From assembly GCF_029946165.1 (NCBI RefSeq), contig NZ_JAQSDZ010000016.1, positions 1 through 64,000 on the forward strand: a stretch of DNA of 64,000 nucleotides, in the 5' to 3' direction. The notes beneath the pieces are model-generated. The model was given only the letters and a program-made list of their open reading frames with translations. It was not told the DNA's origin and ran no database searches. Shown here in pieces: positions 1-64,000 of the stretch. Within the stretch, counting starts at the first letter, position 1, and the number at the start of each line of letters is the position of its first letter. The translations under genes were made by a program, and so were the position numbers. Source of the stretch: Methylotenera sp. (GTDB lineage: Bacteria; Pseudomonadota; Gammaproteobacteria; Burkholderiales; Methylophilaceae).

Positions 1-23
1 ATTACACGAGAGTTATAATACAA

Positions 24-98
24 GGGCGCAATAGCTTGCGTATTGCGCCGCATGAGAATTCACTTTGGTGCAATGCGCTTTGCTTATTGTCACCCTAC
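24..98. repeat. REP palindrome pair (BIME-like)
   Basis: Two imperfect palindromes lie head to head. The first (24-57) has stem GGCGCAATA, loop GCTTGCG, stem TATTGCGCC and a tail GCATGAGA. The second (67-98) is GGTGCAAT / ATTGTCACC followed by CCTAC. A similar pair, with stem-covarying changes but the same loop and tail, lies at 35499-35588. REP elements are normally mobilised by RAYT transposases, and a RAYT gene starts 16 bp away. The pair may also serve as a 3' mRNA stabiliser for the leftward uvrB-RAYT transcript. Confidence 0.8.
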
Positions 99-113
99 AA
101 GGTATTAATGGTG

Positions 114-647
114 CTAACTTTCCTCATAATCTATCAATAACTCACCACTACCTGCCCAATCTAATGGGTAAACGCCCTGCGCTACTAAACGATGAAATAT
201 TGAGTATGGCCAATCTTTAACCGCATTTACTAAGCCATGCTTTAATGGGTTGATGTGTACATAATGCATGTGTGCGGCATAATCGGCTTCATCTCTAATT
301 AAATGTTCCCAATATCGACGTTGCCATATACCCCGCTCACCCCTTGCCTTGCGCACTGCGATAAGCCGTTCTGTTTTAGGAATACCTTTAGAAAAGTTGC
401 TTTTAATCAACCTCAAGCGTAAGGCAAAGTTACTATCGCCTTGAGGTAACTCAATCATGCAATGCATATGATCTGGCAACACCACCCAACTATGAATAAT
501 AAACGGGTGAGATTGCCGTACATTTTTGATAACAGCGCGTAAATGCTCAATATTGCTTGTTAGCAATGTATTATTTTTACGTTGTAACAAATTGATGGTA
601 AAGAAATAGGTGCCACCCAAACACCATGCACGCCGATAATTAGCCAT
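114..647 (-). CDS. REP-associated tyrosine transposase (RAYT, Y1/HUH family)
   Basis: This is a 177-residue Y1_Tnp protein, the usual size for a RAYT. The HUH metal-binding motif is PDHMHCMI (His60, His62). The likely catalytic tyrosine is Tyr129 in the family signature YVHINPLKHGLV, and RYWEHLIRDEADY just before it is also typical of RAYTs. Such enzymes cleave and rejoin single-stranded REP DNA and are thought to spread REP/BIME elements rather than move themselves. The start codon overlaps the uvrB stop codon by one base (TAATG), so translation is probably coupled to uvrB. Matching REP palindromes lie just downstream of its stop. No terminal inverted repeats or target duplications are visible, so it looks like a resident single-copy gene rather than an insertion sequence. 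Confidence 0.9.
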   Translation of the reverse strand: MANYRRAWCLGGTYFFTINLLQRKNNTLLTSNIEHLRAVIKNVRQSHPFIIHSWVVLPDHMHCMIELPQGDSNFALRLRLIKSNFSKGIPKTERLIAVRKARGERGIWQRRYWEHLIRDEADYAAHMHYVHINPLKHGLVNAVKDWPYSIFHRLVAQGVYPLDWAGSGELLIDYEES

Positions 648-2695
648 TACTCAATTAAATCTGGCATCTCCGCTCCATAAAACTTAACCCTAAGCTTTTT
701 CAACTGATCTCTAAAATCTGCTGCTTTTTCAAACTCAAGGTTTTTAGCGGCGTCGTGCATGGCTTTTTCTAAGCGCTTCATTTCTTTGGCGATTTGTTTT
801 TCGCTTAACGATTCGTAGTTCGCTTGATCTTGTAGCACTTTACGCTCACGTAGCGCTTCGTCTTTATCATACACGCCATCGATAATGTCTTTGATGCGTT
901 TTGAAATTCCTCTAGGAACGATGCCATTAGCCTCATTAAAAGCGAGCTGAACCCCTCTTCTTCTTTCCGTTTCATCCATGGCAGCTTTCATGCTACGGGT
1001 GATTTTATTGGCATAAAATATCACTTGGCCGTTTAAGTTACGGGCTGCGCGACCTGCCGTTTGAATTAAGCTGCGTTCTGAGCGTAAGAAGCCTTCTTTA
1101 TCGGCATCTAACACCGCAACTAATGACACCTCTGGAATATCCAAACCTTCGCGTAATAAGTTAATGCCAACCAGCACATCAAACTCGCCAAGGCGCAAAT
1201 CGCGAATAATTTCAACGCGCTCTACCGTATCAATATCGCTATGCAAATAACGCACTTTTACGCCATGCTCACTTAAATAGTCGGTTAAATCTTCGGACAT
1301 GCGCTTGGTCAGCGTGGTTGCTAGCACGCGCTCGCCAACGGCTACGCGGAGTTTAATTTCGCCGAGTAAGTCATCTACCTGCGTATCGGCGGGTTTAACG
1401 GTAATTTGTGGGTCGACTAAACCTGTTGGTCGCGCAATCATTTCAACGACTTGTTGCTGATGATTGGCTTCATATTCTGAAGGTGTGGCAGATACAAAAA
1501 CGCACTGGCGCATTATTCGCTCAAACTCTTCAAATTTTAGCGGGCGATTATCTAGCGCAGAAGGTAAACGCCAGCCGTAATCGACTAGATTTTCTTTACG
1601 TGAACGGTCACCTTTATACATAGCGCCAATTTGTGGCACCGTGACGTGGCTTTCATCAATAATCATCAGCGCATTATCTGGCAAATAATCAATTAAGGTG
1701 GGTGGCGGATCACCTGGGTTGCCGCCTGATAAATGACGTGAATAGTTTTCAATGCCTTTACAGAAGCCAATCTCGTTTAACATTTCAAGGTCAAAGCGTG
1801 TGCGCTGTTCAATGCGCGCGGCTTCGACTAGCTTGCCCGTTTTAATATAAAAGTCCACACGGTCTTTAAGTTCGTGTTTGATTTTTTCCATCGCACGAAT
1901 GGTAGTTTCACGCGGTGTGACGTAATGGCTAGAAGGATAAACGGTATAGCGTGGAATCTTGTTAAAAATTTGCCCAGTGAGTGGGTCAAACAAAGTAATG
2001 GACTCAATTTCGTCATCAAACATTGAGATGCGCACGGCGGTTTCGTTGTTTTCCGCAGGGAATACATCAATCACATCGCCACGCACTCTGAAAGTACCGC
2101 GCGAGAAATCAAACTCGTTACGGTCGTATTGCATGCCTACTAAACGCGCAATCATATCGCGCTGCGGTATTTTCTCGCCCTGCTGTAAGTGCAACACCAT
2201 GCCGTGATAGTCAGTTGGGTCGCCGATACCGTATATCGCTGAAACCGTCGCGACGATAATGCTGTCTTCACGCTCCAACAATGCCTTAGTGGCTGAAAGC
2301 CGCATTTGTTCGATATGCTCATTAATACTGGAATCTTTTTCAATAAACAAATCACGCGAAGGCACATAAGCTTCTGGCTGATAATAATCGTAATAAGAAA
2401 CGAAGTATTCAACAGAGTTATTCGGGAAAAACTCTCTAAACTCGCTATACAGCTGTGCGGCCAAGGTTTTATTTGGCGCCATCACAATAGCTGGGCGACC
2501 CGTGCGAGCAATCACATTAGCCATTGTGTAAGTTTTACCAGAGCCAGTTACACCGAGCAAAGTTTGAAACTTCAGCCCATCATCAATACCTTGCGTTAAC
2601 TTATCGATTGCTTGCGGCTGGTCGCCAGCTGGCGGAAATGGCTGGTTTAATTGATATTTACTATTAGGGAAAGTAACGAACACATTGCTCTTCAT
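647..2695 (-). CDS. uvrB: Excinuclease ABC subunit B (UvrB)
   Basis: UvrB is the damage-verifying helicase-like subunit of nucleotide excision repair. It is loaded by UvrA and recruits UvrC for incision. The protein has 682 residues, normal for the family. Visible landmarks are Walker A GVTGSGKT (48-55), the beta-hairpin rich in Tyr ([16 protein letters not shown], about residue 98), the DEAD-like box IIDESH near 342, helicase motif QTAGRAARN near 545, and a C-terminal UVR domain ([13 protein letters not shown]). The ATG start is preceded by a 170-bp region shared with the divergent protease gene. The RAYT gene follows with overlapping stop and start codons, an unusual partner for uvrB. Confidence 0.98.
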
Positions 2696-2801
2696 TGAAT
2701 GTAACGTTTTATTTTAACAGTATATTTAATGATAATTGCTAATAATTAGCATGTGACTCATTGAGAACTTTGCAAGAATATTGCAGTCATTAAACAAACG
2801 G

Positions 2802-2831
2802 TTGCATCCAAAAAGCTATGTAACTCGTATT
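2802..2831 (+). promoter_or_regulatory. Putative ECF-sigma promoter (protease gene)
   Basis: TTGCATCC (2802-2809), a 16-nt spacer, then CGTATT (2826-2831). The -35 block and the exact spacing are identical to those of the promoter before the ECF sigma gene at 18677. The predicted transcript start lies about 40 nt upstream of the protease start codon. Assignment to the ECF factor is inferred from four matching sites in the window. Confidence 0.72.
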
Positions 2832-2877
2832 AAAGTTAACCATCCAAAATTAAACTAAGTCATGATTGGGAATTATT

Positions 2878-3900
2878 ATGCCTAGACTCACACCGAGACT
2901 CGTGCTACTTGCAGCTTTATTGGCTTTTACACAAAACGTTTTCGCAATTGACCAACTAAAAGTGCTAAGCGCATTGCAAACAGTAGTGATGGTGCGTGGT
3001 TATAACGACACAGGCGGCTTATCTTACGGGTCTGGTGTTGTTGTTGCTCAAAATAAGGTCATGACAAATTGCCATATTCTTCGCAGCACAAAACAACCTT
3101 GGGTAGCGCGTGGTGAGGATACCTATGACATTATTTCTGTACAAGCAGACAGATGGCATGATTTATGTTTAGTGACAACGGTTAACTTACCATTTAAACC
3201 TGCCAATATCGTTAAGAACCACGATTTGAAACGTGGGCAAGAAATCATCTCTATTGGTCACTCAAATGGCGCGCCTTCACCATTGACTTCAGCGGGCATT
3301 ATTAACGCGAGTTATATTTTTGAAGGTGGCCGTGTCATTAGAAGTAGTGCGGCTTTTCGCATGGGTGCTAGCGGAAGTGGCATTTTCGATACAGAAGGAA
3401 ATCTGCTAGGCATTAACACGTTTAAAACACCGGGTAGAACTGCTTACTTTTATTCGCTACCCATCGAGTGGTTAGCTGACATTGAAAAGCTACCAGTAGA
3501 AACCACATTCCCTATTATAGGCAAAGCATTTTGGGAGGAAGATGACGATAAAAAACCATTCTTTATGCAAATTGCACTTCCCGAAATTAATCAGGATTGG
3601 CCTAAGCTTGCAAAAGTCGCACATAATTGGATTGATATCGATCCTAAAAATTCTGACGCATGGTATGAGTTAGGTAAAGCACAAGAGAATATGGAAAAAA
3701 CCGATGAGGCCAAAGTGTCATATAAAAAATCTGTCGCGCTTGATGCTTCTAATACTGACTCCTTATTCAGATTAGGCGCTATAGCTCAATCCACTGGAGA
3801 TACAGCAACGGTGCGTGATATTAATGTCGCTATTGCCAATATCAGTAAAGATTTGGCTCAAGAATACAGCCAAATGCTAGGTTGCAAGACGGAGTGTTAA
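2878..3900 (+). CDS. Exported trypsin-like serine protease with C-terminal TPR
   Basis: A periplasmic or secreted S1-type protease of 340 residues. A signal peptide (MPRLTPRLVLLAALLAF..., cleavage after VFA near residue 23) precedes the protease domain. The catalytic triad is visible: His66 in MTNCHIL, Asp95 in WHDLCLV and Ser165 in GASGSG. Residues about 245-310 hold TPR-like helices (AWYELGKAQENMEKTDEAK). No PDZ domain follows, so it is not a DegP-type protease. I chose ATG 2878 because it gives a clean signal peptide and has GGGA seven bases upstream; a TTG at 2866 is possible. The gene is monocistronic and carries the same promoter motif as the ECF sigma gene and the lipid operon, suggesting a role in envelope quality control under that sigma factor. 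Substrate unknown. Confidence 0.82.
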   Translation: MPRLTPRLVLLAALLAFTQNVFAIDQLKVLSALQTVVMVRGYNDTGGLSYGSGVVVAQNKVMTNCHILRSTKQPWVARGEDTYDIISVQADRWHDLCLVTTVNLPFKPANIVKNHDLKRGQEIISIGHSNGAPSPLTSAGIINASYIFEGGRVIRSSAAFRMGASGSGIFDTEGNLLGINTFKTPGRTAYFYSLPIEWLADIEKLPVETTFPIIGKAFWEEDDDKKPFFMQIALPEINQDWPKLAKVAHNWIDIDPKNSDAWYELGKAQENMEKTDEAKVSYKKSVALDASNTDSLFRLGAIAQSTGDTATVRDINVAIANISKDLAQEYSQMLGCKTEC

Positions 3901-4092
3901 CTAAACTGACTGAAGCTTTTAAAGTGTTTAGAGGAATTACATTCAAACGCCTATTAATTAAAAACTTTCCTTATAGACAATCTTTCTGCAACTACGTGAT
4001 AACTCAAGATAAATCATTCCTAAAGCACATTTTTATGCGTAAAATAGCGCCCATTCAATTAATTGCAAAAATTTGTGTTAAGGAAGCATATT

Positions 4093-5313
4093 TTGTCATC
4101 TGCAGCTCATCAGGCATCCGTTTTATCTAAACGTGTTCAATCAATCAAAGAATCTCCTACGCTAGCGATTACTGCAAAAGCGGGAAAATACAAAGCTGAA
4201 GGTCGCCCTATTATTGGTTTAGCGGCGGGAGAGCCAGACTTTGATACTCCACAACACATTAAAGATGCGGCAAAAACGGCGATTGATAATGGCTTCACTA
4301 AATACACACCGGTGGCAGGTATTCCAGGCTTGAAAAAAGCGATTGTTAACAAATTCAAAAATGAAAACGGTTTTGACTATGCGTTAAATGAAGTCATTGT
4401 GGGTGTTGGCGGCAAACAAACTATATTTAATTTATGTCTCGCCGTGCTAAATAAAGGTGATGAAGTCATTGTTCCCGCACCTTACTGGGTGTCTTACGCA
4501 GACATTGCCTTAATTGCTGAAGCAACGCCTGTCATTATCGAGTGTGGTATTGAGCAAGGCTTTAAATTATTACCGGCGCAATTAGAAGCGGCAATTACCC
4601 CCAAAACTAAAATCTTCATGATTAACTCACCGTCCAACCCAACTGGCGCGGTTTATTCATTAGAAGAATTGAAAGCTTTGGGCGAAGTGCTACTTAAACA
4701 TCCGCATGTATTAGTAGCAACAGACGATATGTATGAGCATGTTAATTTAACTGGCGACAAGTTTTACAATATTCTAAATGCTACCCCTGCCCTAAAAGAC
4801 CGCTGCATCGTACTTAACGGCGTTTCTAAAGCTTATTCAATGACAGGCTGGCGCATCGGTTATGCTGCAGGTCCTGCTTATATCATTAAAGCGATGGAGA
4901 TTTTACAATCGCAATCTACCAGCAATGCAACCTCCATCTCTCAAGTGGCTGCGCAAGTTGCACTTGAGGGCTCACAGGACTGCATCACGCCAATGGTCAC
5001 TGCATTTAAAGAGCGCCATACTTACGTGGTTAACCGTTTCAATACAATGCCAGGCTTAAGTTGTTTAATGGCTGGCGGCGCTTTTTATGCATTCCCTGAT
5101 GCACGTGGCGCAATTGACAACTTATTCAAAGCTGGAAAAATTAAAGCAGCTACCGATATGGCATTAGCTGAATACCTACTTGAGGAATTTGACGTGGCTG
5201 TGGTGCCAGGTTCAGCCTTTGGTGCTGAAGGTTATTTCCGTATTTCGTTCGCCACTTCTATGGAAAATCTAAGCAATGCGCTAGATAGAATTGAAAAAGC
5301 ACTCAATATTTAA
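4093..5313 (+). CDS. aspC: Aspartate aminotransferase (class I, PLP-dependent)
   Basis: Transfers the amino group between aspartate and 2-oxoglutarate in amino-acid metabolism; a cytosolic fold-type I PLP enzyme of 406 residues. The Schiff-base lysine is Lys246 in LNGVSKAYSMTGWRIGYA. The cofactor-binding asparagine lies in INSPSNPTG (about 178-184) and the substrate arginine in the C-terminal GYFRISFA. The N-terminal part (LSKRVQSIKESPTLAI) fits the AAT-Ib subgroup, which often also acts on prephenate or aromatic substrates. Start: TTG 4093 with AGGAAG seven bases upstream fits best; the frame stays open to an upstream TTG at 4063. The gene stands alone between the protease gene and the tRNA genes. 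Confidence 0.93.
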   Translation: MSSAAHQASVLSKRVQSIKESPTLAITAKAGKYKAEGRPIIGLAAGEPDFDTPQHIKDAAKTAIDNGFTKYTPVAGIPGLKKAIVNKFKNENGFDYALNEVIVGVGGKQTIFNLCLAVLNKGDEVIVPAPYWVSYADIALIAEATPVIIECGIEQGFKLLPAQLEAAITPKTKIFMINSPSNPTGAVYSLEELKALGEVLLKHPHVLVATDDMYEHVNLTGDKFYNILNATPALKDRCIVLNGVSKAYSMTGWRIGYAAGPAYIIKAMEILQSQSTSNATSISQVAAQVALEGSQDCITPMVTAFKERHTYVVNRFNTMPGLSCLMAGGAFYAFPDARGAIDNLFKAGKIKAATDMALAEYLLEEFDVAVVPGSAFGAEGYFRISFATSMENLSNALDRIEKALNI

Positions 5314-5418
5314 AAAAAAGCATTTTGACATTGACCAAGTACCGCTAAGTCATTAATATAGCGGCTTCACAAAATCAACGGTTTGTGAAGAAGTAGAAGT
5401 AGCAAGAAAACCGAATAT

Positions 5419-5494
5419 TCCTCGATAGCTCAGTCGGTAGAGCAACGGACTGTTAATCCGTGTGTCCCTGGTTCGAGCCCAGGTCGAGGAGCCA
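5419..5494 (+). tRNA. tRNA-Asn(GTT), copy 1
   Basis: 76 nt with encoded CCA. The acceptor stem TCCTCGA pairs with TCGAGGA, the D-arm has AGCTCAGTCGGTAGAGC, the anticodon GTT is at 5452-5454, and the T-arm has CTGGTTCGAGCCCAG. Identical in sequence to the second copy 139 bp downstream. Confidence 0.98.
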
Positions 5495-5504
5495 AATATA
5501 TATA

Positions 5505-5533
5505 AAAAAGCACTCATCTCAGGGTGCTTTTTT
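5505..5533 (+). terminator. Rho-independent terminator after tRNA-Asn 1
   Basis: AAAAAGCACTC and GGGTGCTTTTTT form a hairpin with a short loop and a T-run. It lies 10 bp after the first tRNA, so the two tRNAs may be separate transcripts. Confidence 0.75.
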
Positions 5534-5557
5534 ATCGAATAAAAAAACATCGAATAT

Positions 5558-5633
5558 TCCTCGATAGCTCAGTCGGTAGAGCAACGGACTGTTAATCCGT
5601 GTGTCCCTGGTTCGAGCCCAGGTCGAGGAGCCA
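5558..5633 (+). tRNA. tRNA-Asn(GTT), copy 2
   Basis: Exact duplicate of the first tRNA-Asn, including encoded CCA. The flanks also match (CGAATAT before, CCAAATA across the 3' end), so this is a tandem duplication of a 139-bp unit. The accessory-looking J-protein cluster begins about 110 bp downstream. Confidence 0.98.
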
Positions 5634-5641
5634 AATACAAG

Positions 5642-5671
5642 AAAAAGCCCTATAGCAATGTGGGGCTTTTT
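5642..5671 (+). terminator. Rho-independent terminator after tRNA-Asn 2
   Basis: AAAAAGCCC (5642-5650) pairs with GGGCTTTTT (5663-5671); the stem ends in a T-run. Confidence 0.8.
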
Positions 5672-5743
5672 CGTTTTAGCTCTAAATTACTAAGCTACAC
5701 ATACAAATGGCTTTGTTAGCTCATCTAAATTTGGTGGATAAAA

Positions 5744-6025
5744 TTGAAAAATTACTACGAAGTTTTAGGCCTTAGCGCTAATGCGACCTTAGCTGACATA
5801 AAATCCACCTACCGTAAGCTGGCGTCTCAATACCATCCTGATAAAAACTCGGCGAGCGATGCTCCTGCAAAATTTAGACTAGTGCAGGAAGCTTACGAAA
5901 TACTTTCCGATACCGAAAAAAGAAAAACCTACGACGAAAACCGCAGGCGTAGTTTATTGGATAGTCCAATAGACACCGCACATGAAATTTGGCAGTACTA
6001 CATAGATGGAATATTAAAACAATGA
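5744..6025 (+). CDS. Short J-domain protein
   Basis: A 93-residue protein consisting almost entirely of a J domain: YYEVLGLSANATLADIKSTYRKLA (helices I-II), the HPD triad in QYHPDKN, and QEAYEILSDTEKRKTYDE (helices III-IV). It lacks the Gly/Phe linker, zinc fingers and C-terminal substrate domains of DnaJ, so it should recruit and stimulate an Hsp70 for a partner supplied elsewhere. The next gene starts in its stop codon (ATGA overlap), so the partner is probably encoded there. The TTG start has GGTGGA a few bases upstream. The last 20 residues are not part of the J fold and may be a docking tail. Confidence 0.85.
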   Translation: MKNYYEVLGLSANATLADIKSTYRKLASQYHPDKNSASDAPAKFRLVQEAYEILSDTEKRKTYDENRRRSLLDSPIDTAHEIWQYYIDGILKQ

Positions 6026-6513
6026 GAATATCGCGCTACTTTACTGACTTAATGGCTACTTATGTAGCTGATATTAATGATTTTAAAACTGACTCTGGTG
6101 GTGAGGATGTGCTAGCGGAACGCCTTAAAGAAAAACGCACGCAAATACCTGACTTAATGCCTATGATGAAGACTAACCCAGAGATGATGGCGGTTATTTT
6201 TCACAAAAGTGTTGTGATAAAAAAACCAAAAACTGTCATGACTTATATCGATAAAGAGCCTGCTATGTTTCCAGCATGGAATGATATATCCTCCAGTGTT
6301 GAGTTTCAGCCTTGGGCAACCAGTATCATTGATAAGTTAAAAGTTGAAGCTGGTGGTGAGCATTTTTTATTAACTACCGTGATGCTAGAACACCTCTATG
6401 CGCTTTATGAGATTAGTGAAGATGCCATTGAAGAAATGGAAACTGAAGAGTCTGACGACCTTGCTGAGTCTGGCGGCGAATGGTTATCTGAACATGGTTT
6501 CGACAGCCATTAG
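6022..6513 (+). CDS. Unrecognised protein coupled to J-domain protein
   Basis: I do not recognise this 163-residue family. The predicted protein is soluble, with no signal peptide or membrane segment, mixed alpha/beta character and an acidic C-terminus (EDAIEEMETEESDDLAESGGE). The ATG at 6022 overlaps the J-protein stop (ATGA), indicating translational coupling and a likely complex or client relation. An upstream start in the same frame would lie inside the J-protein gene and is less likely. Two further unrecognised genes follow in the same direction. Confidence 0.7.
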   Translation: MRISRYFTDLMATYVADINDFKTDSGGEDVLAERLKEKRTQIPDLMPMMKTNPEMMAVIFHKSVVIKKPKTVMTYIDKEPAMFPAWNDISSSVEFQPWATSIIDKLKVEAGGEHFLLTTVMLEHLYALYEISEDAIEEMETEESDDLAESGGEWLSEHGFDSH

Positions 6514-6554
6514 ATTCACTCACGATAAATTTTAGTCAATACAATAGGATAAAA

Positions 6555-7226
6555 ATGACACATTTAGTCGTTGTAGAAGCAACTAACCTTATTCAGTCAG
6601 GCGACATAGTCAGAGCCGAGGCTTTACTCACCGCCCTAGTTGAAACTGAGGGCGATCATGCTTTGATCGAGGTGCTTGATGATATTCCATCAAAGGATTT
6701 ATTAGCTGTCATTCGTGAATATGACTCTTCTAAACAATCATTATTGAATTTACTAATTACTCCTGAGCAATTTGCACGCGTTGTTGTTTTAGAACGCCTC
6801 TATAAAGATATGTCGCACGAACAACTTCGTGGAATGATGAACGCAGTCATTTTCCGTGAAGATGCTGATGCGAATGAATTTATTGAAGCTATCGCCGAGC
6901 TTGAGTTTGGTTATGAAACATTCGTTGACTACTTATCAGATCGTGCAGAGGAAGTGATAGGTGAAACATTTGCCGCGCTTGAAACTGATGATATCTCACG
7001 CTCAGAAATTAGCGACCATGACTGGAAAGAACTCACATGGTTACTACGTCATGAACATGAAGACATTTATAATATCGTCCTAGTCTTATTAAAAGCCAAA
7101 CTCCAGGAGCGAGTGATCGCTGAAATTACTCTCACTAGTGAAGAAGATGAGGACGAAATCGAAGACAACCCCACTACTGAGGAAAAAGACGTTAAAGATG
7201 ATGAGGAGGAAGATTCTGCAATTTAA
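6555..7226 (+). CDS. Unrecognised acidic alpha-helical protein
   Basis: A 223-residue soluble, strongly acidic protein. Residues 1-130 look like a run of short helical hairpins (SKDLLAVIREYDSSKQSLLN, then LLITPEQFARVVVLERLYKD), loosely reminiscent of the MgtE-N/HEAT-like fold, but I cannot confirm that. The last 35 residues are a disordered Glu/Asp tail (TSEEDEDEIEDNPTTEEKD). Such tails are common in histone-like, chaperone or nucleic-acid-mimic proteins; which applies here is unknown. ATG start with AGGAT upstream, 41 bp after the preceding gene, so probably co-transcribed with the J-domain gene. Confidence 0.65.
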   Translation: MTHLVVVEATNLIQSGDIVRAEALLTALVETEGDHALIEVLDDIPSKDLLAVIREYDSSKQSLLNLLITPEQFARVVVLERLYKDMSHEQLRGMMNAVIFREDADANEFIEAIAELEFGYETFVDYLSDRAEEVIGETFAALETDDISRSEISDHDWKELTWLLRHEHEDIYNIVLVLLKAKLQERVIAEITLTSEEDEDEIEDNPTTEEKDVKDDEEEDSAI

Positions 7227-7269
7227 ACAGAATTTACTCACTCAGCTTATGCATCGATAATAAATTTAT

Positions 7270-8532
7270 ATGGCATCCGCCCAAAAAATACATTCTGTTG
7301 CCGCTTATGACAATGCGCCCTTCTTTGAAAAGGCGCTAAAGTATGCTGTTCAGAACAACGTTATCGATCAAGCTAGATTAGTCGAAATAATCAATGATGC
7401 GGCAACTGGTTCGTTACAAATTGCTGAGTATTTTGATGAATCTATTCATCTGAGAAAAAATCTAGAAACTTCCATGAAGCGCATGGTGAGTCTGGTAAGT
7501 TTATATCTTGAAGATGCGACTGATGGTGAGCTAGATAAAGCCGCACAACTTTTGAAAGATAAACCATTTCGAGCACTCTCTCGTGGTGGATCCCAAATGC
7601 TCAAAGCGCTATACAATTTGCCTGAAGATGAACACTTTGGCTCAATTAGGCTTGAAAACGAGCGTGATTTTCTAAAAAAAGGCTTAAATAAAGAATTGTC
7701 TGTAATTAAATATAGGCAATCGTTTAAAGAATGTGAACACTATAAACACCATATTAATTTAGCTACTTGGTTAGTCAAAAAACTCGGGGCGAGTACCAAG
7801 GAATTAAGCGTGACACATGCTCCTGTGGAACATGTTATTCGTACTTCGATTTTATTTTTAACGTATGGCACAAAAAAAGCTTTGTCAAAAAGAACCAAAT
7901 TTCCTGATGAAACTGTTTTATTTGAGATTTTCAGCTCAATTCGCAGAGAATGGGCACTTCTAGGGGATGTGACACAATCAAACAAGTTCTTAGAAGATGT
8001 GCCAGAACAGTTTCAGATTACTATCAAAACTATCCTCCAAAGCATTCAAAATGAAGATATACCTAAGATAGTTAATGATTCAATTGGCTTAGATTCAGTG
8101 TTACATCATCTCACAGGCAGTAAATATTTCTACATACCGGATCAGTTAAATGAAGTCAGTCGGTTCGACAAAAGGCTTGCAGGAGAATGGGTTGCACTTA
8201 CTGGTGACATTGATACAAGTGCCGATAATGAAGATTTGTTACTTCTCACTTTATTTCTCTGTGTGGCAGCCGGCATAGAGCGTAAAACCAAGCTAAAAGT
8301 CTTCGAAGCTAAAAAAGCGGTTTTAAATATCCGTGAACATGGGCTTTTACAAAACGAAGTGCTTAATCTCATTAAGGCAGCGCCACATGATGATGTAAAG
8401 CAACTCACGTCATTATGGGATGAATTTATCGATGAAGCCGCACCCTACCTACTTGATAGCTCAGATGAAAACTTACATGAAGTGATAGTGTATTTGACCG
8501 AACGATGTAATATACACAAAACAAAGAAATAA
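7270..8532 (+). CDS. Unrecognised helical protein, last gene of the J-protein cluster
   Basis: A 420-residue soluble protein, predicted mainly alpha-helical, with no signal peptide, membrane segment or motif that I recognise. It opens with a segment of about 80 residues (NAPFFEKALKYAVQNNVID, then ESIHLRKNLETSMKRMVSL) and continues with long amphipathic helices; a short Lys-rich end (HKTKK) closes it. It starts 43 bp after the acidic protein gene and ends in a noncoding AT-rich region, so it is probably the end of a four-gene operon with the J-domain protein. It may be the structural or client member of the set, but that is only an inference from position. Confidence 0.62.
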   Translation: MASAQKIHSVAAYDNAPFFEKALKYAVQNNVIDQARLVEIINDAATGSLQIAEYFDESIHLRKNLETSMKRMVSLVSLYLEDATDGELDKAAQLLKDKPFRALSRGGSQMLKALYNLPEDEHFGSIRLENERDFLKKGLNKELSVIKYRQSFKECEHYKHHINLATWLVKKLGASTKELSVTHAPVEHVIRTSILFLTYGTKKALSKRTKFPDETVLFEIFSSIRREWALLGDVTQSNKFLEDVPEQFQITIKTILQSIQNEDIPKIVNDSIGLDSVLHHLTGSKYFYIPDQLNEVSRFDKRLAGEWVALTGDIDTSADNEDLLLLTLFLCVAAGIERKTKLKVFEAKKAVLNIREHGLLQNEVLNLIKAAPHDDVKQLTSLWDEFIDEAAPYLLDSSDENLHEVIVYLTERCNIHKTKK

Positions 8533-8914
8533 TATTGCTAATTCTTGTTTGCTATTTCTAGATTAGTTGGCTTTACACAGCCGTTTAACAGCAAATATAC
8601 TTCTAGTCAATAATAATTTATATTGCACCCTTAAGTTAACCAGAAAACTGACGTCATTAACTTAACAGGGAAAAAATAAAAAATTCGGCGTTTTCGCAAT
8701 TCATCTTAATACTTGGGTTAAACACTTATCACTGACTAGACTAAACGATTGAAAAAGTGAAAAAAGTTGAATGCCTCTTAACACAATAAACAGGTTAATT
8801 GTAGAAAAATTTGTAATAAGATTATTTAACTAACTAGGTTATATTGCTCATCTATCATGTTGTATTGATAAAGATATTCTGCTAAATAACATAGCTTAAC
8901 TGTAGGAAAATTAT
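8533..8914. other. AT-rich intergenic region before first Thr-rich gene
   Basis: No gene seen. Its last 250 bp resemble the region before the second Thr-rich paralog: both contain TTCGGCG, then TTTGTAAT[A/G]AGATTATTTAAC, then a TAGGA ribosome site. It is therefore the diverged left half of the duplicated unit and probably contains the promoter. Confidence 0.6.
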
Positions 8915-10141
8915 ATGTTAACTCAACACTCTATTCTCAAAGTAAATTTGATTTCCCTTTTACTTTTATCCGCTCATTCGACGGCTTATGCAACAACACT
9001 ATACGCCTGCAAAGATCCAAATGGTAATATGGGCTATGCTTTCAACCCCTGTAAGGCACCGACCACGGAAGTTTATCATCGCGTGATGGGCACCTATACA
9101 AACATTTATCCTTCAAAAACCACTACAACCACGACAACCACGACAACCACGACAACCACGACTATTGCGCCCAATACCTTATTATCGCCGTTGCCCACTT
9201 CAACAAGTACCACCTCAATTACCTCTCCTACAGTTTTTGCTAAAACTAGTTTTTGGTACACACCTATCCCTACTGAAGTCGCGCTTGCTACTAACTCTCC
9301 AGAGTTGACCAAGGAATTTGTACGTCAAAAGGTAAAGTATTACAACAATGTAAAAATTAACACTTATGATTATGCTGCTCCTGTTTACACGGTTGATAGC
9401 ACGGTAAAAGGTGTAAAAGTGGGTTTCAACAATTGTCAAAATAAGACCTACGTAGACTCAACATTTACTGCAATGACAAGTGCTGTAGCAATACCAAGCT
9501 ATGCTCAGCCATCAGCTGGCACAGATGGAGAAATGGCAATTTATCAACCCAGTACAAATACCTATTGGGAGTTATGGAAAGCCAAGTTAGATAGCACTAC
9601 TGGCACTTGGTCAGCTTGCTGGGGCGGAAAAATTAGTAATGTCTCGACTAGTGCTGGTATTTTCCAAAAAGGTTATGGAACTACGGCTACAGGCTTGCCT
9701 TTTGTTGGCGGGCAGGTAACCGCAGAAGAATTAGCGCGAGGTGAAATAAAACATGCTATTGGCATTGCTCTAGTTGATCTCGATAGCTCATGGGTCATTT
9801 CTTGGCCAGCTAATCGCTCTGATGGTTACAATCCTTCTGGTTTACCTAACCGCATAGCTGAAGGTCAACGTTTTAGACTTGATCCTACCGTTAACGTGGA
9901 TGCTTTAAGTATGAGCAAAGCTGGTAAAGTAATAGCTAAAGCTGCTCAAAAATATGGCTTTGTAGTTTGGGATAAAGCTGGGGCTATTTCTATACGAGCA
10001 CAAAACCCTAAGACATATACTGCACAAGGTAAACCTGACCCTTACCCCGCATTGTATGAAAACAAACCTACTTATGCTGTGTTAAATGGCTTCCCTTGGG
10101 AACGGTTACAGTTTTTACCTAAAGACTACGGTAAACCTTAA
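8915..10141 (+). CDS. Secreted DUF4124-like protein with Thr-rich linker, paralog A
   Basis: A 408-residue exported protein of unknown function. A signal peptide ends after STAYA (about residue 27). A short DUF4124-like segment (LYACKDPNGNMGY) follows, then a run of 15 threonines, then a C-terminal domain of about 300 residues rich in aromatic and Gly residues with few Cys (FNNCQNK, WSACWGG). That domain resembles uncharacterised extracellular domains (TDGEMAIYQPSTNTYWELW) that I recall from other bacteria; no catalytic motif is evident. The Thr run suggests a flexible, possibly glycosylated, linker. Start ATG with TAGGA ten bases upstream. It ends in a strong terminator. The C-terminal domain is identical to that of the tandem paralog that follows. 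Confidence 0.8.
   Translation: MLTQHSILKVNLISLLLLSAHSTAYATTLYACKDPNGNMGYAFNPCKAPTTEVYHRVMGTYTNIYPSKTTTTTTTTTTTTTTTIAPNTLLSPLPTSTSTTSITSPTVFAKTSFWYTPIPTEVALATNSPELTKEFVRQKVKYYNNVKINTYDYAAPVYTVDSTVKGVKVGFNNCQNKTYVDSTFTAMTSAVAIPSYAQPSAGTDGEMAIYQPSTNTYWELWKAKLDSTTGTWSACWGGKISNVSTSAGIFQKGYGTTATGLPFVGGQVTAEELARGEIKHAIGIALVDLDSSWVISWPANRSDGYNPSGLPNRIAEGQRFRLDPTVNVDALSMSKAGKVIAKAAQKYGFVVWDKAGAISIRAQNPKTYTAQGKPDPYPALYENKPTYAVLNGFPWERLQFLPKDYGKP
9119..9163 (+). repeat. Thr-codon microsatellite in paralog A
   Basis: Fifteen consecutive Thr codons. Positions 9125-9160 are four exact copies of the 9-bp unit ACAACCACG. Slippage would change linker length in steps of three residues without breaking the frame. 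Confidence 0.9.
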
Positions 10142-10160
10142 AAAACTACTATTAACTTTA

Positions 10161-10200
10161 AACTAAAGGGCTGGAGTTGCCAAAGCGCAGCCCTTTAGTT
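10161..10200 (+). terminator. Terminator after paralog A
   Basis: A perfect 13-bp stem, AACTAAAGGGCTG (10161-10173) with CAGCCCTTTAGTT (10188-10200), followed by TTTG. Confidence 0.8.
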
Positions 10201-10690
10201 TTGTGGAAAGTAACTGCAATTAATTAAGCGTAAAATTAACTTTCAAAGCTGGCTTGCACGAAGTAATGGTGTATTTACTGAGAGATGGTATATAAGTAAA
10301 GCAAAATAATTTTTGTTTATAAATGGTTAAATTTTATAAAAAATTGGTTGTTTAACAAGATGTTAAATAGCAAATCATGTAACAACCATAAATATTTTTA
10401 TAAAACCCTAAAGTTTCCCAAAAAACTGTCGATTTAAGGTAAATCAGGGGAATAATAAAAGTTTCGGCGCTGATACAATTTATATTGAATTTTGTTAATT
10501 TACTTATTCATAATTACCCTATAGGGTTAAAAGTAAAAAAAATGAATGAAGTATTTACTCAAAGAAACAAACAAATTGCAGATAATTTGTAATGAGATTA
10601 TTTAACCAACTAAGCTATATCGCACTCCCTTAATTAATTTGTATTTAAAGATACTTGGATATTACCTTAACTTTATTGTAGGAGAATTAT
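10201..10690. other. AT-rich intergenic region before second Thr-rich gene
   Basis: No gene seen. It parallels the 8533-8914 region, with the shared marks TTCGGCG and TAATGAGATTATTTAACCAAC before the start, but is clearly diverged from it. Each paralog seems to have its own promoter. Confidence 0.6.
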
Positions 10691-11923
10691 ATGCTTACTC
10701 AACAAACTGTATTCAAAGTAAATTTGCTTACCCTTTTACTTTTATCTATTTATTCGACGGCTGATGCAGCTTCAATTTATCGCTGTAAAGATCAAAATGG
10801 CAAGGTTAGCTTTTCAGATATTGCATGTAGCTCAACCTCAGTTCAACTAAACCAGCGGAAAAATTCAGGTTCTACTTCCACTACAACTACAACGACACCA
10901 ACTACGACTACAACTACGACTACGACTACAACTACAACTACACCAACTACACCAACTACACCAACTACCACTACACCTGAACCTACAACAACAGCATCCC
11001 TAACAACGGATGCTGTTTTTGCTAATAGTAGTTTTTGGTACACACCTATTCCTACTGAAGTCGTGCTTGCTACTAACTCTCCGGAGTTGACCAACGAATT
11101 TGTACGTCAAAAGGTAAAGTATTACAACAATGTAAAAATTAACACTTATGATTATGCTGCTCCTGTTTACACGGTTGATAGCACGGTAAAAGGTGTAAAA
11201 GTGGGTTTCAACAATTGTCAAAATAAGACCTACGTAGACTCAACATTTACTGCAATGACAAGTGCTGTAGCAATACCAAGCTATGCTCAGCCATCAGCTG
11301 GCACAGATGGAGAAATGGCAATTTATCAACCCAGTACAAATACCTATTGGGAGTTATGGAAAGCCAAGTTAGATAGCACTACTGGCACTTGGTCAGCTTG
11401 CTGGGGCGGAAAAATTAGTAATGTCTCGACTAGTGCTGGTATTTTCCAAAAAGGTTATGGAACTACGGCTACAGGCTTGCCTTTTGTTGGCGGGCAGGTA
11501 ACCGCAGAAGAATTAGCGCGAGGTGAAATAAAACATGCTATTGGCATTGCTCTAGTTGATCTCGATAGCTCATGGGTCATTTCTTGGCCAGCTAATCGCT
11601 CTGATGGTTACAATCCTTCTGGTTTACCTAACCGCATAGCTGAAGGTCAACGTTTTAGACTTGATCCTACCGTTAACGTGGATGCTTTAAGTATGAGCAA
11701 AGCTGGTAAAGTAATAGCTAAAGCTGCTCAAAAATATGGCTTTGTAGTTTGGGATAAAGCTGGGGCTATTTCTATACGAGCACAAAACCCTAAGACATAT
11801 ACTGCACAAGGTAAACCTGACCCTTACCCCGCATTGTATGAAAACAAACCTACTTATGCTGTGTTAAATGGCTTCCCTTGGGAACGTCTACAGTTTTTAC
11901 CTAAAGACTACGGTAAACCTTAA
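10691..11923 (+). CDS. Secreted DUF4124 protein with Thr/Pro-rich linker, paralog B
   Basis: A 410-residue tandem paralog of the preceding gene. The signal peptide ends near STADA. A clearer DUF4124 motif follows (YRCKDQNGKVSFSDIACSS), then a 45-residue Thr/Pro linker (TTTPTTPTTPTTTTPEP), then the same C-terminal domain. From EFVRQKV to the stop the two proteins are identical in every residue, while signal, DUF4124 and linker parts differ. DUF4124 occurs at the N-terminus of many proteobacterial exported proteins; its function is not established. Start ATG with TAGGAGA upstream. It ends in a 14-bp hairpin terminator. The likely location is the periplasm or cell surface; role unknown. Confidence 0.82.
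   Translation: MLTQQTVFKVNLLTLLLLSIYSTADAASIYRCKDQNGKVSFSDIACSSTSVQLNQRKNSGSTSTTTTTTPTTTTTTTTTTTTTTPTTPTTPTTTTPEPTTTASLTTDAVFANSSFWYTPIPTEVVLATNSPELTNEFVRQKVKYYNNVKINTYDYAAPVYTVDSTVKGVKVGFNNCQNKTYVDSTFTAMTSAVAIPSYAQPSAGTDGEMAIYQPSTNTYWELWKAKLDSTTGTWSACWGGKISNVSTSAGIFQKGYGTTATGLPFVGGQVTAEELARGEIKHAIGIALVDLDSSWVISWPANRSDGYNPSGLPNRIAEGQRFRLDPTVNVDALSMSKAGKVIAKAAQKYGFVVWDKAGAISIRAQNPKTYTAQGKPDPYPALYENKPTYAVLNGFPWERLQFLPKDYGKP
10872..10993 (+). repeat. Thr/Pro-codon microsatellite in paralog B
   Basis: ACN-triplet repeat with interspersed CCA codons, including tandem ACACCAACT units near 10945-10968. It is longer and differently arranged than the Thr repeat of paralog A. Confidence 0.85.
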
Positions 11924-11945
11924 AAACTACGATAAAGCTTAAATT

Positions 11946-11977
11946 AAAAAGCTGCGGATGCAAATCCGCAGCTTTTT
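11946..11977 (+). terminator. Terminator after paralog B
   Basis: A perfect 14-bp stem AAAAAGCTGCGGAT / ATCCGCAGCTTTTT closed by a GCAA tetraloop, followed by AATTTT. Its symmetric A/T ends could also stop the convergent PAP2 transcript. Confidence 0.9.
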
Positions 11978-12023
11978 AATTTTGTAGGCCGCGAACTACA
12001 ATTAATCAAGCCTAAAAGCACCA

Positions 12024-12677
12024 TCAAAACTGTTTTGAAGGTTGTGCTGTATTTAAATCAGAGCGTGTAAATGGCTGGTCATGTCCAGATAAATAAAGGG
12101 CTAGCTTTACGGACATATCATGGGCTGGGATATAGTTTGGTGTAGTTGATCCGAATGCAAGTAGTAGACATACGGCTAATAATTGCAAATAAGCTAAACC
12201 TTGATGGTGACTTTTTATGGCGTATATTGCTAAATAGCAAACTATTAAGCCTAGAAACCAGCCTGCGAGTACTTCACTTATGCTGTGCATGCCGAGGACT
12301 ATGCGAGATACGCCTACGGCAAAGCCAAGTAAAAGACCAAGCCATAAGCCGATATTTTTTAATTTATTTTGCGTATTTGCGCCGATTGAAAAAAATAAGA
12401 TTGGCAAGATAGAAGTAGCTAATAAGCTATGACCACTAACGCCTGTAAAGTCTATTGATGCAATACCAATTCCCCAACCGAGAAAAAGCACTTTAGTGAC
12501 TAGGGTAATACTGACTGCGATGCTAAGCGCTGCAAGCCATAAAAAAATGGCTTTTTTTTGTTGAGACATCCACAACGTAACCACTGATACTGCTAACACA
12601 GGAAACAACAAACTGGATGAGCCAAGTTGGGTAATTAACTGCCAGTAAGCGGCTTGCATTGAGGTTTGCGATATCAT
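12024..12677 (-). CDS. PAP2-family membrane phosphatase
   Basis: A 217-residue inner-membrane protein with about six hydrophobic segments and the PAP2 phosphatase signature spread over three motifs: a lysine before the core (TKVLFLGWG), VSGHSLLA (the usual PSGH with Val for Pro, His being catalytic) and SRIVLGMHSISEVLAG (Arg and nucleophile His; Glu in place of the more usual Asp). The family removes phosphate from lipids such as undecaprenyl pyrophosphate or phosphatidic acid, or from carried sugars. The substrate cannot be told from sequence. It stands alone and runs convergently to the Thr-rich paralogs. The C-terminal 35 residues are hydrophilic. Confidence 0.85.
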   Translation of the reverse strand: MISQTSMQAAYWQLITQLGSSSLLFPVLAVSVVTLWMSQQKKAIFLWLAALSIAVSITLVTKVLFLGWGIGIASIDFTGVSGHSLLATSILPILFFSIGANTQNKLKNIGLWLGLLLGFAVGVSRIVLGMHSISEVLAGWFLGLIVCYLAIYAIKSHHQGLAYLQLLAVCLLLAFGSTTPNYIPAHDMSVKLALYLSGHDQPFTRSDLNTAQPSKQF

Positions 12678-12929
12678 TAAATGTCTTTATTTTGGGAAAT
12701 TTATATTGGCTTAGTTTGTATAAGAAACTTAACCTTATGTCAATATTAGCTCATTAGAGATTGATATAAGATGCGATGGGATTTACTTCTGTTGACTTAA
12801 GGTTTATTTCAAAAGAGTAATTCTATTCTATAGACAAAAATTGAATATTCTCATTATTACAATCAAACTTAAATAATGCTAAAAGTTAGCATGGACTTAC
12901 AAAAGCTATAGACATATCATTGCTCAATT

Positions 12930-13397
12930 ATGACTAGCAACCTACTCCCTAAAGGCATAACAAAAGCACTTTCACTCAAACAGCCTTATGCGTGGTTAAT
13001 TGCAAACGGATATCTGCTGGTGGATGATCGAACTTGGGGAACGCCATACCGCGGCCCAGTGTTAATTCACGCGAGTAAGGGTCTGTACGAAGTGTATTAC
13101 GACTACCTAAAGCTACATACTGATATTCCATTACCCGCCAAAGACAAGCTTGAATACGGCGGTGTTGTGGGCATTGCTAATCTAGTACTTTGCTGCCGAC
13201 CTGGAGCAATCCCTAAAAGTATTAGTCATCAGCAGCGCAACCATTTCGGTGGAATTCATCAGGAGTACTTTGGCTTTCTATTTGAGCAAGCACGCCCTTT
13301 AGCGCTGTTGCCATGTCGTGGCAAGCTTGGTATTTTTGAGATTGATATGGACGAACTTTTAGCCGCCCCGCCCGCAGCGCAAGCTGAATTATTTTAA
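12930..13397 (+). CDS. ASCH-domain protein
   Basis: A 155-residue soluble protein with an ASCH (PUA-like) domain: KALSLKQPYAWLIANGY near the N-terminus, the RTWGTPYRGPVLIHASKG core and a central VVGIANLV strand. ASCH domains are thought to bind RNA, and some relatives act on modified nucleosides or as transcription co-activators; no bacterial role is fixed for this subgroup. The end (LLAAPPAAQAELF) is a short low-complexity tail. The gene is single, with a 252-bp AT-rich spacer before it and a weak hairpin (AGCTTTAA/TTAAAGCT, 13397-13431) after it. Confidence 0.82.
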   Translation: MTSNLLPKGITKALSLKQPYAWLIANGYLLVDDRTWGTPYRGPVLIHASKGLYEVYYDYLKLHTDIPLPAKDKLEYGGVVGIANLVLCCRPGAIPKSISHQQRNHFGGIHQEYFGFLFEQARPLALLPCRGKLGIFEIDMDELLAAPPAAQAELF

Positions 13398-13503
13398 GCT
13401 TTAAATAATCATACTTTAATCAATTAAAGCTCCTCAACATCGAAACTAATCGTTAAAATCAACACTCCTAAATATCCCAGTAAATTAGTAAGGATTACCC
13501 CAA

Positions 13504-15021
13504 GTGAATGATTCGATAAAAGTATCTAAAGAAGATTCCCTAACTTCATCAGGCTGGAACTTTGATAATAGCTACACCCGATTAGCCAAAACTTTTTTTG
13601 TTAAGCAGAAGCCCACCCCTGTTAAAGCGCCACAAATCGTTCTTTTCAATCAAGCTTTAGCGATCTCACTGGGATTAAAGGCTGAAACTCTTTTAGGTGA
13701 TGAAGCATGCGCTATTTTTTCTGGCAATAAACTACCACTAGGTGCAGAGCCTATCGCGCAGGCTTATGCAGGACATCAGTTTGGTCACTTAAACATGCTT
13801 GGCGATGGCCGTGCAGTTTTACTCGGCGAGCATATTACGCCCGAAGGTAATCGCTATGATATTCAGCTTAAAGGTGCTGGCGTTACTGCATATTCACGTC
13901 GTGGCGATGGTCGCGCAGCACTTGGTCCAATGCTTAGGGAATATATCATTAGTGAAGCGATACATGCACTGGGAATACCCACTACGCGTAGTTTGGCTGT
14001 GGTCTCCACAGGTGAGCTTGTGTATCGCGAGGGTGCGCTGCCGGGCGCAATTCTAACGCGAATCGCAGCAAGTCACATTCGAGTTGGAACATTTCAGTTT
14101 GCTGTTTCAAATGACGACCCAGAGCTTGTAAAATCGCTTGCCGATTACACATTGGATCGACATTTTCCAAATCTTGTAAACGACGAAAACAAATACTTAT
14201 CGCTGCTCAATGTTGTAATCGACAATCAAGCTAAGCTCATTGCACAGTGGATGCAGGTCGGATTTATTCATGGCGTGATGAATACTGACAACATGTCTAT
14301 TTGTGGTGAAAGCATTGATTTTGGACCGTGTGCGTTCTTGGACAATTACGATCCGGCCACAGTTTTTAGCTCGATTGACCAGCAAGGTCGATACGCTTTT
14401 GGCAACCAGCCACCTATCGCACAATGGAATTTGACGAGATTTGCTGAAACATTGTTGCCGCTGATACATCATGATATAGAAGAGTCAATACGAATTGCAG
14501 AAACCGCACTTAAAGCATTTGCAGATAAATACCAACATAATTGGTTAACTGGCATGCGTGCTAAGTTAGGTTTATTAGCAGAAGAGCCTGACGACCTTGA
14601 GTTGGTAGAAGAACTGCTAAATTCTATGAAAAAATATCGTATGGACTATACCAATACCTTTCGCGACTTAACTTCAAACTTAACTTCTGGCTCAATTTCG
14701 AATTCAAGCTTGAACATGGAAGAATATTCAGACAGACCTGACTTCGTTACATGGCATCATCGATGGATTAACAAGCTATCAAGACAAACTGAAAGTATTG
14801 AAATTGCCAAAACATTAATGTTAAAAACCAATCCAGTAGTCATTCCACGCAATCATCAGGTGGAAGCCGCCTTAAGCGCAACAGAAACAGGTGATTTTAC
14901 CGTGGTAGAAAAGCTTCTTGCAGTATTATCTCAGCCTTATATTGAGGACGCTAGTAACATAAGCTACAGATCGCCCTCGTTGCCGTCCGCAGTGCCTTAC
15001 AAAACATTCTGCGGAACTTAA
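13504..15021 (+). CDS. selO: Protein adenylyltransferase SelO (YdiU family)
   Basis: A pseudokinase-fold enzyme that transfers AMP from ATP to Ser/Thr/Tyr of target proteins and is linked to redox homeostasis. Its 505 residues fit the family. Visible marks are the inverted ATP-binding segment QLKGAGVTAYSRRGDGRAAL (near 125), the metal-binding region GFIHGVMNTDNMSICGESID and DFGPCAFLDNYDP (about 255-285), and the C-terminal Cys in KTFCGT. That Cys sits where eukaryotic SelO carries selenocysteine. It starts with GTG, with AAGGAT upstream. The gene is monocistronic. Confidence 0.95.
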   Translation: MNDSIKVSKEDSLTSSGWNFDNSYTRLAKTFFVKQKPTPVKAPQIVLFNQALAISLGLKAETLLGDEACAIFSGNKLPLGAEPIAQAYAGHQFGHLNMLGDGRAVLLGEHITPEGNRYDIQLKGAGVTAYSRRGDGRAALGPMLREYIISEAIHALGIPTTRSLAVVSTGELVYREGALPGAILTRIAASHIRVGTFQFAVSNDDPELVKSLADYTLDRHFPNLVNDENKYLSLLNVVIDNQAKLIAQWMQVGFIHGVMNTDNMSICGESIDFGPCAFLDNYDPATVFSSIDQQGRYAFGNQPPIAQWNLTRFAETLLPLIHHDIEESIRIAETALKAFADKYQHNWLTGMRAKLGLLAEEPDDLELVEELLNSMKKYRMDYTNTFRDLTSNLTSGSISNSSLNMEEYSDRPDFVTWHHRWINKLSRQTESIEIAKTLMLKTNPVVIPRNHQVEAALSATETGDFTVVEKLLAVLSQPYIEDASNISYRSPSLPSAVPYKTFCGT

Positions 15022-15073
15022 TCAGCAGAATACTCTGAACAACTAAAACACTCAAAAGTTAGCTCGTGGTTAT

Positions 15074-15102
15074 TATGACCTTATTTTGTAATTAGCTATA
15101 AT
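15074..15102 (+). promoter_or_regulatory. Possible sigma-70 promoter
   Basis: A perfect -10 hexamer TATAAT (15097-15102) lies 54 bp before the DUF5710-like gene. The -35 is poor (TATGAC with a 17-nt spacer). Confidence 0.35.
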
Positions 15103-15155
15103 GCTGCTTTTCATCACATTTATTATCTAGCAGCAATGCAAAAATTAGGAAGAAA

Positions 15156-15452
15156 ATGACCGCAACAAGCAATATTGCACTAAAAGTACCGTTCAATGAG
15201 AAAGACCAAGCTAAATCGCTAGGCGCACGCTGGAACGCAGAATCAAAACACTGGTATGTTCCGCAAGGCGTTGATGCAGCGCCCTTTGAAAAATGGTTTA
15301 CAAACTCGCCTACACAAGTTTCATCTCCATCTGTAGCCAAACCCACAAACACTAATAAACCCACTTCAAACCAGAGTTTTGATGATGACATAGATGCTAT
15401 TAACGCTAAGTTACGTGATGCCTATGAAACAAATGAGGCTGAACCATTTTAA
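15156..15452 (+). CDS. Small DUF5710-type protein
   Basis: A 98-residue protein. Residues 8-45 form a DUF5710-like module (LKVPFNEKDQAKSLGARWNA, then SKHWYVPQG), which occurs in plasmid primases and other DNA-processing proteins and is presumed to bind nucleic acid. A Ser/Thr/Pro/Asn linker (about 52-75) and an acidic tail follow. ATG start with AGGAAGA upstream. The GIY-YIG-like gene follows after 6 bp, so the two are probably co-transcribed. Function otherwise unknown. Confidence 0.75.
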   Translation: MTATSNIALKVPFNEKDQAKSLGARWNAESKHWYVPQGVDAAPFEKWFTNSPTQVSSPSVAKPTNTNKPTSNQSFDDDIDAINAKLRDAYETNEAEPF

Positions 15453-15458
15453 TCATCT

Positions 15459-15785
15459 ATGGCACGCCGCTCCCATCACAACGTATATGTTATTGAGTTA
15501 TCCAAAGATGTTCTGTTTGAGGCAAAATTCATCAAATGCAATCCCAATTACATGAGCGGCAAGCCTTGCGTTTATGTTGGGATGACAGGTTTAGACCCCG
15601 ATGTACGTTTTGATAAACATAAAGCTGGCATTCAATCAAACCGGTATGTAAAGCAATATGGTATACGTTTACTGCCAGATTTATATGAAGGATTTAACCC
15701 CATGACATATGATGAAGCTGCAAGTATGGAAGTTGAAATTGGCATTGATTTACGCAGCGCAGGTTTTGGAGTTTGGCAGGCGTAG
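15459..15785 (+). CDS. GIY-YIG-like small protein
   Basis: A 108-residue protein with the layout of a GIY-YIG nuclease fold: HNVYVIEL in place of GIY, VYVGMTG in place of YIG, an Arg in DVRFDKHKAG and a Glu in AASMEVEIG at the metal-ligand position. It has only the compact nuclease module and no DNA-binding extension. The first motif is degenerate, so activity is uncertain; UvrC/Slx1-type housekeeping roles are unlikely at this size. It follows the DUF5710-like gene by 6 bp, which suggests a joint nucleic-acid role. Confidence 0.7.
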   Translation: MARRSHHNVYVIELSKDVLFEAKFIKCNPNYMSGKPCVYVGMTGLDPDVRFDKHKAGIQSNRYVKQYGIRLLPDLYEGFNPMTYDEAASMEVEIGIDLRSAGFGVWQA

Positions 15786-15906
15786 TTCGAATAATATATA
15801 TTGTGAATTTATATTGTGGCAAAAACTCAAATTACATAATTTTTAGCCGATACGCGTTTAAATTACATAGTAGAATTTACTCGATTAATTTTTATAAAAA
15901 GTTCAC

Positions 15907-16149
15907 ATGAGCACACCGCTTAATTTACAACATAACAACCCTTTACATGGCATCACCTTAGAGAAAATTGTGACTGATTTAGCTAACTATTATGGCTGGA
16001 ATGGTTTAGCGAAACATATACCAGTCAATTGCTTTAGCAATGATCCCAGCATTAAATCTAGCCTAAAATTCTTGCGTAAAACACCTTGGGCACGCGATAA
16101 AGTTGAGGAGCTTTACCTGCAAATGTTGAGTAAAACGAATACTAGGTAA
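15907..16149 (+). CDS. VF530-family DNA-binding protein (DUF2132)
   Basis: An 80-residue protein of the VF530 family, with the family hallmarks [27 protein letters not shown]-like [13 protein letters not shown] and [13 protein letters not shown]. The fold is a small helical DNA-binding domain; its physiological role is not established. Monocistronic. The upstream 120 bp is AT-rich with no clear promoter. Confidence 0.88.
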
Positions 16150-16214
16150 ACTTAAGTTTCTAAGTCGCGGATACCGTATACTACGCTCACAAAATCTATT
16201 CTAATGGAATCAAC

Positions 16215-16814
16215 ATGAACGAGCGCATTCAATTATTACTTAAGCAAATGAATGCCCTAGAAGATGAAATGCGCACCGCTCTTAGCGAGCAACAATCCAC
16301 GATGTTTTTTCAAATTAAAGGTAAGCGGGTTGAATTTGAAGAGTCTATTAAAGCAAGACACCGCAAATTTAAAAGGAATTTTTTTCGTTGGTTAGTCACA
16401 GACCGTCCGCAAAACTTAATTACAGGACCTATCATTTATTCGATGATTGTTCCCTTGCTAATCACAGACCTTTTTGTTAGTTTTTACCAATTCACTTGCT
16501 TTCCAATTTATGGCATCAAAAAGGTAAAACGTCGCGATTACATCATGTTTGATCGCCAACAGTTAAGCTATTTAAACTTCATCGAAAAATTCCATTGCAC
16601 ATACTGCGCCTACGGCACGGGCATGGTGGCTTATATCAGTGAAATTATCGCCAGAACTGAGCAATATTTTTGCCCCATTAAGCATGCAAGAAAAATCTTA
16701 AGTACGCATGCACGATACCCTAAGTTTTTAGAATTTGGGGACGCAGAAAACTACGAAGCTAAACTCGAAGAATATAGGCGCGCATTATCACCAGATAACA
16801 TTGATAAAACATAA
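16215..16814 (+). CDS. Conserved membrane-associated protein, unknown function
   Basis: A 199-residue protein. It starts with a helical, charged N-terminus (1-60, likely coiled coil: LLKQMNALEDEMRTALSEQQ). A hydrophobic stretch of about 35 residues follows (IIYSMIVPLLITDLFVSFYQ), long enough for one or two membrane passes. A conserved-looking motif region follows with Cys in FHCTYCAYGTG and YFCPIKHARK, which could bind metal. I recall similar conserved hypothetical proteins in betaproteobacteria but no assigned function. ATG start; single gene between the VF530 gene and ycaO. Confidence 0.68.
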   Translation: MNERIQLLLKQMNALEDEMRTALSEQQSTMFFQIKGKRVEFEESIKARHRKFKRNFFRWLVTDRPQNLITGPIIYSMIVPLLITDLFVSFYQFTCFPIYGIKKVKRRDYIMFDRQQLSYLNFIEKFHCTYCAYGTGMVAYISEIIARTEQYFCPIKHARKILSTHARYPKFLEFGDAENYEAKLEEYRRALSPDNIDKT

Positions 16815-16888
16815 CCAATTTATCGGCTTATTTTCGCTGTTTTAGCTCCGCATGATATTCTGTAGACTTTTAGCTAAGAGCCTTCAAA

Positions 16889-18640
16889 ATGACTGCCAAC
16901 TCAACCACCACAGAAACCTTTATTCCTAGCAAGGATGCCTCACTAGAATCATCCATCCGCACGCTACAAGGCAAGCTGGAGGCACTCGGCATTCAAGTAG
17001 AAGAAAAGTCATGGCTGAATGAGATTGAAGGCATTTGGTCTGTGCATGTGATTGATCGCGACTGCACTCGCCTATTTACTAACGGTAAAGGCGCTTCTCA
17101 ATTAGCGGCTCGTGCAAGTGCATTGGGCGAATATTTCGAGCGTTTAAGCACCAACTATTTTTGGACGCATTTTTACCTAGGCGAAACCATTGTTAATAAA
17201 GAGTTTGTGCATTATCCAAATGAGCAATGGTTCCCCCTCAAGGGTGATAAATGGCCTGCTGGCTTGCTTACACCTGAGCTACAAAAATTCTATAACCCAG
17301 AAGGCACAGCCATTGCCAGCCAACTGATTGACTTAAATTCTGGCAATAAAGAACGTGGCATTTGCGCGATTCCATACAAGCGTTTGCGTGATGACAAAAC
17401 CGTTTTTTTTCCAGTTAACCTAATCGGCAATTTATATGTAAGTAACGGCATGAGCGCCGGTAACACTTTAATGGAAGCTCGCACACAAGCACTGGCAGAA
17501 ATTTTTGAGCGTGACATTAAGTATAAAATCATCCGCGAAGGTATTTGCTTGCCAGATGTACCAGAAGCCGTAATTAACCGCTTTCCGCGCATCGCAAAAG
17601 GTATTAAAGGCTTACGTGACGCTGGTTATGGAATTTTAGTAAAAGACGCCTCATTGGGCGGAAAATACCCAGTGATGAACGTCACGCTACTTCACCCTGA
17701 AGACCAAGGATGTTTTGCCAGCTTTGGCGCTCACCCACGCTTTGAAGTGGCGTTGGAGCGTGCATTGACCGAGTTACTACAAGGCCGCGCCTTAGATAGC
17801 TTAAAAGGCTTTGTCGCACCAGGTTTTGATATGGAAGAAATCGCTGATTCACAAAACTTAGAAATTCACTTTGTAGATTCTAGCGGCGTGATTAGCTGGG
17901 ACTTCTTACGCAGCACGCCAGATTACGAATTTGTCGATTGGAACTTCGGTACTACAACAGAAGAGGACTACAACTGGTGCGTTAACACCATCCATAACAG
18001 CGGCCACGATATGTACATAGCCGACTTTATGCATTTAGGCGTGTATGCTTGCCGCATTTTCGTGCCCGGCATGAGTGAAATCTACCCTGTTGAAGAATTG
18101 GAATGGGAAAACAATACGGTAGGTAACTTAGTGCGCCCTTTTGCCTTGAAACTACAAAATTTAACGCAAGAAGAGTCTGCTGAACTATTAGAAACGTTGC
18201 TGGATTTAGATCTAGCAGATGAACTACCAGTAACTACGCTAATTGGATTATGTGCGGATGCTGGCACCACTTGGGTAGACTTGCGCGCTGGTGAACTTAA
18301 AACCTTAGCCGCTTTAGCCGCAGGCGACACAGACAATATTCTCGATGGTTGCGCTTGGATTGCGCAGTTCAACGAGCTTCCAGCTGCACGCGCTAAAGTT
18401 TACCGCTGTGTTGCCAATTTAGTGCAAATTGAAGAAGAGTTAGAAAATGGCGACACTGCTTTATTTGAAGCCAATCTAACGCTAATGTATGGCAATGAAA
18501 CCTTGGCTCAAGCGCAGCGCTTAGTAAATCAAGCAGAGCAATATTTTGGCTTAGGCAATTTAGGCGCCAATATGGAAGGCAGCAAAATGCATCAACAATT
18601 ATTGGCCGCTTATCGCAAAGTTTGGAAACAGTTAAATTAG
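16889..18640 (+). CDS. ycaO: YcaO-domain protein
   Basis: The 583-residue length closely matches E. coli YcaO. YcaO domains use ATP to activate backbone amides; E. coli YcaO assists RimO in beta-methylthiolation of ribosomal protein S12. ATP/Mg-binding glutamates sit in GKGASQLAARASALGEYFER (near 72-90), EARTQALAEIFER (near 197-209) and ERALTELLQGR (near 290-300). The C-terminal 170 residues hold the extra domain found in E. coli YcaO rather than in RiPP cyclodehydratases. No precursor peptide, dehydrogenase or transporter lies nearby, so a RiPP role is unlikely. Monocistronic, immediately upstream of the ECF sigma locus but with its own reading direction and spacing. Confidence 0.92.
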   Translation: MTANSTTTETFIPSKDASLESSIRTLQGKLEALGIQVEEKSWLNEIEGIWSVHVIDRDCTRLFTNGKGASQLAARASALGEYFERLSTNYFWTHFYLGETIVNKEFVHYPNEQWFPLKGDKWPAGLLTPELQKFYNPEGTAIASQLIDLNSGNKERGICAIPYKRLRDDKTVFFPVNLIGNLYVSNGMSAGNTLMEARTQALAEIFERDIKYKIIREGICLPDVPEAVINRFPRIAKGIKGLRDAGYGILVKDASLGGKYPVMNVTLLHPEDQGCFASFGAHPRFEVALERALTELLQGRALDSLKGFVAPGFDMEEIADSQNLEIHFVDSSGVISWDFLRSTPDYEFVDWNFGTTTEEDYNWCVNTIHNSGHDMYIADFMHLGVYACRIFVPGMSEIYPVEELEWENNTVGNLVRPFALKLQNLTQEESAELLETLLDLDLADELPVTTLIGLCADAGTTWVDLRAGELKTLAALAAGDTDNILDGCAWIAQFNELPAARAKVYRCVANLVQIEEELENGDTALFEANLTLMYGNETLAQAQRLVNQAEQYFGLGNLGANMEGSKMHQQLLAAYRKVWKQLN

Positions 18641-18676
18641 GCATAAATAATAACTTATCGCAATTTTATATAAAAA

Positions 18677-18706
18677 TTGCATCCAAAAACTCTTATGAAG
18701 CGTAAT
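18677..18706 (+). promoter_or_regulatory. Putative autoregulated ECF-sigma promoter
   Basis: TTGCATCC (18677-18684), 16-nt spacer, CGTAAT (18701-18706). It matches the promoters before the protease gene and the lipid operon. The predicted transcript start falls at the beginning of the sigma reading frame, giving a very short leader. Confidence 0.75.
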
Positions 18707-18713
18707 ACTTTAT

Positions 18714-19340
18714 ATGAGAGTTAATTTGTTTAAAAACACCATGGTTGAACTTATGTACGTTACACCTACGCATTTGCCCGACCTTTCGCCGCCATCGGAT
18801 ATGATCACCTTGATTGGCAGAATGGCGAAAAAAGACGAGTCATCTCTTGAAGCTTTTTATGATATGACATTATCAAAAGTGTATGGACTAGCGCTTAAAA
18901 TCACTCGCCGCCATGACTTAGCTGAAGATGTTGTAGGCGACACTTACTGGCAGGTTTGGCATCAAGCCGTCAGGTTTGATATAAACAGAGGCGTGCCAAT
19001 GGCATGGTTAATGCTCATTTGTCGATCACGCGCTTTAGATGCATTACGTAAATTAGACGAAGCTGAATCTCACCCTGAGCCTATTGAGTTAATGGAAGCA
19101 TCTGATTTTTCATGCCCTACGCTTGAGAAAATGCTGACTTTAGAAAAAGATTCTGCGCTACATATTGCTATGGCAAAGCTTACTGCCATTCAAAGACAAT
19201 TAATTGCGCTCGCTTTTTTTAAAGGCTATACACATCAAGAAATTTCTGAACAAACCAACTTACCATTGGGCTCTGTTAAATCCCATATTAAACGTGCGCA
19301 AGCCTCACTAAAAGACGCACTCTCGCATCAGGAGGACTAA
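18714..19340 (+). CDS. ECF RNA polymerase sigma factor (RpoE/ChrR group)
   Basis: A group 4 sigma factor of up to 208 residues. Region 2 spans about 35-105 (LEAFYDMTLSKVYGLALKIT, DLAEDVVGDTYWQVWHQA, PMAWLMLICRSRALDALRK). Region 4 spans about 145-205 (IQRQLIALAFFKGYTHQEIS, LPLGSVKSHIKRAQASLK). The following cupin gene and the lipid operon nearby point to the RpoE-ChrR type that answers singlet oxygen. The start is uncertain: the -10 element ends 7 bp before ATG 18714, so TTG 18726 (GAGAG ahead) or ATG 18741 may be the true start. Positive autoregulation is likely from the matching promoter. Confidence 0.93.
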   Translation: MRVNLFKNTMVELMYVTPTHLPDLSPPSDMITLIGRMAKKDESSLEAFYDMTLSKVYGLALKITRRHDLAEDVVGDTYWQVWHQAVRFDINRGVPMAWLMLICRSRALDALRKLDEAESHPEPIELMEASDFSCPTLEKMLTLEKDSALHIAMAKLTAIQRQLIALAFFKGYTHQEISEQTNLPLGSVKSHIKRAQASLKDALSHQED

Positions 19341-19344
19341 TTTT

Positions 19345-19794
19345 ATGGCTAAAGACAAAAACTTAAGTGCTATAGAGGCATTGGATGCCACTGTTGTTAG
19401 CGCAGTAGCTTCAAGCCTACTACCCACCATTCCTGCACCTGAAGTAGCAAGCAGAATGAAAGAAACCTTATTCAATAGAGTTAAGACTTCTGAAGCTAAT
19501 CAGCGCTTCATGTTTGCCGATCAAGGCGACTGGCACACCATTGCAGAAGGCGTGCAAGTTAAGATATTAAGGCAAGAGTCTGATAGTCGCTCAGCATTGG
19601 TTAAAATGGCGGCGAATAGCTGCTTGCCTGCGCACGAACATCATTTTGATGAAGAAGCTATCGTGTTAGAAGGTGACGTTTGGCTCGAAGACATTTTATG
19701 CGGTATTGGTGACTATCACCTTGCCCAAGCTGGCAGCGCTCATCGCGAGATTCGCTCTGAACATGGCTGTTTATTATTTATTAGAAATGCGTAG
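19345..19794 (+). CDS. ChrR-like cupin protein, putative anti-sigma or sensor
   Basis: A 149-residue partner of the ECF factor, 4 bp downstream, with its ribosome site (AGGAGG) inside the end of the sigma gene. Residues 55-149 form a cupin with ligands in the ChrR pattern H-x-H-x3-E ... H: His97, His99, Glu103 and His133. ChrR of Rhodobacter has an N-terminal zinc anti-sigma domain (H...C-x2-C) that holds the sigma factor. Here the N-terminal 50 residues have no His or Cys and begin near what looks like the ChrR linker (PAPEVASRMKETLFNRV). The protein is thus cupin-only, and how it restrains sigma is unclear. Confidence 0.82.
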   Translation: MAKDKNLSAIEALDATVVSAVASSLLPTIPAPEVASRMKETLFNRVKTSEANQRFMFADQGDWHTIAEGVQVKILRQESDSRSALVKMAANSCLPAHEHHFDEEAIVLEGDVWLEDILCGIGDYHLAQAGSAHREIRSEHGCLLFIRNA

Positions 19795-19830
19795 TCTTTT
19801 TGAGTCGCACACCTAACTCGCCAATCCGCC

Positions 19831-20919
19831 TTGAACAAATATAGCTTAACTTTTATGATGATATTTGGATTTATGGCAACACCTAGTGTTGCTGAAGAAG
19901 CATATTCAGCGCCATTTTGGCTGCCTAGCGGTCATCTGCAGACTATTTACCCAGCAGTAATCACGGCTAAACAACAAGTTAAATATCGTCGTGAGCGCTG
20001 GGAGTTAGATGATGGCGACTTTATGGATGTGGATTGGTTAGATACCGAAAATGACAATGCTAAAGCTATAGATAGTGAAAGCAAACCAACGGTCGTGTTA
20101 TTTCACGGCCTAGAAGGCAGTTCTAAAAGCCATTATGCTTTAGCGTTAATGGCTCACTTGCAAGCCAAAGGTTGGCGCGGCGTGGTGGTTCACTTTCGGG
20201 GATGCTCAGGTGAAAACAATCGTTTACCACGCGCCTATTTTGCTGGAGATAGTGCCGATATAGAAATGGCATTAACTCGCGTTAAAAAAACTGTGGGCAA
20301 TGCACCCGTCTACGCAGTTGGCGTTTCATTAGGTGGCAATGCACTGTTGAAGTGGCTAGGTGAATCAGGTGAACATGCAGCTGAAATTATTCAATCGGCA
20401 GCGGCCGTATCTGCGCCAACTGACCTAGCGGCATGTGGCGTAGCATTAGATAAAGGACTTAATCGCCTGCTTTACACGCCTATGTTTGTTAATAGCATGC
20501 GTCCAAAAGCCCTTGAAAAGGCGCGCCAATTTCCTGGTTTATTGGATGAGAAAAAAATTAAATCAGCTTTGACCATCCGAGAGTTTGATACTTTAGTCAC
20601 GGCAAAATTACATGGGTTTGTTGATGCGGACGACTATTGGGCTAAGAATGCTTCAAAACCTTGGCTACCCTATATAAAAGTTCCAACCTTAATTCTTAAC
20701 GCAAAAAATGACCCATTTATCCCTGCTGAGTCTCTACCCGATCAATCATCCGTATCTAATTCAGTGACATTAGAAGTTACTGAAGAAGGCGGGCATGTTG
20801 GATTTATAAGTCCACCCTTCCCGGGCAATAATAATTGGCTTCCGCAACATATCATTCATTACTTTGAGTCTTTGCAGGTAAAAAGTGCGCTTACTGGTCA
20901 AATTACAGATAACCAGTAA
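19831..20919 (+). CDS. YheT-family alpha/beta hydrolase
   Basis: A 362-residue hydrolase of the YheT (EMB8/ABHD1-3) group, marked by PFWLPSGHLQTIYPA near 28-42. The likely triad is Ser in VGVSLGGNA (nucleophile elbow), Asp in NAKNDPFIP and His in EEGGHVGFI. Relatives act on esters, and the human ABHD3 branch on oxidised phospholipids. The start (TTG 19831) yields a hydrophobic N-terminus with an A-x-A-like end (TPSVAEE), so this copy may be exported; an ATG at 19855 is an alternative. It lies 36 bp after the cupin gene and is probably in the sigma operon. That would fit turnover of oxidised lipid, but this is an inference. Confidence 0.85.
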   Translation: MNKYSLTFMMIFGFMATPSVAEEAYSAPFWLPSGHLQTIYPAVITAKQQVKYRRERWELDDGDFMDVDWLDTENDNAKAIDSESKPTVVLFHGLEGSSKSHYALALMAHLQAKGWRGVVVHFRGCSGENNRLPRAYFAGDSADIEMALTRVKKTVGNAPVYAVGVSLGGNALLKWLGESGEHAAEIIQSAAAVSAPTDLAACGVALDKGLNRLLYTPMFVNSMRPKALEKARQFPGLLDEKKIKSALTIREFDTLVTAKLHGFVDADDYWAKNASKPWLPYIKVPTLILNAKNDPFIPAESLPDQSSVSNSVTLEVTEEGGHVGFISPPFPGNNNWLPQHIIHYFESLQVKSALTGQITDNQ

Positions 20920-20927
20920 GCGCACTT
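20883..20927. terminator. Bidirectional terminator overlapping a stop codon
   Basis: A perfect 16-bp stem, AAGTGCGCTTACTGGT (20883-20898) with its complement at 20912-20927. It contains the TAA of the hydrolase gene (20917-20919) and is followed by AAAATT. It separates two convergent operons and can serve both strands. Confidence 0.8.
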
Positions 20928-20949
20928 AAAATTAAATCCAGAATATTAA

Positions 20950-21480
20950 CTATTGAGCCGATAAAGTGGTTGGTGGAACTGCCACGCCCTTAGTCGTCTC
21001 AATTTCACGATACATGGGTGCTAACTTAGCTAACAAATTGTTTTGCGCAGAAAATGGCACGTTATGCTTATCCATTGCAAATTGAAACTGCTCCACAAGC
21101 GCATTAAAAGCCTCACGATTTACTTTCATATTTGCGTGTGATGAGGTCATATCGCGACCTGAATACCTACAGCCACCATTCATTAGCTCGCACATTTGTT
21201 CAACCAACATCGCTTTAATAAAGTCTTTTTTTGGATTGTCAAAAAATGGTTTTGTGCGCGGATCTGCAATTAAACCAATCATAAAATCATCCATAATATT
21301 AACTAAACCTTCTTTACCGCCAAATGCTTTAAAGGTTTCGGTGCCTTCCATAGGCATATTACCTAAGTTTGGGCTAGCCACAGGCGCTGTGGCCTTCTCG
21401 GCGCTCATTGCAGGGATTGCTTGCATGAGTGCTGTACTAGCAAATAGCGCGACTAGTAAGGTTTTTATTTTAAAATTCAT
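20950..21480 (-). CDS. Exported truncated hemoglobin (group 1-like)
   Basis: A 176-residue protein. A signal peptide (MNFKIKTLLVALFASTALMQ..., cleavage near AMSA) precedes a globin domain: FKAFGGKEGLVNIMDDFM (A-B helices), DPRTKPFF (C region), FIKAMLVEQMCELMNGGCRY (E helix), DMTSSHANMKVNREAFNALV (proximal His region) and a C-terminal helix. Truncated globins bind O2, NO or related ligands; export to the periplasm is less common. Of three consecutive ATGs, the last (21480) has the best spacing to AAGGA. It lies 25 bp downstream of the DUF3034 gene, in one operon under an ECF-type promoter. It may detoxify reactive species at the membrane. Confidence 0.85.
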   Translation of the reverse strand: MNFKIKTLLVALFASTALMQAIPAMSAEKATAPVASPNLGNMPMEGTETFKAFGGKEGLVNIMDDFMIGLIADPRTKPFFDNPKKDFIKAMLVEQMCELMNGGCRYSGRDMTSSHANMKVNREAFNALVEQFQFAMDKHNVPFSAQNNLLAKLAPMYREIETTKGVAVPPTTLSAQ

Positions 21481-21505
21481 CATCATTCCTTGTTCAATCG
21501 TTAGT

Positions 21506-22471
21506 TTAGAAGCCAATCTGAGCAGATAGGTAAATGGACTCTTGTTTACCGTAATTTGCACCCACCGCATTAACCGTAGCAATATTTCCTAATTTGACAT
21601 AAGCCGCTGTGAGTGAAATATTCTTAGATGGTGTGTAGGCTACAAAAACATCAAATGCATCATCTTCTTTAAGGTCAACAGCACCACCGACGGTATTGTC
21701 TAAGTTGTGTGGTTTAGTACGATACTCAGCACCAATGGCAACATTTTTAGCCACTAAGTAAGCGGCTGAAAGTTCAAGTTCAGGGCTGTAACTATCGTGC
21801 TTATTTCCGCCAAATCCTAAAAGTCCAAATTGGTTAGCTTTAGTCATGCGCACAGTACCGTTTAACAAGAGATTTTTATCTAACAACAACTTAGTTGCTG
21901 CTAAGTAGAAATCCACACCATGATCTTTTTTAGCGCCTATCACGCCGCCAGTTACAAAATCACCATCATGATTCTTTTTGTATTGCACACCAACTGCCAA
22001 TTGAGGAATCCAGTTATCTGCATCTAATACGGCCTCACCTAAAACACGCACTTTTGCTCCAATAATAGTTTGTTCAATCTCATCACGACCAATCGCATCG
22101 GCCCCAAGCCCTGCTTTAACCTTGCCTCTTAAGTCACTCAAATCGAATGATTGCTGCGCAACTGAAAGCTCAAATCGATCATAAAAGCCTAAGGTCACAC
22201 CGTAGCTATCTAATTGAAAGTCGTTTGTTTTTGCATAGGTGTAATGTACATTTCCGCCTATTTCATTGTTTGTACCATAGCCGCCTATAACAGCCCAAGG
22301 CGTCAATCCGCCACCTGCAGCACCTTCAACTTGCGATACTCCGCCAGTCAAAAGAAGTTTATTGCTATAATTTTCCGCATGAGTAATTGATGAACTAAAG
22401 CTCACCCCTAGCGTAATGGTCGAAGCTACTGTAGCCAGTAGCCGCTTTTTGAAGCAATTTTGCTTGTTCAT
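21506..22471 (-). CDS. DUF3034-family outer-membrane protein
   Basis: A 321-residue exported beta-rich protein. The signal peptide ends near SITHA (about 32). The rest alternates short amphipathic strands and glycine-rich turns, as in an outer-membrane barrel, and ends with a C-terminal aromatic residue (SAQIGF), the usual insertion signal. The segment LTGGVSQVEGAAGGGLTPWA near the N-terminus of the mature protein is the mark by which I recognise DUF3034. Function unknown. Start ATG with GGAGAG nine bases upstream. It is transcribed divergently from the lipid operon from its own TTGAATCT-N16-CGTA promoter and is followed by the exported globin, suggesting an envelope role in the same stress response. 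Confidence 0.83.
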   Translation of the reverse strand: MNKQNCFKKRLLATVASTITLGVSFSSSITHAENYSNKLLLTGGVSQVEGAAGGGLTPWAVIGGYGTNNEIGGNVHYTYAKTNDFQLDSYGVTLGFYDRFELSVAQQSFDLSDLRGKVKAGLGADAIGRDEIEQTIIGAKVRVLGEAVLDADNWIPQLAVGVQYKKNHDGDFVTGGVIGAKKDHGVDFYLAATKLLLDKNLLLNGTVRMTKANQFGLLGFGGNKHDSYSPELELSAAYLVAKNVAIGAEYRTKPHNLDNTVGGAVDLKEDDAFDVFVAYTPSKNISLTAAYVKLGNIATVNAVGANYGKQESIYLSAQIGF

Positions 22472-22544
22472 ATACTCTCCATTAAATTAAAAAATCATGA
22501 TCGAGATAGCCTATCGAGTCGGGCAGAGTTGATCACTTAATTGA

Positions 22545-22574
22545 TATACGTTAATAAACTAGATTTAGATTCAA
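22545..22574 (-). promoter_or_regulatory. Putative ECF-sigma promoter (DUF3034-globin)
   Basis: Read on the minus strand: TTGAATCT (22574-22567), 16-nt spacer, CGTATA (22550-22545). One base differs from the -35 block of the lipid-operon promoter; the spacing is identical. It gives a leader of about 65 nt before the DUF3034 start. Confidence 0.68.
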
Positions 22575-22606
22575 AAAAATATAGTTAGATTAATAAGTAA
22601 AATTAT

Positions 22607-22636
22607 TTGCATCTAGAAATAGATATACAGCGTATA
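22607..22636 (+). promoter_or_regulatory. Putative ECF-sigma promoter (lipid operon)
   Basis: TTGCATCT (22607-22614), 16-nt spacer, CGTATA (22631-22636). It is divergent from the DUF3034 promoter, with the two -35 blocks 32 bp apart. It would leave a leader of about 135 nt before the first operon gene; nothing structured is obvious in that leader. Confidence 0.72.
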
Positions 22637-22777
22637 TGAGATGAATTTGTTATGGAAAGGAACCTACCCAATAAAGCCACGTCTACTAGTCGGTAAGTGA
22701 AATTTATTATATTTTTCATTCCACTTATTAAATAATTAAGCTCATTTAATTTACTTTAAAAACAATAAAAGGCAATT

Positions 22778-23842
22778 ATGCAATTCACAAGTTTAGCCAT
22801 TAAGTTAGCTGAAAAAGGCTTAGTGCCAGATAGCGCAATCAGGGCTGGAATTAGACAACTTTCAGAAACTCGACTTAAAGAAATACGTGCGGATAATTGC
22901 GAAGCTGGTGCGCAAATTGAAACTGAATTTGTAGCAGCGATGAACAAAGCGCCTATCGCTTTAGTGCCAGAACTGGCAAATGCGCAGCATTACGAACTGC
23001 CAACAAAATTCTTTGAATTATGTTTAGGAAAACATCGTAAATATAGCAGTTGCTTTTGGTTACCTGATACATCGACATTAGATGAAGCAGAAGCTAACGC
23101 ATTGCAGATGAGCTGCGAACATGCAGATTTGCAAGATGGTCAACAGATTCTAGAATTAGGCTGTGGCTGGGGATCGCTGACATTGTGGATGGCTGCGCAT
23201 TATCCTAAAAGTCAAATTACAGCAGTTTCTAATTCAAATTCACAACGCGAGCACATTACCGCAACAGCCGCACAACGCGGGCTTAAAAATATTACGGTGA
23301 TTACTTGTGATATGAATAATTTTTCACCCAGTGCATTTTCGATAAACCAAGCATTTGACCGAGTTGTTTCGATTGAGATGTTTGAACACATGCGTAACCA
23401 CAAACTTTTATATGGCAAAGTGCATGATTGGCTGGTGCCAGGTGGCAAGTTTTTTATGCATATCTTTGTGCATCGCTCAACTCCTTATGCTTTTGAAGTA
23501 CAAGGCGAAGACGACTGGATGAGCCAATTTTTCTTCTCAGGCGGCATGATGCCTAGCGATGATTTGCCTTTACATTTTCAAGAGAAGTTAAAGCTAAACA
23601 AGCGCTGGCGCTGGGATGGCACACATTATGAAAAAACAGCCAATGCTTGGCTGGAGAATATGGATAAACATGAAAGTACGATTACCCTAATTCTAGAAGA
23701 AACCTACGGCGCGGATGAAGTAGTTAAATGGCGCAATCGCTGGCGCATATTTTATATGGCTTGTGCTGAGTTATTTGGTTATAAAAATGGCCAAGAATGG
23801 TGGGTTTCTCACTACCAATTTGAACGCCCTGCTGAAGAGTAA
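22778..23842 (+). CDS. Class I SAM methyltransferase, CFA-synthase-related
   Basis: A 354-residue methyltransferase and the first gene of the lipid operon. SAM motif I is ILELGCGWGSLTLWMA (E126-G132) and the later acidic loop is VVSIEMFEHMRNHKLLYGKV. LCLGKHRKYSSCFW before motif I is typical of enzymes that methylate acyl chains of phospholipids, but the N-terminal lipid-binding domain of true cyclopropane synthases is missing. A full Cfa is encoded at the end of the same operon. In Rhodobacter, a similar RpoE-controlled methyltransferase (UfaM) starts furan fatty acid synthesis; this is a candidate for that role. Preceded by the ECF-type promoter at 22607. Confidence 0.85.
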   Translation: MQFTSLAIKLAEKGLVPDSAIRAGIRQLSETRLKEIRADNCEAGAQIETEFVAAMNKAPIALVPELANAQHYELPTKFFELCLGKHRKYSSCFWLPDTSTLDEAEANALQMSCEHADLQDGQQILELGCGWGSLTLWMAAHYPKSQITAVSNSNSQREHITATAAQRGLKNITVITCDMNNFSPSAFSINQAFDRVVSIEMFEHMRNHKLLYGKVHDWLVPGGKFFMHIFVHRSTPYAFEVQGEDDWMSQFFFSGGMMPSDDLPLHFQEKLKLNKRWRWDGTHYEKTANAWLENMDKHESTITLILEETYGADEVVKWRNRWRIFYMACAELFGYKNGQEWWVSHYQFERPAEE

Positions 23843-23848
23843 TCAATC

Positions 23849-24391
23849 ATGATTATTATTAATTTTATCTTGTTTCAAATAGCATGGTTTGCGTGTGTGG
23901 TAGGCGCAGGCAAAGGCATGCCTTGGTTTGGCGTAATGATTACTATGGTTGTATTAGTTTGGCATTTATCTCAAGCTAAAAGTGTAAAAGCTGAGTTATT
24001 ACTGTTGTTGTGCGCATTATTGATTGGCGCTGTCTATGACCAATCCATGCTTTCTTTTGGTTTTATTAGTTACGTGAACAACGGTTGGAGTAGCGCCATT
24101 GTACCTGTGTGGATACTAGCGCTTTGGCTGGCATTCACAAGCACGCTCAATGTTAGCCTTCGTTGGATGCGCAATAAACACTTAATCGCCGTTATTTTTG
24201 GTGCTGTAGGCGGCCCATTAGCTTATTTTGGCGCGCAGAAATTGGGCGCGGTTGTTTTACCCAGCACCGCTAGTTACATTGCATTGTCTATTGGCTGGGC
24301 AATCATCACCCCACTGTTGCTTTTAATCTCTAGCCGCTTCGATGGCTTTGTCTATAGCGCTATAAAACCATTAAGAGGCCCCATCAATTGA
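23849..24391 (+). CDS. DUF2878 membrane protein
   Basis: A 180-residue integral membrane protein with five or six hydrophobic segments (ILFQIAWFACVVGA; LLLLLCALLIGAVYD; IVPVWILALWLAFTSTL; AVIFGAVGGPLAYFGAQKLG). The WILALWLAF and GGPLAY stretches fit DUF2878. Members are usually found in ChrR/sigma-linked lipid operons, with no biochemical role known. It starts 6 bp after the methyltransferase and overlaps the next gene by four bases, so it is translationally coupled in the operon. Confidence 0.8.
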   Translation: MIIINFILFQIAWFACVVGAGKGMPWFGVMITMVVLVWHLSQAKSVKAELLLLLCALLIGAVYDQSMLSFGFISYVNNGWSSAIVPVWILALWLAFTSTLNVSLRWMRNKHLIAVIFGAVGGPLAYFGAQKLGAVVLPSTASYIALSIGWAIITPLLLLISSRFDGFVYSAIKPLRGPIN

Positions 24392-25167
24392 ACCATTGGC
24401 AATTATATTTTAGTGGGCTAATCAGCGTTGGTTTATTCGCGCTTGCTGGGTGGCTTATTAGTTTAGCTAGAAAGAATGTGACTCATGTAGATAGCATGTG
24501 GAGCTTATTCTTAATGTTAGCTGCTTATACCTACGCCCTATTACTTAATGACTTAACGCCACGTATGTTTTTAGTGCTGTTTTTAGTGAGCTTATGGGCA
24601 ATCAGGCTCTGTGTGTATTTAACTTGGCGTAATTGGGGGCCACATGAAGATCATCGCTATGTAGCCATTCGTCAAAATAATGAACCTCATTTTTGGTTTA
24701 AAAGTATTTATATAATTTTTGGTCTACAAGCCGTTTTAGCATGGATTATTTCAATACCATTATTTGGCGCCATTGAATCAAAAGCCTTCTTAACCAGGCT
24801 AGATGTTTTAGGTGGCATCTTATTTACCTTTGGTTTTGTATGGGAAACCATAGCGGATTGGCAATTAAGTATTTTCAAAGCTAATCCTAACCATAAAGGC
24901 AAAGTACTTAATACTGGTCTTTGGCGATACAGTCGGCATCCAAATTACTTTGGTGAATGTTGTGTTTGGTGGGGATTCTATCTAATCGCTGTTGCTGGTG
25001 GTGCGTGGTGGACAATTGCGGGGCCAATTTTAATGACCTTGCTCCTACTTAAAGTGAGCGGCGTTGCCTTATTAGAAAAAAATATTGCAGAGCGGCGCCC
25101 CGGCTATCTAAGCTACATTCAAAACACAAATGCGTTTATTCCTTGGTTTCCTGAAAGGTCTTCATAG
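24388..25167 (+). CDS. DUF1295 (steroid 5-alpha-reductase-like) membrane protein
   Basis: A 259-residue membrane protein with about six helices and the C-terminal signature shared with steroid 5-alpha-reductases and isoprenylcysteine methyltransferases (LWRYSRHPNYFGE, then GYLSYIQNTNAFIPWFP). DUF1295 proteins are thought to reduce or modify double bonds of membrane-embedded substrates using a nicotinamide cofactor. Within this operon it may reduce or remodel an unsaturated acyl intermediate; that is inference. TTG start overlapping the preceding TGA stop by four bases. The next gene follows after 2 bp. Confidence 0.87.
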   Translation: MNHWQLYFSGLISVGLFALAGWLISLARKNVTHVDSMWSLFLMLAAYTYALLLNDLTPRMFLVLFLVSLWAIRLCVYLTWRNWGPHEDHRYVAIRQNNEPHFWFKSIYIIFGLQAVLAWIISIPLFGAIESKAFLTRLDVLGGILFTFGFVWETIADWQLSIFKANPNHKGKVLNTGLWRYSRHPNYFGECCVWWGFYLIAVAGGAWWTIAGPILMTLLLLKVSGVALLEKNIAERRPGYLSYIQNTNAFIPWFPERSS

Positions 25168-25169
25168 CC

Positions 25170-25805
25170 ATGCTTAAGCCTATATTGATTAGCGGACTGT
25201 TAATGACAAGTCTAGTTTCTACGAGCATCAGTGCCAAAGAATGGGCGTTTGATGTGTACTTGGACAACAGTAAAATTGGTCAGCATGTATTTAAACTTAG
25301 CGAGACTAACGAGCTAACCAGCGCTGCGAAATTTAATGTCAAAGTGTTGTTTATTAATGCTTATCAATATGACCATAAAGCTGTTGAACAATGGCAAGGT
25401 GACTGTTTGAACACTTTGGAGTCGCGCACCATAGAAAACAAGGTAGAAAGCAATATTAAAGCAAAGTTATCTGCTCAAGAGTTCACTGTAGACGATGGCA
25501 AAGTTAAACAAAACTTACCAGCTTGCACCATGACTTTTGCTTACTGGAACCCAAAAATTATCAAACAAGCAAAGTTGTTAAACCCACAAAATGGTGAGTG
25601 GTTAGACACAAAATTTACCAACCTTGGTACTGAAACAATTGCTGTGAAAAACAAAAAAATAGAAGCCAATCACTACAAATTAGATGGCAGTTTGAATGGT
25701 AAGAGTAAATTAAAAATTGAGCTTTGGTATGCTGCAAATAACGAGTGGCTTGCACTGAAATCCATTACGCCTGAAGGCTATACAATTAATTACAAACTAC
25801 GTTAA
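25170..25805 (+). CDS. Exported DUF6134/DUF3108-like protein
   Basis: A 211-residue exported protein: signal peptide (LISGLLMTSLVSTSISAKE, cleavage near residue 22) followed by a beta-rich domain opening EWAFDVYLDNSKIGQHVF and containing VLFINAYQYDHKAVEQWQG and a Cys pair (GDCLNTL, PACTMTF) that could form a disulfide. I recognise it as the DUF6134-like family, which is common in these operons; the fold may bind lipid. It starts 2 bp after the DUF1295 gene. Function unknown; a periplasmic lipid-carrying role would complement the lipocalin encoded next. Confidence 0.75.
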   Translation: MLKPILISGLLMTSLVSTSISAKEWAFDVYLDNSKIGQHVFKLSETNELTSAAKFNVKVLFINAYQYDHKAVEQWQGDCLNTLESRTIENKVESNIKAKLSAQEFTVDDGKVKQNLPACTMTFAYWNPKIIKQAKLLNPQNGEWLDTKFTNLGTETIAVKNKKIEANHYKLDGSLNGKSKLKIELWYAANNEWLALKSITPEGYTINYKLR

Positions 25806-25840
25806 TTTAACTAACTAACCAATTGAAAGTTAACTAAAAT

Positions 25841-26398
25841 ATGATTTTAAATAAATTTAAAAGAGTGCTTATTATGTCTATATTTGCCAGTATTTTATCA
25901 GCCTGTGCAACGAATAAATTACCGCCAATTGCCACAGTGCCAAAAGTGGATTTACCAAAATTCATGGGTGATTGGTATGTTATTGCTGCCATTCCTACCA
26001 TCATAGAAACGCAGTCTTACAACGCCATTGAAAATTATAAACTTAATGCAGATGGCACAATCGCCACCACTTTTACCTTTAATAAAGGTAGCTTAAATGG
26101 CGAACTCAAAACTTACCATCCACATGGTTTCGTTGTTGAGAATACTGGTAATGCTTTGTGGGGGATGCAATTCATTTGGCCGATAAAATCTGAATACCGC
26201 ATTGCTTATTTAAACGAGGACTATACACAAACGGTGATCGCCAGAAATGCGCGTGATTATGTTTGGATTATGGCAAGAACACCCACCATCAGTGATACGG
26301 AATATACAAAATTAACCAGCTTTATCTCAAACCTTGGCTACGATTTAAGTAAGCTACGAAAAGTGCCTCACAACGCAAGCAAAGTTACTCATCCATAA
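25841..26398 (+). CDS. blc: Bacterial lipocalin lipoprotein (Blc-like)
   Basis: A 185-residue lipoprotein. The lipobox ILSACA gives Cys22 as the lipidated residue. The lipocalin GxW motif is FMGDWYVIAAIPT and strand patterns run through WGMQFIWPIKSEYRIAYL to the C-terminal VWIMARTP (structurally conserved Arg). Bacterial lipocalins such as E. coli Blc bind fatty acids and lysophospholipids and respond to membrane stress. The envelope-facing location and the neighbouring fatty-acid modification genes support handling of damaged or modified lipids. The 35-bp gap before it is the longest within the operon. Confidence 0.92.
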   Translation: MILNKFKRVLIMSIFASILSACATNKLPPIATVPKVDLPKFMGDWYVIAAIPTIIETQSYNAIENYKLNADGTIATTFTFNKGSLNGELKTYHPHGFVVENTGNALWGMQFIWPIKSEYRIAYLNEDYTQTVIARNARDYVWIMARTPTISDTEYTKLTSFISNLGYDLSKLRKVPHNASKVTHP

Positions 26399-26419
26399 AA
26401 TTAGAACGCTCAAAACACT

Positions 26420-27397
26420 ATGCTTAAAAAGATTATTAAATGGTTTGATAATGAAGCCGTCATCATTCCTGATGATGGTCTGAATTATCGCGCAAACTGG
26501 CGCAAAATTGACTTGTGGCGAGTGGTTCCTTTTGTATTATTACACTTGGCCTGTTTCGCTGTGTTTTGGGTTGAGTTCAGTTGGTTTGCATTGGTTTTCG
26601 CCATTGCACTGTATGGCATAAGAATGTTTGCAATCACTGGTTTTTATCATCGTTACTTTTCACACAAGGCTTTTAGAACCACGCGTGTATTTCAATTTAT
26701 ATTAGCAGTATTCGGCGCCACTGCAGTGCAGCGCGGACCTTTGTGGTGGGCTTCGCATCACAGGCATCACCATATTAAATCGGATGAAATTGATGATGCG
26801 CATTCCCCTGTACAACATGGTTTTTTATGGAGTCACTTGGGTTGGTTTCTTTCCAATAAACACTTCTCCACACAAACGGAACGTGTGAAAGAACTGGCTA
26901 AGTTTGTCGAGTTACGCTTACTTGACCGTTTTGATGTGGTGGTACCGATACTTTTTGGCCTAAGTATTTATCTATTTGGCATGTGGCTTGAAAGTTATTA
27001 CCCAGTGTTAAATACCAATGGTATGCAGTTGTTGGTATGGGGGTTTGCAATATCAACCGTGGTGTTATACCACGCTACATTTACCGTTAACTCACTGGCT
27101 CATGTGTGGGGAGATCGTCGTTACGCCACCAGCGATCAAAGCCGTAACAACCTATGGATTGCAATTTTTACTTTAGGTGAAGGCTGGCACAACAATCATC
27201 ATCACTATCCAGGCTCGGCACGACAAGGCTTTTACTGGTGGGAAGTCGACTTAACCTATTATGGATTAAAGATACTTGCGGCCTGCGGCCTGATTTGGGA
27301 TATCAGAACCGTGCCTAAAGCGATTCGCGAGTCAAAAAAAATAAATAGACCAATCTCAGCAGTTAAAAAGATCACTAGTTCAAAAATAACTAGTTAG
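26420..27397 (+). CDS. Membrane fatty acid desaturase (delta-9 type)
   Basis: A 325-residue di-iron membrane desaturase. Three histidine boxes are visible: HRYFSH (77-82), HHRHHH (113-118) and GEGWHNNHHHYPGSARQG (near 258). Two paired hydrophobic stretches surround them (VVPFVLLHLACFAVFWVEF; LFGLSIYLFGMWLES). The family inserts a cis double bond into acyl-CoA or phospholipid acyl chains with O2 and an electron donor. Here it may supply the unsaturated chains consumed by the methyltransferases in the operon. The C-terminal 25 residues are basic and hydrophilic. Confidence 0.93.
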   Translation: MLKKIIKWFDNEAVIIPDDGLNYRANWRKIDLWRVVPFVLLHLACFAVFWVEFSWFALVFAIALYGIRMFAITGFYHRYFSHKAFRTTRVFQFILAVFGATAVQRGPLWWASHHRHHHIKSDEIDDAHSPVQHGFLWSHLGWFLSNKHFSTQTERVKELAKFVELRLLDRFDVVVPILFGLSIYLFGMWLESYYPVLNTNGMQLLVWGFAISTVVLYHATFTVNSLAHVWGDRRYATSDQSRNNLWIAIFTLGEGWHNNHHHYPGSARQGFYWWEVDLTYYGLKILAACGLIWDIRTVPKAIRESKKINRPISAVKKITSSKITS

Positions 27398-27416
27398 ACT
27401 TTAGGAAAATAGTATT

Positions 27417-28670
27417 TTGAAAATCGCCATTATAGGTAGCGGTATTGCTGGTAATACTATTGCATACCACTTGAACAAACAACACGATGTGACGGTATTC
27501 GAGTCAGAAAGTCATATTGGCGGCCATACTCATACGCATCATATTACGCATGAAGGACAGGAATACAATGTAGACACTGGCTTTATAGTATTTAACGACC
27601 GTACTTACCCTAATTTCATCGCCTTATTAGACGAGTTAAAAGTAGCTTGGCAACCAAGCGAAATGAGCTTTAGTGTACAAAGCGAGAAAACTGGTTTGGA
27701 GTATAACGGCACCAACTTAAACAGTTTATTTGCGCAACGCCTTAATTTATTTAAGCCGTCTTTTCATCAAATGATTCGTGATATTTTGCGTTTTAATAAA
27801 ACTTCACTGGAATTACTCTCTGAGGGCAATGAAATTAAACTTGGTGATTATTTAAAACAAGGCCAATACAGCCAACAGTTTATTGACCACTACATCATTC
27901 CTATGGGTTCAGCCATTTGGTCTACAGAAGCTCGACAAATGCTCGATTTTCCAGCGCGTTTTTTTGTACGCTTTTTCCATCACCACGGCATGCTCACAGT
28001 GAATAACAGACCGCAATGGCGCACGATTACTAATGGTTCAGCAAGCTACGTAAGCGCATTGACTGAAAGCTTTAAAAATAAAATTCGTCTCAATACACCT
28101 ATAGAAAGTGTGCGCCGATTAGCGGCATCTGTGCATGTTAAGCCGCTATATAGCGAAGAGGAAAAATTTGATTATGTATTTTTTGCCTGCCATAGCGACC
28201 AAGCCTTAAAACTACTTAGCGATAAAAAGCCGAACGAAGTTGAAATATTAAGTGCGATTCCCTATCAGCAGAACACTATATTTTTGCACCATGATGTTTC
28301 CATGATGCCTAAGCGTAAGCTGGCATGGGCTGCTTGGAATTACCATGTAACGAATCCACATGCTGAGCAAGTGGCCGTGACATACAACATGAATATTTTG
28401 CAAAACCTACAATCAAAAGAACCGCTGCTTGTGACTTTAAATCACACTAAATTCATTAACCCTGCCAAAGTGATTAAGCGTTTGAAATATATGCACCCAG
28501 TTTACACACTGGCGGGTGCAGCAGCACAAGCAAGGCACGCTGAAATTAGCGGTAAAAATAGAACTGGCTTTGCAGGTGCATATTGGCGCAATGGCTTTCA
28601 TGAAGATGGTGTGGTCAGTGCTTTAGAAGCCATTAAACACTTTGAACAAGCTAATATTGGTAAAGCCTAA
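27417..28670 (+). CDS. FAD-dependent amine-oxidase-type oxidoreductase
   Basis: A 417-residue flavoprotein. The dinucleotide-binding motif IAIIGSGIAGNTIAYHL leads to the acidic strand end VFESESHIGGHTHT. The family sits next to DUF1365 and cfa genes in many bacteria, and a Rhodobacter relative in the RpoE regulon takes part in furan fatty acid formation (UfaD-type desaturation), which I infer as the most likely role. An alternative is a carotenoid-desaturase-like activity, but no carotenoid genes are present. TTG start; the stop is directly followed by the ATG of the DUF1365 gene. Confidence 0.85.
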   Translation: MKIAIIGSGIAGNTIAYHLNKQHDVTVFESESHIGGHTHTHHITHEGQEYNVDTGFIVFNDRTYPNFIALLDELKVAWQPSEMSFSVQSEKTGLEYNGTNLNSLFAQRLNLFKPSFHQMIRDILRFNKTSLELLSEGNEIKLGDYLKQGQYSQQFIDHYIIPMGSAIWSTEARQMLDFPARFFVRFFHHHGMLTVNNRPQWRTITNGSASYVSALTESFKNKIRLNTPIESVRRLAASVHVKPLYSEEEKFDYVFFACHSDQALKLLSDKKPNEVEILSAIPYQQNTIFLHHDVSMMPKRKLAWAAWNYHVTNPHAEQVAVTYNMNILQNLQSKEPLLVTLNHTKFINPAKVIKRLKYMHPVYTLAGAAAQARHAEISGKNRTGFAGAYWRNGFHEDGVVSALEAIKHFEQANIGKA

Positions 28671-29447
28671 ATGCTCAATAGCGCCATTTATCAAGGTTTA
28701 GTCACACACAATAGATTCCAGCCTAAGCAGCATGGCTTTCGCTACAAAGTGTTTATGATGTACTTAGATTTAGACGAACTGCCAAATCTATTTCATGGTA
28801 TTAAAAACTGGTCTGCTGTCACTAGAAGTCTGGCATGGTTTAAGCGTTCTGATTACTATGGCGACCCAAAAATACCACTTAAACAAGCGATTTGTGAGCT
28901 GATAGAACAAGCCACAGGCGCTAAACCGCGAGGTGCCATACGCCTACTCACCAATATGCGCTATTTTGGGCATTGTTTTAATCCTGTCAGTTTTTACTAT
29001 TGCTTTGAAGCTGATGGCACTACTCTGCAAGCCATTGTGAGCCATATCACCAACACCCCGTGGGGCGAAGATTACGCTTACGTGCATGACTTTAATCACG
29101 AAACAGCCATTGAAAAAACTAAAAATGGTGAAACTTCAGCATTTAAATTTGATAAACAGTTTCATGTATCACCTTTTATGCCAATGGATATCCAATACGA
29201 TTGGGCATTTAAGCATGAAGCCAATCAGCTATTCATACACATGAAAAATCTTAAAGCTGGCGAACAAATTTTCAACGCAAGTTTAACCTTAGAACGCCAA
29301 GAGATAACGCAAAGCAGTCTCAACTGGATTCTAATTCATTACCCATTCATGACCGTTAAAGTCGTTGCTGCCATTTACTGGAACGCCCTATTACTTTGGA
29401 TTAAGCGCGTGCCTTTCTATTCAAACCCAACTCAAGTCACAAAATAA
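28671..29447 (+). CDS. DUF1365 family protein
   Basis: A 258-residue protein with the DUF1365 marks: AIYQGLVTHNRFQPKQHGFRY at the N-terminus, YFGHCFNPVSFYYCF in the middle and KQFHVSPFMPMDIQYDW later. It is almost always encoded between the flavin oxidase and cfa. The family has no solved role; it is inferred to act in lipid methylation or oxidation together with its neighbours. The start abuts the preceding stop and its own stop overlaps the cfa start by one base (TAATG), so all three are translationally coupled. Confidence 0.9.
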   Translation: MLNSAIYQGLVTHNRFQPKQHGFRYKVFMMYLDLDELPNLFHGIKNWSAVTRSLAWFKRSDYYGDPKIPLKQAICELIEQATGAKPRGAIRLLTNMRYFGHCFNPVSFYYCFEADGTTLQAIVSHITNTPWGEDYAYVHDFNHETAIEKTKNGETSAFKFDKQFHVSPFMPMDIQYDWAFKHEANQLFIHMKNLKAGEQIFNASLTLERQEITQSSLNWILIHYPFMTVKVVAAIYWNALLLWIKRVPFYSNPTQVTK

Positions 29448-30718
29448 TGCTCAATACTCAAATTGTTCAACAAGAAACATTAACCGCCAGCTTAAAGCAA
29501 AAAAGCCGCTCAAAATGGGTAGCTGATTTTGCAAAGTCGCAAATCCTCAAACGCTTACAGCAGCTACAAAAAGGTCGATTGACACTTGTTGATGGTGATG
29601 AACAGCACACCTTTGGCAAAAATGAAGGGCTGAGTGCACGCATATATGTGCACGACCCACGTTTTTATGGCGAAATCGCTTTTGGTGGCAGCATAGGTGC
29701 TGGCGAGGCTTATATGCTGGGTTACTGGACAGCAGATAACCTTACCGATGTGATTCGACTCATGTGTGTCAATCAATCTGTCATGGATACACTTGAGGGC
29801 GGCTACCAATGGCTAACCAAACCCTTTTTACAAATACTGCATTGGCTTAATAGCAATACCACGGAAGGCAGTCGCAAAAACATTGCGGCCCATTACGATT
29901 TAGGGAATGACATGTTTGCCTTGTTTTTAGATTCCACCATGATGTATTCCAGCGCAATTTTTAACGAGAACACACCAAATCTACACGCCGCTTCAGAACT
30001 TAAACTTAAAACCATTTGCGATAAGCTGGATTTAAAATCGACAGATCATGTGGTTGAAATTGGCACTGGTTGGGGTGGCTTTGCCATTTATGCAGCAACA
30101 CACTATGGCTGCCACGTGACCACTACAACCATTTCTAAACAGCAATATGAACTAGCAAAAGCCAGAGTTAAAGCGGCAGGGTTAGAAGATAAAATCACGC
30201 TATTACTTGAAGACTATCGCCATTTAACGGGCACTTTTGATAAGCTCGTTTCTATTGAAATGATTGAAGCGGTCGGGCATCAGTTTTATGACACCTACTT
30301 TGCTAAAGTGAGTTCACTGCTTAAAGCCGACGGATTAGCTTTGATTCAAGCCATCACCATTGCCGATCTGCGTTATGAAAATGCAAAAGAATCAGTGGAT
30401 TTTATCCAACGCTATATATTCCCTGGCTCTTGCATTCCATCAAACACGGCCATGCTCAATAGCGTGACTAAAGTGAGCGATTTGCGACTATTCGATTTAG
30501 AAGATATTGGCCCGCACTACGCGACTACATTGAGGATTTGGCGTGAGAACTTTTTTGCCAATATCCAAGAAGTGCGCAAACTCGGTTATTCGGAAGAGTT
30601 CATTAAAATGTGGGACTTTTACTTAAGTTATTGCGAAGGCGGCTTTATGGAGCGCTCGTTAGGCGATGTGCATTTACTTTTAGCAAAACCAGAAAATCGA
30701 AGAGATGCGTTAATTTAA
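29447..30718 (+). CDS. cfa: Cyclopropane-fatty-acyl-phospholipid synthase
   Basis: A 423-residue SAM-dependent enzyme that adds a methylene bridge across cis double bonds of membrane phospholipids. It has the N-terminal lipid-binding domain (residues 1-140; FYGEIAFGGSIGAGEAYMLG) and the catalytic core: HYDLGNDMFALFLD, motif I VVEIGTGWGGFAIYAA (near 202-210), VSIEMIEAVG and FIQRYIFPGSCIPS. It ends the lipid operon. Cyclopropanation protects membranes against acid and oxidative stress and is a known target of RpoE/ChrR systems, in line with the promoter upstream of the first gene. Confidence 0.96.
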   Translation: MLNTQIVQQETLTASLKQKSRSKWVADFAKSQILKRLQQLQKGRLTLVDGDEQHTFGKNEGLSARIYVHDPRFYGEIAFGGSIGAGEAYMLGYWTADNLTDVIRLMCVNQSVMDTLEGGYQWLTKPFLQILHWLNSNTTEGSRKNIAAHYDLGNDMFALFLDSTMMYSSAIFNENTPNLHAASELKLKTICDKLDLKSTDHVVEIGTGWGGFAIYAATHYGCHVTTTTISKQQYELAKARVKAAGLEDKITLLLEDYRHLTGTFDKLVSIEMIEAVGHQFYDTYFAKVSSLLKADGLALIQAITIADLRYENAKESVDFIQRYIFPGSCIPSNTAMLNSVTKVSDLRLFDLEDIGPHYATTLRIWRENFFANIQEVRKLGYSEEFIKMWDFYLSYCEGGFMERSLGDVHLLLAKPENRRDALI

Positions 30719-30765
30719 CTTATAATAATGTCGAAGTAATGCTTAAACAGACATGAGTAAACGCC

Positions 30766-31218
30766 ATGATTATCGACACGATTGACCATATACAACGCTA
30801 TGCAGCCTTGCATCCCCTTTTCCCTCAAGTGTTCGAATACATCAAAACCGCAAATTTATTAACGCTACCAAACGGCAAACATGCCATCTTAAACGATGAT
30901 ATCTTTGTGCTTATTCAACGCGGTGTTGGGCAAACCAAGGCCGAAGCTAAACTTGAATGCCACCGCAAGTATATCGACATTCAGCTAGTGCTTGATGGTA
31001 CAGATAATATGGGCTGGAAGCCGCTTGCAGACTGCCAACAAGCAATAGATAACTTCAACACTACCAATGATGTGCAGTTCTTTGAAGATTTACCTCTTAA
31101 TTGGCTAAGCACACCGCCAAATAAATTCTGCATATTCTTCCCTGAAGATGCGCACTCAGGCATGGTCTCTGAGCATCATCTCCATAAAGCGGTTTTTAAA
31201 ATTGCGGTTAAGCCTTAA
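30766..31218 (+). CDS. YhcH/YjgK/YiaL family protein
   Basis: A 150-residue cupin-like protein (DUF386/beta-galactosidase small-domain fold) with the family pattern ECHRKYIDIQLVLDGTDNMG and FCIFFPEDAHSGMV; the His and Glu residues in these segments are the presumed metal ligands. Relatives are tied to sialic acid or uronate metabolism, but no sugar genes are near. It lies 47 bp after cfa, but TATAAT at 30721 suggests its own promoter, so membership in the lipid operon is uncertain. Confidence 0.88.
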   Translation: MIIDTIDHIQRYAALHPLFPQVFEYIKTANLLTLPNGKHAILNDDIFVLIQRGVGQTKAEAKLECHRKYIDIQLVLDGTDNMGWKPLADCQQAIDNFNTTNDVQFFEDLPLNWLSTPPNKFCIFFPEDAHSGMVSEHHLHKAVFKIAVKP

Positions 31219-31263
31219 AATTTAACCTTCAATTAACCCAACAAAAATAATAGTCCGTTTAAT

Positions 31264-31971
31264 ATGCAACTCCCTAGCAATACTGCCAACATCGAATGGC
31301 GCGACGGGCAACCCTACGCCAGTGAATTTCAAGATGTTTACTTTTCTACAGACAATGGTTTGCTAGAAACTGACTATGTATTTTTGCAAGGCAATGACTT
31401 AACGAAGCGCTGGCTTGATGCTGAAATGCAAACTTTCATTATTGCCGAAACTGGTTTCGGTACTGGTTTGAATTTTTTGTGCGCTGTTAGCACATGGCTT
31501 GACACAAGCCCTGAGAATGCAACGCTGCATTTTATTAGCACAGAAAAATATCCACTAAGTTTGCAAGATATGTGCACAGCATTAAGTTTTTGGCCGCAAC
31601 TCAAAGCGGTAAGCGAACCATTTTTGGCGCAATATGAAAACCTAATTAACGGCGCTAATACCATTGCTCTTTATGATAACCGCGTGCAACTGAGCCTTTT
31701 AATTGGCGATGCCACAGCAAGTTTCAGCAAAATCACCAGCCAAGTTGATGCTTGGTTTTTAGATGGCTTTGCGCCCGCTAAAAACCCAGAGATGTGGCAA
31801 CCCGAACTATTTCAACAAATGGCTAGGCTATCAAAAACCTCAACAACATTTGCAACTTTCACCAGTGCAGGCGACGTGCGCCAAGGTTTAATCAATGCTG
31901 GTTTTAATGTGACTAAGCGCACTGGCTTTGGCAAAAAACGTGAAATGCTCATTGGAAATTTTATCCCCTAA
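31264..31971 (+). CDS. mnmD: tRNA mnm5U methyltransferase MnmD (MnmC N-terminal half)
   Basis: A 235-residue SAM methyltransferase matching the MTase half of MnmC: N-terminal IEWRDGQPYASEFQDVYFST, the SAM loop IIAETGFGTGLNFLCAV (near 58-74) and DAWFLDGFAPAKNPEMWQ. It makes the last step to 5-methylaminomethyl(-2-thio)uridine in the wobble position of tRNAs for Lys, Glu, Gln and others. In E. coli it is fused to the oxidase; here the oxidase is a separate gene 20 bp downstream. The pair is probably one operon. Confidence 0.9.
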   Translation: MQLPSNTANIEWRDGQPYASEFQDVYFSTDNGLLETDYVFLQGNDLTKRWLDAEMQTFIIAETGFGTGLNFLCAVSTWLDTSPENATLHFISTEKYPLSLQDMCTALSFWPQLKAVSEPFLAQYENLINGANTIALYDNRVQLSLLIGDATASFSKITSQVDAWFLDGFAPAKNPEMWQPELFQQMARLSKTSTTFATFTSAGDVRQGLINAGFNVTKRTGFGKKREMLIGNFIP

Positions 31972-31991
31972 TAAAAATCGCATACTAAAAA

Positions 31992-33200
31992 ATGAATTCA
32001 AATCCTAAAACAGCAATCATTATTGGTGGCGGCATCGCAGGTTGTAGCACTGCCTATGCTCTAGCCAGCCGTGGCATTAAAGTTACCCTATTTGAGCGAA
32101 ACACCCAAATAGCTAGCGAAGCTTCAGGCAACCCACAAGCCATGCTTTATCCACGTTTAAGTGGCGATGATGATGCCAGCCGATTTGCACTTGAAAGCTA
32201 TTTGTATAGCTTAGAATTTTTTAACCAACTGCACTTGAAGCCTGCTGACTTTAACGTTTGCGGCATGTTGCAACTCGGCTTTAACCCCAGAGAATTAGTG
32301 CGCATTCAAAAAGTCGCCGCGCAAAATCATGCTGACGATATTCTGAAATACGTAAGTGCTGATGAAGCCAGCAGCCTTGCAGGCGCAACGTTGCCACATG
32401 ATGCACTGTATTTTCCAAAAGCTGCTTGGGTTAACCCTGAGCAACTCTGCAAGCGTTTAGTTGCTCATAAAAATATCTCAATTAAAACATTAACTAATAT
32501 CGATAGTTTATTGAAAAATAATGATTTATTTGAAATTTACTCAAATGGTCAACTCATAGAAAAAGCGGATTTTGCCATTATCGCAAATGCCAATGAAGCA
32601 CAACATTTAGGCATTAACTTACACCTAAAAACGCAAGCCGTTCGCGGTCAAGTGAGCATGCTTGAAGCGACAAGTGTCAGCCAAAATATAAAATCCATAA
32701 TATGTAGTGATGGCTATTTAAGCCCCGCAGAAAATGGTCAGCATTGCTTAGGTGCAACCTTCTCGGTTGATAATTTAGACACTGCATTAGATGAAGAAGA
32801 CCACCAAGCCAATCTTTTCAAACTAAAAAGCTTTTCATCAGCGCTGCATGAAAACCTTAAAAACAATATCAAAGGCGGCCGCGTATCCTTCAGATGCACC
32901 TCCTTCGACTACTTTCCATTAGTAGGCAAATTGCTCGATAACAAGCTATTACAAGCCAAGCCGCCCCGCCCAAACGCCAAGCCAGAGTTATTACCCTGGG
33001 TTAACGGTCTTTACATCAACGTTGCACATGGTAGTCGCGGCTTTACCAGCGCGCCCTTTTGCGCAGAATTACTGGCGCAGATGATTTGCAATGAACCGAT
33101 TACCATGAATATTGAATTCGCTGAGTTAATGAACCCCAACCGTTTTGGACTGCGTAAGCTTGGTTTAAAGCGTTTAGCAAAAATGATTTGTAGCACTTGA
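31992..33200 (+). CDS. mnmC: FAD-dependent cmnm5U tRNA oxidase (MnmC C-terminal half)
   Basis: A 402-residue DAO-type flavoenzyme corresponding to the C-terminal domain of bifunctional MnmC. Marks are the FAD motif AIIIGGGIAGCSTAYALASR, GNPQAMLYPRLSGDDD (a MnmC signature) and the C-terminal NVAHGSRGFTSAPFCAELLA. It removes the carboxymethyl group from cmnm5U in tRNA, forming the substrate of MnmD encoded just upstream. A free-standing oxidase next to a free-standing MTase is a split form of the usual fusion. Start ATG 31992; the 20-bp gap has no promoter. Confidence 0.9.
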   Translation: MNSNPKTAIIIGGGIAGCSTAYALASRGIKVTLFERNTQIASEASGNPQAMLYPRLSGDDDASRFALESYLYSLEFFNQLHLKPADFNVCGMLQLGFNPRELVRIQKVAAQNHADDILKYVSADEASSLAGATLPHDALYFPKAAWVNPEQLCKRLVAHKNISIKTLTNIDSLLKNNDLFEIYSNGQLIEKADFAIIANANEAQHLGINLHLKTQAVRGQVSMLEATSVSQNIKSIICSDGYLSPAENGQHCLGATFSVDNLDTALDEEDHQANLFKLKSFSSALHENLKNNIKGGRVSFRCTSFDYFPLVGKLLDNKLLQAKPPRPNAKPELLPWVNGLYINVAHGSRGFTSAPFCAELLAQMICNEPITMNIEFAELMNPNRFGLRKLGLKRLAKMICST

Positions 33201-33253
33201 ATAAATGGTGGTATGTTAAGCAATATCATCAAAAAATTTGAAGGCTAAAAATA

Positions 33254-35140
33254 ATGACAAAAAAATTAAGCTTCATAGCCCTGCTCACATTTAGCCTCCC
33301 CACCCTCACGCAAGCCGCCCCCGACCTAGACCGCGCAATGCACAATCCCAATAACTGGGCATACCCACGCGGTCAATACAATAACCAAGGCTATAGCGAA
33401 CTTAATCAAATCAATACCCGCAATGTGAAAGACTTAAAACTGGCTTGGACGTTTAGCACAGGTGTTAATCGTGGTCACGAAGGCGCACCCTTAGTCATTG
33501 ATGGAGTTATGTATCTACACACAGCCTTTCCTAATAACGTCTATGCACTCGATTTAAACAATGACCAAAAAATACTCTGGTCTTACTTTCCTAAACAAGA
33601 ACCTAGCACCCAAGCGGTATTGTGTTGTGATAACGTGAATCGCGGTTTAGGCTTTGGTGATGGCAAAATCTATCTACAACAAAACAACGGCATGCTCGTT
33701 GCGCTTAATGCCCAAACAGGCAAGCTGGAATGGCAAGTACAAGTCAATGACCCTAAAACAGGTGCAACCAACACCAATGCCCCGCAAGTGATTAAAGATA
33801 AAGTGCTGACAGGCTGTGCAGGTGGTGAGTTTGGCGTGCGTTGCTTTATGGCAGCCTATTACTTAAAAGATGGCGCACTCGCTTGGAAAGCCTATTCCAC
33901 AGGCAGTGATGCCGATGTACTGATAGGCAATGATTTTAACCAAGCCAATCCACAATACAGTGCTTTAAGTGTGTACCAAGACGTGAATGGCGGTAATAAA
34001 CAAGGCGGTTCATTTAAGCCTTTAGCCAATGAGCAACTTAAAACAGGCGAAAGCGAATTAGGCATTCGTACTTGGTTAAAACCACAACAAGAAAAAGACG
34101 GTTGGCAGAATGGCGGTGGCGCAGTCACAGGTTATTTCTCTTTTGATGCTAAAACCAATTTAGTCTATTACGGTACAGGCAACCCAGGGGTTTGGAACCC
34201 TGACGTTAGGCCGGGTGATAACAAATGGGCAAGCAGTGTGTTTGCGCGAGATGTGGATACCGGCCAAGCTAAATGGGCAATGCAAACCACCCCACATGAT
34301 GAGTGGGATTATGATGCGACGAATGAAGTGATTTTGTTTGAAAATAAGGGTAAAACTTACGCCACACAGCTGAACAAGAATGGCTTTATTTATACTTGGC
34401 AGGCGAATAATGGTAGTTTGATTGCGGCGGAGAAGGTGCATCCGTTTGTGAATTGGGCGACGGGGGTGGATTTGAAGACGGGAGTACCGAGTAAAGACTC
34501 TAAGTTCAACACACATCAGGATTTTAATACTAAAGGCATTTGCCCAACCAATATGGGGGCGAAAGGTATAACCCCTGCGGCTTATTCGCATAAAACTGGC
34601 TTGGTATACGTGTCACTGAATCCGTACTGCATGGAATTTGAACCTACAAAATTAGATTACACATCAGGAAAACCATGGGTGGGAACGTTTGCGAGCCTAT
34701 TTCCTAGCGGCTTTTATACTAAGATTGGCTTCTCATATGAGAAATCACCTCGCGGCATCTTATCTGGTATAAACCCTATAGACGGTAAAACTGCTTGGAT
34801 TAAAACAGAGACTTATTCGCTCTACAGTGGAATGCTAACCACCTCATCCAACCTTTTAATATACGGGACTTTAGACCGCTGGTTTAAAGCTTTGGATGCT
34901 AAAACTGGTAATCAGCTTTGGCAAGCACAATTAGGCTCAGGTGTTGTTGGTAATCCATTTACATATAGTTATAAAGGAAAACAATATATTGGAACAATTT
35001 CAGGTTTTGGTGGCTCACCACAAGTGGCGCAAAATCTAACTATATGTCCACAAAATGAACGGTGTTCAAAAAATGACCAGTTCGCAGGTGCGTTTATTAC
35101 AGAGCCTAGCGGCGGCGCAATAAGCGTCTTCAGCTTATAA
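33254..35140 (+). CDS. XoxF-like lanthanide-type PQQ alcohol dehydrogenase
   Basis: A 628-residue periplasmic quinoprotein: signal peptide (cleavage near TQAA, 22), then an eight-bladed propeller with repeated W-docking segments (LEWQVQV, LWQAQLGSG). Active-site features follow the methanol dehydrogenase plan: adjacent Cys124-Cys125, Glu192, Asn310, catalytic Asp352 and, two residues on, Asp354 in DEWDYD. That extra Asp marks lanthanide-dependent XoxF/PedH-type enzymes; calcium MxaF has Ala there. It should oxidise methanol or another alcohol with electrons going to a c-type cytochrome. No xoxG, xoxJ or pqq genes are in the window, so it is an orphan copy. Codon use shifts to G/C-rich synonyms near 34400-34490. 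Confidence 0.9.
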   Translation: MTKKLSFIALLTFSLPTLTQAAPDLDRAMHNPNNWAYPRGQYNNQGYSELNQINTRNVKDLKLAWTFSTGVNRGHEGAPLVIDGVMYLHTAFPNNVYALDLNNDQKILWSYFPKQEPSTQAVLCCDNVNRGLGFGDGKIYLQQNNGMLVALNAQTGKLEWQVQVNDPKTGATNTNAPQVIKDKVLTGCAGGEFGVRCFMAAYYLKDGALAWKAYSTGSDADVLIGNDFNQANPQYSALSVYQDVNGGNKQGGSFKPLANEQLKTGESELGIRTWLKPQQEKDGWQNGGGAVTGYFSFDAKTNLVYYGTGNPGVWNPDVRPGDNKWASSVFARDVDTGQAKWAMQTTPHDEWDYDATNEVILFENKGKTYATQLNKNGFIYTWQANNGSLIAAEKVHPFVNWATGVDLKTGVPSKDSKFNTHQDFNTKGICPTNMGAKGITPAAYSHKTGLVYVSLNPYCMEFEPTKLDYTSGKPWVGTFASLFPSGFYTKIGFSYEKSPRGILSGINPIDGKTAWIKTETYSLYSGMLTTSSNLLIYGTLDRWFKALDAKTGNQLWQAQLGSGVVGNPFTYSYKGKQYIGTISGFGGSPQVAQNLTICPQNERCSKNDQFAGAFITEPSGGAISVFSL

Positions 35141-35149
35141 CATTAACTC

Positions 35150-35227
35150 GTCATTCTGAGCATAGCGAAGAATCCCGTCGTTTGAACGAGTCTTAAAACT
35201 TAGTTTCTTCGCTTTGTTCAGAATGAC
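35150..35227. repeat. Inverted repeat after xoxF-like gene
   Basis: The 25-bp arms at 35150-35174 and about 35204-35227 are complementary at 22 of 25 positions (core GTCATTCTGA and AGCGAAGAA). It is palindromic, at the 3' end of the dehydrogenase gene, and could act as a terminator or a mobile palindrome. Confidence 0.75.
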
Positions 35228-35279
35228 ATTGATTGATGGCTTGTAGCCTTATGCATTGAATCAACATTCCTTTTCGCCT

Positions 35280-35461
35280 CTAGGCGAGCCACTTTATTTT
35301 GCTTGTCCAAAATAAAGTAACCAAACAAAAAGACACCCTCTATCGCGTTCCTGCGGAATTCCCTACATTTCACTTGCTGTTGGGCGGCAATAGGAAACTC
35401 GCTTTGCTCAAACAGCCGCTTGCCGAAAGCTCCCAACAGCAAATAAAATGTAGGCGCGATA
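35280..35461. repeat. Long noncoding inverted-repeat element
   Basis: Nested palindromes with no gene. A hairpin CTTTATTTTG/CAAAATAAAG lies near 35292-35319. A larger one has arms 35362-35384 and 35432-35454 (21 of 23 paired), bracketed by TATCGCG (35341) and CGCGATA (35455). The GCGAGCCACTTTATTTTGCT start resembles dispersed repeats that I recall from other proteobacterial genomes. Short open frames here are not believable genes. Confidence 0.7.
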
Positions 35462-35498
35462 GCAAGGGAGTTAAAGTCAAAACCCTTTAGCCCGCGTA

Positions 35499-35590
35499 GG
35501 GCGGATTAGCTTGCGTAATCCGCCGCATGAGAGTCTTCAAGTTCTTAAAACCTACAGTCGGCGTAATATGCTTCGCTATTGACGCCCTGC
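35499..35590. repeat. Second REP palindrome pair (BIME-like)
   Basis: The first unit (35499-35532) has stem GGCGGATTA, loop GCTTGCG, stem TAATCCGCC and tail GCATGAGA. The second (35560-35588), in inverse orientation, is GGCGTAATA / TATTGACGCC then CTGC. Loop and tail match the pair at 24-98, while stem bases change in complementary fashion. Confidence 0.85.
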
Positions 35591-35680
35591 TTTAAAACAC
35601 TTCAAACTAAGCATAGTGAAAAATAACGAAGTTTTTAGTTTATTTCATCAGCCGCCTCTATTTTCAATTAAAATTGTCTC

Positions 35681-37639
35681 ATGCAAACTTCAAACGAAAA
35701 CGCGCTTAAACATTATCAGCAAGCTTTATTGCACAACCCCAAAGATACTGTTGCGCAAATCAATTGCGGCAATTTGTGTGTTGAACTGAAACGCTATGAA
35801 GAGGCGGCTGGCTATTTTAGGCGGCTGCTGCGGATATTCAAAAATAATGAGAATATTCGCAATGCCTTATGTTATGCCTTGCAAGAACTTGGCAACGAAT
35901 CTCATGCTCAGGGTCGGTATGTTGTAGCAGAGGCTTGTTTCGAAGAGGCTTTGCAAAATCAACCCAGAAACGCGGCTTATTTGTACAACTTAGGCAATGC
36001 GCAACGTGAGCTTGGTAAGCCTAAAGAGGCGGCTGTGCAATATCAAAAAGCGATTCAGCTTAGCCCTGATGATGCCGATATTTACAACAATTTAGGCAAT
36101 GTGCAACGCGAATTAGGCCTGTTAGATTTAGCGATTACAAGTTACCAAAAGGCTTTAGATTTAAACCCCAAGCTTTACCATGCACAAGTGCACTTGGTTC
36201 ACCAAAAACAGCATATATGCGACTGGGAAGGCTTAGAAGCTGATATCTCAAACATTCGCGATTGGGTTAAAAACGTGCCAGAAGCGCAAATTTCGCCATT
36301 TGCTTTTTTAGCCATGCCAACGACGACAGCGGAAGAACAAAAACTGTGTGCAAATAACTGGGTGAATAATCGCTATGCCACACTCATCAAACAAGCTGAT
36401 ACGCTTAACTTTCAAAAGCCTCGCATGGAAATTAGTCATTCCGTGCCTGACACGGAATCTAGTGGCTTAAAGTCTCTGGATACCGACTTTCGTCGTCATG
36501 ACGGTGCTGTAAAAATAAAAGTCGGCTATCTATCGGCTGATTTCAGGTTGCATCCGCTTGCATTCTTAATCAGCGAATTGATTGAATTACACGACCGCAC
36601 AGCATTTGAGATTGTCGCTTTTTCATACGGCGTGAATGACAAAAGCCGTGCCCGAGTTCGGCTAGAAAAGGCTTTTGACGAGTTTCATGATATTCGCAAT
36701 CTATCTGAAGTTGATGCGGCGAAGAAAATCAACGCACTCCAAATCGACATTTTGGTGGATTTAACAGGTTTTACTCAAACCAGCCGCAGCGGCATTGCTG
36801 CTTTACGTCCTGCGCCTATCAATGTGAACTGGCTTGGCTTTCCGGGCACCATGGGAATGATGAGCGATAACAAACCTTTGTTCGATTACATATTGAGTGA
36901 CAGCTTTATCACACCCGCTGAAACAGCAAACCACTATGCTGAACAACTCGCGCTGCTACCGCATTGCTATCAACCAAATGACCGTAAACGCCCTATTGGT
37001 CAATCGCCTAGCCGTGAAAGCTGTCATTTGCCAGAGGGTGTCTTTGTGTTTTGTTGTTTTAACCAAACTTTTAAAATCACACCTGAATTTTTTAGAGTGT
37101 GGATGCGTTTGTTAAAAGCCGTACCAAACAGCGTGCTATGGCTGTTAGAGAGCAATCAATGGGCTAAGCAAAACTTAATCAACCAAGCTGAAAAAAACAA
37201 TATTGCGGCTGAACGTTTGATATTTGCGCCTCGCATGAGCATTGCGGATCATTTAGCACGCCACGTTCATGCCGACTTGTTTTTAGATACAGCGCCCTAC
37301 AACGCCCACACCACTTGCAGCGATGCTTTATGGATGGGTTTGCCAGTATTAACCTGCGTTGGCGAGACCTTTGCAGCGCGGGTGGCGGGCAGTTTATTAA
37401 GCGCGGCAGATATGGCAGAGTTAATCACCTATTCACTAGAAGAATATGAAAATAAAGCAGTTCATTTGGCTAATAAACCTACAGAACTTGAAGCCATTAA
37501 ACAGAAGTTGCTTGCCACTCAGCTTACTTCTAACTTGTTTGACACCAAACAGTTTGCAGGCAACTTAGAACGTATTTATCAATCCATGTGGCAGCAATAC
37601 TCAAGCACATCAAAATCAAATGATAAAGCTGATAAGTAG
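35681..37639 (+). CDS. TPR plus O-GlcNAc-transferase-like glycosyltransferase (GT41)
   Basis: A 652-residue protein. Residues 1-190 hold about five TPR units (AAYLYNLGNAQRELGKPKEA; ADIYNNLGNVQRELGLLDLA). The rest is the SPINDLY/GT41 catalytic region in two lobes: KVGYLSADFRLHPLAFLISE (near 285), LVDLTGFTQTSRSGI, and the nucleotide-sugar lobe VFCCFNQTFKITPEFFRVW and LDTAPYNAHTTCSDALWMG. Bacterial members are thought to transfer sugars to proteins such as pilins, flagellins or surface proteins. A pilU gene follows 72 bp downstream on the same strand, but a -10-like TATGCT lies between, so a link to pili is only suggestive. Confidence 0.9.
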   Translation: MQTSNENALKHYQQALLHNPKDTVAQINCGNLCVELKRYEEAAGYFRRLLRIFKNNENIRNALCYALQELGNESHAQGRYVVAEACFEEALQNQPRNAAYLYNLGNAQRELGKPKEAAVQYQKAIQLSPDDADIYNNLGNVQRELGLLDLAITSYQKALDLNPKLYHAQVHLVHQKQHICDWEGLEADISNIRDWVKNVPEAQISPFAFLAMPTTTAEEQKLCANNWVNNRYATLIKQADTLNFQKPRMEISHSVPDTESSGLKSLDTDFRRHDGAVKIKVGYLSADFRLHPLAFLISELIELHDRTAFEIVAFSYGVNDKSRARVRLEKAFDEFHDIRNLSEVDAAKKINALQIDILVDLTGFTQTSRSGIAALRPAPINVNWLGFPGTMGMMSDNKPLFDYILSDSFITPAETANHYAEQLALLPHCYQPNDRKRPIGQSPSRESCHLPEGVFVFCCFNQTFKITPEFFRVWMRLLKAVPNSVLWLLESNQWAKQNLINQAEKNNIAAERLIFAPRMSIADHLARHVHADLFLDTAPYNAHTTCSDALWMGLPVLTCVGETFAARVAGSLLSAADMAELITYSLEEYENKAVHLANKPTELEAIKQKLLATQLTSNLFDTKQFAGNLERIYQSMWQQYSSTSKSNDKADK

Positions 37640-37711
37640 TGTAAAAAATTATGCTAAAGTCACGCAGATAACATTTTTACTCACGATTAGAAAAATAAAT
37701 AGGGTTAAATT

Positions 37712-38806
37712 ATGGCCGCAATCGACATCAGTCCAATCTTAAAATTCATGCTAGATAAAGGCGGCTCCGACCTGTTTTTTAGTACAGGCGCAAGCATTCA
37801 TATTGAAGTTGAAGGCGATACATTGCCTATCAACAACCAAGTTATGACACCTGGTATGATTAAAGAAATTGCTTACTCGATGATGACTGCAGATCAAATC
37901 ATTGAGTTTGAATCAACGCTGGAATGTAATTTTGCAATTAGCAGGAAAGGTGTCGGTCGTTTCCGGGTAAACGTATTCAGGCAACGCGGTGAAGTGGGCA
38001 TGGTGGTACGTCATATTAAAACAGACATTCCATCAATAGAATCATTAGGGCTTCCGGTGATATTAAAAGATTTAATTTTACGCAAGCGCGGCTTAATTCT
38101 TATAGTTGGTGCTACAGGCTCTGGCAAAACTACCACCCTCGCCTCTATGATCGATCATCGTAATGCAACGTCAAACGGTCACATTCTTACGCTTGAAGAT
38201 CCGATTGAGTTTATTCACCCGCACAAAAAATCAGTGGTTGACCAACGCGAAATTGGTATTGACACTTTGTCTTTTGAAAATGGCCTTAAAAATGCCATGC
38301 GCCAAGCGCCAGATGTGATATTAATTGGTGAGGTACGTGATATGGATGGCATGAAAAATGCCATGGCATATGCTGAAACTGGCCATTTGTGCCTTGCTAC
38401 ATTGCATGCTAACAATGCCAACCAAGCACTTGAGCGCATTATTTCATTCTTTCCAGAAGATGCTAGAACAGGCTTATTGCTTGGCTTATCCATGAATTTA
38501 GTTTCTATTATTTCACAACGCCTCATTCCAGGAAAACTCAGCAAGCGCGTTGCGGCTACTGAGATTATGATTAATACGCCTTACATTTCAGAGCTTATTC
38601 AAAAGCAAAAAATGGGAGATATGAAAGACATGATGGCTGACAGCAATGACATCGGTATGAATACATTCGATCAATCTTTATTCAGGCTATTTAGCAACGG
38701 TAAAATTGATGAAGAAAATGCGCTGGCAAATGCCGACTCTCGTAATGACTTATCATTAAAAATTCGTTTTGCGGCTGAAGGTAGTCGTAATTCTAGCTTT
38801 GGTTAA
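37712..38806 (+). CDS. pilU: Type IV pilus retraction ATPase PilU
   Basis: A 364-residue hexameric motor ATPase of the PilT/PilU family, acting at the inner-membrane base of the type IV pilus. Walker A is VGATGSGKTTT (near 132-142), the Asp box is HILTLEDPIEFIHPH, Walker B is DVILIGEVRD and the His box is HLCLATLHANN. KGGSDLFFSTGA at the N-terminus, ECNFAISRKGVGRFRVN and the long C-terminal tail place it in PilU rather than PilT. No other pilus gene is near. The stop lies 11 bp from the convergent transporter gene. Confidence 0.93.
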   Translation: MAAIDISPILKFMLDKGGSDLFFSTGASIHIEVEGDTLPINNQVMTPGMIKEIAYSMMTADQIIEFESTLECNFAISRKGVGRFRVNVFRQRGEVGMVVRHIKTDIPSIESLGLPVILKDLILRKRGLILIVGATGSGKTTTLASMIDHRNATSNGHILTLEDPIEFIHPHKKSVVDQREIGIDTLSFENGLKNAMRQAPDVILIGEVRDMDGMKNAMAYAETGHLCLATLHANNANQALERIISFFPEDARTGLLLGLSMNLVSIISQRLIPGKLSKRVAATEIMINTPYISELIQKQKMGDMKDMMADSNDIGMNTFDQSLFRLFSNGKIDEENALANADSRNDLSLKIRFAAEGSRNSSFG

Positions 38807-38817
38807 TCTGCGTACGA

Positions 38818-39729
38818 CTAATCATTGCTATTAAATGCGGCAAATATGGAGGCAGCTACAATTAAACTGCCGCCTATCCATTCGTTTATTTCCATAGTTT
38901 CATGCGCTAAGAAATATGAGGCAATAGCGGCAACAACCAACTCAAAAACAAATATTACGGAAGCCTTCGTGGCCGCCAATTTGGTAACGCCATACTGAAC
39001 TATTAGCGTTGCTAAGACTAGCAAAGAGGTGGCCGCTAACATAATGCCCCATTGGCTTGCGCTAAAAGTCTGCGGCGCAGGTAGAGCAGTTTTGGTCACA
39101 GCAATATAAACTAGCGAAACGATTAACACACCTAGCCATACTGCATACGATTTTGCTCTAATACTTATCTGAGCAGAACGCCGAGTAATCACATTCGTCA
39201 ATGAAAAGCCTATACCCGAAGATAAAGCTAGCCACTCGGAAGTGTTTCTAGGTAAAGGTAAGCTACTCACACTAGGCTGATACAGCATGACGAATGCACC
39301 CAATAACGAAACTGCAATCGCGATATAACCCGTCAATTGCGTTTTCTCTTTTAGCCAAAAATGCGCCAAAATCAAAGTCCAAAGTGGCGATAAATAAAAC
39401 AGCAACATCACACGCATGACTTCACCATCAATCACCGCTAGAACATAAGCTAGGTTAGTCCAACCAGCTACTGCTCCCAACACCAGAATCATAGGAGAAA
39501 GTGACAATATGCCGCGCCAATGTTTAGCGCAATAAACACTTGCAAAAAATGCAGCGATCAAATAAGTATAGAAACTTGAAACCGAGCCAGAAATCCCAGC
39601 CTCTGCCATCAGGCGATAGGGATACCATATAATTCCCCAGCACACCGCTCCTAATAATAAACCCAAAACCGCTAAGTATTGTTTGGATGCCGGGGGAGAT
39701 TTGTTATTACCGTTAGTCACATTATTCAC
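38818..39729 (-). CDS. EamA/DMT-family transporter
   Basis: A 303-residue inner-membrane protein with ten predicted helices in two EamA halves (YLAVLGLLLGAVCWGIIWYP ... ; SGIGFSLTNVITRRS ... IVAASIFAAFNS). The family exports amino acids, nucleotides or other metabolites; the substrate cannot be read from sequence. It is convergent with pilU and divergent from dapC across a 145-bp spacer with no clear control site. Confidence 0.9.
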   Translation of the reverse strand: MNNVTNGNNKSPPASKQYLAVLGLLLGAVCWGIIWYPYRLMAEAGISGSVSSFYTYLIAAFFASVYCAKHWRGILSLSPMILVLGAVAGWTNLAYVLAVIDGEVMRVMLLFYLSPLWTLILAHFWLKEKTQLTGYIAIAVSLLGAFVMLYQPSVSSLPLPRNTSEWLALSSGIGFSLTNVITRRSAQISIRAKSYAVWLGVLIVSLVYIAVTKTALPAPQTFSASQWGIMLAATSLLVLATLIVQYGVTKLAATKASVIFVFELVVAAIASYFLAHETMEINEWIGGSLIVAASIFAAFNSND

Positions 39730-39874
39730 TTTTCGATTAATACCTGGGAAACGCCATGCGGGGATATATTGATGACCACTTAACTAAAGAAACAACAGGA
39801 AACACTATAAAAAATAACCAAAATGATGGTAGCCGCATACGTTATATTGCATGCGCTATATTACAATACAAGCT

Positions 39875-41059
39875 ATGAATCCAAACTTAAATCTACTACA
39901 GCCTTACCCTTTTCAACGCTTACGTGATCTTTTTAAAGGCATTACGCCTAACCCTGAATTTTCACCTATTAACCTTTCGATTGGCGAGCCTAAACATGCC
40001 ACACCACAGCTCATTAAGGACGCATTGGTGAATAGTTTAGCGGGTTTGGCTAGCTACCCAACTACCGTTGGCTCCTTAGCGTTACGTGAAGCAATTTCCA
40101 ATTGGATTACACGCCGTTATGGTGTGCCAGCACTTAATCCTGAAACTGCGATTTTGCCAGTAACGGGTAGCCGCGAGGCATTATTTGCTTTTGCGCAGGT
40201 GATTATTGATAATTCTAAAACAAAGCCAGTAGTGATCTCGCCGAATCCGTTTTATCAAATATACGAAGGCGCAGCATTTTTAGCTGGGGCTGAACCTTAT
40301 TTTCTCAATACATTGCCTGAGAATCAGCATGCCATGGAGATTGAGAGCGTACCTGTAGACGTGCTAAAACGCACCCAATTAGTGTATGTTTGCAGCCCAG
40401 GAAATCCTTCTGGCAAGGTCATGTCGTTAGCGCAATGGAAAACCATGTTTGAGTTGTCGGACAAATACGGCTTTGTCATCGCGGCAGATGAATGTTATTC
40501 AGAAATCTATTTTGATGAGAGTAATCCGCCACTTGGTGCGCTACAAGCCGCTCACAAACTTGGTCGCGATTATAAAAACTTAGTGATTTTCAGTTCACTC
40601 TCTAAGCGTTCAAATGTTCCAGGTATGCGCTCTGGCTTTGTGGCAGGCGATGAAAGCATTATTGAAAAATTTACGCTCTACCGCACCTATCATGGCTGCG
40701 CAATGAATCCTGCGGTGCAAGTGGCTTCTATCGCGGCTTGGAATGATGAAGCTCACGTGATTGAAAACCGTACACTTTATACGGCTAAATTTAACGTAGT
40801 GACGCCATTACTGAAAAATGTATTAGACGTTGAATTGCCAGATGCCGCATTTTATCTATGGGCGAGAAGTAAACAAAGTGACACAGAACTCGCGGTAAAG
40901 CTTTACCGTGATTTGAATATTACCGTATTACCAGGTAGCTATTTAGCTCGTGAAGCGCATGGATTAAACCCGGGTGAAAACTTCATTCGCATGGCCTTGG
41001 TTGCTTCGCATGACGAATGTGTTGAAGCCGCAAAACGTATGGCCGAGCACTTAAAATAA
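39875..41059 (+). CDS. dapC: Succinyldiaminopimelate transaminase DapC
   Basis: A 394-residue PLP class I/II aminotransferase of lysine and peptidoglycan precursor synthesis. It converts N-succinyl-2-amino-6-ketopimelate to N-succinyl-LL-diaminopimelate. NPNLNLLQPYPFQRLRDLF is the usual N-terminus of betaproteobacterial DapC, so I chose ATG 39875; the frame stays open to an ATG at 39851. The cofactor lysine lies in FSSLSKRSNVPGMRSGF, NPSGK in CSPGNPSGKV and the substrate Arg in NFIRMALV. No other dap gene is near. Downstream is a large hairpin that separates it from convergent miaA. Confidence 0.9.
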   Translation: MNPNLNLLQPYPFQRLRDLFKGITPNPEFSPINLSIGEPKHATPQLIKDALVNSLAGLASYPTTVGSLALREAISNWITRRYGVPALNPETAILPVTGSREALFAFAQVIIDNSKTKPVVISPNPFYQIYEGAAFLAGAEPYFLNTLPENQHAMEIESVPVDVLKRTQLVYVCSPGNPSGKVMSLAQWKTMFELSDKYGFVIAADECYSEIYFDESNPPLGALQAAHKLGRDYKNLVIFSSLSKRSNVPGMRSGFVAGDESIIEKFTLYRTYHGCAMNPAVQVASIAAWNDEAHVIENRTLYTAKFNVVTPLLKNVLDVELPDAAFYLWARSKQSDTELAVKLYRDLNITVLPGSYLAREAHGLNPGENFIRMALVASHDECVEAAKRMAEHLK

Positions 41060-41152
41060 AATCTCATTAAATCTAGATTGTTCATTAGTGCTTCAGTTTT
41101 TGTACCACGGGCACTCCAATTATCTAAGTGCTAAAGCACTTGATAAATTGTA

Positions 41153-41214
41153 TGTAGGAGCGACGCCTCGTCGCGATTTTCACCATAGCTTCGCGACGAG
41201 GCGTCGCTCTTACA
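41153..41214. repeat. Near-perfect 24-bp inverted repeat, likely terminator or mobile palindrome
   Basis: Arms 41153-41176 and 41191-41214 pair at 23 of 24 positions around a 14-nt loop (core GAGCGACGCCTCGTCGCGA). GC-rich against an AT-rich surround, it sits between the convergent dapC and miaA genes. Similar TGTAGGAGCG palindromes are known as dispersed repeats in proteobacteria. Confidence 0.85.
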
Positions 41215-41282
41215 GTGAGCTGCATGTTATTCGATGCATTAATTATCCAATGGATAATCTCGGTTTAACTTAAATTAGTTTA

Positions 41283-42236
41283 TTAAGTTAACTTAGTAAT
41301 AAATTGATTTACTTCATTAAATACCAATTCATTTAGTTCTGAATTCAAACAATCTAGTTCCACATTGTCATCCATACCTCGTAACCAAGTAAGCTGACGC
41401 TTCGCTAACTGGCGCGTAGCAAATATCCCTCTATCACGCAATTCAGCAAGGTCAAATTCGCCTGCAAGATGCTCTAAAGCTTGCCGATAACCCACACAGC
41501 GCATTGAGGTGGATTCAGGCGTTAATGATGGATATTTCGCAATCAGTTGTTTAACCTCATCCACAAAACCATCTTTGAGCATTTGCCCAAATCTAATGGC
41601 GATGCGTTCATGTAACACTTTGCGATCGCTTGGTACTAAGGCAATTTTGAGTAGCGTATAAGGTAAAACTTCATTCGTTTGCTTGGCATAAAGCGCAGAC
41701 ATTGCCTCACCTGTGAGTTCAAACACTTCCAAAGCACGCTGAATACGCTGCGTGTCGTTAGGCTCTAATCGCGCAGCGGTGATTGGGTCAACCAAAGCTA
41801 ACTTCTCATGCATGGCTGGCCAGCCGATAAATGCTGCTCGCTTATCTAAGCGCGCACGAACTTCTGGGTTAGCTTCTGGCAAACCACTTAAACCCTCTTG
41901 CAATGCCTTAAAGTACAACATGGTGCCGCCCACCAATAACGGAATCTTGCCGCGCTCCGTAATATCCGCCATCAATCGCACAGCATCAGTTCTAAAATTT
42001 GCTGCCGAATATGCACTAGTTGGCTCAATGATGTCGATTAAATGATGCGGCGCCTTTGCCAAGGTTGTAGCGTCAGGCTTGGCCGTACCAATGTTCATAT
42101 CTTTAAACACCAAAGCAGAATCAACACTGATAATTTCAACTGGAAGCTTTGAAATAAGGTCAACCGCCGCGCCAGTCTTGCCACTTGCAGTTGGGCCCAT
42201 TAGAAAAATAGCGGGCGGGTACGATTTTTGAGTCAT
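41283..42236 (-). CDS. miaA: tRNA dimethylallyltransferase MiaA
   Basis: A 317-residue enzyme that transfers a dimethylallyl group to A37 of tRNAs reading UNN codons, before MiaB thiomethylation. Marks are the P-loop [17 protein letters not shown] (near 12-26), the catalytic Asp region [40 protein letters not shown] and [11 protein letters not shown]. mutL lies about 2.3 kb away on the same strand, close to the common mutL-miaA order, but two rightward channel genes intervene. ATG start with few bases of clear ribosome site. Confidence 0.96.
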
Positions 42237-42371
42237 TTGCTCTTCAGTTTTTAAAAATAGTAATGCCAGAAAAACTCACAGAGGTTAACCGATTAATTTC
42301 AAATTAAACCAATTAATAATCTGGCTTGTATAATGCTGATTATATATCACTCATTGTTTAGGTAGCCCAGC

Positions 42372-42746
42372 ATGAATTTAGAAAAAGTAGTATTCGGATT
42401 TTTTATTGTTCTCGCCATGACGCTTAATTTTGGCTTTTTTCTTGGGGATATCGATAATCCAAGCCATCACCATGTTTACGAGCTGTATGCAGCTATCATT
42501 GTGAGTTTGATTGCCACCGTGCTTAAATTTGGTGATCGCACACATTTGGGTGCAATTTTACTCTCAACGAGTTTGGCAGCAGATTTGCAACTGATTACTG
42601 CCGCTATTCTATGGGCAGCACTTGAAGGTCGGATGGAAATGCAAAGCCTCACGGTATATATCGTTTCTTTGTCAGGAGGCGCACTCATGGCTAATTTCAT
42701 CTCAGTCATCCTTCTGATTGCCGAAACGATTAGCCAACGCCGTTAA
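42372..42746 (+). CDS. Small membrane protein (DUF6394-like)
   Basis: A 124-residue protein with four hydrophobic helices (VVFGFFIVLAMTLNFGFFLG; YAAIIVSLIATVLKFGD; LISAAILWAALE-type third; LMANFISVILLIAETI). A conserved NPSHHHVYELY loop follows helix 1. I recall such proteins (DUF6394) encoded before potassium-channel proteins with TrkA domains, as here: the K+ channel gene begins 38 bp downstream. It may be an accessory subunit of the channel; that is inference from position. Confidence 0.75.
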   Translation: MNLEKVVFGFFIVLAMTLNFGFFLGDIDNPSHHHVYELYAAIIVSLIATVLKFGDRTHLGAILLSTSLAADLQLITAAILWAALEGRMEMQSLTVYIVSLSGGALMANFISVILLIAETISQRR

Positions 42747-42784
42747 TTGATTGATGCTATCGATAGCTTTACTGCGAACAAACC

Positions 42785-44470
42785 ATGAATAGTATTCTTT
42801 TTTTAATATTGCGCCGTTTAAGACGGCCCATTATTACGATTATCGTTAGCTTTTCAATCGCTATTATTGGTTTAACGGTAATGCCAGGTTTGGATGATCA
42901 AGGCAAACCTTGGCATATGAGCATTTTCCAAGCGTTTTATGTGATCAGCTATACCGCCACAACCATCGGTTTTGGAGAAGTGCCCTACCCTTATAGCCAA
43001 GCCCAACGTTTATGGATGACCTTATCAATTTATCTTACTGTGATTCCTTGGTTTTATGCCATCGGTAAAATCATTACGCTTATACAAGATCCTAGCCTTC
43101 GTAAAATCATTATTAGTGACCGCTTCGCTAGCAATGTGCGCTTGTTACAGGAACCTTTTTATATATTGTGCAGTTATGGTGAAACCGCCTGTTTATTAGC
43201 CAAAGCGCTAGATAATAAAGGCATACGCGTAGTCGTGATTGAGCCCATTCAGGAAAGACTTAATGAGCTAGAACTTAGAGATACACAAAATATCATTCTT
43301 AGCTTATGTGCAGATGCCAAAGTTCCAGAAAATTTAATTCAAGCAGGCATACACCACCCCTTGTGTAAAGGTGTGGTAACCCTCACTGATAGCGACGATG
43401 TGAATTTGTCTGTTGCTATTGCGGTTAAATTAATGAACCCAGATTTACCCGTATTAGCCCGTGCTGAAAGACAAGACATAGCCGCGAACATGGCCTCGTT
43501 CGGTACAGATCTTATTATTAACCCCTACACCTTATTTGGTGACCAATTGGCCATGCGTGTTCATGCCATTGGCACTTATATTTTACAAGAGTGGTTAACT
43601 GATGTTCCGGGCGACACAATCCCCCCTCCTGCGTTTCCACCCATTGGCAACTGGATTGTTTGTGGCTATGGGCGATTTGGGAAATCAGTTGTACAAAATC
43701 TAAAGCAAGAAAATATCACAACAACGATAATTGAGGCTAATCCTCAATTAACGGATTGTGAAATCTGCATCACGGGAAGTGGTACTGAAGCAATTACATT
43801 GCTAGAGGCTGGTGTGCTTGATGCTGTTGGTATTGTTGCTGGCACTAATAATGACATCAACAATCTCTCAATTGTCATGACGGCTAAAGAGCTAAATCCA
43901 AAATTGTTCGTAGTCGCTCGAAAAAACAAGCGCGACAACGAAGTTTTATTCAAAAAGTTTAATGCAGACATTACTATGCAAATTTCTGACATTATTGCCC
44001 ATGAATGTTTAGCGCATATGGTTTCACCGTTATTAGCTCAATTTTTAGCACTTACGCGCAACCTTAGCAATCAGTGGGCGAATGCACTTATTAGCCAATT
44101 GGTTGAAAAAGTAGGTGAAGAAGTTCCTGAAACTTGGGGGGTGACCATCAACGCCAAAAATGCACCTGCTGTTACTGAACTGTTAAATAAAAGCATGCAT
44201 GTTCAGTTGGAAAATCTGACACAAGACCCTCACAACCGCAACCAACGACTAGATGTAGTTGCGCTTATGATCGTTCGCAATCAAAATTCCATGCTTTTAC
44301 CAGATGCAAACTTGCGACTTGCCGTTGACGATTGCATCTTGTTCTGTGGGCGCCCAAATGCTAAATTTGCGATGCCCCTAGTGTTAAACAATACAAAACG
44401 ACTCACTTTTATGATTGATGGCATAGAAATTTTTGACAGCTGGATATGGCGTTGGCTAAAACAACGCTAG
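42785..44470 (+). CDS. Potassium channel with two RCK (TrkA-N) domains
   Basis: A 561-residue membrane channel. The N-terminal part has two membrane helices (IITIIVSFSIAIIGLTVMPG; LWMTLSIYLTVIPWFYAI) around a pore loop with filter TTIGFGE (59-65; GFG instead of the more common GYG). Two nucleotide-binding RCK modules follow (ILCSYGETACLLAKALDN and WIVCGYGRFGKSVVQNL) and TrkA-C-like ends. It should conduct K+ under control of NAD(H) or another ligand. It follows a small membrane protein gene by 38 bp, likely one operon. Confidence 0.9.
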   Translation: MNSILFLILRRLRRPIITIIVSFSIAIIGLTVMPGLDDQGKPWHMSIFQAFYVISYTATTIGFGEVPYPYSQAQRLWMTLSIYLTVIPWFYAIGKIITLIQDPSLRKIIISDRFASNVRLLQEPFYILCSYGETACLLAKALDNKGIRVVVIEPIQERLNELELRDTQNIILSLCADAKVPENLIQAGIHHPLCKGVVTLTDSDDVNLSVAIAVKLMNPDLPVLARAERQDIAANMASFGTDLIINPYTLFGDQLAMRVHAIGTYILQEWLTDVPGDTIPPPAFPPIGNWIVCGYGRFGKSVVQNLKQENITTTIIEANPQLTDCEICITGSGTEAITLLEAGVLDAVGIVAGTNNDINNLSIVMTAKELNPKLFVVARKNKRDNEVLFKKFNADITMQISDIIAHECLAHMVSPLLAQFLALTRNLSNQWANALISQLVEKVGEEVPETWGVTINAKNAPAVTELLNKSMHVQLENLTQDPHNRNQRLDVVALMIVRNQNSMLLPDANLRLAVDDCILFCGRPNAKFAMPLVLNNTKRLTFMIDGIEIFDSWIWRWLKQR

Positions 44471-44522
44471 AAAATTTTAACGAATAAACATCAATAAAAA
44501 AATCATGTTTGGTGGCACCTCA

Positions 44523-46406
44523 TTACTTGCCTCGCATAAACATCTTATCTAAATCAGTCATACTCACTTGAAACCAAGTTGGGCGACCGTGATTGCATTG
44601 TCCGCTTCTTTCGGTGGCTTCCATATCCCTTAGTAAGGCATTCATTTCAGGTATTGTAAGGCTGCGATTAGCACGCACGGCTGCGTGGCAAGCCATGGTT
44701 CCTAATAATTCATTGCGGCGTTCTGTGAGTGCTCTGCTGGCGCCATATTCGCGTAAATCCCGCAGTACATCTCGGGCTAAAGTGACTGCATCAGCATCTT
44801 GCAACATAGTAGGTACGGCACGTACAGCTAGCGTGGTTGGGGATAAGATGGCAATATCGAAACCTAATTGTTGTAGGCTGCCATCGTTACTTGCCAAAGC
44901 TTCTTGCACTGTAGCGACTTCTAGCCTATCCGCATTAAAGCTCAGGGGCAACAACAAAGGTTGCATCGCAACTATTTTGTTGTGCCCATCTTTACCGTCT
45001 AGCGCGTTTTTAAGTTGCTCGTACATAATGCGTTCGTGAGCGGCGTGCATATCCACAACAACCAAGCCTTCTGTATTTTGCGCGAGCACGTAAACACCAT
45101 GAATTTGTGCAACGGCAAAACCAAGAGGAAAGTTATTTACATCTGTATTTTCATTAACATAATTTGTAAAACTAGCACCGCCAGCAAGCCGGTCCCTATT
45201 GGTCTGTAGGGCAGTGTTATTTAATAAGCTGTTTGAATAGTTTTGTGCATTATTAGCACCAAATAAAGTTTGATAAAAACTATTCGGTTCATTCGCAATT
45301 AGATTGATTTGCGCTTGATATTGCGGATAAGGGCTAGCTGAGTAACTTGGTGAACTAGCATTTTGAACAGCAAATGGGTTGAAAGCCGCTTGATTAGCTG
45401 TACTAGCATTTGAAACGCCTGTTGGCGAAGCTAGCGCTTTGTGTAGGGAGTGAAAAATAAAGCGGTGAATTGCTTGCCCATCTCTAAATCGCACCTCGGT
45501 TTTTGCAGGATGCACGTTTACATCCACCAAATTGGGGTCTAGCTCTAAAAACAACACAAACGCAGGATGGCGGTCATGGTGCAACACATCCTGATAAGCT
45601 TGACGAATAGCATGTGAAATGAGTTTATCTCGCACATAACGCCCATTCACGTACACATATTGCGTATCAGTTTTATTGCGATTAAAAGTGGGTTTGGCGA
45701 CAACGCCCCATAGGCGCAAGCCTGCGGCAGACTCATCTACAACGATTGTTTCGGCAGCGAAATCTGCGCCTAGTACTTCACCAAAGCGCTTAGTTGGCTC
45801 ACTTACTGCATAGCGGCTGAGTGCTCTGCCATTGTGTTGTAGCATAAAAGCCACATCAGGACGCGATAGCACCACACGGTTAAATGCAGCTTCGCAATGA
45901 CCAAACTCAGTGCCTTCAGTTTTTAAAAATTTACGGCGCGCAGGTGTGTTGAAATATAAGTCATCGACTTCAATAATCGTACCCGCATCTAAAGCGGTTG
46001 GTTCGATGAGTGAAATCTCGCTACCATTTGAAGCAATACGCCAAGCGTGTTTAGTATCAAGTGCACGACTACTAATTTGCGTACGTGAAACAGAGGCAAT
46101 ACTTGCTAAGGCTTCACCGCGAAAACCTAAGCTAGCAACAGCTTCCAAGTCATCCAAGCTAGCTATTTTACTGGTAGCGTGCCGCGTCAGCGCCATGGCT
46201 AAATCTTCTTGTGCAATGCCATTGCCATTATCTGCCACGCGCAATTGCTTAACGCCGCCTTGCACTAACGATACAGAAATATCAGTGCTACCAGCATCTA
46301 AACTATTTTCTAGCAACTCTTTAAGTGCCGAGGCTGGGCGCTCTACTACCTCGCCTGCGGCGATTTGGCTGATAAGTTGGTTTGGGAGTAAGTGAATTAG
46401 CGCCAT
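44523..46406 (-). CDS. mutL: DNA mismatch repair protein MutL, endonuclease type
   Basis: A 627-residue GHKL ATPase and mismatch-repair matchmaker. N-terminal motifs are KELLENSLDAGST (Mg/ATP), VADNGNGI and ATSKI...LGFRGEALASI. A disordered Asn/Ala/Ser linker spans about 335-420. The C-terminal domain has DMHAAHERIMYE, which fits the endonuclease signature D-x-H-A-x2-E-x4-E, plus CNHGRPTW. This is the nicking type found in bacteria without MutH, unlike E. coli MutL. Single gene, convergent with the K+ channel gene. Confidence 0.97.
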   Translation of the reverse strand: MALIHLLPNQLISQIAAGEVVERPASALKELLENSLDAGSTDISVSLVQGGVKQLRVADNGNGIAQEDLAMALTRHATSKIASLDDLEAVASLGFRGEALASIASVSRTQISSRALDTKHAWRIASNGSEISLIEPTALDAGTIIEVDDLYFNTPARRKFLKTEGTEFGHCEAAFNRVVLSRPDVAFMLQHNGRALSRYAVSEPTKRFGEVLGADFAAETIVVDESAAGLRLWGVVAKPTFNRNKTDTQYVYVNGRYVRDKLISHAIRQAYQDVLHHDRHPAFVLFLELDPNLVDVNVHPAKTEVRFRDGQAIHRFIFHSLHKALASPTGVSNASTANQAAFNPFAVQNASSPSYSASPYPQYQAQINLIANEPNSFYQTLFGANNAQNYSNSLLNNTALQTNRDRLAGGASFTNYVNENTDVNNFPLGFAVAQIHGVYVLAQNTEGLVVVDMHAAHERIMYEQLKNALDGKDGHNKIVAMQPLLLPLSFNADRLEVATVQEALASNDGSLQQLGFDIAILSPTTLAVRAVPTMLQDADAVTLARDVLRDLREYGASRALTERRNELLGTMACHAAVRANRSLTIPEMNALLRDMEATERSGQCNHGRPTWFQVSMTDLDKMFMRGK

Positions 46407-46560
46407 AAAATATAGTTATTTTTTAATATCTATATTTTACCTTGCTTTGATAATTTCGATTTAACTATTCGGCACGTAAAAATAGAGAAATCAAAAACCT
46501 AAGTTTGCCCCAACAATGGGCATTTTTTACTTAAAAAAACAATCATGCACCATCAATAGG

Positions 46561-46607
46561 CGCGTAAAAAAACAATCGATATTAGTTATGCTCTACTTTT
46601 TTACGCG
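46561..46607. terminator. Inverted repeat after chemoreceptor-like gene
   Basis: CGCGTAAAAAA (46561-46571) pairs with TTTTTTACGCG (46597-46607). It lies 7 bp past the stop of the leftward chemoreceptor-like gene, so it is a likely terminator; a second short hairpin TGCCC/GGGCA with T6 lies at 46506-46528. Confidence 0.55.
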
Positions 46608-46613
46608 TATTAA

Positions 46614-47294
46614 TTAACTAAAATCCTGCAGTGCTGTTTTGACTAAAGAATCAATTTTTTCAGTGATATGCGTCAATTCAGTGGCAACAACAGAAAACTC
46701 CCGCCCGATTTCACCTGCGCGCGCAGCAGATATTTGTGCATTAACTGCCACAATTTTGGCTTGCTTTGCGATGTTTTGAATGTCGTTCATTAAATAACGA
46801 CGCTTCTTTTGACCTAACTTCACAAACTCTTTTGATTCACTTTCATACACCAGTGTTATTTGATTTAGCAGCTTGACGATTGGCATGGCTAATAAGCCCA
46901 ACTCATCTAGCAAGCCTTGTGCCGTACGATAATTAGACTCATAAGCATTAAGCGTTTGCTCAGCTAAATTAATGAATTCTAAGTTCTTTTTGTGCCCATC
47001 AAGATCACTATAGTAAGCGAGCCTCAGGCTTTCAAAGAAAACTCCTGGCATTTCACTATTACCAATCACCAAGGCATGATGGCTATCTCTAAATAAATCC
47101 AAATCATCGCGGGCTGTTTTTAACGCATTTTCATGACCATGGGTTGAAAGAAATATGTTCAAAACGATGCGCTGAGACAGCATACGTTGACGCCCTGAAA
47201 CATTAATTAAGTGACCAAACGTTTCACTAGTAATTTCAAACTCTGGGTTTGTGTAGTTTGAGGCGCTTTGAGTACGTTTTAGCTCTGAGGTCAA
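46614..47294 (-). CDS. Soluble chemoreceptor-like protein (PilJ-type N-domain plus short MCP tip)
   Basis: A 226-residue protein. Residues 25-135 resemble the type IV pili/NIT-like sensor module (GHLINVSGRQRMLSQRIVLN, repeated helical hairpins). Residues 170-225 hold a short methyl-accepting-chemotaxis segment (VAVNAQISAARAGEIGREFS, VVATELTHITEKI). There is no transmembrane segment, no HAMP and no full signalling hairpin tip, so it is either a soluble mini-receptor or a decayed one. Possible partners would be a CheA-type kinase elsewhere. ATG or upstream start: the frame is clean from ATG 47294. Confidence 0.75.
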   Translation of the reverse strand: MTSELKRTQSASNYTNPEFEITSETFGHLINVSGRQRMLSQRIVLNIFLSTHGHENALKTARDDLDLFRDSHHALVIGNSEMPGVFFESLRLAYYSDLDGHKKNLEFINLAEQTLNAYESNYRTAQGLLDELGLLAMPIVKLLNQITLVYESESKEFVKLGQKKRRYLMNDIQNIAKQAKIVAVNAQISAARAGEIGREFSVVATELTHITEKIDSLVKTALQDFS

Positions 47295-47476
47295 AATTAT
47301 TCTCCAACTTTCATCTATGAATTTTATAGCCGCAAAATTTGCATACTTGCTTTAATAACTGGCTTTTATAGTTATATAAGCAAAACTCATTCCAACACTT
47401 ACAATTTTTTTTATTGGCAATAACGTATTGTTTACGCTAAATTCATTACCTGTATTTATATTATTAGAAATATTCA

Positions 47477-48988
47477 ATGGCTCATCACTATGTAAAAAGT
47501 TTTACTCATGCTCGTTCGCTTAAACGACATCACTACTTTTACCTAGGCCCAACGAACTCAGGGAAAACTTATCAAGCGTTAATCGCCCTAGAAAAAGCAA
47601 AATCTGGCGTGTATCTGGCGCCTTTAAGATTGCTCGCCATGGAAATTCGCGATCGACTAGTCGCAGCGGGCGTGCCTTGTAACTTGATTACTGGCGAAGA
47701 GCGAGTAATCATGGCTGGTGCGCAACATACCGCCTCTACTATTGAAATGATGAATCCATCCAATGTCGTGGAAGTTGCAATTATCGATGAAATTCAGATG
47801 CTGCAAGATGCAGACAGAGGCAGTGCGTGGACGGCGGCCTTAGTTGGCGTACCTGCGAATCAGGTGTTTATCTGCGGCTCAACCGCAGTCACAGCGCCAT
47901 GCATTGCCGCCATTGAAGCCATGAATGAAACCTATGAAATCACTTATTTAACCCGGAAAACGCCATTGCTGCTAGAGGATGAAAGCATTTGTGGCAAACA
48001 TTACAGCCGCCAAAAGCTCAAGCCAAAACTGCAAAAAGGTGATGCCATTATTGTGTTTAGCCGTAAAGATGTACTAACCTTTTCCGCAAGGTTCCGCCAA
48101 TGGGGATTTACCGTAGCGAGTATTTATGGGGCGCTTTCACCCGAAGTGCGACGTACAGAATCCGAACGTTTTTGCACTGGCAAAGCCGATATTTTAGTAG
48201 CTACCGATGCCATTGGTATGGGTTTGAATCTGCCGATTCGTCGGATAATTTTCTCCAACATCCATAAGTTTGATGGCATCGCTTCGCGCCACCTTAACTC
48301 AACCGAAGTGCGCCAGATTGCTGGGCGTGCGGGTCGATTCGGCATTTATGATACTGGCTATGTTAACGTGCTTGAAAATGATGAGTTAATACATATTGAG
48401 CACATGCTAAGTACCGATGACACATCAGACTTAACAAAACTACCCGTGAATATTAGTTTCGGTCAAATTGGGGAAATTTCTCAGAAATTACACACCAGAA
48501 AAATCGCCGAGGTCCTCACATATCATCAGCAAAGAACGCGTATTGATTCGGAATTGTTTGCTCAAACATCGCTTAACACGCAGATTGCACAAGCCATATT
48601 GGTTGATGAGCATGCACCAACCATGTCTTTTAAAGATAAGTTCACATTCGTCTGCGCGCCTATTTCGCTCAATGTTGCATTTGAGAAAGACTATTACTTA
48701 CTGTGTTTGCAAAGCGTGCTTAATTCTAAAGCACGTCATTTACCCACCCCGCCCAGCTGGCTGGAATCAGACAGCCCTAAACATTTAGAAGCAGCTGAGC
48801 TATTAAGCCATAATTTAAGTTTATACGCGTGGCTAAGCTTTAAATTTGCTAACATTTTTGTGGATGGCGGTGAAGTTCGCCTGTACCGTCAACGCGTTAG
48901 CCGTTATATAGAACGTGCGTTACTCACGCAAGCGGGATATGGCGATACCACGAGAGAAATTGATTACTTAATGCTTAAGAAATATTAA
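47477..48988 (+). CDS. Suv3-like DExH RNA helicase
   Basis: A 503-residue SF2 helicase resembling mitochondrial SUV3. Walker A is LGPTNSGKTYQAL (24-31), motif II is IIDEIQML, motif III is FICGSTA, and the helicase C motifs are DILVATDAIGMGLNLP and VRQIAGRAGRFG. The C-terminal 130 residues match the SUV3 tail region loosely. The enzyme should unwind RNA or RNA-DNA hybrids in decay or processing. It is convergent with a beta-CASP nuclease gene, with a 4-bp overlap of the stop codons. Confidence 0.85.
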   Translation: MAHHYVKSFTHARSLKRHHYFYLGPTNSGKTYQALIALEKAKSGVYLAPLRLLAMEIRDRLVAAGVPCNLITGEERVIMAGAQHTASTIEMMNPSNVVEVAIIDEIQMLQDADRGSAWTAALVGVPANQVFICGSTAVTAPCIAAIEAMNETYEITYLTRKTPLLLEDESICGKHYSRQKLKPKLQKGDAIIVFSRKDVLTFSARFRQWGFTVASIYGALSPEVRRTESERFCTGKADILVATDAIGMGLNLPIRRIIFSNIHKFDGIASRHLNSTEVRQIAGRAGRFGIYDTGYVNVLENDELIHIEHMLSTDDTSDLTKLPVNISFGQIGEISQKLHTRKIAEVLTYHQQRTRIDSELFAQTSLNTQIAQAILVDEHAPTMSFKDKFTFVCAPISLNVAFEKDYYLLCLQSVLNSKARHLPTPPSWLESDSPKHLEAAELLSHNLSLYAWLSFKFANIFVDGGEVRLYRQRVSRYIERALLTQAGYGDTTREIDYLMLKKY

Positions 48989-50358
48989 ATTAGCGTCACT
49001 TTTTGTAGGTACTCTGGCACTTCAACCGACCAATGCAACTGCTCTTCAATATGAAGCCGCATTGCATCCGCAGCAACAGGTTCACCATGCGTAATAAAAG
49101 TCTTTTTGGGTGGCGACTCAACACTACCCAGCCAATCAATAATTTCAGAATAATCCGCATGCGCAGATAGATTAGAAATCAACTCAACATCAGCGCGAAT
49201 TGGTACATATTCACCGTGAATCTTGATGCTTTCAGCACCGTTTAACATGGCTGAACCACGCGTACCCGCTGCTTGGAAGCCGACAAATAGAATAGTGTTG
49301 TTTGGTTTAGGAGCAAAAGCCTTCAAATGATGTACTACACGACCACCAGAAGCCATACCGCTCGCCGAAAGAATTATCATCGGCCCTTTAGTTTCGTTCA
49401 AGCGCTTAGACTCTTCCACACTATTAACCATGTGCGCAGTTCGGTTTAGCGCGCTACATTGCTCAGCTGATAAACGATGTTCACCACTGTGGTTGCTAAA
49501 TATTGCTGTGGCGTCAACGGCCATTGGACTATTTAAATATACAGGAATGTCTTCTGATATAGCCCCAGAAGATTTGAGTAAGTGAATGTAATAAAGTAGC
49601 TCTTGCGCTCTGCCTACGGCAAACACAGGAATAAGTACCACACCTTTGCGTTTAACCGTTTTATTAATCACCGCAGCTAACTTAACTTTAGGATCAACAT
49701 TTTCATGTAAACGATTACCGTAAGTGGATTCCAACACCAGATAATCTGTACTTTTCAGTCGTGCTGGTGGTTTCATCAGAATATCGTTGGGTCGACCAAT
49801 ATCGCCTGAAAATACCACTGAGGTTTTTTTATTTTGAACTCTTACAAATGCCGAGCCAAGAATATGCCCATTAGGAGAAAAACTAAGCGTTAAGCCATCA
49901 CCCAAGTCTACTTGTTGCTCAAAATCCACAGCAACTAGCAATTCTAAAGCATTATCAGCATCCTCTTTTGTGTATAGCGGCAACGCTGGATTGTGCTTAG
50001 AAAAACCACGCCGATTAGCATAATCAGCCTCTTCTTCTTGCAAATGCGCAGAGTCAGGGAGCAAAATGTCGCATAAATCACGCGTAGCTTCTGTGCAATA
50101 GACCTTGCCAGTAAAGCCATTTTTAACGAAAAGAGGTAAATAGCCGGTATGGTCAATGTGTGCGTGGGTTAATACCACCGCATCGACATCTTTAGGATGA
50201 ATAGGCAGTGCTGCCCAGTTTTTAAGACGTAACTGTTTCAAACCTTGAAACAAGCCACAATCAATCAGAATGCGCTTAGTTCCAATATCAGTTTCACAAG
50301 TAAGCAGGTATTTAGAACCTGTTACTGTGCCTGTAGCTCCAAGAAATGTTAATTCCAT
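48985..50358 (-). CDS. Beta-CASP metallo-beta-lactamase ribonuclease
   Basis: A 457-residue MBL-fold nuclease of the CPSF/RNase J superfamily. The zinc motif is THAHIDHTGYLP (His65, His67, Asp69, His70), then FSGDIGRPND, and the beta-CASP insert with LVLESTYGNRLH. Motifs B and C are LSASGMASGGRVVHHL and NLSAHADYSEI. It should cleave RNA endo- or exonucleolytically. The gene ends 4 bp inside the Suv3-like helicase gene on the other strand; a functional pairing in RNA decay is plausible. Confidence 0.88.
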   Translation of the reverse strand: MELTFLGATGTVTGSKYLLTCETDIGTKRILIDCGLFQGLKQLRLKNWAALPIHPKDVDAVVLTHAHIDHTGYLPLFVKNGFTGKVYCTEATRDLCDILLPDSAHLQEEEADYANRRGFSKHNPALPLYTKEDADNALELLVAVDFEQQVDLGDGLTLSFSPNGHILGSAFVRVQNKKTSVVFSGDIGRPNDILMKPPARLKSTDYLVLESTYGNRLHENVDPKVKLAAVINKTVKRKGVVLIPVFAVGRAQELLYYIHLLKSSGAISEDIPVYLNSPMAVDATAIFSNHSGEHRLSAEQCSALNRTAHMVNSVEESKRLNETKGPMIILSASGMASGGRVVHHLKAFAPKPNNTILFVGFQAAGTRGSAMLNGAESIKIHGEYVPIRADVELISNLSAHADYSEIIDWLGSVESPPKKTFITHGEPVAADAMRLHIEEQLHWSVEVPEYLQKVTLI

Positions 50359-50422
50359 CTCGACTCTCCTTAATTACTGGCTAATCCCCTTTGGAACAAC
50401 TTTACATTACTCCAACGCGATA

Positions 50423-51973
50423 TTACTCCAAGGCCGCTTTGGTTTTAGCTAGCGCTGGATTTGTAGAAAAGTATTTTTTAATCCCCGTCAAAATCGATGT
50501 AACTAATTTATCCTGATATTGTGGATCATTTAGTCTGCGCTCTTCCTCTGGATTGCTAATAAACGCAGTTTCAACCAAAATCGATGGAATATCGGGTGAT
50601 TTCAATACCGCAAAAGCGGCCTGTTCCACACGTCTAGCATGTAAAGTATTGATTGCACCAATTTGTGTAAGTACAGCTTTACCTAACTTTAAGCTATCGT
50701 TGATTGTTGCGGTTTGCGATAGATCAAGCAGAGTTCGCGCCAGCAGAGGGTCTTTATCGTCCAGACTCACGCCGCCAATCAAGTCGGATTCATTCTCTTT
50801 TTTAGCTAAATATCGAGCCCCGGCACTGGTAGCACCACGTTCCGATAAAGCAAATACTGATGAGCCTCTTGCTGCTGGATTGGTAAATGCGTCCGCATGT
50901 ATAGAGACAAATAAATCAGCCTGCATATTGCGCGCCTTCACTACACGGCCATGCAATGGAATAAAAAAGTCACTATCGCGGGTTAACACACCACGCATAT
51001 TGGGCTCATGATCAATTTTTTCTTTGAGTTTCTTGGCAATCATCAAAGTGACATCCTTTTCACGGCTACCACTTGCGCCACGTGCGCCTGGGTCTTCCCC
51101 GCCGTGACCTGCATCAATCGCAATAATGATTTGACGACCACTCTTCTTAGGCTTTGCTATTGTTGTTTCTGAAGAAGAGTTTTGGTTAGATTGTTGGCTT
51201 TTGGCGTCCTGATCTTTAGCTTCTTGGTTTTTTACTTCGGAAGCCTTAATTTCTGGCACTTTTGTTTCTACTTTGCCTATAGCGGGCTCTTCTGGCTTAA
51301 TATTTTCTGCAGATTTGCTTGTATTAGCTGCATTAGCTTCGGCTGTTTCAGCCGATGTTGGCAAAGGCTCCACAATAACCTTTGGCTGGGTTGAACTGTT
51401 GGTTGACTCTTGCGTAGTAGCAACTTGATTAGCAGTGTCAGTTTGAGTTGATGAGCTAGTGGTTACAGGATTAGTCGTCGCATCTCGTTCTGCTATCATT
51501 GCCATGAGTGGGTCTTTAAGCGGGTGAATATCGAGTACCAAGCGATACTTATAATCGCCCGTTGGCATTAAATTAAATGCATTGGGTTTAACCTCGGTTT
51601 TTAAATCCACTACCAGACGCACCACGTTTTGCTGAAAATTAGCCACACGAATTTGCTTGATGTATGGATCACTCGCTAAAATTTTATCGCTTAAAGATTT
51701 AACAGCTAAATTTAAATCAATATTTTCAATATCCACCACCACACGATCAGGATTTTGAATCATTGACATTTTATAAACAAATGGTTGCGCTGATTCTAGC
51801 GTGATGCGCGTATAGTCCTGCGCTGGCCAAACACGTGCTGCGGTAACTGTGTTTGCCGCTTGCGCTAATGCTACAAAATTAAGCCCCGTCAGATTAAAAC
51901 TTATCAATAGCAATCCAAAACACGCGGTCTTTTTACATGACCAGAAAACATTATTGATTTTTTTAAAATTCAT
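50423..51973 (-). CDS. amiC: N-acetylmuramoyl-L-alanine amidase (AmiC-type) with AMIN domain
   Basis: A 516-residue periplasmic amidase that splits septal peptidoglycan at daughter-cell separation. N-terminal signal (LLLISFNLTGLNFVALAQA) precedes an AMIN domain (about 40-150, AARVWPAQDYTRITLESAQP). A long Ser/Thr/Glu/Lys-rich linker (about 170-275) follows and then the amidase_3 domain: IIIAIDAGHGGEDPGARG (zinc His), VSIHADAF and VETAFISNPEEE (catalytic Glu). The linker is unusually long for AmiC. It follows tsaE by 27 bp, the usual tsaE-amiC order. Confidence 0.94.
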   Translation of the reverse strand: MNFKKINNVFWSCKKTACFGLLLISFNLTGLNFVALAQAANTVTAARVWPAQDYTRITLESAQPFVYKMSMIQNPDRVVVDIENIDLNLAVKSLSDKILASDPYIKQIRVANFQQNVVRLVVDLKTEVKPNAFNLMPTGDYKYRLVLDIHPLKDPLMAMIAERDATTNPVTTSSSTQTDTANQVATTQESTNSSTQPKVIVEPLPTSAETAEANAANTSKSAENIKPEEPAIGKVETKVPEIKASEVKNQEAKDQDAKSQQSNQNSSSETTIAKPKKSGRQIIIAIDAGHGGEDPGARGASGSREKDVTLMIAKKLKEKIDHEPNMRGVLTRDSDFFIPLHGRVVKARNMQADLFVSIHADAFTNPAARGSSVFALSERGATSAGARYLAKKENESDLIGGVSLDDKDPLLARTLLDLSQTATINDSLKLGKAVLTQIGAINTLHARRVEQAAFAVLKSPDIPSILVETAFISNPEEERRLNDPQYQDKLVTSILTGIKKYFSTNPALAKTKAALE

Positions 51974-52000
51974 TTATTTAAAGCTCATCAAGTTAACTCA

Positions 52001-52498
52001 TCATTTCTGAGTGGAAATTGTGTGCAGACATTTTTTTCCTAGCGTTGAGTGTGCAGATAGAGTAACACTACGCCCTAAGTTTCCACCTACATTTTTAATA
52101 GAAAACGTAACATTAAGGTCGGGTGTTGGCAATACGTTTTGCGCCTTTTCAGGCCACTCAATCAAGCAGACACTATGGGCATTAAAGTAATCTCTAAAGC
52201 CTGCCGACTCCCACTCTTCTTCATCATTAAAACGATATAAGTCAAAATGATACAACATTAAGCTAGAAGTTACATTATATTTAATTTCATACGGCTCAAC
52301 CAAAGTGTAAGTGGGACTTTTAACTTTACCTACGTGGCCTAAAGCATGTAGCAAGCCACGTACAAGTGTAGTTTTTCCTGCACCCAAATCACCATGTAAA
52401 TAAATGGTTAAATTTGGCTGCATAGCTTTCGCGAGAGTAGTACCAAAAGCTAAGGTTGCTGCTTCATCGGCTAATTCAAGTGTAAAATTGCTATCCAT
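52001..52498 (-). CDS. tsaE: tRNA t6A biosynthesis ATPase TsaE
   Basis: A 165-residue P-loop ATPase that works with TsaB, TsaD and TsaC in adding threonylcarbamoyl to A37 of ANN-decoding tRNAs. Walker A is LHGDLGAGKTTLVRGLL (near 34-50) and the later SPTYTLVEPYEI and LYHFDLYRF segments are typical. Its ATG complements a divergent queG ATG in the palindromic tetranucleotide CATG (52496-52499), so the two coding regions start on top of each other and leave no promoter space between them. Confidence 0.95.
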   Translation of the reverse strand: MDSNFTLELADEAATLAFGTTLAKAMQPNLTIYLHGDLGAGKTTLVRGLLHALGHVGKVKSPTYTLVEPYEIKYNVTSSLMLYHFDLYRFNDEEEWESAGFRDYFNAHSVCLIEWPEKAQNVLPTPDLNVTFSIKNVGGNLGRSVTLSAHSTLGKKCLHTISTQK

Positions 52499-53597
52499 GA
52501 ATGACCTTAACGATTTTAATCAATCTAAGTTTAACAAGCTTGCCAATGACATTAAACAATGGGGATTGGCGCTGGGCTTTAATCAAATTGGTATTACTGA
52601 TACCAATTTGCAGGAAGCAGAGATTGAGCATGAGGCGTGGATAGCTAAAGGTTTTCATGGTGAAATGGATTATATGGCAAAACATGGGGTGAAGCGCACT
52701 CGCCCTGCAGAATTAGTGCCTAACACTCTGCGGGTCATTTCTGCTCGCTTAGACTATTTGCCACCTAATGCCATTGATAGCGAGTCTGTATTACAAGACA
52801 GCTCAAAAGCCTTTATCTCGCGATACGCAATGGGACGAGATTATCACAAGGTAATGCGCAACAAACTACAAAAGCTATGTGAAAAAATTCAATCAGAAAT
52901 CTCAAAGTATCAAATAGAGGATATTAGCTACCGCGCATTTACTGATAGCGCACCAGTGTTAGAAGTTGCATTGGCTGAAAAAGCGGGTTTAGGTTGGCGT
53001 GGCAAACATACCCTGCTCATTAATAAAAATCGTGGCTCATGGTTTTTTTTAGGTGAAATCTACACCAATTTACCTTTACCTATAGATGAGGCCGCGCCTA
53101 ATCACTGCGGCACTTGCACTAGCTGCATAGACGTATGCCCCACTAAAGCAATTACAGCCCCTTACGAGGTTGATGCTAGGCGCTGCATTTCATACCTCAC
53201 CATAGAGCTTAAAACCAGCATTCCTGTCGAACTTAGACCACTCATTGGCAACCGCGTTTATGGATGCGATGATTGTCAGCTTTTTTGCCCTTGGAATAAG
53301 TTTGCCGAGATTACTCATGAATCAGACTTTGCAGTTAAAAATGGTTTAGACAACATCAGCTTAGTGCAATGCTTCGCTTGGACTGAAGCACAATTCAAGC
53401 AGAATATGGCAGGTAGCGCAATTTACCGAATTGGCTATGAGCAATGGTTGCGAAATATCGCCGTTGGTTTAGGCAATGCAAGTACTACACCTGAAATTGT
53501 AGAGGCGCTGCAAAATCGCATGAACGATGAATCTGCTTTATTGCGTGAGCATATTGATTGGGCATTGGCGCAACACATTAATGTTCATCGCCTCTAA
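52497..53597 (+). CDS. queG: Epoxyqueuosine reductase QueG
   Basis: A 366-residue cobalamin- and iron-sulfur-dependent enzyme that reduces epoxyqueuosine to queuosine in GUN-decoding tRNAs. The iron-sulfur motifs are CGTCTSCIDVCPTKA and CDDCQLFCPWNKF, preceded by the cobalamin-binding region (YAMGRDYHKVMRNKL). ATG 52497 gives the expected N-terminus (NDLNDFNQSKFNKLANDIKQ); the frame stays open further upstream inside tsaE, but that is not needed. The 3' end overlaps the convergent GGDEF-EAL gene by 20 bp. Confidence 0.94.
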   Translation: MNDLNDFNQSKFNKLANDIKQWGLALGFNQIGITDTNLQEAEIEHEAWIAKGFHGEMDYMAKHGVKRTRPAELVPNTLRVISARLDYLPPNAIDSESVLQDSSKAFISRYAMGRDYHKVMRNKLQKLCEKIQSEISKYQIEDISYRAFTDSAPVLEVALAEKAGLGWRGKHTLLINKNRGSWFFLGEIYTNLPLPIDEAAPNHCGTCTSCIDVCPTKAITAPYEVDARRCISYLTIELKTSIPVELRPLIGNRVYGCDDCQLFCPWNKFAEITHESDFAVKNGLDNISLVQCFAWTEAQFKQNMAGSAIYRIGYEQWLRNIAVGLGNASTTPEIVEALQNRMNDESALLREHIDWALAQHINVHRL

Positions 53598-55383
53598 GCC
53601 TGCGTTCATAAAACAGACTATTACCGTTGATTCTTTTAGCTTCTTTTTTCGCAACTGTCATGGCAGCGGAAACTTCATAATGACTTACAAACTCCTCTGG
53701 GACTATTTTTACTGCGCCAATTGATAAAGAGCTAAACGGGTAAAATGTGCTATTTCCTTGCCTATCCTCAACGTCAATTCCACCGGCTTCGCGATCTTCT
53801 ACACTATAAAACGTGGGAATGACTTCTTCCAAATGAGAAAGTATAAAGTGACAGCGCTCCTCCCAATCGGTACTTTGGCATATCAAAATAAAGTCGTCGC
53901 CTCCAATATGTCCAACAAAATCCAAGCTATTATCTACAGACTTAGTTAAGGTTTCACCAACTAATTGAAGTAATTGGTCACCCTGTCTAAAGCCGTAGAC
54001 ATCATTAAAGGGCTTGAAATTATCCAAATCACAATAACATGCCCAAAAGGTATTTTTCTTTTCCAATAAACGATCTATATGTTCATTGATGGGTACATTG
54101 CCAGGCAATAATGTCAGTGGGTTAGCGTAACGAGCCGCACTAATTTGCATTTCAGTAATTTTTCTTAACAAAGCATGACCACTACCAATGCCTATAAACT
54201 TCTCATTTTCAGTAATGATAAAACCGTTGGCTAAATGGTGTGGCTCCATTTGAGTAATGATGTCACTAAGCTCATGATAGGTAATGCTTCCGTCAACGAT
54301 TAAAGGTTTTGTGTCCATAAACTCTGTACACGAGCGCTTACCATATAGTTCTTTTCTGAATGGTCTGACAAAGCTATCAATCATACTAAATCGGCTGATC
54401 AAACCCACTGGAATGTCATTTTCAACCACAGGAATCGAAAATAACCTTTCGTTACTCTCAAACATCACATTCACTTCATCATTCGTTGTTGCTGGAGTAA
54501 CGAAAGGTGCTTTCTCTAATAAATTTACAATATTTCCTTGCCGTTCATTGCCAGAGGCTTTAGGAAAAACACTGATGGTTTTTCGTGTAAAAAGATGTTG
54601 AATATCTGCACTTATTTGCTGGATAGGCTCTGATATTGGACGACCCAATAAATATCCTTGGCAAAACGCAACATTTAAGTCACGCAGAATAACGAACTCA
54701 GCTTCGGTTTCTACGCCTTCAGCAATCACTTTGGTATTAGAATTATCGGCTATTTGCTGAATGGATTTTACAAATTGTAGTTTGACGGGGTCTGAGTTAA
54801 TTGAATGAATAAAGTGCTTATCTATTTTCACATACTCTGGACGCAACTCTGACCAAAGCCTTAAAGAAGAATAACCTTCACCTAAGTCATCAAGCGCTAT
54901 TTGAAAACCAACATTCCGATAACTGTCGATCACCTTGTACAGTTCTGAATAGTCAAAGGTCGGTGAACTTTCAGTGAGCTCCAGCACAATATTTTTAGGG
55001 TTTAGGCCTAGGCTCTCGATATAATCCACTGATATAAGTTTGTTATGACCAAACTCTTGTAAACATTCAGGGCTAACATTAACAAATATTTTGTTTGAGT
55101 GTGCGTGCTTTGCAAAAGTCTCTAATCCAACATTCAGACTCACTAACTCTAAATCACATACTCTATTTTCAATTTCAGCCAGTTTAAATAAATTTTGTGG
55201 GGAATATAAATCTGTTTTTTCTGGCCCCCTTATCAGTCCTTCATGCCCTAGTATAACGCCACTTTGAATATTGATAATTGGCTGAAATACACTCGCTAGC
55301 GCTTGACAATCAATAATGTCATGCAAAGTTTCACTGCGGTTAATTTCAAGGTGGGTGCTCTCAAGTAATCTAAGTAATTTCAT
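53578..55383 (-). CDS. EAL-CBS-GGDEF cyclic-di-GMP protein
   Basis: A 601-residue soluble signalling protein. An EAL phosphodiesterase domain (about 30-260) carries EGLIR, NVSPE, LELTESS, DDLGEGYSSL and AEGVETE; these residues suggest it may be active. A CBS pair (about 285-410) and a GGDEF cyclase domain (about 440-590, signature GGDDF) follow. The EAL-CBS-GGDEF order is a recognised regulatory architecture. No membrane or PAS segments. The gene is next to a larger CHASE-PAS-GGDEF-EAL protein gene on the same strand, 160 bp apart. Confidence 0.92.
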   Translation of the reverse strand: MKLLRLLESTHLEINRSETLHDIIDCQALASVFQPIINIQSGVILGHEGLIRGPEKTDLYSPQNLFKLAEIENRVCDLELVSLNVGLETFAKHAHSNKIFVNVSPECLQEFGHNKLISVDYIESLGLNPKNIVLELTESSPTFDYSELYKVIDSYRNVGFQIALDDLGEGYSSLRLWSELRPEYVKIDKHFIHSINSDPVKLQFVKSIQQIADNSNTKVIAEGVETEAEFVILRDLNVAFCQGYLLGRPISEPIQQISADIQHLFTRKTISVFPKASGNERQGNIVNLLEKAPFVTPATTNDEVNVMFESNERLFSIPVVENDIPVGLISRFSMIDSFVRPFRKELYGKRSCTEFMDTKPLIVDGSITYHELSDIITQMEPHHLANGFIITENEKFIGIGSGHALLRKITEMQISAARYANPLTLLPGNVPINEHIDRLLEKKNTFWACYCDLDNFKPFNDVYGFRQGDQLLQLVGETLTKSVDNSLDFVGHIGGDDFILICQSTDWEERCHFILSHLEEVIPTFYSVEDREAGGIDVEDRQGNSTFYPFSSLSIGAVKIVPEEFVSHYEVSAAMTVAKKEAKRINGNSLFYERRLRGDEH

Positions 55384-55543
55384 GTTTTTCCCAAATATTT
55401 CAGATGGTTAATGCAGCATACAATCAGAAAATATTGCATCACTATACGCACTAACAGTATCACTGAACACTAGGCCTGAATTATTACGGGGTCATTACAA
55501 ACGATTACTTTAAATGGTAAATTTAAACTGATGAATTTAAAAC

Positions 55544-58500
55544 TTAGGGTTTTAGAGCTAGATTGAACTGGGCAATTGGAACCGGCCTTCCAAACAGAAA
55601 GCCTTGATAAGCATTGCAGCCGCAATTCATTAAAATCTGGCGTTGCTCCTCTGTCTCTACCCCCTCTGCAATCACGTCTAAGTTTAAGGTTTCCGCAATA
55701 GCGATCACCGTACGCACAATCGCCTGATCACTAGTGTCAAAAGCAATTTCCCTCACGAATGACCGATCTATCTTTAATTGATAAAGCGGAAGTGATTTGA
55801 GATATTGCAGAGAGGAATAACCAGTACCGAAGTCATCCAAAGAGAAATTAATACCAATATTTTTTAGCTCCATCATCTTCGTAATGGTCGCCTCAATATT
55901 TTCCAGCATGATACTTTCTGTTAACTCTAATTTAAGCTGCATGGGATTAATGCCGCTATCCTTGACCGCAGCTTGAACCTGATCGGCAAATGTACCTTGG
56001 TAAAACTGTTTTGCACTGACATTAATTGAGAGCGTGAGATCTTGCGTTTGCCGTGTTATTTGCCATGCTTTAAGTTGAGCACAGGCAGCCTCCAACACCC
56101 ATTGCCCTATTGGTAAAATCAAACCTGTCTCCTCAGCGAGAGGAATAAACTCTAAAGGTGAAATTAGGCCCCGCTCAGGATGTATCCAACGAATTAATGC
56201 CTCCGCGCCCAACGCTTTTCCTAAGTGATCTACCTGAACTTGATAGTAAAGCTCGAACTGCTTGTCATCTAAGGCTTTACGTAAATCTACCTCCAATGAG
56301 GCGCGCAAATTAATTGCTTCTTGCATATTGGGATCAAAGAAACATAAGGTATTTCTACCCATTTTCTTAGCCTGATACATCGCAATATCCGCATGTTTTA
56401 ACAACACATCTTGACCATGCTCATTTTCACTGAATAGCACGATCCCTATACTAGCAGATGTCTGGTAGGTGCTTAAACCCAGCTGATATGGTCGACTAAT
56501 GGAAATTAAAATTTTATTAGCAATGGTTTCTGCTTGTGATGCCGCCTCTAGCGGATGGTTGCTCAAGTCTTCCAGCATGACCACAAATTCATCACCTCCT
56601 AAACGCGCCACGGTATCGCCTTCGCGTACACACTCGGTCAGCCTGTCAGCCACTTGCCGTAACAATAAGTCGCCAACATCATGGCCAAGCGTATCATTGA
56701 GCGTTTTAAAATGATCAAGATCGAGAAAGAGCAAAGCACCACTCCAACCTAAACGCGCACCATTTGATAAAGCATGATTAAGTCGGTCAATTAAAAGACG
56801 TCGATTAGGCAACCGAGTCAGCACATCATAAAATGCTAAGTGATTTATTTCAGCTTCTGCGGCATTACGCAATGTCACATCAGTAAATGTCGCTACATAG
56901 TTTGTGACAACACCATTATCACCAACGACGGCGGTAATCGTGAGATGCTGCGGGTAAACCTCGCCATTTTTACGACGATTCCAAACCTCGCCTTCCCAGT
57001 AGCCACTGACTGCAATGTTTTCCCACATTGAATCATGAAAATCGTCATGATGATGGCCTGAACTTAATAAGCGCGGGGTTTTACCAACCGCTTCTTCAAA
57101 GGTATACCCTGAAATTTTAGTGAATGCTTTATTCACTTTAAGGATAATCTTATTCGCATCAGTCACCATCATGCCTTCTTGTGACTCAAACGCAGTCGCC
57201 GCGATACGATACTCCAATTCAACTAACTTACGATCAGTAATATCTAAAGTAGTACCCATTGCACGAATAGCGCTTCCATCAGCATCACGAATGACTTTAA
57301 TAGAGTTGCTTAGCGTACGCATTGAGCCTAAAGACGGATTAGTGCGAGTTTCAAAGTTAATTGAGCCAATGTGTGTTGCTATTTGACGTTGAACGTCAAC
57401 CACTGAATTACGGTCATCTGGATGGATTAATTCAAGAAACTCATCAAAACTTGGTGTGCCCTGCTCTGGTTCTAAATGATACAATCTAAAATTTTCATCA
57501 GACCAAGAGCCAATCATGCTTGCTAAGTCTAGCTCCCAGCTACCTAAATGTGCACTGGCTTGGGCTTTTGCTAAACTGGCAGAGCTTTCAATTAATTTTA
57601 ATTCAGATTGCTTACGTTCAGTCACATCACGCGACAACAGGATAAAGCGGATATCTTCACCAGCTGCTTTTGGTTTTTTAGCTACGGAAAGCTCAAACCA
57701 AAACTGACCCTCAGGTAGTACCAACTCAAATTGCTTGCCTTGTGACCTACCTGCAACATCAGCCTCGTATATAGCTGACATTACAACATTTGCCGTACTT
57801 TCTGGCATAACGTCATGCACAGTTTTTCCGATTAAATCTTCTGACGGAATAGGTAACAATTGTTCACTGGGAGAATGAGCAGAAAAGTATCGACCATAGA
57901 TATCAATTTCAAACAACAAGTCTGGAATAGCATCGATAGTCGCTTGCAACCTAACATCTGAACGTTGTTTTTCTTCCTCAGTATGTTTTAGTTGAGTCAC
58001 ATCAAACATCGCTATGCGTAATATAGGTTGATCAACCTCATCATCCATGCGCAGACAATTGAGATTTGCTGTGGCGATTGCACCGCTGACATGTGTCAAT
58101 TTAATATCGAAATTTAGCTCTTCCCCACCATCTATCTCTTGCATACTTAAAAATAAGCTTTGCCAACGAGTTTTTTCTTCATCTACCACAAACTCGCTAA
58201 AATACTGCTGGTAAAGTTCACTACGCTTAACACCTAGCATTGAAGTCACTTTCCAATTTACTTGAGTGATCATGCCTTGCTTGCTGATTGACAAATAGCC
58301 TATAGGCGCGAACTCATAAAGATCTCGATAACGATCGCGTGATTCAGCCGCCTCTAATTGCGCGATCTGCAACTTATCGTGTGCCAAGCGACGTTGCGCT
58401 TCGCGATCGAAATTATCCAAGGCAAAACTAATGTCAGATGACATTTCACTCAGTAACGCTATTGTTTCTTTATCGAATGCATCTACTTCAGGACTGTAAA

Positions 58501-60316
58501 CAATAAACATGGCATATGGCTTACCATTTCTAGCAATAGGGAAATGTCCTGAAGCGTTCCAGCCAAATTGTAGTGAATAATCTCGCCATGGCTGGGTGAG
58601 CGTATCTTCTAAAAAATTATTAACAACAACGTAATGATTTTCTCTAAATGCAATACCACACGGGCCTTGGCCTTCTTGAATGTCTGCACGACTCGAAATG
58701 AGAAGACTATCTAAGAACTCTAAGCCGTCACCATAAGTGCTAACAGGTATAATCAATTGCGTAGGTTCATCTAAAACTCCCACCCAAGCCATTTGCATAC
58801 CACCAAATTTAACAGCGCACTTACATACCAGAGGAAATAAATCATTTTCGTCCGACATGCGAACAATGGCTTGGTTAGTTTCACTCAGGGCTTCATATAG
58901 ATTGTTTAATCTAACAATCCGCTGTTCATTCTTTTTACGATTTGTCAGATCATGCAAAATAGCAAAGTAAGTTTGGCTATCTAATTGACGCGCATTCACC
59001 TCCGCAATAAACGTAGTGCCATCCTTGCGCACATGCGCCCACTCTTCCGTATGGGACTCGCCAGCCATGAGGCTTTCTAAAACGCGATTCAATCTACTTT
59101 TCTCTGTATCTAGCAGTATGCTGGGTAAGTGAAAACTTAAAAGTTCTTCGTGCCTATAACCAAGCATCGTTAGTGCCGCTGGATTTGCTTCAAGTATACG
59201 TTGCTCTCGATTGAGCATTAAAATACCAAAGCCCGACTGTTTAAAAAGTTTGAGATAACGGTTCTCTGCAACCTGTTGACCTTTGACTAATACCCAAGAT
59301 AGCAAAGCCAACATTAAAGATAAGGCTAAGCCCGCGCCAGCAATAGTTTTAGACTGATTAAGATTTGAAACTCGAGATTCAAATTCTGGCGTGGTATTTA
59401 ATAGCAATGTCCAAGTATGGCCTGCAAAATCCAGCTGGCGTTTAGTTTGTAGCATGCCCTCAGCGTGACTATATTTAGCCAACTTTGTAGAGGAATACAT
59501 ACGAGATTGATCGGAAATCGCATTGCCATCATAAATCTCAAGACCTACATCTTGGTCAAATTCGCCCTTAAGTCCAGCCATTAAATCATTAATGCGGAAT
59601 GGCACATCCACCCAGCCTGTAATATTTATGCGCCTAGCATTAAGCGTATCAAGATTTGCACCCGATTTAAAAATTGGCAAATACATGACAAATGAAAATA
59701 CGCTTGGCTTTCCTTCATCTTGCGCCAAGGTAAAGTGATTTGAAATAACGACTTCATTTGTGTCGCGCGCCCTCTCCATTGCCGCTCGGGCAAATGGCAC
59801 AGCAAGCAAATCCAAACCGAGAGCCTTAAGATTATCCCCAACCATCGGTTCCATTCGAATGATTGGAGCATATAATTGACGGTCACCTTCTGGCTTAATT
59901 TTGTAATCGGACAATCCTAGTTTACGAATATTCTCTAAATGCCGATCTTTATCATTACCCAGCACAATCGTGACAAGCCCTATTCCTAAAACGCCGGATT
60001 CTTTTTCTTTTAATTTTAAGGCATCTATGTAAGATCGGAACTCAGTGACAGTAACAATATCTGACCCGTCAATTAAACCTTTAACACCCCGCATCACTGT
60101 TTCGTAGGCATGTAGACGAGCACGTATATTGTTTTGAGTTTGATCAGCGGCATAGTTTAATGCCGCATTTAGATTCTCAGTATGGTTTTTTTTAGCTTCC
60201 CACCAAAGTGTTGTGGTAATGGTTAGCCCAACAAGCAAGACAATAGCTGAAATTAACCATGGTTTAAGCTTAGGTTTAATTGAATCTAACAAACGTTTTT
60301 TGTACAAAGAAGCCAT
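55544..60316 (-). CDS. CHASE-PAS-GAF-PAS-GGDEF-EAL sensor protein
   Basis: A 1590-residue membrane sensor. One N-terminal helix (KPWLISAIVLLVGLTITTTL), a periplasmic CHASE domain (about 70-290) and a second helix near 330-350 are followed by PAS (about 365-480), GAF (about 485-630), three or four further PAS units (about 660-1080), GGDEF (near residue 1240, GGDEFVVML) and EAL (near 1370, EALIRW; DDFGTGYSSL). Both catalytic signatures look intact, so it may make and break c-di-GMP in response to periplasmic and cytosolic cues. It is a single gene; the ligand cannot be read from sequence. Confidence 0.93.
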   Translation of the reverse strand: MASLYKKRLLDSIKPKLKPWLISAIVLLVGLTITTTLWWEAKKNHTENLNAALNYAADQTQNNIRARLHAYETVMRGVKGLIDGSDIVTVTEFRSYIDALKLKEKESGVLGIGLVTIVLGNDKDRHLENIRKLGLSDYKIKPEGDRQLYAPIIRMEPMVGDNLKALGLDLLAVPFARAAMERARDTNEVVISNHFTLAQDEGKPSVFSFVMYLPIFKSGANLDTLNARRINITGWVDVPFRINDLMAGLKGEFDQDVGLEIYDGNAISDQSRMYSSTKLAKYSHAEGMLQTKRQLDFAGHTWTLLLNTTPEFESRVSNLNQSKTIAGAGLALSLMLALLSWVLVKGQQVAENRYLKLFKQSGFGILMLNREQRILEANPAALTMLGYRHEELLSFHLPSILLDTEKSRLNRVLESLMAGESHTEEWAHVRKDGTTFIAEVNARQLDSQTYFAILHDLTNRKKNEQRIVRLNNLYEALSETNQAIVRMSDENDLFPLVCKCAVKFGGMQMAWVGVLDEPTQLIIPVSTYGDGLEFLDSLLISSRADIQEGQGPCGIAFRENHYVVVNNFLEDTLTQPWRDYSLQFGWNASGHFPIARNGKPYAMFIVYSPEVDAFDKETIALLSEMSSDISFALDNFDREAQRRLAHDKLQIAQLEAAESRDRYRDLYEFAPIGYLSISKQGMITQVNWKVTSMLGVKRSELYQQYFSEFVVDEEKTRWQSLFLSMQEIDGGEELNFDIKLTHVSGAIATANLNCLRMDDEVDQPILRIAMFDVTQLKHTEEEKQRSDVRLQATIDAIPDLLFEIDIYGRYFSAHSPSEQLLPIPSEDLIGKTVHDVMPESTANVVMSAIYEADVAGRSQGKQFELVLPEGQFWFELSVAKKPKAAGEDIRFILLSRDVTERKQSELKLIESSASLAKAQASAHLGSWELDLASMIGSWSDENFRLYHLEPEQGTPSFDEFLELIHPDDRNSVVDVQRQIATHIGSINFETRTNPSLGSMRTLSNSIKVIRDADGSAIRAMGTTLDITDRKLVELEYRIAATAFESQEGMMVTDANKIILKVNKAFTKISGYTFEEAVGKTPRLLSSGHHHDDFHDSMWENIAVSGYWEGEVWNRRKNGEVYPQHLTITAVVGDNGVVTNYVATFTDVTLRNAAEAEINHLAFYDVLTRLPNRRLLIDRLNHALSNGARLGWSGALLFLDLDHFKTLNDTLGHDVGDLLLRQVADRLTECVREGDTVARLGGDEFVVMLEDLSNHPLEAASQAETIANKILISISRPYQLGLSTYQTSASIGIVLFSENEHGQDVLLKHADIAMYQAKKMGRNTLCFFDPNMQEAINLRASLEVDLRKALDDKQFELYYQVQVDHLGKALGAEALIRWIHPERGLISPLEFIPLAEETGLILPIGQWVLEAACAQLKAWQITRQTQDLTLSINVSAKQFYQGTFADQVQAAVKDSGINPMQLKLELTESIMLENIEATITKMMELKNIGINFSLDDFGTGYSSLQYLKSLPLYQLKIDRSFVREIAFDTSDQAIVRTVIAIAETLNLDVIAEGVETEEQRQILMNCGCNAYQGFLFGRPVPIAQFNLALKP

Positions 60317-60545
60317 ATCCTCAATTCGTAAAATTGATTTTTATTTAATTTCCAGCTCTTTTAATACCCTCATAACCATTCATACCATGATACCCATGTA
60401 AAACTATGAAATACAATAAATCATAATTATTCAAGTTATTAATGCCTAGCTTATGTGCATTACTATCGGCAACTTAATATAAAAATTGATATCTAGTTTA
60501 GTCTGCACAAAATTTTCGTTTTGAATCAATACGTAATAACGAATA

Positions 60546-61499
60546 TTAAATAACGATCTTTTTTTGCACTAACATTGCGGCACCTATAATTCCTGCTTGA
60601 TCGCGCATACTAGAGATGCTTACATTCACTTTACCGCGTAAAACTGGAATTAAATCTTCGTTTAATCGCTGTGTAAAAGCAGGTTCTATAAGTAACCAAG
60701 CAGCGCTCATACCGCCGCCTATCACTATATTGGTCACATCGAGCACTTTTAAAATGTGCGCTAATGCTTGAGCAAGTGTTTTACCCGCTAAAAAATACGC
60801 AGCAATAGCATGTGTGTCACCTTGATGAGCGAGGTTAGCAATCTTATGCGCGCTAAACTGTTGACCCGTCGCTTCGAAATAGCTAATAGCTACGCCACTG
60901 GCTGAGGCGTATTGTTCCATACAGCCATGATTACCACAGCCGCATAATCTACCATTTGGTTGAACGGTAATATGCCCAACTTCCATAGCTACTCCATGCT
61001 GACCTTGAAACGACTGACCATTTAAGATCAAGCCACCTCCAACTCCAGTGCCTAAGCCCAAATAAATGAGATGGTCGATTTGGGCCATGCGCATGACATA
61101 TTCGCCATAAGCAGCCGCTAATGCATCATTCTCCGTCATGACAGGCAGTTCAATCAGTTGACTTAAATCAGTGCTTAAATCGACATCGATTAAACCAGGC
61201 AGATTGGGAGATTGCGAAATTTTTTGTGTATGTGGATTAATAAATCCTGGAAAACCTATCCCAACAGCTGATATTTCTGGATATTTTACATGCATGCTGT
61301 CTATTGCCACTGCTGTGGCATTTAAAATGGCTCGCCAAGCTTGCTCGGGAGGATGAATTTTACAAAAATTAGAAAAGTCAGTTTGAAAACGCTTCTCCTC
61401 TATCAAGCGAGGGTGAGCATTTGTGGCAGTTTCATCATAATCCACCACGCCCAAACGCAAATTTGTACCACCAACATCAATGCCGATTAATACTGCCAT
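60546..61499 (-). CDS. ROK-family sugar kinase (probable glucokinase)
   Basis: A 317-residue kinase. The N-terminal phosphate loop is LIGIDVGGTNLRLGVVDYD; the ROK zinc motif is CGCGNHGCMEQYASASG. Substrate-side residues GIGFPGF, ENDALAAA and GTGVGGG are present. Position directly after malQ in a glucan cluster, with a 9-bp gap, supports glucose as substrate; fructose or N-acetyl sugars remain possible. Probably co-transcribed with the malQ and GH57 genes. Confidence 0.9.
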   Translation of the reverse strand: MAVLIGIDVGGTNLRLGVVDYDETATNAHPRLIEEKRFQTDFSNFCKIHPPEQAWRAILNATAVAIDSMHVKYPEISAVGIGFPGFINPHTQKISQSPNLPGLIDVDLSTDLSQLIELPVMTENDALAAAYGEYVMRMAQIDHLIYLGLGTGVGGGLILNGQSFQGQHGVAMEVGHITVQPNGRLCGCGNHGCMEQYASASGVAISYFEATGQQFSAHKIANLAHQGDTHAIAAYFLAGKTLAQALAHILKVLDVTNIVIGGGMSAAWLLIEPAFTQRLNEDLIPVLRGKVNVSISSMRDQAGIIGAAMLVQKKIVI

Positions 61500-61508
61500 G
61501 CTGACATC

Positions 61509-63038
61509 TCAATCATTTTGACCTCTTCCTGTTCTAGCATTCACTTCAGCAATACTTTCTATTTGAGCCTGAGTTAATTGTTGCCAATTAAAACGCCAAT
61601 GCCAATTGTCTGAGCATGTGCCCGGGGTATTCATACGGTGACTAGAATCTAGCGCTAATATATCTTGCATAGGAACAATCGCTAATTGTGCATGAGAATC
61701 AAATGTCATGTTAATCAAGTCAAAAGGCATGTGCGCCTCATGATCTTCAGAACGTGAAGAGTGCATATAGGCCTGCACAAGGCCACGTAGATGATCATCT
61801 AAACTGTTATACCAGCCAAGTGTGGTGTCATTATCATGAGTACCCGTGTAAGCCACACTATTGGCTTCAATATGATGTGGTAAGTATGGGTTATCTTCTT
61901 GACCACTAAACGCAAACTGCAAAATTTTCATACCTGGCAAGTTAAATTGAAGTCTTAATGCATCAACTTCGGGCGTGATAATTCCCAAGTCTTCTGCCAC
62001 TAAACAAATATGAGGTAAGGCTTTAAAAATGGCTGTCAGCAAAGCTTCACCTGGCGCCACCACCCACTGACCATTAATCGCAGTCTCTTCACTCGCAGGA
62101 ATTTCCCAAGCCGCTTCTAAGCCTCTAAAGTGGTCAATACGCACGATATCAAATAAGGCATTTTGTGTGGCCATCCGCTTAACCCACCAATTAAAGTCAT
62201 CAGCCAACATGGCATCCCAATTATAATGAGGATTACCCCAACGCTGACCTGTCGTGGAGAAGTAGTCTGGCGGCACGCCTGCTACTACTCCCATATTCTT
62301 ATATTCATCTAACTTAAATAAATGCGAGTGCGCCCAAACATCGGCACTGTCGTATGCAACAAAAATTGGAATGTCTCCAAACAAATAAACATTCTTATCT
62401 GCAGCATAGGTCTTTAGCGCCTGCCATTGAGTGAAAAATATAAACTGCGTGAATTGGATAATGGTGATTTCTAATGCTAATTCTTTACGCGCCTGTTTAA
62501 GTGTGGCTGCGCTTCTATTCCGATAGCCATCAGGCCAGTATTGCCAGCCAGCTTGGTTAAACTTATTACGTAATGCTAAAAATAAGGCGAAATCATTCAG
62601 CCAATGCGCTTGTTTTTTGCAGAATTTTTTAAAATTTAGCTGTTCACTCTCAGCTAAAGATTCCGTTTGTTCAGCTTGGCTGCGAAAAGCCTCGTAGGCT
62701 TTAGCAAGTAAATCGGTTTTACTGGTTAACTCGCCGCTTAAATCACCTTTAGTGAGCAGCCCTTGTGATTGCAAGCTTTCCAAGCTAATAAAGTCTGGAT
62801 TACCTGCAAAAGCGGATAAACATTGATAAGGAGAGTTATCTGCGTGCGTCATATTAATTGGCAACATTTGCCAAACACTGATGCCAACGCTATTTAAGAA
62901 ATCTACAAAGCGGTAAGCTTCTGCACCTAGATCGCCCATACCCAAATCAATTGCGTCAGGTGAGCTAGGCAAAGAGCTAATATGTAACAACACACCTGAT
63001 CGGCGCTGAGATAAAAGAGATAAATTAGTGTGTTTCAT
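61509..63038 (-). CDS. malQ: 4-alpha-glucanotransferase (amylomaltase)
   Basis: A 509-residue GH77 enzyme that transfers alpha-1,4-glucan chains and releases glucose. Marks are SGVLLHISSLPS, the catalytic nucleophile Asp in VRIDHFRGL, acid/base Glu in LVAEDLGIITPEV and YTGTHDNDTTLGWY. It sits between a ROK kinase and a GH57 amylase gene, so the three should act on glycogen or maltodextrin: GH57 cuts, MalQ rearranges, and the kinase phosphorylates the freed glucose. Confidence 0.95.
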   Translation of the reverse strand: MKHTNLSLLSQRRSGVLLHISSLPSSPDAIDLGMGDLGAEAYRFVDFLNSVGISVWQMLPINMTHADNSPYQCLSAFAGNPDFISLESLQSQGLLTKGDLSGELTSKTDLLAKAYEAFRSQAEQTESLAESEQLNFKKFCKKQAHWLNDFALFLALRNKFNQAGWQYWPDGYRNRSAATLKQARKELALEITIIQFTQFIFFTQWQALKTYAADKNVYLFGDIPIFVAYDSADVWAHSHLFKLDEYKNMGVVAGVPPDYFSTTGQRWGNPHYNWDAMLADDFNWWVKRMATQNALFDIVRIDHFRGLEAAWEIPASEETAINGQWVVAPGEALLTAIFKALPHICLVAEDLGIITPEVDALRLQFNLPGMKILQFAFSGQEDNPYLPHHIEANSVAYTGTHDNDTTLGWYNSLDDHLRGLVQAYMHSSRSEDHEAHMPFDLINMTFDSHAQLAIVPMQDILALDSSHRMNTPGTCSDNWHWRFNWQQLTQAQIESIAEVNARTGRGQND

Positions 63039-63114
63039 TATTACCTACATAAATTATGTTGACGTGAATCTGGTTAACACTAATTACATCTAAATGCATA
63101 CCCTTACATTGAGC

Positions 63115-64000
63115 TTAAACCTGCCCTCTACGCATTGTGCCAGCATTATCTGCATTACCACCGCCTGCACTAATCGATTTATTCAAAATCATTGGTACTG
63201 GTTGTTGCAACAAGGTATACAAGTTAATTAAATTGCGACGATAGAGTTGATCAAAGCTCGCCACGCTATCAGATGAGTTGTAATCTCCAAACCACCAAAA
63301 CCAATCTGATCCTTCACAAATAGACAACTGACGTTCACAGGCCTTCAATTGATTGGCGTCTAAAATATTACTCAACATCACATCATCGTAAGTTTTTTTC
63401 GCAGCACAGAGTAAATCCCATGCTAAGTTTTTATCTTTACTGCCAATCCAAGTACTAAATGTGCCGTATACCCAACTACCTGCCGCTATTTGCGACAATG
63501 CGGGGGCGGATATTCTATGAGTTTTATATTCTTTGGATTGATATAAATCAACGACATCACTAAAAGTTGTCATTTCAATATCTGGGTGATTGGTCAATGC
63601 CGCATACAATTCGTTCAAAAAGTAATAACCATTGTAGGGATAATATTCCCAAGCATTTTCACCATCTAGTATTACGCTAACAATCTTTGCGCTTCCATTT
63701 GAATTTGCTTGATGAATGCCCTCAAGTGTTTGAATGAAATCTCGCACCGCATCAGGCGTGTGCATTTTTGCATATTCAAAGCCAATTTTATCTGAAAGAT
63801 TATCGTCTCTAAAAAAGCATAAAATATCTTGTTTTCCGTTAGTCACACGATATGGTTGGTAGAGATATTCGCTTTTGTCTTGTAAACCCATCTGCGATTT
63901 CAACAAACTATTGGCCAATACTGCCTGGCCTGTAGCTGCCCATTCCACGCCTTGTTCCGCCATTAAGGAGAGCGTAGCATTCGATACTCCACCCTCTGCA
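63115..64000 (-). CDS. GH57 alpha-amylase-type glycoside hydrolase (5' end outside the window)
   Basis: The C-terminal 295 or so residues of a GH57 enzyme; the reading frame runs off the right edge without a start, with AEGGVSNATLSLMAEQGVEW just inside it. The catalytic-acid region VSVILDGENAWEYYPYNGYY is visible, followed by the helical C-terminal region typical of GH57 amylopullulanases and 4-alpha-glucanotransferases (WFWWFGDYNSSDS, FDQLYRRNLINLY). An internal ATG at 63963 is not the start because homologous sequence continues before it. It is the upstream member of the glucan cluster, 76 bp from malQ. Confidence 0.88.
   Translation of the reverse strand, partial: AEGGVSNATLSLMAEQGVEWAATGQAVLANSLLKSQMGLQDKSEYLYQPYRVTNGKQDILCFFRDDNLSDKIGFEYAKMHTPDAVRDFIQTLEGIHQANSNGSAKIVSVILDGENAWEYYPYNGYYFLNELYAALTNHPDIEMTTFSDVVDLYQSKEYKTHRISAPALSQIAAGSWVYGTFSTWIGSKDKNLAWDLLCAAKKTYDDVMLSNILDANQLKACERQLSICEGSDWFWWFGDYNSSDSVASFDQLYRRNLINLYTLLQQPVPMILNKSISAGGGNADNAGTMRRGQV

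What the first reader, a model, noticed from the sequence alone, without database searches (positions are those of the whole stretch)
2802..22636. Four identically spaced ECF promoters define a regulon
TTGCATCC (2802), TTGCATCC (18677), TTGCATCT (22607) and, on the minus strand, TTGAATCT (22574) each stand exactly 16 nt before CGTA. They precede a protease gene, the sigma gene itself, a nine-gene lipid operon and a DUF3034-globin operon. Other intergenic regions I checked by eye hold no match. As I recall, the RpoE/ChrR group uses a TGATC-like -35 and a CGTA-like -10, which fits.
Basis: partly seen in the sequence, partly recalled or inferred. Interest (0 to 1): 0.82.

Follow-up and report, generated by a model that had tools for sequence, protein, structure and literature searches.

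The report
Stress regulon with cupin-only anti-sigma partner
Four matching on-switches clustered around one stress-response gene in a methylotrophic bacterium are most likely real and read by that gene's protein, which belongs to a widespread group related to, but distinct from, the well-known singlet-oxygen alarm system.

Summary
In the window's genome the core motif TG[CA]ATC[CT]-N16-CGTA has 7 hits: these four, between genes, and three inside cheA, slyD and fusA.

Comparison supports promoters of this sigma. The lipid-operon site is present in 4 of 4 congeners with the sigma and 0 of 18 without. Upstream of 78 homologous sigma genes of other genera, an unbiased count ranks ATCC-N16-CGTA first (45 of 78).

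The group assignment fails. ECF11 RpoE/ChrR uses TGATCC-N16-CGTA; this group uses TGCATCC-N15-GCGTA. Its partners are cupin-only (0 of 83 cupin ORFs with the zinc motif HxxxCxxC), and the sigma lies outside the ECF11 clade. Yet the lipid operon carries the families of UfaD, UfaO and UfaM (furan fatty acids), core targets of classical RpoE/ChrR.

Best reading: a cupin-gated ECF system parallel to RpoE-ChrR with a small, local envelope/lipid stress regulon. The protease site is kept in only 2 of 4 sister species. No transcript or binding data exist here.

The parts
2802..2829 (+). promoter-like site TTGCATCC-N16-CGTA before the protease gene
   Evidence: same site in G003, absent in G013 and G027
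2878..3900 (+). trypsin-like protease with TPR repeats (ORF listed from TTG 2866)
18677..18704 (+). promoter-like site TTGCATCC-N16-CGTA before the sigma gene
   Evidence: kept in G003, G013, G027
18741..19340 (+). ECF sigma factor (ORF listed from ATG 18714)
19345..19794 (+). 149-aa Cupin_7 (ChrR-like) protein, presumed anti-sigma factor, no zinc motif
19831..20919 (+). alpha/beta hydrolase directly after the cupin gene; may share its transcript
   Evidence: order kept in L170 and L171
22547..22574 (-). promoter-like site TTGAATCT-N16-CGTA before DUF3034-globin
   Evidence: in-register CTGCATCT sites in G003 and G027
21506..22471 (-). DUF3034 protein
20950..21582 (-). bacterial-type globin (ORF as listed)
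22607..22634 (+). promoter-like site TTGCATCT-N16-CGTA before the lipid operon
22778..23842 (+). CMAS-like methyltransferase, first gene of the lipid operon
23849..24391 (+). DUF2878
24388..25167 (+). DUF1295
25170..25805 (+). DUF6134
25841..26398 (+). lipocalin
26420..27397 (+). fatty acid desaturase
27417..28670 (+). flavin amine-oxidase family protein, the family of UfaD
   Evidence: family of RSP1091/UfaD
28671..29447 (+). DUF1365 protein, the family of UfaO
   Evidence: UfaO holds DUF1365 per PMC7380195
29447..30718 (+). CMAS / cyclopropane synthase family, the family of UfaM
   Evidence: UfaM/cfaS

Best explanation
The four sites are promoters of the ECF sigma factor encoded at 18741-19340. 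Shown by sequence comparison: in related genomes that carry the sigma, the sigma gene, the lipid operon and DUF3034-globin have the site, and distant homologs of the sigma have the same dyad upstream of themselves. Inferred: in unstressed cells the co-encoded 149-aa cupin protein holds the sigma inactive through its short N-terminal helices, without ChrR's zinc-bound anti-sigma domain; a signal felt at the cupin metal site, plausibly an oxidised lipid or another product of membrane damage, frees the sigma; the sigma then transcribes its own gene pair and a small envelope/lipid defence set (lipid operon with the UfaD/UfaO/UfaM families, DUF3034-globin, in some species the protease, and in three sister species a bufferin-type bufAB operon). 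It works like RpoE-ChrR but belongs to a different ECF clade with its own -35 element.
For: Only 4 matches in the window. Core motif in the four sister genomes: 33 hits against 17 for the backward control; 17 lie between genes, before sigma (4), lipid operon (4), DUF3034 (3), bufAB (3), protease (2) and one small G013 ORF (1), 14 lie in coding genes, 2 were not examined. Lipid site in 4 of 4 congeners with the sigma, 0 of 18 without. DUF3034 sites of G000 and G003/G027 align in register while the -35 changes. 78 sigma homologs: ATCC-N16-CGTA commonest dyad, 45 of 78; ATC[CT]-N16/17-CGTA near 52 of 78 against 34 of 2558 background windows. Whole loci: 128 sites against 36 control. DUF3034 site in 4 of 4 Zoogloea loci. 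Cupin gene beside the sigma in 78 of 80 loci. Cupin model best matches ChrR of the RpoE-ChrR complex.
Against: No expression or binding data. The four sister species are near kin, so their counts are not independent. Three genomes of other families with a distant cupin-type sigma (G041, G052, G058) have the lipid gene but no site before it, so lipid control is not shown outside this clade. Protease site missing in G013 and G027. DUF3034 site missing in 3 of 7 non-Methylotenera loci. 26 of 78 sigma genes show no such dyad within 420 bp. With one mismatch allowed the genome scan is near background, 74 against 62. The anti-sigma role of the cupin protein is untested.
Confidence: 0.78

Rival explanations
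1. It is an ordinary ECF11 RpoE-ChrR pair that senses singlet oxygen through a zinc anti-sigma domain.
For: Same -10 (CGTA) and 16-nt spacing as ECF11 promoters; ChrR-like cupin partner; UfaD/UfaO/UfaM families among the targets.
Against: -35 is TGCATCC, TGATCC-N16-CGTA at 1 of 78; 0 of 83 cupin ORFs with HxxxCxxC; ChrR models far under their cut-offs, 30 of 300 and 22.7 of 124.5 bits; sigma outside the ECF11 rows in the tree.
Confidence: 0.07
2. Some sites, above all the TTGAATCT one before DUF3034, are read by another ECF of the cell, for example the one beside the bufferin paralog operon.
For: Sites of the TTG[AC]ATCT form stand before bufferin paralog genes in 4 of 13 loci (G004, G017, G021, G031), in three of which an ECF gene with its own ORF lies next to them; none of these genomes has the cupin-type sigma. 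G000 has such an ECF on contig 18.
Against: 9 of 13 such loci, G000's among them, lack the site. Orthologous DUF3034 sites switch between the A and C forms within the sister group, and Zoogloea DUF3034 has the TGCATCC form beside its own cupin-type sigma.
Confidence: 0.12
3. The cupin protein is not an anti-sigma factor but an enzyme or a co-activator that merely travels with the sigma gene.
For: No zinc domain; after ChrR the model matches many plain cupins, KdgF among them; only two N-terminal helices are predicted.
Against: Beside the sigma in 78 of 80 loci; an N-terminal segment (P..P.......L..RLL.R) is kept across the 35 aligned relatives as a majority pattern; the best structural match is ChrR in complex with RpoE.
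Confidence: 0.2
4. The four sites are chance matches.
For: The pattern was fitted to the sites; single genomes hold a few chance matches elsewhere.
Against: 0.037 expected in the window; conservation in sister species and in other genera.
Confidence: 0.01

Closest known systems
ECF11 RpoE-ChrR (Rhodobacter sphaeroides; Pseudomonas syringae PSPTO_1043; Shewanella RpoE2)
   Same: ECF sigma beside a cupin protein; self-promoter; CGTA -10 at the same spacing; furan-fatty-acid gene families among the targets.
   Different: -35 TGCATCC instead of TGATCC; no zinc anti-sigma domain; separate sigma clade; DUF3034-globin, DUF4331 and bufAB as targets were not in the passages I read.
SigK-RskA type ECF pairs (ECF19-like; group name taken from papers, no classification run)
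   Same: Nearest solved sigma by sequence is SigK, 82 bits against 78 for RpoE; in congeners G017 and G022, and apparently G004, an RskA-type pair stands directly before the same lipid operon.
   Different: Membrane anti-sigma instead of a soluble cupin; separate clade; the dyad stands before only 3 of 12 such sigma genes.
PDB 3o14, deposited as 'Anti-ECFsigma factor, ChrR'
   Same: A 223-residue cupin protein, near the size of the longer partners found here (weak match, E 0.011).
   Different: The window's protein has one cupin and two predicted N-terminal helices; I saw no functional data for 3o14.
Bufferin (MNIO/DUF692) operons with their own sigma/anti-sigma genes
   Same: Bufferin operons can be linked to ECF sigma genes (PMC12452194 passages); sister species have bufAB with this motif.
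   Different: In the sister species the bufAB operon lies far from the cupin-type sigma; the window's genome lacks that ortholog.

Membership tests
ECF11 (RpoE-ChrR) | sigma falls in the ECF11 clade | tested here: not met
   97-row tree: 6 ECF11 rows apart from 81 cupin-type and 10 RskA-type rows (branch 99/98); long branches among the ECF11 rows, bootstrap not fully settled
ECF11 (RpoE-ChrR) | anti-sigma factor with zinc domain (H-X3-C-X2-C) | tested here: not met
   0 of 83 cupin ORFs; residues 1-60 of the window protein hold no His or Cys; NCBIfam ChrR models far under cut-off
ECF11 (RpoE-ChrR) | cupin-like domain with His/His/Glu/His metal ligands | tested here: met
   H97, H99, E103/E104 and H133 invariant or nearly so in 35 relatives; Pfam Cupin_7
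ECF11 (RpoE-ChrR) | promoter TGATCC-N16-CGTA | tested here: not met
   -10 and spacing agree, -35 does not: TGATCC-N16-CGTA 1 of 78, GCATCC-N16-CGTA 33 of 78; control zinc-ChrR loci show TGATC[CT] at 4 of 5
ECF11 (RpoE-ChrR) | core regulon with ufaM/ufaD/ufaO family genes | tested here: met
   families present in the operon behind the 22607 site; family level only, no direct comparison with the Rhodobacter proteins; phrB not looked for
ECF11 (RpoE-ChrR) | activation by singlet oxygen | not testable with these tools
   needs cultures
SigK-RskA (ECF19-like) | membrane anti-sigma RskA encoded beside the sigma | tested here: not met
   next gene encodes a cupin protein; RskA-type rows form a separate group
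SigK-RskA (ECF19-like) | sigma closest to SigK | tested here: inconclusive
   SigK 82 bits, RpoE 78 bits; NCBIfam SigK model 129.5 bits against a cut-off of 226

The most novel reading that the evidence does not exclude
A regulator swap with a kept promoter code. Within one genus the same lipid (furan-fatty-acid type) operon, DUF3034-globin pair and bufferin genes would be wired through nearly the same promoter, TG[CA]ATC[CT]-N16-CGTA, to two different ECF systems in different species: a cytoplasmic cupin-only pair (G000, G003, G013, G027) or a membrane RskA pair (G004, G017, G022); at E 1e-20 no congener examined holds both. The cupin-only pair would be a zinc-free way of sensing the same membrane damage, and the operon's lipid product could itself be part of the signal.
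Probability: 0.3. Interest if true: 0.75.

Novelty: new variant of a known kind. Interest (0 to 1): 0.55.

Why it matters
How ChrR senses singlet oxygen is still open: its zinc domain, its cupin domain and furan fatty acids are all implicated (PMC6852236 and PMC6432622, passages). A family that keeps the cupin, and here also the furan-fatty-acid gene families, but has no zinc domain is a natural experiment that separates these parts. It also supplies a promoter code (TGCATCC-N15-GCGTA) that makes regulons predictable in methylotrophs, Zoogloea and several Burkholderiales, with DUF4331 proteins (site at 14 of 22), DUF3034-globin and bufferin genes as candidate stress functions.

Tried and rejected
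Rejected: ECF11 membership (defining features tested and not met). Rejected: chance. Kept as a rival: a second ECF reading the TTGAATCT sites. A one-mismatch genome scan gave 74 hits against 62 for the control in four genomes and served only to find recurrent candidates; of those looked at several were coding, and it led to the bufAB operon. Viral contigs gave no relative of the sigma. NCBIfam named neither DUF3034 nor the globin. Whether the 2021 ECF re-classification already names this group could not be checked: that paper is not held. Searches listed no paper that I recognised as treating a cupin-only ECF pair or this promoter; for most listed papers only titles and abstract starts were seen. 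The bufferin paralog operons with a neighbouring ECF were judged a separate system.

Rows dropped or capped: one search scored 27 of 30 protease loci (3 too short; the 30 are those given loci out of 39 genomes with matches) and 26 of 29 lipid loci (G004, G024, G032 have short upstream; one search scanned what they hold and found no site). Of the 26, 4 are congeners with the sigma, 18 congeners without, 4 from other families. In one search the bufB ortholog of G022 starts 300 bases into its contig, so its promoter is not held and it is not counted. One search dropped one row (L026). One search kept the best 80 of 409 relatives; one search left out the two Methylotenera loci. In one search, 2 of 33 hits (both on G027 contig 18) had no locus; one of them carries the letters of the fusA site seen in the other genomes.
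Full report
OBSERVATION. Base composition predicts 0.037 matches in the window and 1.7 in the genome. The genome holds seven: the four here and one each inside cheA, slyD and fusA. Counts alone do not mark genomes that have the sigma: across 61 related genomes 42 have at least one match, mostly 0-5 each with or without the sigma. Because the pattern was taken from the sites, I looked for evidence that does not depend on it.

GENES. Pfam and NCBIfam give a trypsin-like protease with TPR repeats; an ECF sigma factor; a 149-residue Cupin_7 (ChrR-like) protein; an alpha/beta hydrolase; a DUF3034-globin pair; and a nine-gene operon (CMAS-like, DUF2878, DUF1295, DUF6134, lipocalin, desaturase, flavin amine oxidase, DUF1365, CMAS). 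The last three are the families of UfaD, UfaO and UfaM, which make furan fatty acids in Rhodobacter sphaeroides (PMC7380195, passages) and belong to the core RpoE-ChrR regulon (PMC6852236 and PMC5507510, passages). The link is at family level only.

SISTER GENOMES. At E 1e-20 the cupin-type sigma is in 4 of 37 genomes of the genus (G000, G003, G013, G027) and, at 43-52% identity, in G041, G052 and G058 of other families. In the four sisters the core motif TG[CA]ATC[CT]-N16-CGTA has 33 hits against 17 for the backward control. Of the 33, 17 lie between genes, 14 inside coding genes and 2 were not examined (the G013 lipid site falls in an upward extension of the lipid gene's own frame and is counted as between genes). 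The 17 precede the sigma gene (4), lipid operon (4), DUF3034-globin (3), a bufferin-type bufAB operon (3), the protease (2) and one small G013 ORF (1). The lipid gene occurs in many congeners: its site scores 11-12 of 12 in 4 of 4 with the sigma and at most 10 in 18 of 18 without. Against a wider claim, the lipid gene in G041, G052 and G058, which have a distant cupin-type sigma, has no site either. The bufB orthologs show the site in 3 of 3 genomes with the sigma and 0 of 2 without; G000 lacks that ortholog and has only a paralog at 41%. DUF3034 sites of G000 and G003/G027 align in register while the -35 differs (TTGAATCT, CTGCATCT), which argues for one reader of both forms. The protease site exists in G000 and G003, not in G013 or G027, and in 0 of 23 scored genomes without the sigma. 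The four sisters are near kin, so these counts are not independent events.

OTHER GENERA. The search for related loci kept the best 80 of 409 relatives, among them Methyloversatilis, Methylomonas, Zoogloea, Rubrivivax, Aquabacterium and Nitrosomonas. Upstream of the 78 non-Methylotenera sigma genes I counted every pair of 4-mers at spacings 14-19. The commonest is ATCC-N16-CGTA, 45 of 78; GCATCC-N16-CGTA is at 33 and TGATCC-N16-CGTA at 1. ATC[CT]-N16/17-CGTA is found within 420 bp of 52 of 78, against 34 of 2558 background windows; the 48 N16 sites give the consensus TGCATCC-N15-GCGTA, with G before CGTA in 44. Over whole loci there are 128 sites against 36 for the letter-reversed control. Recurrent targets are DUF4331 genes (14 of 22) and DUF3034 (4 of 4 Zoogloea loci, 0 of 3 others).

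NOT ECF11. The known RpoE-ChrR promoter is TGATCC-N16-CGTA (PMC5507510, PMC4336711, passages). A control search found zinc-type ChrR in 4 of 143 genomes of the class, five loci; four show TGATC[CT]-N16-CGTA, one of them (L272) about 0.7 kb ahead of the sigma ORF. Of 83 cupin ORFs beside the new sigma genes none has HxxxCxxC; 78 of 80 loci have such an ORF, of median length 279, long enough for two cupins, while the window's has one. In a 97-row tree the cupin-type (99/93), RskA-type (99/94) and ECF11 (99/98) sigmas each lie on one side of a branch; the tool warned of long branches and of a bootstrap not fully settled. By sequence the nearest solved sigmas are SigK (82 bits) and RpoE (78 bits).

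PARTNER PROTEIN. The AlphaFold2 model (35-sequence alignment, mean pLDDT 86.3, pTM 0.62) has two N-terminal helices (15-24, 32-51) and a cupin barrel. Its best PDB match is ChrR in complex with RpoE (2q1z, E 2.2e-8, TM 0.62, rmsd 6.5), followed by many plain cupins. ChrR's anti-sigma domain has four helices, three around zinc (PMC6432622, passages); here residues 1-60 hold no His or Cys. The cupin ligand positions are nearly invariant. I infer a zinc-free anti-sigma factor with the cupin as sensor; nothing here shows binding.

A POSSIBLE SWAP. In G017 and G022 the same lipid operon follows directly on an RskA-type sigma/anti-sigma pair, as it appears to in G004, where pair and operon sit on two contigs. 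These three lack the cupin type and the four cupin-type genomes lack the RskA type at E 1e-20; G004, G017 and G022 are 79-89% complete. G031 keeps only a decayed rskA-like stretch there. Sites of the same form precede the RskA-type sigma in G017 (and in G004 with 15 nt), DUF3034 in G017, and bufferin paralog genes in G004, G017, G021 and G031, 4 of 13 examined. Only 3 of 12 RskA-type sigma genes in all have the dyad, and bufferin paralog operons can have an ECF gene of their own beside them, so this reading is open.

SCOPE. In G000 all between-gene exact matches are the four reported, within 20 kb of each other. With one mismatch allowed, four genomes give 74 hits against 62 for the control, so a wider regulon is neither shown nor excluded.

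LITERATURE. Searches listed nothing that I recognised as a cupin-only ECF pair or this promoter. The main ECF re-classification paper is not held, so the clade may already have a number. For every paper cited I saw passages only.

Noticed in passing
L251, L252, L259 (G003, G027, G013): A bufferin-type operon (Cys-rich small protein plus MNIO/DUF692 enzyme) carries the same promoter motif in three sister species; the window's genome lacks this ortholog.
   Followed up: partly
L060, L302 (G000 contig 18); L331-L333: A second bufferin operon lies beside its own ECF gene; in G004, G017, G021 and G031 a TTG[AC]ATCT-type site precedes its first gene, in 9 of 13 loci not.
   Followed up: partly
L328 (G031), about 5958-6635: A decayed rskA-like stretch without a sigma gene stands before the lipid operon.
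   Followed up: partly
window 16889-18640: A YcaO gene stands directly before the sigma gene, also in L170, L171 and L265.
   Followed up: no
L200, L217, L219, L232 and others: DUF4331 genes recur beside this sigma in other genera, with the motif before 14 of 22.
   Followed up: partly
window 33254-35140; 13504-15021; 114-647: A PQQ-type dehydrogenase, a SelO adenylyltransferase and an IS200-like transposase ORF beside uvrB.
   Followed up: no
L250 (G013), site near 1480-1507 on the minus strand: A between-gene match before a small ORF found only in G013 among the four sisters.
   Followed up: no
L171/L170 DUF3034 sites: The sites are nearly palindromic (CTGCATC...GATGCAG).
   Followed up: no
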